The notes under the pieces: generated by a model
Database searches by the model: none
What the model was told of the DNA's origin: nothing
What the model saw: only the letters and a program-made list of their open reading frames with translations
NCBI GenBank assembly: GCA_947184155.2
Contig: CAMXCT020002024.1
Span: 576,938-640,937 of the forward strand
Length of the DNA stretch: 64,000 bases
Source of the DNA: Cladocopium goreaui
Lineage: Eukaryota; Sar; Dinophyceae; Suessiales; Symbiodiniaceae
Direction: 5' to 3'
Translations under genes and position numbers: made by a program
Shown here: in pieces, positions 1-64,000 of the stretch
How the letters are laid out: each line of letters opens with the position of its first letter
Numbering within the stretch: position 1 is the stretch's first letter

Positions 1-230
1 CCTGCATGAAACTGTGTTATGTGAGAGGGTCTACAGATAGCAAGAGCTGGCCGTTGGGAGTGTCGATGAACGTATTGCAATGGTGGTTAGTTTAGCCATG
101 TCAAGTCCATGACGGTTTGGAAGAACAGAGGTTGATGATGTTGATGGATGTTGGATGTTTTTTTTTCAGGCTTTCCCATGGTTTTTGTGCGGTTTTCCAC
201 CCGAACCAAGACCCAACTGTTCTGTTTCAG

Positions 231-2287
231 GTGCCTCTGGAGGGTTGGGTTCAGATCGTGCTCTTCTTGGGCCACTATGAGGGCTACTTCTGGCGCCAGG
301 ACCCCAAGCGTGCCCCAGGTGACTATGAAGGCGCAACTGGCTCGGATGTCGTGCTGGAACAGGGAAACGACATGATGTGAAGCTTCCAAAACCATCACCT
401 ATCAAAGAAGAAGTCATCCTGTGAGAATCCCAACCTACTGAACCAGGCACGTCGCTGTTGATTTTTGCGTCTAAGTGAAATCACCCGGAGTCAACAAGTC
501 ACAAATTTTGGTCCAAAAGCTTGTCCTGAGGTTTCTGAGTTCCAGTGATCTGCCTGGCCAGACTGCTTTGAATTGGTGTTGGCTAGGGTTGTGCTTCATC
601 TTTTTGGTCTCATCTTGTTTTCTGAAACAAAAGGCTCCGTGTGATTTCAGTACGAGCGGGACAATGGGAGCAACAGACCACCTTGTTGGGTGTTCACATA
701 TGAATCATATGAAGCGATAGAATCGGTATGTACATTCATTGGTGAATAAGAAACAACAACGCATATGAATCATATACACATATGAACTATCATACGGACA
801 CACACACACCCACACATACACACACGCACAAGCACACGCACACGCTGACATACATGTCCACTGCAAACTATATATATATATATATACACACACACACATT
901 TGTGTACAGTACATATATATATATACATATTAATATATGTACGTAAGGAATCCCAACAATAAAATCATGACCACTAATCACTTTCCATTGTAGCCATGTT
1001 CTCAAAACACCAAACTGCGCAGGCTACGGCTTCCTGGGTGCGGGCAAGACTCATGGCTGCGATGGTGGAGGTTGTTGTGCCATTGATGGGATTGAAGATA
1101 AGTGAAGGGAGATATGGGGATGGATCAATACCTATGAATTACCATAGTTGGGAAAGATGAACATCTATGACTACCAACCATTTTGGGATTCACCAGAGTA
1201 TCAGGTTTTCAAACGTACCGTGACGAGCAAGCACGATTTTTTTCATGATGGGTCATGGTATACTTTCCTACCAGTCTCTCTACATATACACATTTGACAT
1301 ACATGTATAATCAATTATAATCATGTATACATATGTATGTATTTTTGTACAATGTACATATGTATATATATATATATATACACACATTATAGGCTAGGGA
1401 GCTCAGTGGCTCTTAGTCAGAGACATGTGGCTCACAGCCAGATCTGGCCGAGGAACTTCATCTTTAACTTTGACCCCATTGAGTTCAAGGATCCTGAGGC
1501 GTGGATGGTGCTTGAAACACCTATCAGTAAGAGATGATCCATGTAATCGATGTATGTACATAAATATGACTCAATATCTGTATATATCTGTCTATGCGTC
1601 CATCTGTCTGCCTCTCCACCTACCTACCTACCTACCTACCTACCTACCTACCTAGGTAGCCTAACCTAACCTAACCTAACCTAACCCTACCCTACCTACC
1701 TACCCATCTATCTACCTAGCTATCTAGCTATCTAGCGATCTAGCGATCTATCTATCTACTATCCATCTATCTACCTACCTATCTATCTATCTATCTATCT
1801 ATGAGTCACTGTAACTACGTATAATTATAAGTGCCAAGATTCAACATATGATAACATGCAGATATCAAAGGTGAGTACTCAAGTGATATCCACCCATTGC
1901 ATGGCTTGCACTGGCTAGGTGAGGAAAACCAAGCTGTCGGCCGAGATTGCCAACGGCCGCTTGGTCACTGGGCAGCAATCATTCCATGTACTGCCGCGAT
2001 ACAAGTGAGGTATGCATCAGGTACATGAGGTACGCATATGGGTTTCTACATTTTAACTAGATACTCAGACACAATATAATTACAAAAATGGACAAATAGA
2101 TAGACAACTATATGCACATAATAATATGTACCTTTACAGGAATATATTTGACTTTTTACATGTACACATCACATCAATCCAACCAGGATCCCCACAGCCT
2201 CAGGCCATGGTTGCCTTGATGGCAATGCTCTTCCAAAACGGCACAGTGGGCACCACCGGCCCTGCAATGTGGCTGCCTGCTGCCTAG
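231..2287 (+). CDS. Light-harvesting chlorophyll-binding protein, 3' exons
   Basis: Five exons join in phase: 231-330, 1023-1047, 1453-1498, 1919-1963 and 2204-2287 (stop TAG 2285-2287). The 5' part of the gene lies outside the window. The joined product contains GWVQIVLFLGHYEGYFW, QDPKRAPGDYEGYGFLGAGK, NFIFNFDPIEFKDPE and the third LHC helix LSAEIANGRLAMVALMAM. That helix carries the E-x2-NGR chlorophyll ligand and helix-interaction signature of the LHC/FCP/acpPC superfamily. Family members bind chlorophyll a/c and carotenoid in plastid thylakoids. The 5' splice sites are GC (331), GA (1048), GC (1499) and GT (1964), and all acceptors are AG. Exons of 25, 46 and 45 nt are unusually small. 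The family assignment is strong; the exact subfamily (peridinin-chlorophyll or other) and the upstream exons are unknown. Confidence 0.78.
785..930. repeat. CA and TA microsatellites in LHC intron
   Basis: A (CA)n-rich stretch is followed by (TA)n and then (CA)n and (TA)n again, inside the first visible intron of the light-harvesting gene. No other function is visible. Confidence 0.9.
1337..1390. repeat. AT/TGTA microsatellite in LHC intron
   Basis: A short run of TATGTA and (TA)n lies in the second visible intron of the light-harvesting gene, ending about 60 bases before exon 1453-1498. Confidence 0.8.
1615..1801. repeat. CTAC / CCTAA / CTAT tetranucleotide tract
   Basis: Consecutive runs of CTAC, then CCTAA (about five units), then CTAC and CTAT/CTAG lie inside the third visible LHC intron. 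The CCTAA section resembles a telomere repeat but grades into its neighbours, so it is more likely a slippage product than an interstitial telomere. Confidence 0.85.
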
Positions 2288-3960
2288 GTTGGGATCTGGG
2301 GGTTTGTGGTTGCCAATGATTATGCTTATGAATGATGATTAGTGATTGTTAATGATTATAAATTTAAATGCTTATGCTTAATGATTAGTGATTATTAATG
2401 TGTATCAATGTACATCTTATATATCTATATTGACACACACACACAATTATTCATATAGATCTGACCTCTTGTCCAAAAAATATGTGGTTGGGAATGGGCT
2501 TGACACTGAGCAGGTTAGAGCTGCCAGCAGCTACGTTTCCATCTCCACTTGAACTTGAACATGCAGTGAGTCGAAAAGAGTTTGCTGCGCTGGTCGGGAT
2601 TCCTCATCGCTGATGTGCCGTGAAACCATAGCTGCCATAGCTGATCTTTGGACGATGGCTTCTGATGGGATTTTTGTCCCTATCCATTCTTACGCATTCA
2701 GACCCGCATATCGTCCTGTGCATGAATGTTGAGTTGTAGCTCGTTATACCCAGTCGCTTTGCCGTACAAGATCGCCTGCCATTTCATTGGACAAATTGCG
2801 ATCATGAATACAACGCTGTCAATATGTGCTGCCAAGATCCAGTCTAGTCACTGGTTCCCAAATACCACACGCAACGCCGTAAGACCAGTTAGCCAATTGG
2901 CCAATTACTCAGTGCTGTCAGATATTCATTTTCCGCCTTGCCACTCCGAATGCGCTCAATCAGCCTTGATTTCTCCAAAAAGATGAGGCCAGTCACGTCA
3001 AAAACTGTTTGGCTTGAAGAAAGACGAAGCATTCCAAGTTTGATACGTCCGAATCGAACATATTGCTCAACTTTTGGAAGTAAGCATTCCCATGTGATAC
3101 CGTGGCGTAGAATTCTTTCTCTTCGGGCCGAGGCCTAATCTTGCAAGTGTGGAAACAGTATCGCGGTCAACCCTTATAGACATGCAGGTCTTTTGCATCG
3201 GCTTTGACTTTTCACAGCGTGGTATCAATTTCAAGGTAGGCAGTGGCCAATCACTCCAGACGCCCAGGGCACCTGTAAGCACTAACCTTGCGCCCGAAAC
3301 GAGCGCCAACAATGCACCAGACATTCAGACATTACGTGAAATATCATGAAATTACACTATGAAATGTACGAGTCAGGATAGTCAGGACAGAACAACCAAC
3401 GAAACCCAAACCCAAACCTTCGCATCAGACACAAAATCAATTCGCCTCCGAAACCAAACCCACTGCGTCCAACAATGACATCCATGTGAAAACGATTACG
3501 TGTCATGAACAAAATTATATAAAGCATTATAAAGCTATGGAAACCTGACCCCGGCTTTAGAGATCAAAATCAAATTATATAGTAAATTATCTACAAACCT
3601 AAGTGTGCAATGTAGCTTTTATTTTTGCTACCTATATGCCTATACTGTATACCCGACACAGAACAGGCGATGCAGATCGTGCACTCATGCACCCCTATTT
3701 GGACAATCATGACAATGTATCCGCGACCAAAATAGGTCAAATTGATCCAACTTAATTTGCGACGATTTGGATGAGTTTTAAAGGGTGCTGCCGGTTAGTA
3801 GTTTTCGGCTATCGGCTGACTCGCCGTCCCAAAAGGGTTGTTACTTTTCGTTCTTTCTGTTCAAGTGGATGTTGTGCAAAGTATGCTTCGGTCATGTTGG
3901 GGGGCTAATAACATTTGTTTTGTTTTGGTGATGCTTATCATGCTAATTACGTCAGCACAT
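2288..3960. other. Non-coding stretch after LHC gene
   Basis: This stretch is AT-rich with scattered TA/CA runs (2,320-2,460). Short open frames on both strands near 2,730-3,350 overlap each other and show no recognisable protein pattern. I see no gene here that I can support. Confidence 0.6.
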
Positions 3961-3965
3961 CTTCT

Positions 3966-4175
3966 GCTACGCGTGCGCGTGCATGGCATTGCTCGTTAAC
4001 AGGTTTTCTGTCACGATACTCTGCATGCTACAGTACGCTAACGGATCCCCATTCTGCGCTAACAATTTCTCTGCCGCGCTTGTGCGTACACTGCATGCTA
4101 CGCTGACAGATCTTTTGCCAGGCTTGCACATACATTGCACGCTACGCCAACAGATTTTCTGCTACGCTTGCGCAT
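3966..4175. repeat. Imperfect ~65-bp tandem repeat
   Basis: About three diverged copies of a unit built around CTGCATGCTACGCTAACAG followed by TTCTGC and a GCGCATACA-like end. An open frame runs through it, but the repeat itself explains that, so it is not called a gene. Confidence 0.65.
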
Positions 4176-5300
4176 ACAATCTGAGGGACCCGCAAGAGAA
4201 AGGGTCCAGGGAGGGAACTAGATTCTTATTGGGACCCTCTACGGCGCGCAGTCATCATACCAACGGTCCTGTGCGGATCAGTTTGTTCGACCAATTTTGC
4301 AAGAAACCAAATTTTGTGTTTGTTTTGGACATAGCTACACCTACTCAGGAAATATATATATGGAAATATAATGAAATATAACGCTTTCTTCTTTTAATTT
4401 CTCAGTTTTAGAAACCATGAATTATGAACTTTAGCACTTGTATATTTCCAGTTTCGTAGTTCGCTCCGGTGCACCCGTCGGATAATAAAAGTGGCGCAAG
4501 GACCTCAACCTGTCTGATGGTTTGAATTTGGTTCGGTCAATTCAGCTGTCACCATGCGCATGAAACAAGGCCTGCTGCAATGAATCTAACGATGACCTTG
4601 GATGACGCTCAACATATGTTTGTAGTATTTTGTAATGATGTTTGAAAACCATGCATGTGCTTCGTTTCTAGCATTCATAAACGGTTTCCAATGTTTCAAG
4701 TGTCTGCGACGGTATGAAATCACTTTGGGGTGACGAACGGCCACATGCACAACAGCATGCACGCAACGATGATCCAACCCAATCGCAATCATAAAAACGT
4801 TCCGGGTTTGAACAATCAGCCAATAGGAAATCCAATTGAACTCGGATCCAGCGAACGTTCATATGTCCTGTTTGCGCAGTCAACCAGGGCCAACCGATTC
4901 AAAATATCCACGGCTGTTCCTCGGTCCGTCACTGCATCCAATGACATCAATATCGTCAAGATCAAGACACCTTCCAATACAAACATTGAAATCACAAACT
5001 AACAAAGGAAAGGCTCCATCACGAGCACATTTTTCCAACAGGACATTGAGCAATTCGTTCACCTCTTCCACTGCTTCATCAATATATTAGAATATATGTA
5101 AGATAGAATGTCCGATGCAACGCCATTAAAATGCTGGAAAAATGTCGGGTGACATATCAGATTTAATGACCTCTAAACTTTAACGGCAAAACAAATTCGA
5201 TAGAACGGCGGATTGCTGGAAGTAATTCCCCACATCTTTGTGTGGGGTTCTTGTTTTTGGTTCTGCACTCCCGCCCCGTCCCCGTCCTGTCCTCCCGCCG
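4176..5300. other. Non-coding stretch
   Basis: No repeat family or convincing coding pattern is seen. Overlapping short frames on both strands at 4,590-5,090 look random. Confidence 0.5.
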
Positions 5301-5307
5301 CCTGCCT

Positions 5308-6290
5308 CACACACAACTTACTCACACAGAACTTGTCCACACACAACTTACTCACACACAACTTGTCCACACACAACTTACTCACACACAACTTGTACTC
5401 ACACACACACAACTTGTCCACACACAACTTGCTCACACACAACTTGTCCACACACAACTTACGCTCACACAACTTGATCACACACAACTTGATCACACAC
5501 ACAACACACACACACAACTTGCTCACACACAACTTGTCCACACACAACTTGTCCACACACAACTTACGCTCACACAACTTGATCACACACAACTTGTCCA
5601 TACACACAACACACTCACACACAACTTGCTCACACACAACTTGTCCACACACAACTTACTCTCACACAACTTGATCACACACAACTTGTCCACACACACA
5701 TACACAACACACACACACAACTTGCTGATGCACAACTTGTCCACACACACAACTTACGCTCACACAACTTGATCACACACAACTTGTCCACACACACAAC
5801 ACACACAACTTGCTCACACACAACTTGTCCACACACAACTTACTCTCACACAATTTGATCACACACAACTTGTCCACACACACACACACACAACACACAC
5901 ACAACTTGCTCACACACAACTTGCTCACACACAACTTGTCCACACACAACTTACGCTCACACAACTTGATCACACACACAACACACACACACAAAAAAAA
6001 ACTTGCTCACCCACACAACTTGTCCACACACACACACACACACACACACACAACTTGCTCACACACAACTTGTCCACACACACAACTTGCTCACACACAC
6101 ACACAACTTGATCACACACAACTTGTCCACACACACACACACAACACACACAACACACACAACACACACAACACACACACAACATGCTCACACAGAACTT
6201 GCTCACACACAACTTGCTCACACACAACTTGTCCACACACAACTTACTCACACACAACTTGTCCACACACAATCACACACAACTTACTTT
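5308..6290. repeat. CA-rich minisatellite (ACTTGTCCACACACA-type)
   Basis: Nearly 1 kb of about 15-bp units alternating ACTTGTCCACACACA, ACTTGCTCACACACA, ACTTACTCACACACA and ACTTGATCACACACA, with (CA)n expansions. Because the unit is a multiple of three, long His/Thr or Cys/Val/Leu frames run through on both strands. They are by-products of the repeat and not genes. Confidence 0.95.
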
Positions 6291-6655
6291 GCGCGGCAGG
6301 AGTGGCACTTGGTGACATCGACGTGCATTCTGCGTGGCAGGTGTGGCACTTATGGCACTGGACTGGCTCTGGTGGCGCGCTTGGGTACTTTGGTCGCCGC
6401 GGCTGTTTGTGTGTGGCAGGCGTGGCACTTGGCGACATGGACCGTCCCTTTGCGTGGCCGTGGCACTTGGCGACATCGACGTGCATTCTGCGTGGCAGGC
6501 GTGGCACTTATGGCACTGGACTGGCTCTGGTGGCGCGCTTGGGTACTTTGGTCGCCGCGGCTGTTTGCGTGGCAGGCGTGGCACTTGGCGACATTGACCT
6601 TCACTTTGCGTGGCAGGCGTGGCACTTATGGCACTGGACTGGCTCTGGTGGCACA
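6291..6655. repeat. GC-rich tandem segment with GTGGCAGGCGTGGCACT core
   Basis: An island of G+C-rich sequence sits inside the CA-rich array. It contains repeated TGCGTGGCAGGCGTGGCACT cores and repeated segments reading GGACTGGCTCTGGTGGCGCG and TTTGGTCGCCGCGGCTGTTT, at irregular spacing of about 120-160 bp. The same core recurs far away at about 30,919. Confidence 0.85.
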
Positions 6656-6925
6656 CAACTTTGTCACAGATTCCTTTCGCGCACAACTTTGTCACACAAG
6701 CCTTTCACACACAATTTTGTCACACAACTCTTTCACACACAACTTTGTCACACACAATTCGTTCACGCATAACTCTTTCACACACAACTTTGCCACATAC
6801 ATCTCTTTCACAAACAATCTTTTACACAACTTTGTCACGTACGACTCTTTCACACTCAACACTTTTACATACACAAACTTACACACACACACAACACTGC
6901 CACACACAGCTCTTTCACCCAACCT
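6656..6925. repeat. ACAACTTTGTCACAC / TCTTTCACAC array
   Basis: Degenerate 14-15-bp units related to the CA-rich array on the other side of the GC-rich island, alternating ACAACTTTGTCACAC and ACTCTTTCACACAC. Confidence 0.9.
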
Positions 6926-8880
6926 GTCGTGCACCATCTCCTTTCCTTCCTGCCTTTCCCATCTCATTTTCACATCTGCTTGGTGGGGTTATCCGGTCCT
7001 TTAATGCACTCTTTCCTCAGTTTAAGTTTAATCTTGGTTTATGTAGGAAAGGTCGGACAATTGAACGCAATTGGCAATGCCCAGGTACAAGTGCATGGGG
7101 TCAAACATTGAAACCTTCAGATGGCAACTTGATGCACCATGATGCGCCACCGTCCACCGGACGTCAACCACACCAGCTGCGCCATCCATGCTGTTCTCGC
7201 GGATGTGAGCGGCGTGGGGGCTGCCGCAAGCTGCCACCTCCTTGACAATTCGCCTGGGAATACGTGGCGAAATAACCTTAACGCACGCTTACACATTGAC
7301 TACCTTTCCATGTCGTTACGATTTCCACCCCTTCAAATCGCAGACTGCGGCCCGCAGGGGCATGGGCAAACTAAGAATCACAGCGACCAACGCGGTCAAA
7401 AGACACGTCGCAAAAACGCTCCCAACCTTGATGTGTTCGCGATTTTTGGTGCAACTGTTTTTTTAAATTATAGAGCCCACCAGTGAGCTGGGACTTGTCG
7501 GAGGCCCTCAAAGTTTTAAGAAACCTATGTACTTATTTCATGAATCTGTGTCAAAAAATGCATATCTCCGAACTCATGAGCGTTCAAACAAAAAGGTGGA
7601 AAAGCGAAACGCTGACACGACACGCGCTACTCTTTTATTCTGTTTTCGATGGGTTGTAGCAAATGAGTTGGGCGGTGGTGCATTTTGATGCGTTTTTGAC
7701 ATCCTTGAACAAAACATGAGATAGACAAACTCTGACGCAAGGAGATTCCTATCCCATGTGTTCGGAAACAAAGATGGAAACGCATCAAAATGCAGTAGTT
7801 CCCAGCTCATGTGCTGCACTCCGTTTAGGTGATAGATATTTGGGTTGGTGGATCATCGATAGTATGCCTTTGGATACCCTTTTGCCCCGCCCTGCTACGG
7901 GATTGCGCCGGAGCAAACCATGCAAAGACCCTGACATTGGTTCGAAAAAACATCAGGGGAAAACAACCAGAAAGTGAAAAATGTTTTCAAATACATAATG
8001 AAAGGAAGGGACCATGTTGTCGCTATTAAACGCATGTGGCAACCAACTGCAAGTCAATCTTGTCAGCAGCTCCCGCCATTATGTAATCCGATAAGACATG
8101 CCAACGTGAGATAGGTTTTTTTTTGATCAATCTTGTCAGCAATCCCTGCCCCCACCATGCGATCAAACACACCAAACCATGTGAGATAGGACTTGTAATG
8201 AACTTCTGGCAAAAAAAACTCCACTAACAAATAAGGTTAGACATGATCGCAACTGCAGGACTTTTTATGAACATTTTTACACGGAAGTTTGCTAGATCGT
8301 GTCAACCGAACTTCTTGTGAACATCACAAATAGAATTGTCAGACAAACGCCAGTGCAGAGGATTCTCAACATCTTAATGCGAAGACCTCGTAAAGAGGAT
8401 TTGAAGAGGATTTCCACAAGATCTTGTCACAAGGACCTGTATGAAAGTATGTAAGGGTTTTGGAGAATTTCACCCGAACCATCCCGGAACTATTAAACAA
8501 ATTCTCACAAGGACCGATGCAAGTTCATGCAAGGGCACCAAACAACTTGCCACAAGATTCCCACAAGGGCTTTTCACAAAGACTGGTACAAGACCGTGAC
8601 CAAAATCTCCATGTTAAGCCACCCAGAGAGAAACTCACAAGGTCGTCATAAAAGGACCTTCTGTTGCCCGAACGGATCGGAGAAGATCGTGAGACAAAAA
8701 CCACTCAACTGCCACCCAAATGAGTTTTCATACAAGCGCCTTACCACATGGCATCTGCAACATCTTCAGGCAAGGATCCCTTAAAGAGGACCCCACCAGG
8801 TTCTCCATAACATCTTCTGTCAAGGACCTGTGCAGGATCATGCCACGACCTCCTGGAAATGAATTTGCCAGAATTTGCGA
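6926..8880. other. Non-coding stretch
   Basis: No repeat array and no convincing gene. Open frames near 7,140-7,490 overlap on both strands and lack recognisable motifs. From about 8,200 to 8,880 the sequence has recurring CACAAGGAC and CACAAGATC words, perhaps a very degenerate repeat. Confidence 0.5.
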
Positions 8881-8889
8881 GGATCTCCA

Positions 8890-9475
8890 CAAAAACCTGC
8901 TTACGCAAGAATTTACCGCCAAAATGCCGCACCCCAGGTCCGGGACAACCATTTTGTGCAAACCCGCGCGGTCGAAATGAATTTAGACATGTCACAAAAA
9001 TTATTTTATAGTAGAATTCTCGGGTAATATGCCGCAGACCACGACCAAGGAAGGCTCGCGCGGCGGACTTTGTGCGAGTTTGCGCCGCCGAATGCGCATG
9101 GACATGTCACAAGGGCAATTTCGCGCGAGAATTTTCAAGTAAAATGCCGCAGACCAAAATCAAGGAAAATTCGTGCGGCAGAGTTTGTGCGAGCCTTCGC
9201 CGTTGAAATTCACTTGGACATGGAACAAACACAATTGTACGCAAGAATTCGTGGGTAAAATGACGCGCCCCGGGGCCGGGACAATCATTTTGTGCGAACC
9301 CGCACAGTCGAAATGCAAACGGACATGCGTGAGGAGGGTTTTCATGCGAGAATTCTCGCGTAAAATGTGGCTGGCCGAGGTCAACACAAATTTGTGCGGC
9401 AGAGTTCGTGCGAACCTGCAGGGTTGATATGTACTTGGACATTTTACAACAATATTTTTACGTGATAGTTTGTCG
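8890..9475. repeat. ~110-bp tandem repeat, five to six copies
   Basis: Units begin near 8,905, 9,013, 9,127, 9,242, 9,347 and 9,460. Each carries GAATTCTCGNGTAAAATGCC, then a clause with CATTTTGTGCGAACCCGC or TTTGTGCGAGTTTGCGCC, then TTGGACATGNCACAA. Copies are diverged but clearly aligned. Small frames on both strands follow the repeat and are not genes. Confidence 0.8.
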
Positions 9476-10033
9476 GGGGAAAACTGGAAACTGGATGGAA
9501 CACCCTGCTCAAGTTAAACACCGGCCTTAACCCTTTCCGTACAAACTCGTCCATGTGGACATAGTGGGGGGAAAACGGCGGTAACGGTTGGGATTAATTC
9601 CATTGGTGCTCAGTGACGCCCGAGGAAGTGAACCACAAAGAGGAAGAAAAAGGAAAAACCGGGAAACAACAAATTCGAAAAAAAACATACACCAGCATTA
9701 GACCCCAAACAGCAATACTTGCGCATTTTGCCCGCATGTCTTGAATCATCATGTGCCGCCGGCGACATTGACATCTGCCGCTATGAACTCGGTGGGGAAC
9801 CGACCACCAATTTGGGAATCGGGTTTACAAACAAACCCTTGTACTGACTCTTACAGGCCATGTGCCAAACACAGCACAAACATTCTGACCGAGAACTGCT
9901 GTTCCTCAGTTGCCACGGGAAACTGTCTTTGTGACACCTCAAAGAAGAGCATCCAAGCAAAAACTAGTCTGAAACCCGTGGTGCTTCTTATTAGGCCCAA
10001 GATTAGGTCAGGAGGAGTAGAGGTTCGAAAGCC

Positions 10034-11427
10034 ATGGCAGAGAGGGGAGGAGACAAAAGTCGAACGCCAAAAGAGACAAAGGAAAAAGAGAAACAGGAAA
10101 AAAACAAAGGAAGAGAGGCAAAGGCAAAAAAAAAAAATTGAAGAAGGCATTGGTTTTCTCGCCAGAAACACCGCCGACACAACTTAAGAAAACAAAATTC
10201 CAAGACGATACAGAAACTCCAAAGGAACATCAATCAAATTGTGAGAAAGGAGAAGGATGAACCGGCAAGTTCATCAAACAGGCAGCGAGCACCAGCCATG
10301 AAACTGACAACAGAAAAACTTGAACAAATGACTGTCAATTCACCAGTGAGAGAGGATGGCACCAAAACACCTTTGAAAATTCCGCCGCAACCGCAAAGAA
10401 CCACAAATACGAGTGCAACACTGAGTTCAAGAACGGAGGATTCGGAGTTGGAGAGACAAAAACCAAAGAAGAAGAGGAAGAAAAAAAAATCTAGCCAAAA
10501 TGCCCCTGGATGAGATGAAGGCTGAATTGACCAGATTGAGAAGGAGACACAGAGAAAATCAGGACAACACAGACAAGAAAATCCATGAAATTGATCAGTG
10601 ACTGAAAGAAACCACATACGATGTAGAATCTCATGCCAGGATCAATGCCCACTTGTTGTTCAAGCAGCTTCAGCAGGACGCGATGCAAATTTCAATGTCA
10701 CTTTCAATTGAAGGTTTCCCAAAAAAGGCCTCAGTAGAAGATCGAAAAACTTTCGCAAACTGGCTGGACTTTCGCAAACTGGCTGGTTGAACAAGCGAAG
10801 CGCAAAGATTCGGGCTTCCAAGTGAGCTTAAAGAACACCAAGGGCGACCTTTCAAACATAATCATGGTGAGTTCTCGTCGGCTTGGCACCCCAATCAGGC
10901 CTTCCAGTTCATACCAGTTCTACATTGATAACTACGTTCACAGAAAGAAAAAAAAATTGTTTTCAGCGTCCACGGTTCGGGCAACCAACACAGAAATGAA
11001 TTTACGCAAAACCCTAAGTGAAAATGCAAGAATGAGAGGGTATTTTTTGAAAGCGGCAATGGAAGCAAGCAATGAAATCCCAGAAGAAGAACGACCAGAG
11101 TTCTTCCCATCGTGGAATGAGCATGCAGTGAAGAGCCGTGAGTACCAAGACTACCTCGTCTGGTTGCACTTCTCTTATGCTACTGCGACTTGTCACGTCT
11201 TTGTGGATGAGCCCCTTTTCGATACGTTCCAAGCCACTTTCGAAGATAAATTGGAGCAAATATCCCCAAACAAGACGCAGACGAAAGGAAAAGGCAAAGG
11301 AAACGCGCAACACGAAACAAGAAAAGGCAGAAGCAAGGGAGTCTACGCAGGTCTTGACTTCAGTTTTGACGCGAAGATTCCCTTTGGTGCAAGTACATTT
11401 CAGTGCATGATTGGCGACACAACATAG
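10034..11427 (+). pseudogene. LINE ORF1, broken
   Basis: The region starts with an ATG and a very basic Lys/Glu-rich segment (10,034-10,255, ends in a stop). It continues in another frame (10,241-10,513) with more Lys-rich sequence, then a charged coiled-coil-like stretch (MKAELTRLRRRHRENQDN), and ends in a 201-codon frame (10,822-11,427). That frame has a conserved-looking body, a KGKGKGN basic patch and a stop. Frameshifts separate the parts. A short direct duplication (CTTTCGCAAACTGGCTGG, about 10,748-10,787) is an obvious lesion. Placement before the endonuclease ORF suggests an RNA-binding ORF1; the fold was not recognised. Confidence 0.6.
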
Positions 11428-14118
11428 AAGTCCAGCAAGCGTTGAAGCAGGAGAGCAACGCACAAACACGCATGGAGGAGGGGTAGCGGCAGACCAAAAT
11501 GCTGACCTCCATCGACCTGTCCTTGAAAGAAATATAAAAACATACAAGTAGCCGAAAAACCAGACGAAGGAATAGAAACATACACACAAAAATTAAGAGG
11601 TTCGTGTCATGGAGAGAAAACAGGAAAACCAATAGACGGCTATGGAGACAGTGGAAACATTTGGACAAGGAAACGATGAGGAAAGTGATTGCAGCCTCAT
11701 CGCTAGATGCAGCAATCCAAAAAAACCAACCTACTGGAAAATTCTTCCACGCAGTACAAAAACCCAAGGACATCGCAACCATACATTAACCAATTAGACC
11801 AAACACAAGACAAATTATCCTCTACTGAAGGGAAAAAAATTGCCAAAATTCACCCGGAAAAGGCGCAACCATCGCCTTCAAATATAGGGAAACCAGATAC
11901 AAGTCATTGAAAAAAGGCGTCAGGAGCGAAATTTCAAGAATATAAAAAAAAAACGCGGCGCAACAAAAAACAATGCTTACCAACTCAGAACCCAAACCCA
12001 GAGACCCCACAAAAAAAAACAATTCCCATACGCATCTACCATCAAGATCTCGACACTAAATTGCCGCAGTTTAATCGAGTGTGGTAAGAGGGAACACCTC
12101 GTCAAAATTATGAATGATCATAACATCGACTTGATTGCGTTGCAAGAAACAAAGGCCAATAACTGCTCCCAAGAAGTCCGTACAACTGAAACTTGCAAAT
12201 TTACTTTTTTTTCAGTTCCACCGTGCGAAGAGAAACAAATGCCAGAGGAAGACTCCTTGAACATCACGGAGTGGGTTTCATAGTTGGCCCCAAATTTGGA
12301 GACTACATTCTTGATTGCGTACCACACAACAGCAGAACCATTGAAATTAAATTTGGAAACCACGGTTCAAACATGAGGTTTGTCAACCAATATGCGCCGC
12401 ATAGCAGGAGACCGCGTGAGGAAAAACACGTTCATTGGGAATACATTCCGGAACTCATGCATTCACAGCCACGACAAATACCCATTTTTATCTTAGGAGA
12501 CACCAACGCTCGACTACATGGCTGCACGTCCCTAGAAGAAGAGCAAATCATGTGTCCACACATTTTTGGTCTGGGACACCATCACGTGCCATCCCTACCT
12601 GACGAACAGGCGGGGAATAGACAATGCCTAGTAGATTTCTGCATCGCAAACAAGTATTTTATAAGCAACACTCGTTTCGAAAAAACAAGTTCAAAAAGAT
12701 GTACTTTTAAGGAAACCACTACCGAAGGATCAATAGCCCCATGGACACCTGACAGGTTTGCACAGCTCGATTTCATCCTTTCACCCGAAGAATACAAAAA
12801 CGCAGTGCTAAATGTGGACGCTAGAACGGACATCGCGTTCAATAGCGATCATGCTGTGGTAGTTGCAACTATACGTTTGAAACTCAAAACAAAAAATGCA
12901 CCTAAGCAAAACACCGTTGAACGATACCGCGCCCCAACCCAACCCCGGAACAACTCCTAGCTTACAATGACTTCATACGCACACATTTTCATGCACAATG
13001 TGGGGAAGAGAGGACCCTCACCGCGAGTTCGTGTTTCGTGAACATCATTAAAATTGCAGCTAGACGCGCGCTTACAAAGATACACAGAGACCAAAACCGA
13101 AAATATATCAGCCAAACCACTTGGAATTTGATTGAAGAAAGACAAGCAGCAAAATTTTCAGGTCACGCTGAATATGAGATGCGACTCAACAAAGAAATTG
13201 CGAAACAGGCCCGGAAGGACAGACAAAATTTCAAAATTCAAAATTTCGAAGACCTCACGGACAAACGGAAATGCTGGCAACATGTTCGAATGGAAAAGAA
13301 AGTATTCACGCCAAATTTTTGTAGCATGAGGGATATCCGTGGCAACCGTGTGCCGGACATAAAAAAAGGCAGACGCACTGGCAGAATATTTTTTTGAAAA
13401 AGATTGGGAACCCATGGGCATGCCACCGCCAATAGAAGACAGAACCAAATTAGTCAGCGATGGAGTAATTTTCAACATTGCCTGTATTACCACTGCAGAA
13501 GTGGAACACGCTATCCGCAAGCTTCATACAAATAAAGCACCGGGGCCAGATGGGTGTACCACAGAATTGTTCAAATATTTGGACCGCGGCAATATTCAAA
13601 CCCTATGTGAGTGTCTGAACGTTTTTTGGCAACAAGCATTCGTCCCAGATGATTTCACCAAAACTAAAATAACTAGCCTTTACAAAAAAGGAGAACATGA
13701 TAGCCCAGAAAATTACAGGCGCATCTCTTTGTTGAACACTGTCTATAAAATTTACGTTTATATCATCAAGAACCGCATCACTGAACACACAGGAGAAACT
13801 CAGTTTGGTTTCCGCAAAGGAAAATCAACAGCAGAACCCATTTTCTGTGTCCGGTGTTTGACTCACGTCGCTGAACAGGGACATGAACCGTTATGGCTAC
13901 TTTTTTTAGATTGGGAGAAGGCTTTTGACAAACTAGATCACGCCAAGATGTTTGTGACCCTGTCCAGACTCAGAATGCCTGAAAACTTGATAGAAATCAT
14001 AAAATCATGCCCAAGTATTAACTCACACAACCCATCCCCATCTTTCGACTCTGTTCAGTTTTCTTCGATTTTCTTTTCTTTACTCAGTTGATTCTTGACT
14101 CTGTTTTGGTCATGGACC

Positions 14119-15035
14119 ATGGAATTCATTCAGGGATGGGTTGTACGCTCTATTGCAACAAAGGTCGGCAGCTTGCTAGCACTCACCGCCACCTTGTTCG
14201 TCGTATGGTATACGAACGACAATCCTGGCGCCACGGTAGTTGGCTGGACCTGGACTGTTGCTGAGACTGCCCTCGCTCTGGTTATGGCAGCAATCCTGAT
14301 GCGCTTCTTCATCGCGCTGGTAGCTGCCGCCTGGGTTGGAGTCACAACAACCCTGCAGGAGTTAGAGGTGCAGCAAATTGAGCTTACTCAGGCTCGTCAG
14401 TTGTTGCGCGACGTCGGAGACGTTGCCCGCAACGCTGCAACCGTACAACGTGAAGCTATGGGCTTAGCTCGAGAACAAGCAAGGTTGGGAGAGGATACCT
14501 TGCGGCTGCGTAGGGAGGTCCAGGATTGTCAAACGCAGCTCCGAGCCGAGCGCGAAAATGTCAGATCCATCGAGGAATCTCCTGGCGTTAAGGCCACGCA
14601 TCGGTACATTCCTCTGTACCTTCGACCCCTGGGATGTCCAGCACCGGCAAAGGCCTTTGCTACGAGTTTCACGGAAAGGGCACTTGCAGGCGTGGAAAGA
14701 GCTGTTGCTTTTCGCACGCAAATGGAGGAGGTGCGAGTTCCACTCCAGGTGGGGTTTTTGGCGCTGGATTCATTGGAGTACAGAAGCGCCCGAAATTCAA
14801 CCTGTGGTACATGACCCTTTTTGCGGCATTGTTTTTAGGAGGTACTACTGAAATCGCAGGTCTCGGAGGAATCACAAGTGAGCTTCTCGCTGAGCTCCCG
14901 CACGCTACGGTGGCCGACGTCAGTTTAAACGGGTTATCTTGGCCCCTGACTGGGATCGAAAAGCGTTGGCGACACGGTACACGCACGCTCCGTGAAAGTC
15001 AATTCACAGTTGATTGCTGGGAGCAGAGGCAGTGA
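14119..15035 (+). pseudogene. Membrane/coiled-coil protein with CCCH zinc finger, frameshifted
   Basis: From ATG 14,119 the product has two hydrophobic spans (about residues 17-33 and 42-68), then a Gln/Arg/Glu-rich coiled coil (QARQLLRDVGDVARNAATVQ onward). The frame changes near 14,590. The continuation contains a canonical CCCH finger (C-x8-C-x5-C-x3-H, in GLCYEFHGKGTCRRGKSC) and runs to a stop at 15,035. CCCH fingers bind RNA in many proteins; here it may be a gag-like module of the inserted retroelement. The frameshift marks it as dead. Confidence 0.5.
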
Positions 15036-15143
15036 CAACTCAAGAGGACACCCTTGTCATGTCCGGTCGTTTTATGCTAGTGACAAACCTAGCATCAATG
15101 ACCTCTACAACGGCAGGCCACGAATACACAGTGTACGCACAGC

Positions 15144-15575
15144 ATGCGCCGCGAGATCGGTCTGACTTCGAGTTTCCTAAATATGTTTAATGCGGGCCAA
15201 GTGCAGTCTTTCAAGAGACCATGGCTTCTCTCCTGTGGCACATCTCGTGTCATTGGAAATACCACGGAGTTCGGTTCTTGCAATGTTGCAGCCGACAGTG
15301 GGCAACCGCCTTGGGAAGGAGCTGCGGCGGCTGCCTATGCACACCATAAAGAGACCTACTTGGCCACCGCTCAAACTTGTGAGCGGCAGGGCATCCTGTT
15401 CCTGCCCATGGTCGTTGAAACCACTGGCAACTGGGATGCTCGTGCCTACAAGGTTTTGCGGCACATTGCGCAAGGGGTGGCCAGCCGCACTGGCACGGAT
15501 CATGCGACAACCTTGTCTACGCTCCTTCAAGAGGCCAGTGTGGTAGCGCGGGGCTTTCGAGCCAGGGCGGCTTAG
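15144..15575 (+). pseudogene. Retroelement C-terminal domain remnant
   Basis: An open segment of about 143 codons contains CERQGILFLPMVVETTGNWD, VLRHIAQGVASRTG and a terminal ARGFRARAA. This arrangement resembles the C-terminal region that follows reverse transcriptase in many algal retroelement proteins (established by pattern, not by a search). The reverse-transcriptase part expected upstream is missing, so it is a fragment. Confidence 0.45.
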
Positions 15576-15627
15576 CGCCGTCGGGCAGAATTGGCATTTC
15601 AATACACTGTTTGTCATCACCCTGGAC

Positions 15628-15839
15628 CACTATGGAACACGCCTGAAGCCAATTCTTGGTGAAATTCATGCCGCGCGGACTGGCCGCCAATGGGCTCGCA
15701 GTCCTTTTGCCGGCTCACATTTTCCAGCCTTGGCCACTATGGAAACGCCTGAAGCCAATTCTTGGTGAAATTCATGCCGTGCGGACTGGCCGCCAATGGG
15801 CTCGCAATCCTTTTGCCGGCTCACATTTTCCAGCCTTGG
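15628..15839. repeat. 106-bp direct duplication
   Basis: Two adjacent copies (15,628-15,733 and 15,734-15,839) begin with CACTATGGAA and contain CTGAAGCCAATTCTTGGTG and TTTTGCCGGCTCACATTTTC. They lie in the non-coding 3' part of the nested insertion. Confidence 0.9.
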
Positions 15840-17215
15840 CAGGCTTCCTTTTCCAGCTCGTGGCCAGTCCATGCCATTTTGCTTGTCCTGCCATTCTGGG
15901 ACCAATGCTCCTTTCCTTTTGTCCCCCCCTTGCTCGTGTAGCGTGCGGGGATTTCCCTCTTTGTTTCACAGGTGGAATTGTTGCATTGCATTGTTCCGGG
16001 ACCTTCTTTCGTTGATGTTTTAGGAACCCCCGAAAGATTTTGTTTGGCAACTTCCTGATTCTTGTGCAGAAACCCTTTGTTTCAAGTTTCGCACAAGGAT
16101 CAATGCAGCGATTGGTTTCAACAAAGAACAGGAATTAGGCAACGATGCCCGCTTAGCCCTTACCTCTTCATTTTGACCATGCACTGCATGTTCTTGGATG
16201 TCAAAGCAAAGTTTCGGGACTCACAAAATCGGAAAACTTTCCAAGGCATCAATTTCAATGAAATATTGTTCGCTGACGATACGCCGATTATTTCAAAAAG
16301 TGCCAGATTAGCAGCTCGTTATCTCCATCTAATCGAACAAGAATCCAGTTATCTACATTTGAAACTCAACAAAGACAAATGCGCATGTATTTCGTACAAT
16401 AGCCAAGGAACGGTTTACTTCAGCAATGGTCAAAGAATGAAAGCATCCGACGAAGTTAAATACCTAGGCATCAGCGTAACATAAAAGATAGACCCAAAAC
16501 ATGAAATCAGGAAACGAATTTCTGCAACAATGGCAGTCCTCAAAAAACTTGATATTTTTTGGCTAAAAACAAGATGTGGAAAAAAATGGAAACTCTTTGT
16601 GTATGACGCGGTCATCACCAACAAAAATTTTATATGGACTCGAATCACTTGAACCCACGCATGCAGCTGCCACCTCGTTGAATACTTTCCAATTGAAAGG
16701 ATTGAGAAAATTCTACCACATACATTCAACGTCACAATACAAACACCTACGTATACAAAAGGGCCAACGAAGAGCTGAACGCACCTACGGAAGGTCCAGA
16801 TAGGAGAATCAAACCTCTCACTGGCATGTTGGAACTCAGCAAATTAAAACTGTTGGGCCACGTTCTCAGACGAAACAGGCGACACCCCTGAACATCAAGT
16901 GGCGTTTGCCACTCAATCAGCATTACCCAGAGAAAGTTCAAATCGTAGAGTTGGAAGACCAAGGGCAAATTGGATTTTGAATACCATGAGCAAAGCGTGG
17001 AATACCATGCGTCAAAACGACCCATTGCTTCAAAACCAGGAATTCAATAAAGATGACAGAAATATAAGAGAACAAATCATCGCGCAAGCCAGACAATATT
17101 TGCCACAATTTCGGTTAAAAAACGACATGACATCAGGACATCAATTTGAAGAAATTTCAGTGTGAAGTCATCTCAGTGTGAAGACAGCTCAATGTGAAAG
17201 AACCTTAGTGTGAAC

Positions 17216-17429
17216 AAGCTCGATGGGAACAAACTGCACTTGAAGGAGTCGCTGTGCGTGCATCCATTCACCCTTTTCAGACAAGACACACATACTTTTG
17301 ATCTTCTCTTTTGTGCCAGTCAAGAAGTGAGAGAGGCCATTTTGGGTGTACAGAAGCATTTTCACCACGAAGTAGGTTGGCGCCAACGACATGGTGCTAG
17401 GTTTTTGGTACCAGGTTATAGCTGAAAAA
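17216..17429. other. Non-coding gap after LINE
   Basis: Short stretch between the LINE 3' tail and the next repeat family; nothing recognised. Confidence 0.4.
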
Positions 17430-18440
17430 AAAATGGAATGCTTTCTGACGAGACATCCGTCGGGAGGGATCACCACCAAGAAGAACCATGCAAAACACAA
17501 TAGCAATGAGCTCAAACGTTTTTCAAACGACGCTGAAGAAACACTGACCAGGTGCCAAAGTTCTGGCCCCTTCAAAATGAATCAAAACTTACGAGCCAGA
17601 AATTCCGACCGAGAACTGCGGCTCCTTCTCAATCCATCTGACACTTCAGAATCGCAACGCCCCATGGCAATGGAAGGCTCAAGGACCTTGTAGGAGCTTG
17701 GGAAAACCAGCAGTCAAGTGCTAGGAATCTTTCGAAGCTTCAATCTTGTGATTTTTTCTTCTCAAGAAATACATAGCCAACTTTCCGGCTCAGCCTAAGT
17801 GGCCAGCAACTCGTTTGGCAAATGCCATGAAGAACCTGGCCAAACATTTGCTTGCAGACAGAATGCCTTTTCTTACGAGATATCAGTCTAGAGGGATCGC
17901 AATCAAGAAGAACCATGCAAAACACAATAGCAATGAGCTCAATCGTCGCTCAAACCTCGCTCAAACGACGCTGAAGAAACACTGACCACGTGCCAAAGTT
18001 CTGGTCCCTTCAAAGAGAAGCAAAACTTACGAGACAGAAATTCCAACCGAGAACTGCTGCTCCTTTCTCAATCCATCTGACACTTCAGAATCGCAACGCC
18101 CCATGGCAATGGAAGGCTCAAGGACCTTGTAGGAGCTTGGGAAAACCAGCAGTCAAGTGCTAGGAATCTTTCAAAGCTTTAATCTTGTGATTTTTTCTTC
18201 TCAAGAAATACATTGCCAACTTTCCGGCTCAGCCTAAGTGGCCAGCAACTCGTTTGGCGAATGCCATGAAGAACTTGGCCGAAGAGAAACAACCTTATTT
18301 GCTATGCTATGGATTTTCTGAATCACAGACATTTGCTTGCAGACAGAATGCCTTTTATTACGAGATATCAGTCTAGAGGGATCGCAACCAAGAAGAACCA
18401 TGCAAAACACAATAGCAATGAGCTCAATCGTCGCTCAAAC
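17430..18440 (+). repeat. ~430-490-bp interspersed repeat, tandem copies
   Basis: Copy A (17,430-17,860), copy B (17,861-18,345) and a truncated copy C (18,346-18,440) share GAATGCYTTTT-start segments, ACCATGCAAAACACAATAGC, CGACGCTGAAGAAACACTGA, CTGACACTTCAGAATCGC and CAGCCTAAGTGGCCAGCAAC. Copies are about 95% alike by eye. No protein pattern is recognised; probably a non-autonomous element. Confidence 0.8.
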
Positions 18441-18845
18441 CATGCGGGATGCACTAGCTAAATTAAACCAGGTGGACACTGAGTTAGGTTTAATTTTTTT
18501 GGTTTAATTTAAAAAATCTTACGAAAACAGGGGGTCCACCCACCTCCTAAGATCCTGAAGAAAGTTGAGTTGGTTTAATTTTGAGATGTGACCCACCCCA
18601 TGGTTTAATTTCAGCTGTTTTAGCTCATTGTGCTGCCTCGTGTTCCGCCCCGGGATACTGCAGCCATGGTTCCCGACACGTGTCCTAGCACAGCTCCGTG
18701 AAGACGATCCGGCGTGGACAGCAAGGTTCTTGCACAGTTGAGAACAGCATTGCTGCAGCCCAAATGCTCCATCTCAAGCAGAGCAAGTCCATGGGAAAGG
18801 CGCTGCGGGACCATGGTAAACTGTTTCTATCTGTTTCGGGCCCCT

Positions 18846-19130
18846 TGCGTAATCCCAGATCAGGTCAGAATAATTAATCAAGGGGTGGGTGAGTCCATAC
18901 GTACTGAACATTCATTCATCAGGACACCTTTGGCACCATAATATTCATGGGATTTATGGTCACCAGAATAATTAAACAAGGGGTGGGTGAGTCCACATGT
19001 ACTGGGCATTCAGGATCAGTTCTTCCATTGGGGCACCCCCAACACCATAATATCATACAATATCCATGGCATTGATGGTCACCAGAATAATTAAACAAGG
19101 GGTGGATAAGTCCACATGTTCTTGGCATTA
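18846..19130. repeat. ~120-bp tandem repeat, three copies
   Basis: Each copy contains CAGAATAATTAAACAAGGGG, TGGGTGAGTCCACATGTACT and CACCATAATAT. They separate the truncated copy of the flanking interspersed repeat from its next copy. Confidence 0.85.
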
Positions 19131-19215
19131 ATAAAAATCATGTATTGGGATATCTTTGGTGTTATCATGATTCATTGTTTTTTCTTGAATTTTCATCTTT
19201 GGTCATCACAAAGAT

Positions 19216-19540
19216 CATGTCGCTCAAACCTCGCTCAAAACGACGCTGAAGAAACACTGGCCAGGTGCCAAAGTTCTGGTCCCTTCAAAGAGAAGCAAAA
19301 CTTACGAGACAGAAATTCCAACCGAGAACTGCTGCTCCTTTCTCAATCCCCACCTGACACTTCAGAATCGCAACGCCCCATGGCAATGGAAGGCTCAAGG
19401 ACCTTGTAGGAGCTTGGGAAAACCAACTGTCACCTGCTAGGAATCTTTCAAAGCTTCAATCTATTCATTTTTTCAAGTTCTCAGCCTGAGTGGCCAACAA
19501 CTCGCTTGGCAAATGCCATGAAGAACCTGGCCGGAGAAAA
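19216..19540 (+). repeat. Fourth copy of the ~450-bp interspersed repeat
   Basis: Matches the copies at 17,430-18,440 from CGCTCAAAACGACGCTGAAG through AATGCCATGAAGAACCTGGC, with small indels. The copy is partial at its 5' side. Confidence 0.8.
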
Positions 19541-19654
19541 ACAACAGTCGTAACTTATTTGCTTTTGATTTTCTGAATCTGGCAACATACCAGTGGTAAA
19601 ACCTCATGTCTAGCATGTAGCCGTAGAGATGAAATGTCATGTAAGACACGTGCA

Positions 19655-19830
19655 TGTCCCGGCGCCAAGACCAGTGAAACGCATATTTTTTCCCAACCAA
19701 GACCAGCGAAACACACATTTTTTTATCAAATCAGGCACCCCAAGACCAGTGAAACGCGGAAACCTCATAAAATCAAGGGTCCCAAGACCAGTGAAACGCA
19801 TATTTTTTTCTCCGAAACGCACAAAGAAAC
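19655..19830. repeat. AAGACCAGTGAAACGC repeat, four copies
   Basis: Four copies of AAGACCAGYGAAACRC followed by ATATTTTTT-like or GGAAACC-like spacers, at about 30-55-bp spacing. Confidence 0.85.
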
Positions 19831-20204
19831 GCGCAAACTTTACATCCGTATCATACGTATCGGACCCACATGTAGTGTACGGCACACTTGCCAAACAATA
19901 ACAATTCCCCCATCCCCGTGGCAATTTCCACACTAGAAATGGATGAATTGTGCATAGTCTAAGCGAGATCCGTAATGTATTGGAATTTCAAAATTGGAGT
20001 CAGGTTAGTCATTTTATTGTTAAGGGGTTGGTCTGCGCATTTTATTGGCCAGGGAAATCCTGATGATTTTCAACATGTTAAAATTCAATTCTAATTTTAT
20101 TGCAAAAAATTGAGTGTTTGGAGCATTTCATTGCAGAATGGAACCAGTGTTTTTCCAGGATCTCTTTATATCGATTTTATTGGGCATGTCATTTTAGATC
20201 GTCG

Positions 20205-20480
20205 AATTTTCAGGAATTTCAAGGAATTCTAAAAAAAAAAATGGTGAATTTTAAGGAAATTTAGGGAATTTTAAGCAATTTTAAGAAATTTGAAGGAATT
20301 AAAAAAAATAAAGAATTTTAAGGACATGCCAGTAATTTTGGTAATTTTAAAGAAATTTAAAGAATTTTTTGAAGGATTTTTACCAAAAAAATAAGGATTT
20401 TGAAACAATTTGAAGGATTTTATAAAGACAACTTAAGGAGTTTTAAGGAAGGTTAAGGAATTTACTATATAATGTATGCT
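20205..20480. repeat. GGAATTTTAA low-complexity tract
   Basis: Degenerate tandem words AAGGAATTTTAAGGAAATTT with A-runs. A/T-rich, no coding pattern. Confidence 0.85.
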
Positions 20481-20824
20481 ATAGAATGCTATAAAAGAAG
20501 AAAAACACTAAATATTTGGGCACCTTCACTCTAAAATACATCTATCGAAAAAAAATATTGAGCCCTTTTCAAAAAAACGTTTCTGAGGGTCTTCGAATTT
20601 GGAAAAAAATTGGGTGCCAATTCGCCCTGAATTTGCTGGAAACACAGTTTATAGCAGAAACAGTTCCCATTGTTTTTCTGCATTTTAAAGCCTCAGGCCC
20701 TATGCACAAAAGCTAGGCCGCTCTAAAACTGCTGCACATTATCACATGGGAGTCGTCCTAAAACCCATGCAAGGTTTTTAGTATCCGAGTGACATCTGCA
20801 GATATGGATGTGTATGTTTTGCTG

Positions 20825-20995
20825 CAGTGGCGAAAGGCCGCGAAAGGGCGGCGTAAGGTTCGCGAAAGGTCTGAATACCATTACTTATAAACCTATATTA
20901 TAAGTAAACGAAAACCTGATCATAATCTCATGTCCCGATTCTTCTGGGGCGCGAAAGGGCGCGAAAGGTTCGCGAAAGCGCGGCATAAGGGCGTT
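20825..20995. repeat. Two G+C-rich GCGAAAGG clusters
   Basis: The words GCGAAAGGTTCGCGAAAG and GGCGNNATAAGG recur at about 20,830-20,870 and 20,948-20,990, as islands of G+C-rich sequence in A/T-rich DNA. The second contains the self-complementary TTCGCGAA. Confidence 0.6.
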
Positions 20996-22300
20996 TTCGG
21001 GTACCATAATTTTGGACAACCCTCACATAATGAATTGACACCCCGATATTCCCCCTATTTTTTGCGGTTGGTTTTATCCACTCGGTATCCCAAATTGTAT
21101 AAGCAAACAACCTTGGTGAAAACAAAAAAAAATGGTTCTGTGACTTTTGTGTATCTCACCCCGCCTGTTTTGTAAACAATTTAATGGTTGTGTCTATCTC
21201 GGGAACCCCGATTTTACAAGTAAATACGTGCCCTAAAACGACTTGGATTGAGACTCTACAAACATATCCAGTGACGCGCTTAATTATAAACGTGGAATTC
21301 CCAAAGAGGGCTATGAATGGATATGATATGATTACTTTGCGCCACGTGTTTCCATAAACTCTGTGAAGCGTTCAGGGAGTGAGGCGTCCCGAATTGAACG
21401 CGTTGACAATGATTGTGTTTTGCGAATGCTCCATTGAGCCGGCGTTTGCTGAGGCAGAGGACACGCGACAGCTGCGGAAGGACTGATTCTGTACCGATGT
21501 CAGTTTGGGGTCGATATTTGTTACCCCTCAGATGGTTAGTTTTCGTTTTCTAGCAAGAGTAAATGATTGATGGAAACATACTGCACAATACTGCACAATA
21601 CTGCACAATATTTCACATCAATTCATTTTGGTTTCCCATCATCCAACTTGGTTTGCAAAACGCAGGAAAATGGAGATTTGCTCCGCTCGCAGCCTGAGAA
21701 AGTGTCAAAATCTCAGCCAGCAACTGATAATGAATGTCAACCCCGGATTAATCAACTTTGTTGGCTGAATTATATAATACAAAAAAAAACGCACTGGTGA
21801 TTTTGATCCCCAACTTTGACTCATACTTTGATCCACATAGCTGGACGTGCAGGTGGAAGTGGTTAGCGGACCGTGCAGGCATGACCGTTGACACAGTTGT
21901 TTGCAACCACCGATGCTGAGCAAATCCATGCTGAGGATTTCGACATATTTGGACTGACACAAGACAGGAATCATTATGGGAACTGATGACTTTTTCAACT
22001 CTATCGGAACTAAATTTTGACCTGCAGTTAATAGTGCGCCCTACTTGTTTAAAATGCAAGCTGAATCGCAGGTTTGGACATGGTCCAGCGCAATTCTGGT
22101 TTGCCAGACGATTTCCCAGAGGACATGGGTAAACATTCTAAACGATTTACAGGTTGGCTCTGTGTGTGTGCATGGGGTTCTTGGGTCAAACGCACTTCGC
22201 AGCGCCACATTGAGCAAGGGGTCATCAACCCTGCCAAATCATGCCAAGACATATCCAACTCTCACAAGAGCCTTTTTATTATGACTATGACTGAAAACAA
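20996..22300. other. Mostly non-coding stretch
   Basis: Contains a short (ACTGCACAAT) triplet repeat at 21,582-21,612 and otherwise no pattern that I can name. Confidence 0.5.
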
Positions 22301-22319
22301 CTCTGAAATGAACCCACAG

Positions 22320-24137
22320 GACGGACCATTTTCCGTGCGCATGAGTGGCATTGACAAGACAGCCTCCGATGATGTGCGGCGCACAGGGGAACTTCAAGAT
22401 ACTGCAAGGCAGCAGTTGAATGTCAAAATCTGCAAGGACCAGATGCAGTATGTAACAACATGAGTTACAACATGTAACAATTCAAAAACAATGCCGATCA
22501 TGACTTGCCGGGTGAGCAACACTCGAAGGAACTCCATGTTCACCTGGACATGAATTGTGGATGCACAATTCGCATCAATTCGCATCAAATATCTGCCAAG
22601 GACATCGAAAAATATTTTGAAGAGCGCCAGTACCTGAATGAGTTTCATGGTGTGCGGAGGCACATTGTATTCTGACAGAACCTTATGCCCTGATAATCGC
22701 ATGATTTTTCCACAGCCATTGGCACTGAGGCGATGTGAAAGTGAAATCAGTAGAACAGTTTGACGTTCCGCGGCATACAGCGCGGATCGATTTTCACGAC
22801 AAGGCGGGCACGATCAAAGAGGGAAGATGCATCGCTACAATTACTGTAAATCAATTGGTTGCGTATGTGTATTGCAGTGGCACGTGTTGCTTGTTTGGTC
22901 ATTATACAGATTTAGCACGGAACCAGCAGTCACCTGTTTGTTTAACAGCTGTGTATGTTTGTTCGTGACTCCCAGTCCCCATCAACGGGAAACCTGTTGC
23001 CGTCATCCTTCCATTGGAAAGGCGACTCATAAGTTGCGCAACTCACCGTTGCAAACAGCGGTTTGTTCAGCAACATGGGGGCCATTTCAAGGTTTAAAGT
23101 TTGTGCTCACTATTATCACGATTGCATGTCAATGCCAGTACCACAGTACCATGTTGAAACACCTAGGGCCGATCTCTCGTGAAGTCAGCCGGCCATTGAT
23201 CAGGCTTCCCTTGAGATCGTTCTGGCCTCAATGGATCAATTTCTGCCAGTGGGTGCATTCCCTATCAGGAAATATCAGGAAGGTGTTGCAACAAAGTGAC
23301 CGACCATTTCGCTCCTCAGGCTTTGCAGCTGAGTGGTTGGAGTCTCAGGTCGATTCCGCATTCCGCTGTGCCACACTGGCATTATGGACTCTGCAATCAT
23401 CATGCTGTGTAGACATCACAAATGACCGTGGAACTGAGCCATTCACACTCAGACAAAGTATCACTTGTTCAATCTCGTTCAGCACCCATGAAATTTCCCT
23501 GCGATGACACATGACACCAAGGACACAGCCTCTTGAGGCGCAAAGTGAAGGTGGAGTTGTGGACAGATGACCCAGGTGCAACCAGCAACGAAGCGTTGCA
23601 ATGCGCGGCTTCGAGTGACACTGTGACGACTGTAGTGAATCACACTTGCTGAATCTTGATGCTGGCAGACGCTGCAGCAGCGATGGGAGCAAAGCCCTTG
23701 AAACCGTGAACCAAATGCACTGGGGGATTGGGTCCTTCTCTTAAGCCACAGTTGTGTTTAGTTCATGCATCGGAAACATCCATTCGGGCTCGTGAACTTG
23801 TGAGGTTTTGAGGCCCACACCTTTGAAAAATGTGGAGTTCTTTTCAATCGTCTGAAGATTGGTTCCAGGTACACTGGTCCTCTGCCAGAAGAAGGGCCAT
23901 ACAAGGCATAGTTGGAAACTGAAACAACTTGGAGAGTCAGATGATGGAGTCAGATGCATTTTTTCTGAAGAAAGCACTGGGTGTTCTGTTTGGTCTCCAC
24001 ATCATGTTGAGTTAAATCCATTCCATTCCATTCCCGTGTGGCAGGTGATCGTCAGAGGCCTCGACAAGTCGGTGACGCAGAGGGACTGGATTTTGGGAGT
24101 CCTGGGTACTGTAGATCCGAGGCCCCTGGCGATCTGA
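22320..24137 (+). CDS. Possible multi-exon gene, product unknown
   Basis: Several segments look like protein-coding exons by composition and splice context. 22,320-22,408 (FSVRMSGIDKTASDD) is bounded by CAG and a GC donor. About 22,518-22,650 has SAKDIEKYFEERQYLNEFHG. About 22,738-22,835 has FDVPRHTARIDFHDKAGT. About 22,980-23,024 has INGKPVAVILPLE, before GC. About 23,527-23,650 has RRKVKVELWTDDPGATSN. 24,046-24,137 has VIVRGLDKSVTQRDWILGVL and a stop. Phases could not be made to agree between all of them, and the reverse strand is also open in places, so gene and strand are both tentative. No family recognised. Confidence 0.22.
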
Positions 24138-24177
24138 AACACGTTCTGACCACCAAAAACCGTTGAAACACTAGTCA

Positions 24178-24735
24178 CTACACCTCATTGTTCATCATTA
24201 CTCCACTTCTGGGGGCACGTTGGCGAACCTGACCACTGTTTTTCAAGGAGCTCTTTTGAAACTGTCTGTGCAACTCTGTCGGAATAGGCTCATTCCACTT
24301 CTCACTGTCTCTTGCTGTCATATTTGGAATAAGCAGATATTTATCATCGTCATCGTCATCGTCATCATCATCATCATCGTCATCATCATCATCATCATCA
24401 TCACCACCACCACCACCACCAGCAGCTGCACCCTGCAGGACCTTGGCTACTTCTTCTGGGATAGAGACTGCGAATGTGAGGGTGTTGCAGTGCCCCCAGA
24501 TATGCTCCTCAAACTGCTGAGCTACTGATGGATGTTGCCAAAAGGTTGGTGGGATCACATCATACAGAATCACATGGGGTTCATCTTGTGGAAACAATGA
24601 GGTGTTACTTTCCACCGTTAAACTCATCATGTTTATCCATGTGCATCCTGTGTGATGATCGAAATGCCAAACGACATTTTCACACACCACGGGCATTTTG
24701 TTGCCAAGATGTATCCGCTCAAGAATGAGAGACAT
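24178..24735 (-). CDS. Hypothetical protein with poly-Asp tract
   Basis: An uninterrupted minus-strand frame of 185 codons. Residues 1-100 read like a real globular protein (WINMMSLTVESN, PQDEPHVILYDVIPPTFWQH, FEEHIWGHCNTL). They are followed by Gly6, a run of about 20 Asp encoded by a GAT/GAC microsatellite (about 24,345-24,405), and a basic tail. No family recognised. It could be a single exon of a larger gene. The acidic run is a slippage product and makes the C-terminal half doubtful. Confidence 0.35.
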   Translation of the reverse strand: MSLILERIHLGNKMPVVCENVVWHFDHHTGCTWINMMSLTVESNTSLFPQDEPHVILYDVIPPTFWQHPSVAQQFEEHIWGHCNTLTFAVSIPEEVAKVLQGAAAGGGGGGDDDDDDDDDDDDDDDDDDDDKYLLIPNMTARDSEKWNEPIPTELHRQFQKSSLKNSGQVRQRAPRSGVMMNNEV

Positions 24736-24899
24736 GCCGGCACGGTGGAATTCAAAGATCAGGCGACTTTCTTGGTGCGACTCCTTGATGTATCATGCCG
24801 AAACAAATTGCCAACAATGTGGTTTGAGAGAATTGATATCTGCACTAAAGCTCCCCATCTTCCCCCTCCATGTACAGCCTGTAATTGTAGCTGAATGCT

Positions 24900-25700
24900 G
24901 CACCATGTTGCTAATCGTGATTGCGAGGAGTCCTTAAGAAAAGCTTTGGGGCTCAACAGGTGCTTCGGGAATTGCGGGGCCAGATCAAATAACAAGCTAC
25001 TGATGCTTATAAAGTTATGAAGTCATGGCATGTCATGGCCCTAATCCTACAATGTTTGTGTTTCATTGTCCCTCGTTCCTAGGCTGGAACTTGAATGTGA
25101 GCTCTTTTAATTGCCCATACGATGCACCTCTACAGCCCTCATCAAGACGCATCAAGACCCTCACACATGCCCGTCCGCGTTTGCTACACCTGTGCTCAGT
25201 GCCGTCTTCAAGGGGCGAGAGATCACAGTGTCAATCATGACCAAGGCAGGCTCAGCAGCAACAGCAGCAATGGTTGAGAATTTTCTTCACCCCAGACTTG
25301 GACGGTCGGACAATCCTTCGAAATCTTTGGTCACTGTAATGCTCCATCACTCAGCCATACTAATGCATTTGCTGGATTCACGATGATGTGTGGGTCGACC
25401 ATGTTTAACCCCCTGCCCGAAATAAAATCCAGCCGTAAATTGGAATGGCTTGGATGTGTGATATGTGTGGGATGATTTGCCCCAAGTTGCCGTGATTTAT
25501 AGCCACCCCAAAAAAGATAGAAAAGCGTTTCCAGGATGGTATAGATGAGATTTTGTGAGATTTTCGTCACATTCCATACATGTCCATAATTTTCCATATA
25601 TTTCATCAGGTTTTCAACTTTTCTGTCTCATTTGGGAGGGTGCTATACCATGCTATACCCAAATTGATCCCCAAACCTGGATCTTTTACCATGCTGCAGT
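24900..25700. other. Non-coding or unresolved stretch
   Basis: Both strands carry overlapping short open frames near 25,030-25,390; none has a recognisable motif. Confidence 0.4.
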
Positions 25701-25708
25701 CCTGCCAG

Positions 25709-28237
25709 GAGGACAACAAGCCCGAGCCCGCACGGCGGCTGGGCAGCTCTGGTGGCGCCCCTGGTGCTGGCGGAGGCGGCAATTGGATATGTTGTAAGTC
25801 AATAGGATTAGATACACATACTGTGACTATAGTAATGTATGTATGTATGTATGTATATATATAATTACATATATATATGCACAATGTGTATATATATATA
25901 TATGCACAATGTGTATATATATATATATATATCGTAGATCTGAATCATCTTCATCCATCTCTTTATATTTGAATAGATGATCATAAATATATGTGAATGA
26001 ATTTGAAGTAATGAATATCACACACACAGATATATAGATGAAATGGAGTTGCACCAGGTTTTTACACTTGAGACTGCTTGGTCAGGCGGCAAAGGCATGG
26101 GCAAGAGTCGAGGCGAGTGGCTTTGAAGATTCCAGCAACGTGTGGATTTCAGATGGCTTCACCGGCTTTGCGAAATTGTTTCTGGGCTGCGCCAATGCCA
26201 ACAAAATCTCCTAATGAACCACTTGTGTAAAGCCAGAATTCATGATTTAATCTGATAGTGGACTCCTCAATTATTTTTGGCCTTTGTCGCCATCACCAGG
26301 TGATGACAGAGGAATGGGCTTAGTGCTCAGGCTTCTCTTGGCTCGTGGAAATTAATTTGAATTGCAGTCCCTAGCCTTTGCCTCACAGTCATGCAAAATG
26401 TTTTTGACCACAAGCCCGCCTTCCCCTATTTTGGGGTCACGCATGATGTATATCATTGTATATCCAGTCCAGCTGCCTCATTTTGGGTTTCATTAACTTG
26501 TGCGCATGCAGGAAGAGACCTAGCTTGAAAGAACGACCACAACGGGGGCAATTACCCGAATCCAGTTGCTAAGGGCGATTTCAAACCAGTTGCCAACCAA
26601 GACCCTGAAAAAAAAGCAAGGTCGTCGCGAAGACCGTGGTCCTCCTAGCCGTGCAGAGTTTGGCAGCGAAAGGCCCAGGCCAGTTCTTACTGCGCCAAAT
26701 GCCTGGCCTTTGATGGCATTGTTTCGGATTTGTTTCGTCCGGTATAGGTGTATCAAGGTGTATCATTGTGTAAAAGTAGACAGATGAACAAGTTACACGG
26801 TTAGCCTGTGAAATTTGGACGGTTTTAGTGGATTTGCTTGGGTCCCCAATCTTTATCCGCGCATTATTATTATTATTTATTTATTTTTTTTGTGTGATGT
26901 TCGGGTCCACATGTTTGTTGGCCAGATAGATGTAGGATGCATGAATGGACGGATGGATAGATAGATGCGAGAACATACTCAATTTATATTCGCAGTGCAT
27001 CGTTTTTTTCTTGCTTATGCAGACTTCTACACCGACATTTGTTTCTCATCACTTGTCTGACCTTCAGCCTTCAGAGCCCATTGCCACGATCTCTCTCTCT
27101 CTCTCTGCCGTAGGTTGGAGTTGAAGCCGCGAAGCAAACCAATGCCAGGCGATGCAGGCTATCAAGAGGAGCAAAAATGGGGGGATGCAGGTGCCGGGGC
27201 TAGTGGGGGGGTTCCCACACAAAGTGCCATGTCCGTAATCCCATCCTCCTAATATTCAGCACACCCTAGATGATCCCAAAATTGTTAAACCCCCTACTAA
27301 ACCATGATTTGCGGGGGGTGCTTAATATTAGGTTGATGGGATTAGTTTAGCAGCGGATGATCAACCATGGGATCGTGGGGTTTCTGCTTTGATTTTTAGA
27401 CAAAACCATCTAGGACAGTCCTCCGCGAGCCTCTGGGCGTCCAGATCCCTTTGGTGGAGCAAGGCCGGCATTGGATCATGGAAAGTGAATGAAAGTGACC
27501 AGACAATTGATCTTGTGGCACCTCTAGGGAATTCTGTGATCTATCGATCGATCGACCTATTTGTCCATCCATTCATTCATCCATCCGTCCGTCTCTATCT
27601 CTATCTCTATCTCTATCTACTATCCAAATCTAATCAAATCTGTCTAAATCAATGTAAATCTATCTATGTAATCCTACCTGCAGGACGTGCCCAACGCCCC
27701 ACACGTAGTCACTTCATACTTATAGAGGGATAATTAAGACTCCTCACTCCCATCAATCAAACTATTACATGGATTACAGACTTCGAATTAAGGGTAAGAT
27801 ACGGACCCCCTTACTTACTTCATACAAAGGGATAGCCCGCCTCGCTCTCCCAAAAGCGGCGAAACCAGCTTTGGAGGACAGCAGATCCACTGCAGAAGGC
27901 TATCAATGACGTCCCTAAATCAGCTGACCTAGGGACATTTGGTTATTAGAGCCCCACATCCTAGAAAGCTACAAAGTACTGTAAGGGTCACCAAGAATGA
28001 GGGATCCGACAACCATTCCAACAGACAGTACTGGCCGTAAGCCTAGCTATCTCTATTTATATATCTTAATATCTCTCATCCATCCATCCATCCATCCATC
28101 CATCCATCCATCCATCCATCCATCCATCCATGTGTATGGGCATCCATGTGTATGGGCATCCATATGTACGCCACATCAAGGGCCACAGCCCACAGGTATC
28201 GCACCACCCGGGCTGATGCCGACGACAACTGGCGACG
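25709..28237 (+). CDS. Possible eIF4B-like micro-exon gene
   Basis: Short coding-like islands share an Arg/Gly-rich, intrinsically disordered style. 25,709-25,793 ([19 protein letters not shown], ends at a GTAAGT donor) joins in phase to 26,086-26,119 ([14 protein letters not shown] donor). Further islands are about 26,615-26,690 ([20 protein letters not shown]), 27,157-27,187 ([11 protein letters not shown]), about 27,420-27,482 ([17 protein letters not shown]) and 28,196-28,237 ([20 protein letters not shown] donor). DPFGGARP and RADADDNWR resemble motifs repeated in translation initiation factor eIF4B. Only the first junction was checked for phase; the rest is inference, and the gene may extend further at both ends. 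Confidence 0.33.
25835..25935. repeat. TATG and TA microsatellites
   Basis: (TATG)n then (TA)n twice separated by TGCACAATGTG, lying between two candidate exons. Confidence 0.9.
27540..27670. repeat. ATCG/TCCATTCAT/TCTCTA microsatellites
   Basis: Short runs of ATCG, CATTCATC and CTATCT in a candidate intron. Confidence 0.8.
28078..28132. repeat. (ATCC)n microsatellite
   Basis: About 13 units of ATCC, followed by a small duplication of ATGTGTATGGGCATCC. Confidence 0.95.
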
Positions 28238-28319
28238 GTGAGATGACCATAGCGGCTACGCGGGGGTCCAGGGGAAGCACTGCATGATGGTGATAAAACC
28301 CATCAATGAACAAACATGA

Positions 28320-29180
28320 TAAATTAATATATATATAGATTATGTATAGTAGTCGTCAGTAAACAATGATGATTATCTATAATAATGAATAACGAAAGAA
28401 ATGATAAATAGATATAATTAATGAGTACAAATATTCCAAGGTAACATGTAATAATCTATAGTAATACTAGGCGTTAATAATCACAGGAATGATTTTGATC
28501 ATTGATGATAATAATCTATAGTCTATACAGTGATATGAAAAAATGGGGACAATGGGTGATAATGTCGGATTCAATGCCATTTGAGGATGTTTTTTTTGCA
28601 TGCCATTTATGGTATATGCTCGGAAGTTTTTTCTCCAATATCCAAGCTGCATTTTTCCACTAACATGGCTGTGAGGCTGGGCGGCAGTTATGTTGAATTC
28701 CAGGATTTTGCAAATAACATCTTCGTTTATTCCAGATAGTGTAAGTTTGAGCAGCGACTCCGCGCCGAAGCTGGCTCCGCTCTCCGTTATCTCTCCAGGA
28801 AGGTGAACGGATAGCATTCATCATCTCCGAAATCCGGAAAAAGGATGAGAAAGGATGAAAAAGGATGAAGAATGCTCATGACTCCTTAATGAATATGGGA
28901 ATTGGGAAATGTTGGGAAACTGTTTTTGCCCGTGCTTTGGCTTCCTGGGGAGCCCGTAGCTTCAACTTTGATTCTGTAGTTTGGCCAGGGGAGGCCCCTG
29001 CGCCGAAGCAGCTTGCTGTGAAAGTGCGTCCAAGAATGTCCAAGATAAACTTTCAGCGAGATTCTCATGTGGTAATACTTGGTGCTTGGATGTACTTGGA
29101 ATTTATATATAGTCCTTCATCCATTCAGAAAATTCAAACTATTCAATACGTCCCACCTTCACTGAACAACGGGACTGCAC
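28320..29180. other. Non-coding or unresolved stretch
   Basis: A/T-rich with AATGATNATAATCTATA words to about 28,520. Open frames on both strands at 28,470-29,150 cannot be told from chance. Confidence 0.4.
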
Positions 29181-29188
29181 AACATGGG

Positions 29189-30151
29189 CAAGTGATGGCA
29201 AGAGATGGCAAGAGATGGCAAGAGATGGCAAGAGATGGCAAGTGATGGCAAGAGATGGCAAGTGGTGGCAAGAGATGGCAAGAGATGGCACGTGATGGCA
29301 AGAGATGGCAAGAGATGGCAAGTGATGGCACGCGATCGCAAGAGATAGCAAGTGATGGCAAGTGATGGCAAGAGATGGAAAGAGATGGCAAGAGATGGCA
29401 AGAGATGGCAAGTGGTGGCAAGTGATGGCAAGTGATGGCAAGTGATGGCAAGAGATGGCAAAAGATGGCAAGTGATGGCAAGAGGTGGCAAGAGATGGCA
29501 AGAGATGGCAAAACATGGCAAGAGATGGCAAGAGATGGCAAGAGATGGCAAGTGATGGCAAGAGATGACAAGAGATGGCAAGTGATGGCAAGAGATGGCA
29601 AGTCATGGCAAGTGATGGCACGTGATGGCACGTGATGGCACGTGATGGCAAGAGATGGCAAGTGATGGCACGTGATGGCAAGAGATGGCAAGCGGTGGCA
29701 AGAGATGGCAAGTGATGGCAAGTGATGGCAAGAGATGGAAAGAGATGGCAAGAGATGGCAAGTCATGGCAAGTGATGGCACGTGATGGCACGTGATGGCA
29801 AGAGATGGCAAGTGATGGCACGTGATGGCACGTGATGGCAAGACATGGCAAGAGATGGCAAGTGGTGGCAAGTGATGGCAAGAGATGGCAAGAGATGGCA
29901 AAACATGGCAAGAGATGGCTAGTGATGGCAAGTGATGGCAAGAGATGGCAAGAGATGGCAAGTGATGGCAAGTGATGGCAAGTGATGGCAAGAGATGGCA
30001 AGAGATGGCAAGTGATGGCAAGTCATGGCAAGTCTTGGCAAGAGATGGCAAGAGATGGCAAGAGATGGCAAGAGGTGGCAAGTGATGGCAAGTGATGGCA
30101 AGAGATGGCAAGAGATGGCAAGAGATCGCAAGTGATGGCACGTGATGGCAA
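29189..30151. repeat. 10-bp minisatellite (GATGGCAAGA/GATGGCAAGT)
   Basis: About 96 tandem units of a decamer GATGGCAAGW, with variants GATGGCACGT, GGTGGCAAGA, CATGGCAAGA and occasional others. Variant units recur in blocks, suggesting higher-order duplication. The long open frames on the minus strand (up to 392 codons) are the repeat read in all three frames and are not called as genes. Confidence 0.97.
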
Positions 30152-30770
30152 GTGGCCCCTGCATTCGGATTTTCTACATATGAGCGGCAAGCGGTTGGGG
30201 TAATGTTTTTCTTTTTGGCTGGAAGTGGCGCCCGAAAAGGCAAGCGATTCAGCTGATAGATTCGAAGCTTTCCAAGAGGCTTCGCTGAGTGGATGCGTGA
30301 CACATTATTTATTTGAGCCAACCATTTGTTTGCGCTGATGATGTTCTGGTGCTGGTGGGTTTTTACACACAGATTCTGCCGTTACTGTAAAACGTGCAGT
30401 TGCATCTTCGTTTATTTTATTTTCATGTGGTAATGTACAGGCATCTGACAAAGTCGTACCTGTTTTAGGAAAAAAACGTTGTGCCTTGGGGAAGTGTGTT
30501 TCGCAAAAGTCGTGCCTTTAGCAAGAACGCATAGGAACTCTGGAGTTTGGATATGTAACCCGTTTTCTTAAGAGATCACGTAGCTGATCACTATTAGCAT
30601 GCAGAATTCCAGGTGGTGGGTATGTTGATTAGTTATAGGTAAGATGGCGTTGAGCTGGTGATTTGATCATTTTGGATGTTCATCCCAGATTATCTTGTTT
30701 TTCCCGAATGCGTAGCGAAGGGTTCCCGTTTATAGTCTGGGGGTCTGGGGGCTGGACCCTTGTTCGCCTC
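30152..30770. other. Non-coding stretch
   Basis: No gene or repeat recognised between the decamer array and the next repeats. Confidence 0.45.
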
Positions 30771-30774
30771 GAGT

Positions 30775-30846
30775 GGCTCGTCGCGTCGTCGTCGGGTCGG
30801 CGTCGCGTCGTCGTCGGGTCGGCGTCGCGTCGTCGTCGCGTCGTTA
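30775..30846. repeat. GTCGTCGCGTCG tract
   Basis: Degenerate (GTC)n with CGCGTC and GGGTCGGC interruptions. Confidence 0.85.
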
Positions 30847-30849
30847 ATT

Positions 30850-31128
30850 CCGTGTCTATGGGGGGAGCTGCAAAACCTCTCCTTTTCAAAGGTTTCCAAG
30901 CAGGTTGTCATATCGTTTTGCGTGGCAGGCGTGGCACTTTGTCACATTCCAACCTGTTTGATAACGTGTCGAAAGTGTCAAAATTGGAGGAAGTCTCGCA
31001 CGAAATGCTCGTTTTGCTGCGCCCACGTGTCTGGTCTCGAGTCTCTGGTTTTCCTGTGGCGTCGCCGTGTCTATGGGGGAAGCTGCAAAACCTCTCCTTT
31101 TCGAAGGCTTCCAAGCAGGTTGCCATGT
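30850..31128. repeat. Direct repeats around TGCGTGGCAGGCGTGGCACT
   Basis: Two copies about 60 bp long (30,850-30,911 and 31,063-31,125) share CCGTGTCTATGGGGG, GCTGCAAAACCTCTCC and TTCCAAGCAGGTTG. Between them, at about 30,919, lies the core also found in the array at 6.3-6.65 kb. Confidence 0.8.
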
Positions 31129-31134
31129 CAGTTT

Positions 31135-31970
31135 GTAGCACGAAGTAGTACTGGGAAGTGCTTTGTGAAAGCTTTGTAGTACAAAGTAGTACTGGGAAGG
31201 GTTTTGTGCAAGCTTTGTAGTACAAAGTAGTACTGGGAAGTGCTTTGTGCAAGCTTTGTAGTACAAAGTAGTACTGGGAAGTGCTTTGTGCAAACTTTGT
31301 AGTACAAAGTAGTACTGGGAAGTGCTTTGTGCAAACGTTGTAGTGCAAAGTAGTACTGGGAAGTGCTTTGTGCAAGCTTTGTAGTACAAAGTAGTACTGG
31401 GAAGTGCTTTGAGCAAGCTTGTAGTACAAAGTAGTACTGGAAACGTACTTTGTGCAAGCTTTGTAGTACAAAGTAGTGCTGGGAAGTAGTTTGTGCAAGC
31501 TTTGTAGTACAAAGTAGTACTGGGAAGTGCTTTGTGCAAGCTTTGTAGTACAAGTAGTACTGGGAAGGACTTTGTGCAAGCTTTGTAGTACAAGTAGTAC
31601 TGGAAGTACTTTGTGCAAGCTTTGTAGTACAAGTAGTACTGGGAAGTACTTTGTGCCAGCTTTGTAGTACGAAGTGGTACTGGGAAGTACTTTGTGCATC
31701 TTTGTGCAAGCTTTGTAGTACAAAGTATAAATGCGAACGTGACTCTGTGCACGTTTGTAGACCAAAGGTAGTACTTGGAAGTCAGGTTGTGCGAACTTGT
31801 GTAACAAAGTAGTGCTGGGAAAGTGCTTTGCGCAAAGCTTTGTACTGGAAACGTCCTTTGTGCAAGCTTTGTAGTACAAAGTAGTGCTGGGAAGTGCTTT
31901 GTGCAAGCTTTGTAGTACAAAGTAGTACTGGGAAGTACTTTGTGCAAGCTTTGTAGTACAAAATGATGAT
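31135..31970. repeat. 41-bp minisatellite
   Basis: About 20 units of 41 bp containing TTTGTAGTACAAAGTAGTAC and TGGGAAGTGCTTTGTGCAAG. TACTACTTTGTACTACAAA segments make each unit partly self-complementary. Long Tyr/Lys/Thr frames on the minus strand are by-products of the repeat. Confidence 0.95.
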
Positions 31971-32199
31971 GCAGAATCCCAGCGTTGACATGCAGGTTGC
32001 ACACGAGAATGACATTATAAGAGAGTAGAAAAGCAATATTTTCACCAGTCGCGTTCCATTGTGTTTTATGTTTTTTTAATGTCTGAAATGCATGTTTACA
32101 CTTTTATTGAGGACAGCGTTCCATGCAGAAAAGCATGTAGGCATGACTTAGGCATGACTTCTTGGATACAGCGTTTACAATGGTAAATGCCATTCAAAA

Positions 32200-32600
32200 C
32201 ACGCTAGGCATGACTTAGGCGTGACATTGTCGTTTCCCTGTATATATTATAAGAGAAAAAACAATATGAAACTTGAGGATTTAAATTTAAAATGTAGGAG
32301 TGACTGCTAATTTTGACAGTCGGAGTGATGATGATGAATGGGAAGAAAACATATAGAAAAAATGAAGAGATTAGAGACTTTGTCAAATGTCATCCCTGTG
32401 CCTTCACCTGATGATGAGGAAGGAGACAAATTTTGGAAGAAAGTAATTGACGATTTCAAAAGAAAACGCGGAAGGAGTATATATATATATATATATGGTA
32501 TGATATGTTTTGCGTTTGTTGGTTTTGGCATTATAAGAAATGTATGGAACCTCACGGAGAAAAAGGTCATCGTCGATTGAGGTAAAGAATTCAACCATGA
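32200..32600 (+). other. Weak coding-like segment
   Basis: The stretch at 32,338-32,580 on the plus strand includes ETLSNVIPVPSPDDEEGDKF and an acidic/basic alternation, interrupted by a (TA)n microsatellite (32,478-32,500). Too short and unmatched to call a gene. Confidence 0.2.
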
Positions 32601-33419
32601 TGGTAGATGCAACGCTTTGATTATTAATCTACTTCTTTTATCAATAGCAATGGATGCAATGAATGATACAGGAAAATCTTGCTTAACCCAAATACGACTG
32701 ATTGAAGACGGGTGGGATTGAATAGGACAATGGAAAACATACATTGATTAATTATGATTAGTTCATAATATCTTTAAAAAAACATATTATGAATTGTGAA
32801 CTAGTCTGCAAACAAAAGTCACTGAAAACTGAAAACCCTATCAGCCACAACAATTATCTCCCTCATTCAAACCAAACATCAACAGTGAAAGTTCGGGGCA
32901 AACTTGCCCCAAAATCCCCATCGCAAAAAACACAACATTAAAGGTAAAGATGAAACATTGAACATCAACATATCAACAGAAAAAAAACATAACAACCCAC
33001 AATGAATGCTGGGATGTCCCGGTATCCCCCTTTTACCATTTCTTTAGGGGATTTTTCATAGTTGTGCTGGTTTGCCAAAGGGTATTTTTCTCACGTTCTA
33101 CCTGATCAGAGATGAGTCTCCTGACCGGCGAAATTTTTGGATCATCTGGGGATATCAAATCTCCTGGCAGCCCATCGTTTGCGGGTATCAAACTCATTGC
33201 GGTGCCGCTCCGATGTTGCAGGGTCGGTAGGATCAATTTGTTTTTGTGGGAAATAGATCGGGACCCAAAAAGCATCTTTGAGAGCTTGGTTTCTCCACCA
33301 CGGCTGACAATTAGGGATTGTCCAATAAGTTTCCAAGTCTAACAACATAGATCAATTGGTGATATTCCCACTATACTCCCAGTACATTCCCATTACTGTA
33401 AGTGTCATTTACATTCCAT

Positions 33420-33880
33420 CACGTTCCCATGACATCCGCTTAAATCCAATGAAATCACCGTTAAATCCGATGAAATACCATTAAATCCCAGTTAAATCCC
33501 ATCAAATCACAATCAAACCCATTTAAATCCCCTTGAATCACCATTAAATCCCAGAAAAAACATGGATAAACCAAGCTTTGTTTCCAAGGTATCTCTGGGT
33601 TTCCGCTCCCTTCGCAAGGTGGAAATCGTTCCTCAGGGAGATTCTTTCCTGGTGACCCGCGGGGCGCTGGGCGGGCAGCAGAGTTTATTTTTCTATTTCG
33701 GGTGCTTCATATACTGTATTGGATTTCTGGGCATAATCATGCGGATTTAGCAGGATTTTATAGGAGCTTAAAGGGGGTTTATAGGGATTTCTTGGGATTT
33801 TACTGCGATTTTAATGGGATTCTACTGTGGTTTAATGCGTTTCATGGGATTTAAAGGGATAATCATGGGATTTAATGAAT
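33420..33880. repeat. Inverted TTAAATCCC / GGGATTTAA tracts
   Basis: 33,430-33,556 is rich in degenerate TTAAATCCCA units; 33,742-33,880 is rich in GGGATTTAAT units, the reverse complement. They flank a more G+C-rich centre (33,560-33,740) that has a short open frame. The pair could form a long imperfect fold-back. Confidence 0.6.
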
Positions 33881-34074
33881 ACGTAAGTGAGCCGTGAAAG
33901 TTATGCAGTTATACCCTGTTGGGACTTATACTACCGAATTTCTCGGGGACGATATCCACGGCTCAATCCTTGGATCTGGGACAAGCACCCTGGAGGAAAG
34001 GCACACTATTTTTCCTGGTACTTTTTCCCCTTCCCCGGGGAATATTTTTCCCCGATCATCCTTTCACAATAAAG

Positions 34075-34780
<706 letters not shown>

Positions 34781-34789
34781 TTGAGCCAA

Positions 34790-36390
34790 TCGTAGATAAA
34801 CCTTCGAGCCAACCCTGCGGAGAAACTATAAACCCACTTTCAATAAAACAAAGCAACCCTGAAGCAACCCTAAATAAAATTCTAAACCAACTGCGACCCA
34901 AATTCAACGTTACTTATCCAAACCCTAAACGAACTTTAAACTGTAAACTAACTGGCACTAAACAGTAAATAAAGCTTTAAACCAATCTTTGACCAACCCT
35001 AAAGAAAATTCGAAATAAAAACAGCATTTTAAATCAACCACAAACAAATGTTGAACCAACCCTTAAGAAAAACCCTAACCAACCTGAAAAAGAAAGATAA
35101 ACTGACCCTTAGTAAAGCACCTTTGAAATACAACCTGAAACCACCCTCAAATAAATTATCATTAAACCTTGAACCAATCCTCAATAAACCACAAATCAAC
35201 CCTAAATAGATCTCTAACCAGCCCCAAACCAATTCTAAACCAAACCGTAAACCGTAAACTGCAAACCAATTTAAAACATTAAGTGCGCCGACACTACATC
35301 GACCCTAAACCAACTTGAATTAGCCACTAAGCCAACTTTAACAAAACCCTCAACAACTTCAAATAAATTTCCGAACAACATTCAATAAAATTTTAAACCA
35401 AAATTCCATAGTCCCCAAACCAGCTCCAATCAAACCTTAAACCAACCCCAAATCGACCCTAAACCAACCTTAAACCGATTATAAAGAATCCCTCAATCCA
35501 ACCCCAAAGAACACCTTAAAGCAAACTATAGTTTTAAAAAATAATCCTAAAACCCTCACGAAGGAAACTGCACGCACACCGTAAAGTCAAACCCCAAGCC
35601 AAGTTTAAATTTTCAGCCAACCTCAAATAAACCCTGAAAAGAATGCCAAATAAAGGGTTAACCCAACCCAAAACAAACCCAAATCAAAAGCTAAAAGACA
35701 AATGAATTTTCGATAAATTACGAATCAAACCCTGGACCGATTTTAGAAAAAACTTTGAACCAACCTTAAGCCAACCAGCGCAACCAGCAATAAACCACTG
35801 ACCCAACCCTGAAGCAACCCGAAACCAAACCGAAAGAAAACTTAAACACACCTTAACCAACACTAAGCATGCCAGAAATAACACCTGAAAAAATGTTAAA
35901 TGAGCATTACGCCAACATTCAATAAATCCAGAGTAAACCTTAAGCTAACACTAAGCCCACCCAAACCAAACCCTAAATATATTTTAACTACAATTTCAAA
36001 GCGGCCTAGGAACACAACCCTAAACCAAATCTAAACAAAACTTTACACCAAACATAAACCAACCCTGAACATATCTTAAAAGATAAGAAATATTGCAAAA
36101 TACCTTCACCCAAGCCGAAACAAATCCTACAGCAACCCCAACACCATGCTAGTTGAACCAACGCTAAAACTAAGCGGACTCCTAGCCAAACCGCAAACTA
36201 ACCCGAAACAACATATCGCACCAACACGGAATTCACGCCGAGCAAGCGCTACACAAACACCATTTATAGACCATCTTTAAACCGACCTGGAATAACTAAG
36301 CCAACCCACGATACCGATACCTTTAACCAACCCCAAGCACACACCACAGCAGCCCCAACAACAATTCTAGCTGAACCAACCCCAGATTGC
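34790..36390. repeat. Degenerate AAACCAACCCTAAAC tract
   Basis: About 1.6 kb of A/C-rich DNA with irregular AACCCTAAA, CCAACCTTAAA and AAACCAACCC words on the plus strand. CCCTAAA is the complement of the TTTAGGG telomere unit, but spacing is irregular and many units are altered. No gene is seen. Confidence 0.7.
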
Positions 36391-37014
36391 TGCTAGCTCC
36401 AAAAAATTCCGATTCCGGCAGAAATATGAGTTTCTAGCTCCAAAATGCTGCAATTACGGTAGAGGTGGTTCCAAAATGTTGCAAATACTGTCGAAATGGC
36501 AGCTTCGAGGTTTAACATGCTGCAAATAGCGAGGGAACTGATGCGGCATTGAGGGGGGAAAAAAACGCAAACTGGGCCCTGGAGGAAAGAGGTGACAGGA
36601 TATTTTTGTTGGGTCTGAAATGAATGCGTGGGTTTCAGTGAAAAGCCCAATAAAAATGGATGGTGAAGACTGAGTTGTTGTTTTTCTACCCCAGGTGAGA
36701 ACCTTTCAGATCCTGTTGCGATCTTCCGCGTTCGTTGTTGGAATATGGTATCAGCTACCCTAATGGTCAGATATGGCAGTTGAAAATTCACCACGTCCCA
36801 GTGCCAGTCCACGTCATATATTGATAAAATGTGGGAAAGCCAACAATAAACCTACGGTATCAATCCCAGCCATTTTTCGTGAACCTGGGCATGGTTTATG
36901 ACACTGGCTTTACCACATGAGTGGTATAGCTCCCAACTGAGTATCCACGAGATGTTTTTGCCCTGGGCCAAACATAGAGCTGGAAAATCAATCTTTGATA
37001 GATTTATAGATATA
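36391..37014. other. Non-coding stretch
   Basis: Has recurring TAGCTCCAAAATGCTGCAA-like words at 36,370-36,530. Nothing else recognised. Confidence 0.45.
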
Positions 37015-37290
37015 CAATATATATATATATACACACATATATATATATATATATATGTATTAATAGAATATGTATAATATATATATAGTATGTTTTAATA
37101 TGATATAATATAATATTTAATTTAATATATTTATATACATATTATATATATAATATAAATATATGTATATATAATACTATATATATATATATATATTAAA
37201 TTATACTTATATATATATTAAATTATATTTATATATCATATAATATATAATATATGATATATATATATATAACAATATATATATATATAC
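37015..37290. repeat. TA-rich microsatellite tract
   Basis: Nearly pure A/T with (TA)n and TATTAAAT words. Confidence 0.95.
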
Positions 37291-38880
37291 ATGGTTTTCC
37301 CATTAAAGTTAAACACACCATTTACAGGGTATTTCTCACTGCCACGTTTGATTCCCGGAGGGTAGATGTATTCCGGATTGAGATGTTTAGTTTCCAGAAA
37401 ATAATATTTTCACCAAGGAGAACTGGTTAACTGGTTCAGTGCTATGTAGATATACTAGACCATACTAGAATTACTAGATCAAAATCACCGGTTATATTTG
37501 AGGAACATCCTTATCGGCATGACCCAAATTTTGGGTTGCCATTTAGTTTCCGATCTCACATTTGCCAGGTACAGTTAGCCAAGAAACCTGTAGCCAAGGC
37601 AAGAAATTCGAACGAGACGGGGTTTGACCAGGTTCCCATGTGGGGTTTAGACAACCTCTTCGCAGTTCACTAGTGATGAACCTCACTGAAAGGGAAGGTG
37701 TTCTGTGTGTGTATGTCTGTTATCAGGGGGAAAGGATTATGAGGTTTACCTTTGAAACATGTTCATACATGTTCTGCATTGTGGCATTCGCATGACTGGC
37801 ATTGACTGGTCACATACTGTACATCTGTAATTCTGCACTGTTTCGCGGTGTCAAGCATGTGATTATAATCCCTTTTCTAGCTTATTGGTTTGTCATGATC
37901 ACTTTCGTTTAATTGATCTGTTTTCGCTGGTTTGTTTGTTTGGGACCACCAGTCAGACTGTGGTAGTTTTTTTGCGCGAGATCCATCCACGGTTGACATG
38001 CATATCGCATCGATGTTGCAGTTCCAACCCCTGGTTTGAGAGGACAAATCTGCTTGTTTTTGTTTTTCCTGGGGTCAATGAACCCCTTTTCTGGGGTCAA
38101 AGTAGAGACCTTCTGGGAATCATGGTAATGGAAATCTCCCAAATTTGTAGATGATATTGGATGGTTATCGAAAGTATGATTGGACCATTGCCAGGTGAAA
38201 TTCGATGGAGGTCATCAATTGTTGCTGATCTAACCCTCATTTTTGCTTGCTGAACCAGCATTTTTGTTGCTTAGATGATGTTAGATCCATTTGTATCGCG
38301 GACTTCGCAGACCAGCAAGAATACCATGTTGATCCATGTTGTTTGTTTGGTTGATTATGTATTTCTATGTATTTCTGGATCATCGAATAAACAATGTTCA
38401 TTCCCCATGGTCGGGATGGTCAAAGATCCAAGTGCCCCCTAGATAAGCTAAAATGGCTTACATCCAAAATAACTAGGGTTATGTAGATATAAAATGATAT
38501 ATATATATATATTGTTGATGGGGTTTATAAGCCAACATGACTGGGGCCACCACCTTGTAATTATGTGAATGCGGTTGGTTAGTTGCATAACATTATCCAA
38601 TTATTGCGTTCCCATTGTCTCCCCATTACTTTAATTTGTCCAGGATACTCACATTGCTTCCCATTAATACCAATGTTGGTCAAATACACCCAAATATATT
38701 TTCAAGTTGGTTATTATTTATAGAAATGCATACTTATATCCCGTATTATACCCCAATATATCCAATATTTGGTACAGTTATATCATAGTAATATGTCAAT
38801 AATATGATAGTTATTTACCTATATATATAATTATTCCCGAGAGCGCCTGCGAAGGGTTCTTCGTAAAAAAGCAGCCGTTA
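37291..38880. other. Non-coding stretch
   Basis: No repeat array or convincing coding frame. Opposed frames at 37,885-38,150 are not supported. Confidence 0.5.
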
Positions 38881-38884
38881 TACT

Positions 38885-39450
38885 AGATCTTCACTCCTTC
38901 ACATCTGCTGATCTAGATCTTCACACCCTCACACCTGCAGATCTAGATCTTCACACCTTCACACCTGCAGATCTAGATCTTCACACCTTCACACCTGCAG
39001 ATCTAGATCTTCACACCCTCACACCTGCAGATCTAGATCTTCACATCCTCACACCTGCAGATCTAGATCTTCACACCCTCACATCTGCAGATCTAGATCT
39101 TCACACCCTCACATCTGCCGATCTAGATCTTCACACCCTCACATCTGCAGATCTAGATCTTCACACCCTCACACCTGCAGATCTAGATCTTCACACCCTC
39201 ACATCTGCAGATCTACATCATCACATCCTCACATCTGCAGATCTACATCTTCACACCCTCACATCTGCAGATCTTCATACCTTCACACCTGCAGATCTAG
39301 ATCTTCACCCTCACACCTGCAGATCTAGATCTTCACACCCTCACATCTGCAGATCTAGATCTTCACACCCTCACATCTGCAGATCTACATCTTCACACCC
39401 TCACATCTGCCGATCTACATCTTCACACCTTCACATCTGCAGATCTCCTC
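38885..39450. repeat. 30-bp minisatellite (AGATCT/CTGCAG units)
   Basis: About 19 units of ATCTAGATCTTCACACCCTC followed by ACAYCTGCAG. No unique spacers separate the units, so it is not a CRISPR array. Confidence 0.97.
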
Positions 39451-39496
39451 TCGCTCTTCTTCTATTTCTCTCTTTAGGCCGGGGCGGTGCCGCCGG

Positions 39497-40010
39497 AGCG
39501 CCACGAAACGCAACCCTTTCGCACGAAATGGACGTTGGACGCCAAAAACTGAGGTAAAATTGCGATTTTACTTTGTCCATCGCAACCCTTTCGCACGAAA
39601 TGGACGTTGGACGTTAAAAACTGAGGAAAAAAAATTGCGACTTTGAAGCGTCGCGCGCAACCCTTTCGCACGAAATGGACGTTGGACGTCAAAAACTGAG
39701 GAAAAATTGCGACTTTGAAGTGTCCCGCGCAACCCTTACGCACGAAATGGACGTTGGACGTCAAAAACTGAGGAAAAATTGCGACTTTGAGGTGTCCCGC
39801 GCAACCCTTACGCACGAAATGGACGTTGGACGTCAAAAACTGAGGAAAAATTGCGACTTTGAGGTGTCAATCGCAACCCTTACACACGAAATGGAGGTTG
39901 GACGTCAAAAACTGAGGAAAAATTGCGATTTTACTTGGTCAATCGCAACCCTTACACACGAAATGGACGTTGGACGTCAAAAACTGAGGAAAAATTGCGA
40001 TTTTACTGTG
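39497..40010. repeat. ~70-bp tandem repeat, seven copies
   Basis: Units start with CGCAACCCTTWCGCACGAAA, continue with TGGACGTTGGACGTCAAAAA and end CTGAGGAAAAATTGCGAYTT plus a variable tail. Both strands stay open through several units; judged non-coding. Confidence 0.95.
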
Positions 40011-41047
40011 TGTAAAAGCTTCTGTGTGTAAAAGCGTCTGTGTGTAAAAGCGTCTGTGTGTAAAAGCGTCTGTGTGTAAAAGCGTTTGTGTGTAAAAACA
40101 TCTGTGTGTAAAAGCGTCTGTGTGTAAAAGCAACTGTGTGTAAAAGCTTCTGTGTGTAAAAGTGTTTGTATGTAAAAAGTGTTTGTGTGTACAAGCTTCT
40201 GTGTGTAAAGCTTCTGTGTGTAAAAGCGTCTGTGTGTAAAAGCGTCTGTGTGTAAAAGTCTCTGTGTGTAAAAGTGTTTGTGTGTAAAATTGTCTGCGGG
40301 TAAAAGCCTCTGTGTGTAAAAGTCTCTGTGTGTAAAAGCGTCTGTGTGTAAAAGCGTCTGTGTGTAAAAGTGTCTGTGTGTAAAAGTGTTTGTGTGTAAA
40401 AGCGTTTGTGTGTAAAAGCGTCTGTGTGTAAAAGCGTCTGTGTGTAAAAGTGTTTGTGTGTAAAAGCCTCTGGGTGTAAAAGCTTCTGTGTGTAAAAGCG
40501 TCTGTGTGTAAAAGCGTCTGTGTGTAAAAGCGTTTGTCTGTAAAAGCCTCTGTGTGTAAAAGCTTCTGTGTGTAAAAGCGTCTGTGTGTAAAAGCGTCTG
40601 TGTGTAAAAGCGCAAAAGCGTTTGTGTGTAAAAGCGTCTGTGTGTAAAAGCGCCTGGGTGTAAAAGCTTCTGTGTGTAAAAGCGTCTGTGTGTAAAAGCG
40701 TCTGTGTGTAAAGGAGTCTGTGTGTAAAAGCGTCTGTGTGTAAAAGGTGTGTGTAAAAGTGTCTGTTTGTAAAAGCGTCTGTGTGTAAAAGCGTCTGTGT
40801 GTAAAAAGCTTCTGTGTGTAAAAGCGTCTGTGTGTAAAGGACTGTGTGTAAAGGAGTCTGTGTGTAAAAGCGTCTGTGTGTAAAAGCGTCTGTGTGTAAA
40901 AGCGTTTGTGTGTGAAAGCGTGTGTGCGTGTGTAAAAAGCATCTGCGTGTAAAAGCGTCTGTGTGTAAAAGCGTCTGTGTGTAAAAGCGTTTGGGTGTGA
41001 AAGCGTGTGTGCGTGTGTAATAAGCATCTGCGTGTAGGAGCGTCTGT
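40010..41047. repeat. 16-bp minisatellite (TGTGTGTAAAAGCGTC)
   Basis: About 64 units of TGTGTGTAAAAGCGTC with variants AGCTTC, AGTGTT, AGCCTC. The first unit fuses directly to the last unit of the preceding 70-bp array. The long minus-strand frames reflect the repeat. Confidence 0.97.
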
Positions 41048-41278
41048 GTGTGATGGCATTCTCAGTTTGGAACGCAGCGAACAAATCCTTTGCAGTGGAT
41101 TGTGCAACTCTGCACCGACAAGCATAGTTTACCTCTTTACCTCTTTCCTTGGCTCAGATGTGAACGTAGAGACAAGATGCATTGTGTACAGAGTGAACAT
41201 CCATATTCTTATATGTACGCTGAATGTTCGTGAAACAAGTGACGATTGGCAAACAGGTATCTTGAACATTTCTTGGAC

Positions 41279-41320
41279 TTCTCGAGGTTTCTGTGGGGGC
41301 TGTCCCTGAGATCTCGAGAA
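41279..41320 (+). repeat. Conserved-loop hairpin, copy 1
   Basis: Stem TTCTCGAGGTTT / AGATCTCGAGAA (12 pairs, two G-T) around a loop close to CTGTGGGGGCTGTCCCTG. In the 5' flanking repeat. Confidence 0.75.
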
Positions 41321-41620
41321 TTGCATTGTGACAATGTCAGTGTTTGTTTACGATGCAGTGGATCTATGTAAGTACAGCACGAAAAAATATATGTAATGTT
41401 TTCATGGAAACGCATGAGCAGTGGACAAAAAATACTATTCGGGCCGATCCTGACATGCCGCCATTTTTAAGTCGGGACCTTATATGCAAATGAATAACAT
41501 GTGGTTTGATGATTTGATGTGTTCATTGTAAGCTTCACTGTTGACACGTTCAGCCTTCAGTTTGCAGGACTCTGCGACAGTGGTTCTTTGCCATGTCAAA
41601 CTCATGCGTGGCATTCTCAG

Positions 41621-42965
41621 TTCTTTTGTGGACATGTCCATGATGATTGTTTTGTGCACAGAGTGAACATTCTTATTCCCATATGTACGCTGAATGTTCG
41701 TGAAACAAGTGATGATCGGACCGCATGGTTTTTGACAATGAAAATGATCTGATGCTGGTTTCGCAGTGCGGTTGATGTATTTATATATAGCATGTGTATT
41801 GTTTGCATGTTTGCCATTCTTTGATAGACGTTGTTTGGGAAGCAGCAGCTGAGTTTTGAGCTTGCAGGTCGTTCTCCAGAGGATGGTGTCTTCTTATCGC
41901 AAGCTCAGGAGTTGCGATCCCAGTCTCGAGCTTCACAGAGTATGTTTTGCGTTGGTCCATGCTAATTCACTGTTTCACGTTCAGACCATGTTGACCTCTT
42001 TGCTCTATAGATGTGAATTGATCATTCCTTGTCTTAGATGTGAGCAAATGGACAAGACAAGAGTCACGCATGGGGAAACAAAATACCATGCAGCATGAGC
42101 AAATAGTGTAGGCATGCTTGACAAGACACCCCAACGGTTCTGGCATTTCTCGAGATTTTTTGAGATTTCTGAACGTGGTTCGATCCTTACTTACAAATTG
42201 CATGTGCGTCTTTCGTTGCCATGTCTGTTGTTAATGTTTTTTGTCACAGTTTGTCTTTTGAAGGACTTGGCATTCTGCAGAGTCTTCTATGCTGCTGAGG
42301 GGATTTGAATGTGCGTGATGCTCGCTTACCTTGAACTCATGAAGATGACGGATGTAGTTTATAGCATCATGGTACCGGCTTTTGCTTGTTTTTGTTGGCA
42401 AACTGTGTGGGAAATCGTCTATTCAAATGAACAACATGTGGTTTTAGTTGGGAATTCACGGTACCAGATTTCTTTGAAATGTGTTGCTTTGACGTGTTCA
42501 TTGCAAGCTTCACTGTTCAGTTTGCAGGTCTCGGCGACAATCGTGCCCATGTCCAGTGTCAAACTTAGCAGTTGTGCTTCGAGTTTCGAAGTGCGAGTGC
42601 GTAGCCAAGTGTCAAACTCATGAATTGTTTTCAGTTTCGAAGTCCATGATGATGCAACACGGAACAAGCATAGTGCACCTCTTTACTTCTTTACCTCTTT
42701 TCTGGGCTCAGACGTGAACGGAAAGACAAGATGCATTGTGCACGGAGGAAACAAGTGACGGTTGGCAAACAGTTATCTTGAACATTTCTTGGACTTCTCG
42801 AGGTTTCTGTAGGGGCTGTCCGTGAGATCTCGAGAATTGCATTGTGACAATGTCAGTGTTTGTTTACGATGCAGTGGATCTATGTGATGTATAGCACGAA
42901 AAAATATATGTAATGTTTTCATTGAAATGCATGAGCAGTGGACAAAAAATACTACGGGAATCATT
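41621..42965 (+). repeat. Left copy of ~1.35-kb direct repeat
   Basis: 41,621-42,186 matches 57,926-58,491 and 42,187 to about 42,965 matches 59,818 to about 60,605, almost base for base in the first parts. The two halves are contiguous here. In the right copy they are separated by 1,326 bp that carry a small gene. Confidence 0.9.
42795..42836 (+). repeat. Conserved-loop hairpin, copy 2
   Basis: Perfect consensus: stem TTCTCGAGGTTT / AGATCTCGAGAA, loop CTGTAGGGGCTGTCCGTG. Lies 185 bases before the ATG of the Helitron replicase gene. Confidence 0.8.
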
Positions 42966-43020
42966 GTACCGTACAATTTTGTGGTCGCTGTTTCATTTGC
43001 TGAAGGGAATGTCTGTGCGA

Positions 43021-46000
43021 ATGGAGCATGCGACCGCGTCATCCTCGTCGTCCGATGGCGTGGAAGTTCGGTTGCAGGAGCTGCGTAGCAGTGCTGTGAC
43101 CAGGGGTCGTGAATGGCTCCAGGATGCCCTGGCAAACATTTCAGTCATGGAGCTTCGCAAAATGGCGCATGCTCGAAATGTTGGCCGTGGACCGGACAAC
43201 AAGTGGCTTGCGGTTGGAGAGGTGCGCGCTCGATTGCTGGATGTCTTGGCACCACGCATGCAGGTCCGGTGGGGCAGAATAGGATTGTGACGAAAGTTGC
43301 GTGTTTGTCACATGGTGCAATGTTGTGACCGAATTTGCATGTGTGTCAGACATGGCATCATGTTTGTGACATGCCAAGGATCGACAAACAAATATCGTCA
43401 ACATTTGTTGCATCTCTTGAGGTCTCTGTAGGGGCTGTCCGTGAGATCTTGAGAATTGCACATGCCAACGTTCGTTTGTGATGTAGTGGATCTATGTGGT
43501 ATTATTTCATTGATATGCATGAGCAGCGGGAAAAAATTGTAGAATGATGGCGGTTTTGTGGTGGCAGTGTGTCGGATGCTGCAGGTGGAAGAGGCATCGG
43601 CTGCGAAATTGGAAGAACTTCGCCTTGGGGCTGTTTCACAGGGCAGGGAGTGGCTCAGTCGTTCTTTGGACGAAATGCGAAAAGAGGAGCTTCGAGTCCT
43701 GGCTACTGCGGGTGGTGTGGAGACACGATCCGGCAAGGCTTGGCTGCCTGTAGCAGAGCTGCGCAACTCGTTGATGAAAGTCTTGGAACCCTCCACGGAG
43801 GTTGGGTTCAACCAAAACATGTGTTGTGACATGAGTTGTTTTTGTGACCGAATTTGAATCTTTGTCACATGGTGCGATGTTGTAGAATGATGGTGGTTTT
43901 GTGGTGGCAGTGTGTCGGATGCCGCAGGTGGAAGAGGCATCGGCTGCCAAATTGGAAGAACTTCGCCTTGGGGCTGTTTCACAGGGCAAGGATTGGCTGA
44001 GGCGTTCTTTGTCGGAAATGTCAGCTCGTCCGCTTCGAGTTCTGGCTGCTGCGGGTGGTGTGCAGACACATTCCAACCGGAATTGGCTGCCTGTAGCAGA
44101 GCTGCGCAACTCGTTGATGAAAGTCTTGGAACCCTCCACGGAGGTTGGGTTCAACCAAAAAATGTGTTGTGACATGAGTTGTTTTTGTGACCGAATTCGC
44201 ATGTTTGTGAGACATGGCATCATGTTTGTGCAATACCAGGGATCGACAAACAAATATCTTCAACATTTGTTGCATCTCTTTAGGTCTCTGTAGGGGCTGT
44301 CCGTGAGATCTTGAGAATTGCATAGTGATCATGCTAATTTTCGTTTGTGATGTAGTGGATCTATGTGTTATGTTTTCATTGATATGCATGAGCAGCGGGA
44401 AAAATTTGTAGGGTGATGGTTGTTTTGTGGTGGCGGTGTGTTCCATGCTGTAGGTGGAAGAAGCATCGGCTGCCAAATTGGAAGAACTTCACCTTGGAGC
44501 TGTTTCAGAGGGTGAGGAGTGGCTCAGTCGTGCTTTGTACGGAATAGGAAGAGACGAGCTTCGAGTCCTGGCTACTGCGGCTGGTGTGGAGACACGATCG
44601 GGCAACGCTTGGCTGCCTGTAGCAGAGCTGCGTAATTCGTTGAAGAAAGTCTTGGCGACTTCCATGGAGGTTGGGTGTAATTAAAAAAACGACATCTTGA
44701 AGTTTCTGTGGGAGCTGTTTGTGACATCTCGAGAATTGAATTGTAGACTGTCGGCATTGCAAAAACGTCAAGTGCGGCTGTTTTTTTTATATATTTTTTT
44801 TAGCAGGAGCCGTGTCACGATGATACCCTTGCATCTGGTGCAAGTGTCTTGTGGGGCTGGCTGAAACGATGTTTGGAAAGTCCTTCGGCGCCTGATACTA
44901 CATTGCTTCGAGATGCTGTTCCAGAACAAAAAGATCGCATGCGTATTTTAGCGGTTTTGGCCGACAAGACCATGGGTCAGGTGGAGGGATTGCATCTTTC
45001 GCTTGCTTCTTTGGATGCTCGTGTGGTGGATGCGACGTTGCCGCTTCTTGCTACTTTCGATGAAGTGCAGCAATCGTGGCCCAGCAAAGCTGTCACGGAT
45101 TCTGTTGATTTATTAGATTTACCAGGTTACTTCGCCTCCATTGGCATGGAGCATTTGCTGCGGCATCAGGTCGTGGCATTGTTGTCCTGTGTTTTGCTGA
45201 GTGTATCGGAAGAAAGACGACTTCAATGGTGTCGTTTGGTGGGGTTCACCATCGACGCGGACATGTTGGAAGTGGCGAGCCGTTTGTGGGATGTCCACAC
45301 ACTTACAGCTGCCTGTGAATGGGACAGTTCTGGTGGTTATGAGGATCGTGACAATGTGGTGGAGGTGAGTGGTTGTCGAAACTATTGTATGGCCTGCGTT
45401 AGTTTTTTTTGTCGTGTCTTGCCGGTTCGCGGTTGTTTGGTCTTTGTGTTGCTTGCAGGTGGTCCTTGGCATCCTGTGGGGCACGAAAGCGTTGGTGGTG
45501 GATGATGAGGGCGAGGTGCGCCGGCGTCGAGGTAAGCTGGATGCTGCAGACGCGACGTACCTGCGATGCCTGATGCGGAGATATGGTTGGGAAAGATTTG
45601 ACCAGGACGTGGAGGTGTGCTATTGGTCCGAATGTTTTCCATCTGCTCGCTATGGGAACAAGAAGTGTTTACAGTTTGCTTGGCTTTTGCTGACGCAGTT
45701 ACTTCATCCTCGCCAGACGCCTGCATTGCAAGCTATGCGCTCACGTCACGATCCAGTGACGGTCGCAGAACTCCGTGATTCCAGGACGAGTGCGTGTCGT
45801 TGTTGTGTGTTTTGTGAAGTTTTCTTACCTTTGTCACCTTTGTGGGTATTTGCATGAGAAAATGAATTATCATGTGTTATAGACGGCATCATGATGCCGA
45901 GCTGTTTTGTCCCATTTATGGGGAAATGTTCTTAATAAAATGACATGACATATGTCATAGATGGCATCATGTTTTTGAAATACCAAGGAGCGACAAACAA

Positions 46001-49000
46001 ATATCTTCAACATTTGTTGCATCTCTTGAGGTCTCTGTAGGGGCTGTCCGTGAGATCTCCAGAATTGCTCATGTAAAGCATAATGGTACCGAGCTTTTTT
46101 TGTTTGCGCGATGAATGAGATAACGTATGTTATTTATACATCATGCGCGTGATCATGGTAGCCAATATATCTCGAGATCATCAGAGATATCTTCTCGAGG
46201 TTTCTGTAGGGGCTGTCCGTGAGATCTCGAGGAATTGCATACTGATTATGACATCGTGTGTACAGGAGCGGCGTGTCTCCGGTTGTCGTTCAATTGGAAC
46301 TGGATATACGACAATGGCAGGAAGTGCAGCAGTGCTTGCGGTTGCCGACTTCAGATGAAGACGGTGTGCTGTTCAAGCGGGTGTCGGAGTATTTGGAGAA
46401 GGAGAAGAAGGTGCGCTGTCGTTCCATGAAAGCTGCATTCCCTGGCGATGTGGACAACATCAAGGAGTTGAAGTTGGATTGTTTGGAAGCTTCGGATGAT
46501 GCAGAGAATGGTATCAAATGGAGATCCGACACGGAACGGAACTTGATGCAGTCGATTCCTGGGTGGACTGAAGGAACTCTTTGCAAGGCCGCTTTTGTGC
46601 CATTGAGTGCCATCCTTTTCGGCGCTGGCACTTCTGTTGTGGAATGTGTTCCGGAGGTGGATGTGGAAGGGGATGGTAATGCAGTTGTTCCTGACAGCAC
46701 TGGCTCTTCCTGTGTGGAAGTTGCTGAGGAGGCAGATGTGGAGATGGATGTTGCTGCGGGCATTGCTATGGAGGCCTTGCCAGAGAATTTGCAAGTTGCC
46801 AAGAAAGCATTTGCTGTGTTGGAAAATGTGAATATGAAGTTTGAGATCAAGCTGCGTGAAGTTGCGCAGATGTTGGACTGCAGTCCAGCTATCACTGCTA
46901 TTGGTGAAGCGCTGTCTGGCCTTGTGTTATGGTCTTATGATGATGATGATGTTCAGAATCCGCTGGAGCGTTACCAGTGCAGACTGTGCAATTTTGGAAC
47001 TGGCGGACAGAAAGAGTTTTTGGAACATTTAGTGGAGAAACACAGTGGAGGTGCCGATGCCAGCCGTGTGCTCATCGAGTATCGTAAGAAGGTCATTGGA
47101 CTATTGACACACCTGGGCCCCACAGTTTCTTGTCTGCGCTGACCTTTTGTGGGATCGGGGTACTGAGCTTTTTGTAGCTATTTGTGTGGAATTTGTATCA
47201 TAAACGGAGATAATAGTTTTAATTCACGGCGTCGTGGTACTGAGTTTTTTGCGTTTTGTATTTCTGTTAGCACGATCGGAGTAGGGTAGTGTAACATGTT
47301 TGATGCGAGATATCATGGTAGTGAAATTTGCTGATGATGTTTTGATGACGTGATGCATCAGGTCACCAGCTTTGCTTCGCAACGTCGCCTCATGGAGAAT
47401 GCTGATGAAAGGCTTCGACAGCCCGAGCAAGGAGGTCGCTTTGAAACTGCATGCGTGGTGTGTGCTCGCAGGTTTTGGCGGGAGCAGCTGAAGATGTTAA
47501 TCTTATTCCAAGATCCGGCTGGCAGCACCGAGTTGGAGAACGGTGCGGTGGATGTGATTCCGTGTGGTCAACAGGAACGCTTGTGTCGAATTCTTGGAGT
47601 TGAAAGATACAGTCGAAGATGGCCGAATATCCCTTTGGAGGCTCTGCATGCTTCGGCTGTTGAACATCCATACTGCAAGGGGGAGCATTTGCTCTTACAC
47701 AAGCGTCGGATGCCGGTGGACTTGAAGGACCCTTACCACTGACTGCACGGGTTTGTTGCTTTCATTGCGGGATCACGGTATACCAACTTGTTTGTAGCTA
47801 ATTTTCTGTTCACGGCATCGGATTACTCGACTTTGTTTGGGAGACTGCACGGGTTTGTTGCTTTCATTGAGGGATCACGGTATACCAACTTGTTTGTAGC
47901 TAATTTTCTGTTCACGGCATCGGATTACTCGACTTTGTTTGGGTGAAGTTCTAGTAGTATGTTCGGATGTCACTGCAATTGCAGGATCCTTGCCTGGTGT
48001 GCAGTGACTGCAAGGGCTCGTTGATGTCATCTAGTCTGACGTTGCCTCGGCACAGCTTGGCCAATGACCTTTGGATGGGCGAGCAACTGTCCGCATTGCG
48101 TGGCCTGGCCTCGGCCACGAAGCGACTTTTGCCGATGACACGGGCGTGCATGCAGGTTGTGGTATTGCAGCCCGGGCATTTGTCGCGTGAGGAACGTCAG
48201 CATGGCTTTGTAGGGAATTCGATTTTTCTCCCGCAAGCAAAGCCGTCTTCAGTGCTGACCACGCTCCCTCCAAAAGATGTTGATATGCAAGATGCAGTTT
48301 TGTTTGTTTTGGTTGGAAGCCAGAAGGATGCAGTCAAGGGCTCTTCTTTGTTGCGTGCCCCGAGAGATGAGTACACTGCCGCTGTTGAATGTTTGAGGAA
48401 AACGAATCCTTTCTATGCGGAGGTGGAACTGGGAGATGGCAGTGATGATCTTTTGGAGGGCTGTGTCCTGGAAACTGCGGAGGATTCTGCATTGGCGCAG
48501 GAGTTGCTGCAGCGAGGTCCTGCAGACGCACAGGGACAAGACGCGTCGGATGATGAGAAGATGGACGATGCGAGTGAAGAAAAGCGTGAAGGCCTAGATG
48601 CACCAGGCAGGGTTCTGAATTGAATTTGGTTTTATTGATTGCTTCATGGTAGGGACTGTCCGAATGAAGCGATCGAAAACGATGTTAATATCGAGTTTTG
48701 CTTTGTAACGTCTGCCTTTCGGAACCATTTTGTTTTGTGTGGCAGAAAGTAAATATGGAAAACTCGCGCACACATTGCAGGTGCAGGTGATTGCTTCATG
48801 GTAGGGACTGTCCGAATGAAGCAGCGTGAAGGCCTAGATGCACCAGGCAGGGTTCGGAAGTGAATTTGGTTGTATTCATTGCTTCATGCTAGGGACTGTC
48901 CGAATGAAGCGATCGAAAACGATGTTAATATCGAGTTTTGCTTTGTAACGTCTGCGTTTCGGAACCATTTTGTTTTGTGTGTGTGAAAGTAAATATGGAA

Positions 49001-50932
49001 AACTCACTCACGCAAACATTGCAGGTCATTTGATGTCTTCCATTGTTGGCTTGAACGATGGTGCGGATGAACAGAACAAGTGGGTGCGTGTGTTGAAGGA
49101 TGTGGAGGAGGTCTGTGTGAGACAGGGTGGGCGGCGAAGGAGCGATGCTGCCGATGTGCTTCGCAACCGCATCAACAATGAAATGCCGGCCCCGGATGCA
49201 TCTGTTCCTGGTGAACTTTTGGGTCGTGAAGGAGCCCAAGAGAGGCGAACACTTCAAAAAATTCGGAGAATTCAGAAGATTGCCCGTGGCACGGCTGAAA
49301 ATGAGCGCAATGTGGAATCAGCTATGTTCCAAGTCAAACCTTCCAAGTTGGTTGTTCCGACCAGAGACGAACCGCTGTCGATGTTTGATCCGGCCACCTG
49401 GGGCATGTCGTTTCCGGATTTGTTTCCATGGGGTGATGGCTTGCCTTTTTTGAAGCGTGAAGCCAACATGGATGCAACAGAAGTGTTTCGATATTTGTTG
49501 CTTCGGGAAGAACTGCATTACAGTGAGGGTGATGCCTTGTTGCCAAGATGGTCGCTTTCAGTGCTTTGGATTTGGTTTATTCAATTGTTGCTGAGTTTTC
49601 TGTTTCCCCAGGATGGTTTGGTGGTTGTGTTTTGGTGGTTTCAGTTTTTGAGTTTGGTCGCCTTTGTTCCAAGTATGCGGGCAGGAGACGTTGCTTCCAG
49701 TGATGTACGACGTGCAGCGTCGATTACAGTTGATGCGTGCGACGAAAGCGCATGTGATGCGTCGTGGCTTTGGCAAACATTGTCGTGTTATTTCTGAAGT
49801 CAACACGGACCAATTGCTCAAGGCAATGGCATTGCATGGAGACAATGCGGACCTCAGGGAGTTGCTGCGAGATCCGCAGGTGGATGTGGCCTTGAAGCGA
49901 GCATTGGGAGGAGTGCTTCAGGCAACTTCGAGCATCATTGGCATGGAAGGGCACCGCAGCCAGATCCGGTTGCGTGGACATGCGGCTGGGTGGCATTATG
50001 GTTCTGCGCATCTGTTCGTCACTCCCAACATCGCAGATATGCGCTCGTCCTTGCTACTTCAATTGCACCTGCAGAATGTCAAAGTGGAAGAGTGCAAAAT
50101 TGATTTGGACTGGGAGGCGGAGATGCCCGAATTGCCCAGCGCAGCTGCTATGCGACGGATTGTCGCGAGCGATCCCGTCGCTCAAGCGCGTTGCTTTGCC
50201 TTGATGATGGATTTGTTCTGTGAGGAAGTGTTGGGCATTCTTCCACCTTTGACCAAGGGAAGTTTTCGGGTTGGCGTGGCAGCAACCTTCGAAGATGGCA
50301 TTGCGAGTTCCCTGCAAGGAGGTGTTTTCGGTGATATTGTGGCGTTGAACGGCCCGTTGGAGACTCAGGGTCGTGGTTCTTTGCACCCCCACATGCTTAT
50401 TATCTTGCTGGGACACGACCTGGGAGATCGCTTGCGGAAACTGATTCATCGGGTGCAGCATGGTGAGTTGGTCGTTGAGTTGCAGCGGTGGAGTCGTCGT
50501 GTTTTGGAGGCTGTGCAGCGTTTTCAGTATGATTCTCAATTGGCCTTGTCGGAGCAGTTGAGCAGTCCGACACAGCCACTGCCTCTGAATGAACGTCAGC
50601 GATCAGAATGTGGTCACCAGTATGAATCCGCGCCTTTGGTGCCTACGGAGCCGGATGGACACGAATTGGAAGCCTTGAAGTTGGGCGGATCCGTGGCTGG
50701 CAAGGTTTTGACATTGACCGGATGCTATGCTTCTTTGCGACCCAAGTATCTGCGACGCAGTGAACGTTCTGCGGGAGATGGTCTTGAGTGGAAGAAAAAA
50801 TTCTGTGAGGATTACAGACGTTTGGTGATCCAGAATCATTTTCACAAATGCACGAAATCATGTTTCAAAAAGTTCCTCGCAATGAGCTTGGCAAAGTTGT
50901 GGTGGTTGTTGTTGTTGTTGTTGTCGTTGTCG

Positions 50933-50975
<43 letters not shown>

Positions 50976-53900
50976 CGTGGTTGTTGTTTTGGTTGTGGTT
51001 GTGGTTGTGGGTGTGGTTGTTTGTTTTTGTCGTTATTTTTGAGTTACGTGCGGTTTCGGCTTGGTCATGGCTTTTGTTGTTCGTTTACATGTTGCACGGT
51101 TGCTGTTACGGTATCAGTTAGCGTAAAACATTTTTGTGTAGAATGGAAAAGAGACGTCTGGAGTGTACAACGTGCATAGTTGGCTGTCAACGTGAAGAAG
51201 TATGTATATGTAAACACGACATGTTGCTTTGGCTGAGGAAAGCCGTGAAAGGCAAACGTGGGTGTCGCTTTGGTTGCTTTCACGTTGAAATGATTCTGGG
51301 CAAGGAGGACAAGCCGAAAGTGTTATGTCGGAAAGGTTGGCCTCGAGTTGCGAAAGCAGGCTTTTCTCGGTTGCAATATGAGACAGTAGATTTGAAGGAG
51401 GTTGAAGAGTTCAAAAACGAAAACCCGCATGTGTTTCAAGCTCGGCGTGATCACCCTTTTGAAGGGATGTCGAACCCGGTGGCGCAAGCAGTGATGCGAT
51501 GCAATGTGGATGTCAAGTACATTGGACGCAATTTTTCAGAAGCAGACCTTTTGAAGTTTTGTGATGGGAGCATAGACCAGGAGCCTGGAGTCGAAGTTCC
51601 TGCTTCTGCATCTTCTCTGTTGGAACTGTCCGGGAGTGGATTGCAGGAGATGGAACTTCAACGCCCGGCGCTTGGTTCGTCTTCGGATGCTATATCGGGT
51701 GCTGATGCCTCACATGCAGAGCAACCTGTGTCGACTGAGTTGGATGCTTCGGATCCGCCGCCGAAGAAGCAATGCATGGGTCGTGTTTTGGACACGGAGC
51801 ATAAGAAGATGCAGACGATGAGAAAGGCGCTTGAGCGCATTCTGGTGGACCTTGCAAGAGATATGATGAATGTTGGTTTTTACACTGGTGAGTATGCTGC
51901 AAAGAAGTTTGAAATTTCGCGGAGTATGTTACCTGAATTGTATGCAGGACTGTTTGCTTCGGGGCGGTCGAAACGGAAATTTTTGACGATATTTTTTCTT
52001 ACCGACTTTGTTTTGCAGTATTTTGTGCAAATGTCCTTAGTAAAGTAATGTAACATATCTGATTTGGAACATCACGATACCGACTCCTTTTTTGAGGATT
52101 TGTATGGGAATTCCTACAATGAAATGAGATGGTATAGATTATTTTTTGGTGTGTGCCTTAATTTGGTTCTCAGTAAACGGCAACATTGAAGGAGTGCAGC
52201 GATTGGAAGAGGAGGAAAGGGAAAGGGCAAAGGAAGCTGCAGCGGCCTCCGAGCAGGAGCCCCTGGAGGGGGACAGGGACCCTACTATGACAGGGCAACA
52301 GAGGCGTGCATTGACGATTTTGAGAAGACTTGCCTTTGGAATGAATCGTTGTGTGGCCAAATCCAACGGTGAAATGGCGTATCAGATGTTATTCGAGCAG
52401 GAGCAACTGGTGACGTATCGTGGCTACAACATGTTCTTCCGCTATGTGCCGTATGCAATCATGCGTTGCAGACATGAGGACATGGAGGAGGTTTTGCAAG
52501 CTAGGCCGCATCTCAATGGCTCGCCCTTGGATGTGCTTCCTGACCCCGAAGGAGAGGCACCAGTGGTGGTGGATGAGTTTGCGGAGGTTGTTGATGAGGG
52601 AGGTGATGTGCCTAGAGTCCAGCAGGTGCATGTGAACTTCAACCAGAAAGACGATTACTTGCACAGGGGCTCTTCGGTTTTGTTGCAATGCATGTCTCTT
52701 TTGATGTATTCTCGCTTCGTTCGCAGAGTTTCGAGGAACAAAGCCGGCAAGGTGGATGGAGTGAAGTTTTTCGACTTTGATGAGCACTATGCCCACTTCA
52801 GTTCCTCCGTTCAGGATTGCTTGCGGTGGGTGGTTCTGTTTTTTTTTTCGTTCTTACTTTGTTTGGTGTCTTTAAGTTTGATATTTGGAAAGTGTTAACA
52901 AGTTCGGGTGAAGTTGTTTATTTCTGTGTTGAGCTGAAATTCGCAGGAAGTGAGAGCAGCAGATGACAGTGTTGTGGTGCCTTCAGATTTGCACCTTCCG
53001 AAGGATGCTGAGGGGCAGAAGTACGCAGCTCACATGTTGGGATTATCTTTTCCATTCCCAACGTGTTCTGGAGATTGCAGTTTGTCACATCGATGCTTTG
53101 CTTGCCACACCATGGAAGAAGATGCAAAGCAAGGCGTTCTTTTTGCTCGTTTTACGCTGCATTGGAAGCACTGGAAAAGTTACATGTCAATGAGGAGGTG
53201 TTTGGCGGAGGAAAGAGTTTTGGCCGGTTTGTCTGCTCCGGTCATCCGGGATGTTGCATCAGTGCGTTCCTATGTTGCTGGCATCGGTGACACCAGCAGT
53301 GCTTTTAGATGTTTGGAGAAGCTGTTCGGTGGAGCAGAAGGAGCGGATTGTCGCTATCATGACATGCTGCGCATCTGTGAGCGCGTTGCCTGGTTCGCAG
53401 ACTTGTCCGTTCCGTTTCATTACACTCAGTTGACATCGCAAGAGTTCTTGGCCTATATTCAGACATCGTGGTTGGAGCGTTTCCAGCAGCACTGTGCTGC
53501 ACGTCGTCTCAGCAGCAGTCGTCGGACAGCTGAGCGTTATGCTTTGATGACTGCTTTGGACAAGGAGGAGGACCTGGAAGATGATTCGGCACCGCCGGTT
53601 ATAGAAGGACACGAGGTCGAGGATGATCTGCTATTGCAAGAAGAGTTGGACAACTTGGAACGTGCGCAGTGGCCGGTGGATGGAGAAGCATTGCACGAAG
53701 CTATGTTTCGGGAAGAGGATTGGATGAAGGTGTTGGGCAATCGAAAGCCATCTGTATTGCAGGACATGGTATCGAGCTTTTTGGGCGATGTTCGTGGGAA
53801 TTTCCCTGATAAAAGGAGATGATATATGTTTTTCGCAGCATCATGGTACTAAGCTGTTGTTGTGTAACGTTGTTGATGATTCATCTTTCAGCGGGTGTGA

Positions 53901-56420
53901 GATGTGCCGAATAAAGCATGATATGCCTTGTGTTGCAACATGCGTTGTTTGCTGCATCATGCTAGCAAGCTGTAAGTAGTCATCCGTGTGGAAAATGTCT
54001 ACTAAAAGGATATGATACGTTCCATGATCACCAGTATGTGGTACCGAGCTTTTGTGATATGGCCTTGTTGACGAGAACATATGTTACCGACAAACAATCA
54101 TGTAGCTGCGGTGTTGCAGGATGCGTTGCAGCGTTTGCGTGACTTTGTGAATGGTTTGGGAGGTGTTCCGGATGCGAGGATTGATTTGGGAATCAAAGGC
54201 AACGCAGCCAGTGGATTGGAGCGTAATTGGACGTTCGCCGAAGCCCAGAGGTCTTTGATGCTGCAGAAGCAATATTTGGAATTTTGCGTTGGAGGCGGAG
54301 CTTTGTGGTTGTGGATGAGTTTTGTTTTGTTTTTCTTTTTTGTCGTTGTAACATATAGCTGATTTGCTGAATATGTCAGTTCTGTTGTTTTTTTTTCGGG
54401 GGGGGGGGAATTTTGTTTGCTTGTTGTGTTCTCGTTGGTGGGTCTTCATGCAGCAGGTGGTGAAGAGGATACTGAGATGATGGCAGATCATGTTTTTCGG
54501 CCTTTGCCAGAGACGGAAGATGCCTTTTTGGTGGAGCTGAACCAGAGGAATGTGGGTCCGAGTGATTATGCTTCTGCCTTGCTTGTGGAGCACAGTCTGA
54601 ATCGCCAACAGATTTTGGCCATTGCGCCCATTGCTTGGGTCATGGAACAGATGTGGCTTAACCGAAGCAATCCGGACAATTGCATTGCGGATGGTGCGTG
54701 CAATGAAAGGTGCAATTGTCTTTGGCTCGGAGCTGGTGGATCTGGAAAGACGTATGCATACAGCAAAGTATTGAGGCCACTCTTTCGACGCTTCTTTGGA
54801 CAGGATGGTTATGTTGCTGGTGCTCCGACTCACGCTGCTGTTCGCCTCCTGGGGCCTGAGGCCAAAACTTTGCACAAGTGGGCCAATGTGCACAAGAGCA
54901 GCAGCTTGGATCGCCGCTCCTTGCGTTCGGCGAAGAGCAAGGGCAGCCCGATCGAAAAGAAGATCGAAGGCATCATGGCCATGCTGTTGGACGAGTTGTC
55001 GATGGTTCCTTCGGATGTGTACCATGCTGCTTCGCTTCGATTTGCCACTGTTCGACAAGCTCGACTTATGCTTGACATGGGCGATTACTTGAAGCAGTGG
55101 TTTGGGAAGGTGCCCATTGGTGTGCAAGTTGCTGACTTTCTACAATTGCGACCCACTGCGCAAGCATCCTTGTGCGAATGGGTGGATGCGCCACGAGCTA
55201 CTGATCCTGCACCGCCTCAAGACCAAGAAGACCAAAGCGATGCCGAAGAGGCCGTGGAGAAGGAGGCGGCTGAACGCACCAGCAATGCCTCAGAACTTGG
55301 ACGGATCGCGTTCAAGCAATCGCTTCAGCGAGTTGTGCACTTCACTGGATCCGGTCGTTTTTCGAAGTGTGCATCCGGACAGCAGCTTGTGAGGATTCTT
55401 TTGTCCATGCGGCGAGGCGAACATCTGGAGGATGCATTGTGGGGAGCTTTGGAATCTCGAGTGATCAGCCGAGAGCAACTTTTTTCTGACAATTCCTTGC
55501 GCTCAAGGTTGTTGAGTGCTCACTGGGGCGGCCTGGCGTGGGAACAGGTTGCTCGTTTACAGCATTTGCGGGTGGCTTGGGAAGCTCAACAGAGGTCCAC
55601 GACTCTTTTCTTGGTGCAAGCTATTGATCGTGCATCGGGGCCCACAGATTTGACAAGGGAGCAGAGCCTGAAGGCATTGCAGGTTGTGAACATGACAAGA
55701 ACGCAGTATCTCATGGGCATTTGCCCTTTGTATGAAGGGATGGCAGCACGTGTAAGTTGCATTTTGGACATGCCGATGCTGAGTCGAGAGTTGCCGGTCA
55801 TTGTTCGCTCCATTAAGTTGCACCCGAAGGAACCTGTAATTTCAAACAGCAGTGGACGTGTCGTTTTGCAATATCAGCCGTTGGCCGTCTTGGTGGAGAT
55901 CGATGACCCGGAATATCGTGCCATTGCATTGCCAGATGGCAGTGCTCCGAAGGGACACGTTTGGCTGCGTCCCGTTACATGTGATCAGGCCTGGGATCTT
56001 CCTCTTGGGGGCAATCAATTTATGCAGGTTCATCGCAAACAGTTGCCACTGGCACCTCGTCACGTTCTCACGCACTACGGTTTGCAGGGCATCACTGCCA
56101 GACAAGGGCTGCTTGCTTTCATGTCCAAACCGTCCTGGATGAGTCAAGCGGACTATGGCTTGGCTATGTACGTGATGTTGTCAAGGCCAACCAAGCTGGA
56201 AGATCTGTGGATAGTGGATTTGCCGCCTCGCAATGTGTTCGAAAAGTTTCTGCACGAACACAATCCTCTTTTGGTGCAGCGGATGCGGGAGTTTGAAGGT
56301 CAGGCCTGCGTGGACGAGCGGAAGGCCTTGAAGTATGTGCATAGACTTTCATGGCAGTGCATCCCTTGGGTGTCACAGCATTTGTCTGCAGATGAAATGT
56401 CTGCTGATCTTTTTGCTTAG
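43021..56420 (+). CDS. Helitron-type replicase (Rep-helicase), ~16 exons
   Basis: Exon model, phases agreeing at nearly all junctions: 43,021-43,263; 43,585-43,800; 43,928-44,143; 44,454-44,669; 44,807-45,364; 45,459-45,787; 46,266-47,124; 47,362-47,727; 47,985-48,573; 49,025-49,522; 49,674-50,871; 51,142 to about 51,945; about 52,174-52,829; 52,947-53,762 (or 53,768); 54,120-54,294; 54,457-56,420. The product is about 3,200 aa. Domains in order: four SAP-like repeats, unknown helical region, C2H2 finger, Cys-pair plus DUF6570-like block, Helitron N-domain, HUH and two-Tyr nuclease, long middle, Pif1-type helicase. In the family this protein nicks and strand-transfers single-stranded DNA and unwinds it, moving the element by rolling circle. 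Donors are mostly GT, with GA at 45,788 and 47,728 and GC at 54,295. No frameshift or premature stop was seen. The exon 12/13 junction is not resolved. Termini of the mobile element were not found, so domestication is possible. Confidence 0.8.
43413..43456 (+). repeat. Conserved-loop hairpin in intron 1
   Basis: Arms CTCTTGAG / CTTGAGAA keep pairing through two G-T pairs where the consensus has C-G. Loop CTGTAGGGGCTGTCCGTG unchanged. Confidence 0.7.
44273..44317 (+). repeat. Conserved-loop hairpin in intron 3
   Basis: Arms CTCTTTAG / CTTGAGAA, weaker than the intron-1 copy. Loop identical to consensus. Confidence 0.65.
44694..44731 (+). repeat. Degenerate hairpin in intron 4
   Basis: TCTTGAAGTTTCTGTGGGAG followed by CTGTTTGTGACATCTCGAGA. 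Recognisable but decayed in loop and stem; 25 bases after exon 4. Confidence 0.5.
46022..46234 (+). repeat. Two conserved-loop hairpins in intron 6
   Basis: Copies at 46,022-46,064 (arms decayed) and 46,192-46,234 (stem TTCTCGAGGTTT / AGATCTCGAGG, strong). Loop CTGTAGGGGCTGTCCGTG in both. A GGTACCGAGC motif lies between them. Confidence 0.7.
46960..47050 (+). other. C2H2 zinc finger in replicase exon 7
   Basis: C-x2-C-x12-H-x4-H in YQCRLCNFGTGGQKEF and EHLVEKH, with Cys codons at 46,978 and 46,987 and His codons at 47,026 and 47,041. Preceded by an acidic, Val/Asp/Glu-rich linker. Likely DNA-binding. Confidence 0.75.
47362..48573 (+). other. Cys-pair and DUF6570-like block of the replicase
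   Basis: Exon 8 carries CVVCARRFWREQL. Exon 9 carries CLVCSDCKGSL, then LPRHSLANDLWMGEQL, LRGLASATKRLLPMTR, FLPQ, a VLFVLVG strand and a KTNPFYAEVEL end. This order matches the DUF6570 region found upstream of the Rep domain in many Helitron proteins (known family pattern, matched by eye). Exon 9 ends in a very acidic tail. In the unspliced frame a TGA at 48,621 follows, 13 bases before a hairpin, so a separate short protein ending there is an alternative. Confidence 0.65.
47764..47942. repeat. ~100-bp tandem duplication in intron 8
   Basis: Two nearly identical units starting GACTGCACGGGTTTGTTG contain ATCACGGTATACCAACTTGT and CGGCATCGGATTACTCGAC. The first follows the GA donor of exon 8 by 13 bases. 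Confidence 0.85.
48579..49024. repeat. Tandem duplication of intron 9 with three hairpins
   Basis: A unit of about 245 bp beginning GCGTGAAGGCCTAGATGC and ending ACATTGCAG is present twice, so two candidate 3' splice sites exist. Three hairpins (48,637-48,674, 48,789-48,822, 48,877-48,914) have stem GATTGCTTCAT / ATGAAGCGATC or part of it and loop GGTAGGGACTGTCCGA. Confidence 0.85.
49025..51945 (+). other. HUH / two-tyrosine Rep nuclease block
   Basis: Exon 10 has the Helitron signature GMSFPDLFPWGDGLPF. Exon 11 has SAHLFVTPNIADMRSSLL, ASDPVAQARCF and LETQGRGSLHPHMLIIL, in which His-Pro-His (50,384-50,392) is the HUH metal site, then HKCTKSCFK. Exon 12 has Cys-rich sequence, CRFGCFH, NPVAQAVMRCNVDVKYIG and, after an acidic Ser-rich insertion, FYTGEYAAKK, in which Tyr 51,881 and Tyr 51,893 are spaced Y-x3-Y as in the catalytic pair of Helitron Rep. 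All key residues are present. The roughly 90-residue insertion before the tyrosines is unusual. Confidence 0.85.
50894..51015. repeat. (TTG)n microsatellite in replicase intron 11
   Basis: About 40 TTG/TCG units just inside the intron, causing a Leu/Val open frame beyond exon 11 that should not be read as coding. Confidence 0.9.
54457..56420 (+). other. Pif1-type helicase domain of the replicase
   Basis: The last exon, about 654 codons. Walker A GAGGSGKT lies at 54,729-54,752, motif Ia GAPTHAAVRLLG, Walker B LLDELSMV at 54,984-55,007, motif III VADFLQLRP, then a long middle, HYGLQGITARQGL in the place of the usual QG motif, and YVMLSRPTKLEDLWIVDLPP as motif VI. This is the SF1B helicase module fused to Rep in autonomous Helitrons. 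It ends at TAG 56,418-56,420. A charged linker (about 55,215-55,290) interrupts the domain. Confidence 0.88.
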
Positions 56421-56536
56421 CATTGCTGGCGGGGAGCTTCGTCAGCTGCCATGTAGCGTTGTTTAGATTTACCGGATGTCTTTGTTCGACATGGTCATCT
56501 TATTTCGACGGTATACTACACTGCGACCTGACGTAT

Positions 56537-56746
56537 GTTTCTCGCGGTAGGGACTGTCCGAGCGGGGAGCAGGCGTTGCGTCATGAAATTAGAGTTAGAA
56601 GATGTAAAACATGACCCAACGTATGTTTCTCGCGGTAGGGACTGTCCGAGCGGGGAGCAGGCATTGTATCATGAAATTAGAGTTAGAAGATGTAAAACAT
56701 GACCTGACGTATGTTTCTCACAGTAGGGACTGTCCGAGCGGGGAGC
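56537..56746 (+). repeat. Three tandem hairpins after the replicase stop codon
   Basis: Copies 56,537-56,570, 56,625-56,658 and 56,713-56,746 lie in 88-bp tandem units. The stem is GTTTCTCGC / GCGGGGAGC (nine pairs, four of them G-T) and the loop GGTAGGGACTGTCCGA. The stem is unrelated to the stems of other clusters. Confidence 0.8.
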
Positions 56747-56789
56747 AGGCGTTGCGTCATGAAGTTAGAGTTAGAACATGTAAAACATC

Positions 56790-57215
56790 TACCTGACTTC
56801 AAAGGCATCCCGTAAAACTGACATTAGACAAACACTGGAGCCGGCACGTTCGTTGACTGTCATCTCTGGATCTCTGCACGCAACCTTTACTTTGATGAAA
56901 AAGAGAAATGCACTTCGCTGTGAAGAAAAAACAAAAGGCCGAGGTCGAGAAGCAAGAGAGCTAATGAAAAAGCAAAGATAGGAAGAATAGAATGAAAAAT
57001 AAGGAAAAGGAGAACGAAGAAGGAATAAATCGAAAGGGTAAGTGACAAGAGCACGAAACTTACAAAAGAGAGGAGGAACGACAGAAAGAGAAGAAGGAGA
57101 AAAACAAAAGGCGGGACCCCCCCCACCAACACACAATTGAAACTGATGATCGACTTTGCTGTGTCGTGTTGACATGCACAAAAACCTGACCTGATGCCCT
57201 GGTTTTCGCAGTGGC
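56790..57215. other. A/G-rich non-coding stretch
   Basis: Purine-rich on the plus strand (56,890-57,120), giving long minus-strand Phe/Leu/Ser frames that reflect composition only. Confidence 0.5.
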
Positions 57216-57219
57216 AGTT

Positions 57220-57640
57220 AATGTATTTATATATAGCATGTGTATTGTTTGGATGTTCGCCATTCTTTGATAGACGTTGTTCGTGAAGCAGCAGTTGAGT
57301 CTTGAGCTTGTAGGTCATTCGCCAGAGGATGGTGCTTTCTTATTGCAAGCTTCGGAGTCGCGATCCCAGTCTCGAGCTTCAGCGAGTATGCTTTGTGTTG
57401 CTCCATGGGAATTCATTGTTTCACGTGCAGACCTTGTTGACCTTTTTGCTCCATAGATGTGAATCAAACATTCCGGGGCTCAGATGGCAGGAAATGGACA
57501 AGACAAGAGTGACGCATGGGGAAACAAAATACCATGCGGCATGAGCAAACAGTGTAGGCATGCTTGACAAGACACCCCCAACAGTTGTGGCATTTTTCGA
57601 AATTTTTGAAGGGACCGTCCGTGAGATCTCAAGATTTGAA
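57220..57640 (+). repeat. Diverged copy of the flanking repeat with hairpin
   Basis: Resembles 41,760-42,180 (TTTATATATAGCATGTGTAT, AGAGGATGGTGCTTTCTTAT, GGCATGCTTGACAAGACACC) with more changes. It ends in a hairpin at 57,598-57,638 with loop GAAGGGACCGTCCGTG and A/T-rich arms. In the copies at 42,140 and 58,445 the loop is missing at the matching point. Confidence 0.7.
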
Positions 57641-57925
57641 ACTGCCCGATGATGTTCTCCAACATGTAGTCATTGGAAATTTGAGACATAGCCTTTCTCT
57701 TTTCAAGTGTGCCGCCATGTCGTTGGAGTCTGGATCTCTACACGGAACATTTACCTTGATGAAAAAGAGAAATACACTTTTCTGTGAAGTTTATCGCCTT
57801 GCTGTGTTGTATGATCGACTTGCTGTGTCCTGTTGTCAAAAGGTTAACGTTTAGCGATGCCGAACTTTCATGTGCTCCAGGTGTGTTGCTTCCTTGCTGT
57901 TTGGCACTCAATGTTTTGTTATCAA

Positions 57926-58491
57926 TTCTTTTGTGGACATGTCCATGATGATTGTTTTGTGCACAGAATGAACATTCTTATTCCCATATGTACGCTGAAT
58001 GTTCGTGAAACAAGTGATGATCGGAACGCATGGTTTTTGACAATGAAAATGATCTGATGCTGGTTTCGCAGTGCGGTTGATGTATTTATATATAGCATGT
58101 GTATTGTTTGCATGTTTGCCATTCTTTGATAGACGTTGTTCGGGAAGCAGCAGCTGAGTTTTGAGCTTGCAGGTCGTTCTCCAGAGGATGGTGTCTTCTT
58201 ATCGCAAGCTCAGGAGTTGCGATCCCAGTCTCGAGCTTCACAGAGTATGTTTTGCGTTGGTCCATGCTAATTCACTGTTTCACGTTCAGACCATGTTGAC
58301 CTCTTTGCTCTATAGATGTGAATTGATCATTCCTTGTCTTAGATGTGAGCAAATGGACAAGACAAGAGTCACGCATGGGGAAACAAAATACCATGCAGCA
58401 TGAGCAAATAGTGTAGGCATGCTCGACAAGACACCCCAACGGTTCTGGCATTTCTCGAGATTTTTTGAGATTTCTGAACGTGGTTCGATCC
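57926..58491 (+). repeat. Right copy of direct repeat, first half
   Basis: Matches 41,621-42,186 at constant offset 16,305 with only a few differences. Confidence 0.92.
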
Positions 58492-58815
58492 TGTGCGGGC
58501 CGATCTTGATCTGCCGCCATTTTTAAGTCGGGACCTTGAAGGTTTCGTGACGCTGAAATTTCGCCTCCTTGAAGTATGCTCTTTCCGTGCCGTCTGGAAC
58601 ATGTGTTTGTTTTCTCAGATCGACGCGAAATGCTGAGGTGGCACTGGGATCATGGTTTTTTCATGTGAAGGACCGTCAGAATTTGAAGCAACTGTGTGCT
58701 GTTAGTGTCAAAATGTCATCATTTCGATTGAAAGAACAGTCGGGCCGATCGAATTCTTGGCATTTTTTGAGTTTCAACCTTGAAAACATTGCTGCCCCCG
58801 GGGCTCAAGAAACTG

Positions 58816-58853
58816 TTCTCGAGGTTTTTGTAGGGCTTGTCCGTGAGACTTCG
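58816..58853 (+). repeat. Conserved-loop hairpin upstream of small gene
   Basis: Stem CGAGGTTT / AGACTTCG (eight pairs, two G-T), loop TTGTAGGGCTTGTCCGTG. It ends 10 bases before the candidate start codon at 58,863. Confidence 0.7.
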
Positions 58854-58862
58854 TCACTCGCA

Positions 58863-59455
58863 ATGGTCTTATCAGAACTGCGGACGTGGGTAGGTCTGAG
58901 CGCTGCCGATGCGGTGAGCCTTTTCGAGGAACGTGTGGAGATCGAGCCACATTGGGGCGGTCGTTGGGGCTTGAAGCCGTCGGCGACGGAGGTGCGGACA
59001 TGTAGTTCACAACGTGGTCCATTTTCAATTGGACGTCATGTTTGATAGTGTTCCTTGGGCATGTGAATGCAGGCCATTCTGCGAGCACAGCAAAGTGATC
59101 CAGCGGGTGCTTCTGCCAAGGAGTTGGAAGCACACGAAATTGTCTTCACACCCGTGGGTGTGTTGAATTTGGTGGTCTCTTAGCATTTGCTGCTTTTGGG
59201 TTGGGTGTTTGTTCGTGATTGTTTTTTGCCGTGTCATGTTTGTGATTGTAGCTTTTTGTGTTCTTTGATGTTTCATGATTGTTTTTCAGTTTTGTGCATT
59301 TTCGGATGTTGTCGTCTAAGGCTGAGGGCAAACTGTGGCAATTCGAGAACTTTCCGGGATACTTTCGATTGTTCGACAAGTTGTCTGCGGAGAAAGTGGG
59401 GCCGGACGGCACATTGTATTATACAGTGATGCCGACTGCGTATGCCATCCAGTGA
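58863..59455 (+). CDS. Small three-exon gene, unknown function
   Basis: Exons 58,863-58,991, 59,073-59,171 and 59,321-59,455, all phase 0 with GT-AG junctions, giving about 120 residues: MVLSELRTWVGLSAADAVSL, AILRAQQSDPAGASAKELEA and LWQFENFPGYFRLFDKLSAE, ending YAIQ-stop. No family recognised. The Leu/Ala-rich first exon suggests a helical domain. It lies wholly in the 1,326-bp segment present in the right direct repeat and missing from the left one. Two hairpins follow its stop. The start codon is the first ATG after a hairpin and is not certain; the frame is open further upstream. Confidence 0.5.
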
Positions 59456-59467
59456 TGTGGAGGGACA

Positions 59468-59591
59468 ACGTGCTGTAGGGTCTGTCCGTGCATGTATCCT
59501 TCTGCTTCTCGGGCCTCTGTGAGCCCATTTGTTTTTTTTGCCATGCAGTGATGTGGAGAGACAACGTGCTGTAGGATTTGTCCGTGCATGT
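59468..59591 (+). repeat. Two tandem hairpins after small gene
   Basis: Copies 59,468-59,495 (12 bases after the stop) and 59,564-59,591, stem ACGTGC / GCATGT (six pairs, one G-T), loops TGTAGGGTCTGTCCGT and TGTAGGATTTGTCCGT. They lie in about 96-bp tandem units. Confidence 0.8.
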
Positions 59592-59817
59592 ATCCCTCTG
59601 CTTCACGGGTCTCTGTGAGGCCATTTGTTTTTCACCATCTGTTAACAACATGTGGAACTGTTGTTGGCGATGTGGACAATCCTGGACGTCATGCGAGAGA
59701 AACACAGAGTTCTGCGAATTGATGCGCGGGACAGTATATAGGTTGTTTATCATCTGATGCGATTGGGAAAGTGACATCTTCCATTAGGCTTGATCAACAG
59801 GTGTCACACTTGAAGTT

Positions 59818-60605
59818 TTACTTACAAATTGCATGTGCGTCTTTCGTTGCCATGTCTGTTGTTAATGTTTTTTGTCACAGTTTGTCTTTTGAAGGACTTG
59901 GCATTCTGCAGAGTCTTCTATGCTGCTGAGGGGATTTGAATGTGCGTGATGCTCGCTTACCTTGAACTCATGAAGATGACGGATGTAGTTTATAGCATCA
60001 TGGTACCGGCTTTTGCTTGTTTTTGTTGGCAAGCTGTGTGGGAAATCGTCTATTCAAATGAACAACATGTGGTTTTAGTTGGGAATTCACGGTACCAGAT
60101 TTCTTTGAAATGTGTTGCTTTGACGTGTTCATTGCAAGCTTCACTGTTCAGTTTGCAGGTCTCGGCGACAATCGTGCCCATGTCCAGTGTCAAACTTAGC
60201 AGTTGTGCTTCGAGTTTCGAAGTGCGAGTGCGTAGCCAAGTGTCAAACTCATGAATGGTTTTCAGTTTCGAAGTCCATGATGATGCAACACGGAACAAGC
60301 ATAGTGCACCTCTTTACTTCTTTACCTCTTTTCTGGGCTCAGACGTGAACGGAAAGACAAGATGCATTGTGCACGGAGGAAACAAGTGACGGTTGGCAAA
60401 CAGTTATCTTTAACATTTCTTGCGCTTCTCGAAGTTTCTGTAGGGGCTGTCCGTGAGATCTCGAGAATTGCATTTTGGTAATGTCAGTGTTTGTTTATTA
60501 CGATGCAGTGGATCTATGTGATGTATAACACGAAAAATATATGTGATGTTTTCATTGAAATGCATGAGTAGTGGACAAAAAAACATATTACGGGAAGCAT
60601 TGTAG
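59818..60605 (+). repeat. Right copy of direct repeat, second half
   Basis: Matches 42,187 to about 42,965 at constant offset 17,631, with differences increasing toward its end. It includes a hairpin at 60,426-60,467 (stem with one A-C mismatch). Confidence 0.9.
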
Positions 60606-60731
60606 CGTTCAATGTTGTACCGTTCAATTTTGTCAAAACGCATGAACAGTGAACAAAACAAATTATATGGGAATCATCGTACCGTTCAATTTTGACGATC
60701 GGCCATTTTATATCTTGGACATTTGTTGCAC

Positions 60732-60773
60732 TTCTCGAGGTTTCTGTAGGGGCTGTCCGTGAGATCTCGGGAA
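60732..60773 (+). repeat. Conserved-loop hairpin upstream of J-domain gene
   Basis: Stem TTCTCGAGGTTT / AGATCTCGGGAA keeps all 12 pairs (A-to-G in the right arm gives T-G). Loop CTGTAGGGGCTGTCCGTG. 160 bases before the start codon of the next gene. Confidence 0.8.
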
Positions 60774-60934
60774 TTGCATTGTGATGATGTCAGGTTTTGG
60801 TTACGATGCCGTGGATCTATGTGATATATAGCACAAAAAAATATATGTGATGTTTTCATTCATTTCAATGCAGCAACAGTGGAAAAAAAGTACGGCAATC
60901 ATTGCGTATTTAATTTTGTCTCGGCCGCGACTCA

Positions 60935-61777
60935 ATGGCCGCGTGGAGACCGCCGGAGGATGAGGAAGTGGCCTGGGGGTTGGAAGTTCTGGGCTGCAAG
61001 CGATCCCATATTGTGGACATGTCGGAGGATGAGTTCCGATACATTTTGAAGCCGCGGCGGAAGCAAGTTGCATTGGCACTGCATCCGGACAAGCAAGACG
61101 ATGAGAGAAGGATGATGGCGGAGGCTCAAATGAAACGCTGGAATGTGGCCTGGGAGAGACTGATGCGTAGTGTTCCGCGACAGTTCAAAGCAGCTGGTGT
61201 AGACGTCGTCCCGGCGCGAACTCAAGCTGCGCTGAATGCTCATCCTGGGATGTGGGAAGAGCCCTGGCGTGTTCCTCCTTTGTTGGTTCGGCAGTGGAGA
61301 CGCAGAGGTGCAGGGCATCAGGAGTCTGAATCAGGAGATGGCGTTCCAAGTGGTTCGCAACAGCCTGGCGCGCAGTCTGCACAGGCAGGAACGGGTACCG
61401 GTGCTACTAGTTCGGATGGTGGTATGCCCAGTGCTTCAGCGGGCAAGGATCCAGAAGGTGATGCTGGCACTTCGCAGTCGGATTCGACCAAGGCTTCAGA
61501 GCCTTGCACTGGTACGCCTCACTGTGTTGATTTTGATACTAGGCATGGTGCCGTTCCTGCTCAAAAATTGCTCGAATACAAGTTTTTGTATTCCGCACAT
61601 GGAAAATGCGTTCAGTGCATGGATTACTACGCGAGGCAGCCCGGTCTTGATGTGACCTGTAAATCTTGCAACATGAATGCTCGCCAATGGGCTGCCAGTT
61701 CCACGGGTAGCAGAAAGCGTACCACGGTACATATCCCAGATGATGTGGAACGATGGCTGCAACGCCACAACTTGTGA
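60935..61777 (+). CDS. J-domain protein with novel Cys-rich C-terminal domain
   Basis: An uninterrupted 280-codon frame from ATG. Residues 34-80 resemble a J-domain: the basic helix ILKPRRKQVALAL leads to His-Pro-Asp-Lys at 50-53, then the AEAQMKRWNVAWERLM helix. J-domains stimulate Hsp70 ATPases through the HPD tripeptide. Residues about 100-185 are low-complexity Ser/Gly/Gln. Residues about 186-280 form a domain shared with the next gene: PHCVDFD, EYKFLYSAHGKCVQCMDYYA, DVTCKSCNMNAR and IPDDVERWLQRHNL, with two Cys-x2-Cys pairs that probably bind zinc. A role with the Helitron is inferred only from position and shared flanking repeats. Confidence 0.65.
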   Translation: MAAWRPPEDEEVAWGLEVLGCKRSHIVDMSEDEFRYILKPRRKQVALALHPDKQDDERRMMAEAQMKRWNVAWERLMRSVPRQFKAAGVDVVPARTQAALNAHPGMWEEPWRVPPLLVRQWRRRGAGHQESESGDGVPSGSQQPGAQSAQAGTGTGATSSDGGMPSASAGKDPEGDAGTSQSDSTKASEPCTGTPHCVDFDTRHGAVPAQKLLEYKFLYSAHGKCVQCMDYYARQPGLDVTCKSCNMNARQWAASSTGSRKRTTVHIPDDVERWLQRHNL

Positions 61778-61812
61778 TAATGTGTATATAGTTTGCTTCG
61801 ATGGCCAACATT

Positions 61813-61963
61813 CCACTCGCATCTAAAGAGACTGTTCGTGATGCGTGGTGGGTAACATAAGTGCCATTTTGAAAAAGTTCAACTTGTGAGAATGTGTGCA
61901 TAGTTTGTTTTGAGAGCAAACATTCCACCCGCATTTAAAGAGACTGTTCGTGATGCGTGGTGG
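61813..61963 (+). repeat. Two tandem hairpins after J-domain gene
   Basis: Copies 61,813-61,851 and 61,925-61,963, stem CCACYCGCAT / ATGCGTGGTGG with one bulged T (ten pairs). The loop variant TAAAGAGACTGTTCGTG is the most diverged in the window and carries a paired change (see findings). Confidence 0.8.
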
Positions 61964-62039
61964 TTAGCGGAAGTGCCGTTTTGAAAAGTACACTCGCGGT
62001 TGACCGTCATCCATGCAGTGATGTCATGCATTGAGATGC

Positions 62040-62440
62040 ACTGTTATGATTTGTTCTGAGATTTCACCAGCATCAGGTCATTTTCATTGCACAACATGTG
62101 GTTTGATTCGGCGAGTCACGGTAACCGATTTTTTTGAAGTGTGTTGATTTGATGTGTTCATCGCCAGCTTCACTGTTCAGCAGTTTGCAGGTCTCTGCGA
62201 CAATGGTGTCCATGCCCAGTGTCAAACTTAGCAATTGTGCTCTGAGTTTTAAAGTCGGAGAACGAATTCTTTGCATTGGATTGTGTTCTCAGCTTCTCTT
62301 GAACAAGACGAAACAAGCATAGTTTGTCTACGATGATGCAAGACGAAACAAGCTGCTCTTTGCCTCCTTACCACTTTCCTGGGCTCAGACGTGAACGGAG
62401 AAACAAGATGCATGGCAGGAAACACGGTTGGCAAACAGAT
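62040..62440. repeat. Third copy of the flanking repeat core
   Basis: Diverged match to 42,440-42,760 (CACAACATGTGGTTTGATTC, AGTTTGCAGGTCTCTGCGAC, TGTCAAACTTAGCAATTGTG). Non-coding. Confidence 0.7.
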
Positions 62441-62460
62441 ATCTTGAACATTTCTTGCTC

Positions 62461-62502
62461 TTCTCGAGGTTTCTGTAGGGGCTGTCCGTGAGATCCCGAG
62501 AA
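62461..62502 (+). repeat. Conserved-loop hairpin upstream of last gene
   Basis: Stem TTCTCGAGGTTT / AGATCCCGAGAA with one A-C mismatch; consensus loop. 276 bases before the start codon at 62,778. Confidence 0.75.
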
Positions 62503-62777
62503 TTGCAAGTGGTAATATCAGTGTTTGTTTACGATGCAGTGGATCTATGTGATGTATAGCACGAAAAAAAAATGTGATGTTTTTGTTTTTCATTGAAATG
62601 CATCAGCAGTGGAGAAAAAATATTACGGGAAGCATTGTACCGTTCAATTTTATACCGTTCAATTTTGTTGAAACGCATGAACAGTGAACAATATAAAAAT
62701 ATATATTCAAATTGGTAGACGTTGTTCGGGGGGTGTGGTGGTGTAGTGTAACATTGTAGAAAAACTCGGTTCGCGAC

Positions 62778-63629
62778 ATGTCGAACCCCAGTGTTAACGT
62801 CCAAGATCAACAAAAAATTATCGAGTTCCTGCTTTTGAAGTATCAGAATTTGCTGTTGGAGCTTGGGGTGGTGCTCGATATAGAGGACGTGTCCTTGGAA
62901 GTTGTCGAGAAAGCTGCCCGAGATGTCATGGCCTCTTATCCGCAGCCTCCGAGGGACGAGAGTGAAGAAGAACATTTGCGTGAACTGAAAGGATTATTGC
63001 TGGAGTTTGAAGATTGGAAGTTGTGTGATATTCGGGACAGACAGCACATGTTGATCTCAAGATTCAGAAATTTGCTTTTCAATTTGGGATGCAACGACAA
63101 GACATGCAAGGAAGTTTCGTTGCCCTATTTGCAGAATGAGCTTGGGAATCTCGAATCGCGTGGTCATTCACTCCGATTTGTTTCGAACTTGAAGTGCATT
63201 CTTCGGGACTTGAAAGCTTGGAGAATGCTATGTGAAGGCCGGCTCAGCGAGGAAATGGATGGTGTTACCTTTTGGCGCAAAATGAGATTTGCACCACCGT
63301 CTCCGAGCGATGAAGACTCGGATAGTGAGGGTCCGACACTGTGTCGCGACGCTCCACATTGCAATGACTTCGATGAGAACTATCCTCTGGGACATTGTAT
63401 CTCGAAGAAAAGAAAGAAGACAATCACCGAGGAGAGACGGATGGAATACAAATTTCTCTTTGCTGCTGAGGCTCATTGTTTGAGGTGCCTGAAATATTAT
63501 GCGGCGCAGCCAGACTTTGATGTCAATTGTGAGTTGTGCGGGAAAAATGCTCGGGGGTGGGCAGATTCGAACACGACTTACAACATTCCCACGGACATCG
63601 ATGCGTGGCTCCGTGACAAGAATCTTTAG
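62778..63629 (+). CDS. Protein with novel Cys-rich C-terminal domain, no J-domain
   Basis: An uninterrupted 283-codon frame from ATG. Residues 1-185 are predicted mostly helical (QQKIIEFLLLKYQNLLLELG, LLLEFEDWKLCD, FVSNLKCILRDLKAWRML), with no family recognised. An acidic Ser linker (SDEDSDSEGP) follows. The C-terminal third matches the neighbouring gene: LCRDAPHCNDFDENY, EYKFLFAAEAHCLRCLKYYA, DVNCELCGKNARGWA and IPTDIDAWLRDKNL-stop, keeping both Cys-x2-Cys pairs. The shared domain on two different N-termini suggests domain shuffling. The base composition is like the replicase exons. Confidence 0.65.
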   Translation: MSNPSVNVQDQQKIIEFLLLKYQNLLLELGVVLDIEDVSLEVVEKAARDVMASYPQPPRDESEEEHLRELKGLLLEFEDWKLCDIRDRQHMLISRFRNLLFNLGCNDKTCKEVSLPYLQNELGNLESRGHSLRFVSNLKCILRDLKAWRMLCEGRLSEEMDGVTFWRKMRFAPPSPSDEDSDSEGPTLCRDAPHCNDFDENYPLGHCISKKRKKTITEERRMEYKFLFAAEAHCLRCLKYYAAQPDFDVNCELCGKNARGWADSNTTYNIPTDIDAWLRDKNL

Positions 63630-63641
63630 AAGCGTTTCACA

Positions 63642-63719
63642 GTGACACTGTAGGAACTGTCCGTGTGTCACCTGAAGCCCATTGAAGGTGACATTGTAGG
63701 AACCGTCCGTGCGTCACCT
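63642..63719 (+). repeat. Two hairpins after last gene
   Basis: 63,642-63,671, stem GTGACAC / GTGTCAC, loop TGTAGGAACTGTCCGT, 12 bases after the stop. 63,686-63,719, stem AGGTGAC / GTCACCT extended by weak pairs, loop with TGTAGGAACCGTCCGT. Both are followed by CACCTGAAGC. Confidence 0.8.
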
Positions 63720-63884
63720 GAAGCTGCCCGGGATGCGATTCCCGTTTTGTGAGGAAAGGATGGCAGCTTTGTAGAGCGGAATCATACACAGCGCATGTCA
63801 TACAGGTGATCATGGTGCCGAGCTTTTCTGATGTACTTGCTTTGGCATGTCGTGGTAAGGGTAGTGTCACACGAGTCTTGTCAG

Positions 63885-64000
63885 GGTGAAGAAGCAGCAG
63901 TTGAGTCTTGAGCTTGCAGGTCATTCTCCAGAGGATGGTGCTTCGTTATCGCAAGCTCCGGAGTCGCGATCCCAGTCTCGGGCTTCAGCGAGTATGCTTT
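63885..64000 (+). repeat. Partial copy of the flanking repeat at window edge
   Basis: Matches 41,838-41,945, 57,283-57,390 and 58,143-58,250 (AAGCAGCAGTTGAGTCTTGA, CCAGAGGATGGTGCTTCGTT, GGCTTCAGCGAGTATGCTTT). Cut off by the window end. Confidence 0.85.

Follow-up and report, generated by a model that had tools for sequence, protein, structure and literature searches.

The window, a 64,000-nt stretch of Cladocopium goreaui contig CAMXCT020002024.1, carries 25 hairpins whose stems covary while the loop is nearly invariant. All of them sit in a single type of transposon, a giant Helentron-type Helitron, and many lie after its genes; the earlier sequence-only reading had missed both. We propose, with a probability of roughly 0.56, that they are a cis-acting, protein-bound RNA motif in the transcripts of these elements, perhaps serving 3'-end formation, export or stability.

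A giant Helentron-type Helitron hosts the hairpins

The element begins within the window, continues beyond it and contains about a dozen ORFs in 34.6 kb (Table 1). Its bounds were set by comparing copies on C2024 (the window's own contig), C748 and C1546, with C1470 as a fourth copy at the 5' end. The terminal layout is TCCCGAGAGCG...CGCTCTCGGG...CTAG with a T at either side, and the flanks differ among copies. This T precedes the 5' end in 4/4 copies and follows CTAG in 3/3, and may represent a one-base T duplication. TCCCGAGAGCG at the 5' end and CGCTCTCGGG near the 3' end are 10-bp subterminal inverted repeats.

The HUH replicase, PIF1-like helicase, T-flanked ends and subterminal inverted repeats identify the host as a Helentron-type Helitron. 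It shares these features and the 3' CTAG with Helentron/Helitron2, as well as an RPA-like match (in the second family described below, an RPA-type OB match that is weak and misses its cut-off), but differs in its 34.6-kb size, its number of ORFs and its dozens of internal invariant-loop hairpins. Helentron palindromes are described near the element ends in the accessible text of PMC4067079. A literature search by title found no paper on dinoflagellate Helitrons; what is described here in a dinoflagellate is a rolling-circle element of 35 kb whose helicase has 21 near-identical copies in the genome. The dinoflagellate source agrees with 150 matches to the peridinin-chlorophyll protein family, a family that gave none in any of 14 control genomes.

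Table 1. The Helitron, its annotated genes and the 25 hairpins of the window, in window coordinates.
Feature	Position	Strand	R1 score (bits)	Remarks
Helitron (Helentron type)	38835..64000	+		34,599 bp; continues to window coordinate 73433 (C2024:650370)
DUF6570 ORF	47958..48623	+		Pfam E 4.3e-16
Exon with Helitron_like_N HUH replicase domain	49652..51121	+		Pfam E 6.6e-14; motif LHPHMLI (HPH)
PIF1-type helicase exon	54363..56420	+		3' end of Helitron gene; Pfam PIF1 E 3.9e-4 (below curated cut-off); copies genome-wide
Gene J ORF	60914..61777	+		Weak DnaJ-like match, below cut-off; CxxC...CxxC; family-2 homologue 42% over 114 aa
Gene K	62778..63629	+		J paralogue, 39% over 115 aa; family-2 homologue 32% over 306 aa
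Hairpin A1	41280..41319	+	46.3	Upstream group
Hairpin A2	42796..42835	+	54.5	About 190 nt 5' of ATG at 43021
Hairpin G	42989..43028	+	39.9	Overlaps ATG at 43021
Hairpin A3	43415..43454	+	51.3	Putative intron
Hairpin A4	44277..44316	+	50.8	Putative intron
Hairpin A5	44695..44734	+	37.0	Stop TAA 44682 + 10 nt
Hairpin A6	46024..46063	+	52.1	Stop TGA 45855 + 166 nt, or intronic
Hairpin A7	46193..46232	+	54.0	
Hairpin B1	48636..48675	+	44.9	DUF6570 ORF stop TGA 48621 + 8 nt
Hairpin B2	48788..48827	+	37.0	
Hairpin B3	48876..48915	+	39.9	
Hairpin C1	56534..56573	+	44.1	Helicase stop TAG 56418 + 109 nt
Hairpin C2	56622..56661	+	44.1	88-bp tandem copy
Hairpin C3	56710..56749	+	40.8	88-bp tandem copy
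Hairpin I	57595..57634	+	40.9	Weakest stem
Hairpin H	58817..58856	+	40.3	Within weakly coding ORF (codon score)
Hairpin D1	59462..59501	+	39.5	Stop TGA 59453 + 12 nt
Hairpin D2	59558..59597	+	34.5	96-bp tandem copy
Hairpin A8	60427..60466	+	53.2	5' of gene J
Hairpin A9	60733..60772	+	52.5	5' of gene J
Hairpin E1	61812..61851	+	38.5	Gene J stop TGA 61775 + 40 nt
Hairpin E2	61924..61963	+	36.5	112-bp tandem copy
Hairpin A10	62462..62501	+	50.9	5' of gene K
Hairpin F1	63637..63676	+	40.0	Gene K stop TAG 63627 + 12 nt
Hairpin F2	63683..63722	+	38.2	46 bp 3' of F1

Hairpin census, architecture and covariation

The loop GTAGGGRCTGTCCGTG occurs 23 times with up to three mismatches, always on the plus strand and between 41,293 and 63,711; the chance expectation is 0.43 and no shuffle reached 23. 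The occurrence at 51,619, within a coding exon, was excluded because its arms are out of register and its score is just 14.0 bits. Three copies with four mismatches (44,708, 61,825 and 61,937) have in-register stems and bring the total to 25, and eight other plus-strand four-mismatch matches in the hairpin region were excluded as stemless. A stem test that took loop matches regardless of stem gave 5.5–11 for the 23 matches with up to three mismatches (51,619 included) and 0–5 for 35 controls, which had up to four mismatches and lay on the minus strand or on the plus strand before 41 kb.

Run unfiltered on both strands of the window, the covariance model R1, built from the 25 hairpins, recovers all of them at 34.5–54.5 bits, far above the next-best match (51,605, 14.0 bits). 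The sequence-only reading had put about 24 same-loop hairpins on the plus strand alone, from 41.28 to 63.72 kb and with none noticed in the first 41 kb. The loop search and R1 bear this out: plus-strand controls before 41 kb stay at 0–5, no non-member exceeds 14.0 bits, and the arm pairs quoted at the time are present in the hairpins. This window-only model also found 12 hairpins past the window end, all on the sense strand and 11 of them with new stems. The full copy of the element therefore has 37; its first 2.4 kb and its final 0.5 kb are free of them.

Each hairpin has a lower stem of 6–12 bp that is free in sequence, followed by a fixed 4-nt/2-nt internal loop, which in most hairpins of family 1, the family of the window's element, has UGUA or GGUA facing GU or GA and in family 2 has AACC facing GA. 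The 3-bp purine-pyrimidine helix above it is capped by a tetraloop whose last two bases are UG, in most cases ACUG or GCUG. In the alignments, loop and internal loop are nearly invariant inside each family. When folded alone, hairpin I does not form its stem; for D, F1 and H the fold beats shuffles by just 1.1–1.7 sd.

The arms had been described as wholly different yet complementary, with changes in one compensated in the other, and the counts agree. In the 25 hairpins, 89.7% of cells are paired and 74 changes are two-sided, against 66.3% and 22.8 after shuffling (0/500 shuffles). In 28 hairpins, rows of both families chosen to differ, 97.4% are paired (control 63.8%) and two-sided changes number 112 (control 32.1), and register slides reach at most 56.5%. 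With selection by the loop only, standard pairs fill 172/184 of the inner eight positions in family 1 (23 loop matches), 135/144 on C194 (18) and 61/72 on C2046 (9). Three covariation counts, the 11 out-of-sample stems and a second family with a drifted loop confirm what had been suspected earlier, that an invariant loop on covarying stems is a structure under selection.

The sequence-only reading had also considered that a few duplicated copies might explain the arms. Here a small mobile or tandem palindromic repeat would have spread in the element, its stems kept by common descent. Many copies are indeed duplicates: stem family A has 11, the other stem families two or three each or one, six family-A copies belong to a 168-bp module, tandem units measure 88–240 bp, and F1 and F2 are spaced by 46 bp. 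Since stem families include duplicated copies, they, and not 24 copies, are the independent sample. By our count, however, family 1 has about ten stems that visibly differ, and all of these share the loop and remain complementary; two-sided changes occur within and between families, and the loop of the second family has drifted with pairing kept. Common descent as the whole explanation is thus already contradicted, and we consider it highly improbable. A protein-coding repeat was likewise rejected, as the 88- and 112-bp tandem spacings break frame and the stems covary.

A second Helitron family with its own loop

A second Helitron family, with a helicase about 66–70% identical, carries hairpins too: their loop is peculiar to that family, most of the stems are different, and they again follow stops. 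Its copy on C194 has 19 hairpins on the helicase strand and 0 on the opposite strand. The family-2 homologues of genes K, M, O, Q and R have a hairpin with the family-2 loop 17–71 nt past the stop, on stems that are unrelated to those of family 1 at K, Q and R and similar at M and O, where O differs by one compensatory pair. No hairpin lies within 1.8 kb of the stop of the family-2 homologue of J, and hairpins lie about 340 nt from the stop of the family-2 helicase.

Four distant Helitrons (helicase 28–30% identical), searched over 1.6 kb each with a pattern script and with a model that also misses family 2, had no hairpins. Within what was sampled, the hairpins are found solely in or adjoining element sequence. 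Among viral contigs, a single exact match to the loop, in a GC-rich contig, was put down to chance, and no relative of the replicase was found. No tRNA was found.

Gene ends, strand and the RNA reading

In family 1, a hairpin lies within 40 nt of 7/20 mechanically chosen ORF stops (null 0.99; 0/5000). In family 2 the figures are 4/13 stops within 40 nt (null 0.56; 7/5000) and 7/13 within 80 nt (null 1.06; 0/5000); in either set of seven, one hairpin overlaps its ORF end. At 13 gene ends of our own choosing the hairpin follows the stop by 8–166 nt. According to our gene models, 11/37 hairpins lie 5' of genes, within putative introns or inside a weak ORF; two more are ambiguous. A pure 3'-end signal fits this badly. 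Intron-generating introners are unsupported by these positions, because most hairpins lie after stops or between genes.

The distances past the stop would suit a rule like that of giant viruses, by which cleavage and polyadenylation at the hairpin itself form the mRNA 3' end. In the accessible text of PMC4402537, Mimivirus hairpins lie 3' of genes and, as here, have stems free in sequence. The same text describes them as not conserved in sequence, whereas the hairpins here have an invariant loop and internal loop, include intronic and upstream copies and belong to a transposon in a cellular genome, not to a virus. Tandem, upstream or intronic copies would also cut messages early, and we regard such a rule as quite unlikely.

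The sequence-only reading had left open whether the structure is RNA or the single-stranded DNA of a rolling-circle enzyme, and both are still alive. As DNA, the hairpins would form on the strand displaced in rolling-circle transposition, where the HUH replicase or RPA could bind them or they could prime the second strand. The element's genes include those for an HUH replicase and a PIF1-like helicase, family 2 adds the sub-threshold RPA-type match, and all hairpins found sit on one strand; an invariant loop on free stems also resembles rolling-circle origins. Strand bias alone leaves room for such a role because the coding sense and the replicase sense fall on one strand. Against it stand the presence of 37 hairpins in one element with none near its ends, and their clustering after stops instead of a spread across noncoding DNA.

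Wobble pairs bear on the same choice. Among distinct arm pairs selected by loop only, G-U outnumbers A-C by 27:6, 17:3 and 7:3, where composition predicts 2.0, 1.7 and 1.6:1; overall the ratio is about 4:1 against about 2:1. We prefer this count to an earlier 33:2, whose rows were partly chosen by a score treating G-U as a pair. The excess, moderate as it is, counts against DNA, where the pair would be G-T, and gives moderate support for plus-strand RNA. Position after stops, sense orientation and wobble pairs favour RNA over DNA, and a role in transposition is less likely and on balance unlikely.

We infer that the motif acts as RNA within the element's own transcripts, where a protein, element-encoded or co-opted, would recognise the loop and not the stem. 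The likeliest use would be the tagging of its pre-mRNAs for 3'-end formation, export or stability, and the upstream and intronic copies may serve the same recognition. A structured RNA tag on most of the element's genes, diverging between families while the stems stay paired, would amount to a new level of control over transposon genes.

The iron-responsive element and the histone stem-loop are single-protein mRNA hairpins with a fixed loop on a stem, common to several mRNAs. The hairpins here are alike in carrying a fixed loop on a stem across several predicted mRNAs but differ in loop and geometry. Rfam gave 0 matches in the window at the gathering threshold, and an E-value search of 41–64 kb gave one sub-threshold match, on the minus strand and away from the hairpins. 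ENE triple-helix elements capture the poly(A) tail in an internal loop that must be U-rich. The internal loops here are UGUA/GU and similar, or AACC/GA, and do not fit, so an ENE was rejected; the likeness would lie in being a structured element of transposon transcripts, as ENEs are in the accessible text of PMC12501189.

Two Helitron families, each with its own loop, also allow a bolder and more tentative idea, which we consider possible though doubtful. Each giant family may tag the messages it produces with an RNA hairpin code that is specific to the family and is read by an element protein, so that the messages of a dozen or so genes form one regulon, apart from the host and from other Helitron families. 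Such a code, if true, would be an operon-like control system borne by a DNA transposon. The two related loop codes offer a tractable RNA-protein recognition problem, testable against each other's proteins, and the hairpin alignment and structure allow a search for relatives.

Hairpins with a constant loop on free stems

The sequence-only reading had proposed a recurrent plus-strand loop carried on covarying stems, and both parts were borne out. With up to three mismatches allowed, the loop matches the window 23 times against 0.43 expected, and all 25 hairpins that remain after a stem test are on the plus strand. A match at 51,619 (two mismatches, pairing out of register) and eight region matches with four mismatches and without a stem were left out. 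A covariance model built from the 25 hairpins separates them from the rest of the window, the weakest scoring 34.5 bits and the next match 14.0.

The 25 hairpins align without gaps. Each has a lower stem of free sequence (6-12 bp), a 4-nt/2-nt internal loop, a 3-bp apical helix and a tetraloop. The first and last bases of the internal loop are coupled (T/T in 19/25, G/A in 5/25 and A/A in 1/25). All 12 lower-stem pairs vary on both sides, giving 74 cells of two-sided change versus 22.8 after shuffling (0/500). Because the window rows are related by duplication, the count was also made on a set of 28 chosen for their dissimilarity: 15 from the 37 in the window's Helitron (family 1), 12 from the 19 in a second-family element on contig C194 and one from the genome stretch L042. 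Here 97.4% of cells are paired, two-sided changes number 112 versus 32.1, and sliding the register lowers paired cells to 30-57%. Among ten hairpins folded singly, hairpin I did not form the structure, F2 formed it displaced by a few bases, and D, F1 and H were merely 1.1-1.7 sd better than shuffles.

The host Helitron and the genomic distribution

Plus-strand ORFs of the host element encode DUF6570, Helitron_like_N and a PIF1-like helicase. Its ends, set by comparison with copies on contigs C748, C1546, C418 and C1470, delimit 34,599 bp that read TCCCGAGAGCG...CGCTCTCGGG...CTAG with a T flanking either side; passages of PMC4067079 give such ends as Helentron features. A genome-wide helicase search yielded at least 75 matches, a lower bound from 67 scored candidates out of 382. 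At least 21 copies, including the window's own, are 98-100% identical over 627 or more of the 656 residues, and two of these carry an internal stop. Tandem arrays of 30, 72 and 16 bp follow one another in the 5' part, and parts of them are visible in the other compared copies. One gene comprises about four 80-aa repeat modules in tandemly duplicated exons, and its C1470 copy seems to have more. The window also holds non-LTR retrotransposon fragments (RVT_1, E 4.7e-16) with an endonuclease-like ORF under the cut-off.

Positions of the features (window positions unless a stretch is named)
Feature	Position	Gap to hairpin
Host Helitron	38835-73433	
5' tandem arrays	38883-41051	
25 hairpins of the window	41,280-63,722	
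Gene with 80-aa modules	43021-44684	
Tandem post-gene hairpin segment	48583-49014	
Tandem post-gene hairpin segment	56525-56788	
Tandem post-gene hairpin segment	59443-59632	
Tandem post-gene hairpin segment	61768-61987	
Tandem post-gene hairpin segment	63637-63722	
Gene O stop (TAG)	68192-68194	34
Non-LTR retrotransposon fragments	12190-14091	
Dual-specificity-phosphatase-like gene	L015:6078-6851	
Dual-specificity-phosphatase-like gene	L044:3342-4136	
Gene M	L015:325-2829	

Run unfiltered on the 9.4 kb of element past the window, the model found 12 more hairpins, all on the sense strand (19.9-52 bits, E <=7e-4; next match 10.2 bits), bringing this copy to 37. Eleven of the 12 have stems absent from the model-building set; the twelfth belongs to stem family A. 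Genome-wide (1.17 Gb, 6,202 contigs), the 18-base loop pattern has 311 exact copies and its reversed control 0. The genome also gives 150 matches to the peridinin-chlorophyll protein family, for which 0 of 14 control genomes showed any, and this marks it as that of a peridinin dinoflagellate. Across 26 sources the model gave 180 matches at E <=0.01, none of them ahead of the element in the window (1-38,834), anywhere in L016 or on the flanks outside the element ends of L010, L014, L017, L021 and L026; a pattern script likewise found no hairpin in window 1-38,834, L016 or L010. This confinement to element sequence describes the 26 sources covered by the model, and host genes may also carry such hairpins. 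Ten isolated loop matches elsewhere were inspected, and nine have element sequence around them, L046 by merely 44 bp at its edge. L045 has none in 0.8 kb, and its hairpin has a new 10-bp stem common to L045 and L046. This further variant, on the minus strand of both, has the family-1 loop and the stem TTCCATGTTC/GGACATGGAA, in which one T to C change in L046 makes a G-U pair G-C.

A second Helitron family with its own loop

A Helitron subfamily with a helicase 66-70% identical carries hairpins of like architecture with a different loop, AACC-RGA-ACTG-TCY-GA, spotted by eye and afterwards by pattern script. Exact copies of the loop AACCAGAACTGTCTGAG number 261 genome-wide, against 0 for its reversed control. 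On the helicase strand there are 19 hairpins in the C194 stretch (20.1 kb) and seven in the C2046 stretch (24 kb), with 0 on the opposite strand of either. Pairing is 94.9% (17 rows, 16 distinct), and the apical helix covaries (GGG/UCC, GAG/UUC, GAA/UUC, AGA/UCU). The family-1 model does not score these hairpins (best 11.6 bits), and none were found in four distant Helitrons at 1.6 kb each.

Genes J, K, M, O, Q and R are common to both families, as is N in C2046. A hairpin follows K, M, O, Q and R in each; family-2 J has none after it, and that of N in C2046 lies 146 nt downstream. Between families the stems of K, Q and R are unrelated, those of M have CATTGC in common, and those of O differ at a single pair, in which both bases have changed (GTGATGC/GCATCAC vs GTGAAGC/GCTTCAC). 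These results show a strand-specific structure under selection that two Helitron families carry. Since the loop is invariant on free stems, a protein probably reads it, and since the loop has drifted between families, recognition would be specific to each. Among the listed titles and abstract openings of open-licence papers on Helitrons, dinoflagellates and transposon stem-loops, none describes such hairpins.

A dual-specificity-phosphatase-like gene is also present in Helitrons of both families (DSPc E 1.1e-7 in L015, slightly under the cut-off, and 1.3e-10 in L044). Gene M by eye resembles a divergent kinase; a Pfam search gave no kinase match.

Position after genes and the level of action

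At 13 gene ends that we listed, the first paired base comes 8-166 nt after the stop. By our gene models, 24/37 hairpins follow stops, two (46,024 and 46,193) are ambiguous, and 11 lie ahead of genes, within putative introns or inside a weak ORF. A shared 168-bp module accounts for six of the 11. Stops were also taken from mechanical ORFs of at least 100 aa that scored positive under a codon model trained on four Helitron exons; internal exons were kept in this set. In family 1, a hairpin follows within 40 nt at 7/20 stops versus 0.99 expected (0/5000), one hairpin overlapping its ORF end; within 80 nt at 8 versus 1.8 (1/5000); and within 170 nt at 10 versus 3.3 (2/5000). On C194 the counts are 4/13 within 40 nt versus 0.56 (7/5000) and 7/13 within 80 nt versus 1.06 (0/5000), one of the seven overlapping its own ORF end.

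G-U pairs outnumber A-C mismatches 45 to 7 in the 25 window rows and 33 to 2 in the 28 hairpins picked to differ. The script that chose 13/28 of the latter scores G-U as a pair, so the recount used rows chosen by loop only, with any stem. Distinct arm pairs gave 27:6 (family 1), 17:3 (C194) and 7:3 (C2046), against 2.0, 1.7 and 1.6 to 1 predicted from composition; across the eight innermost pairs of these loop-only sets, 172/184, 135/144 and 61/72 cells, respectively, are standard. This moderate excess points toward plus-strand RNA. Together with the post-stop position and sense orientation, it favours action at the RNA level, where the hairpin could serve in 3' ends, export or stability.

The post-gene hairpin segments are tandemly repeated two to three times with varied unit lengths. 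This would fit either a preference for extra copies or duplication provoked by the hairpins.
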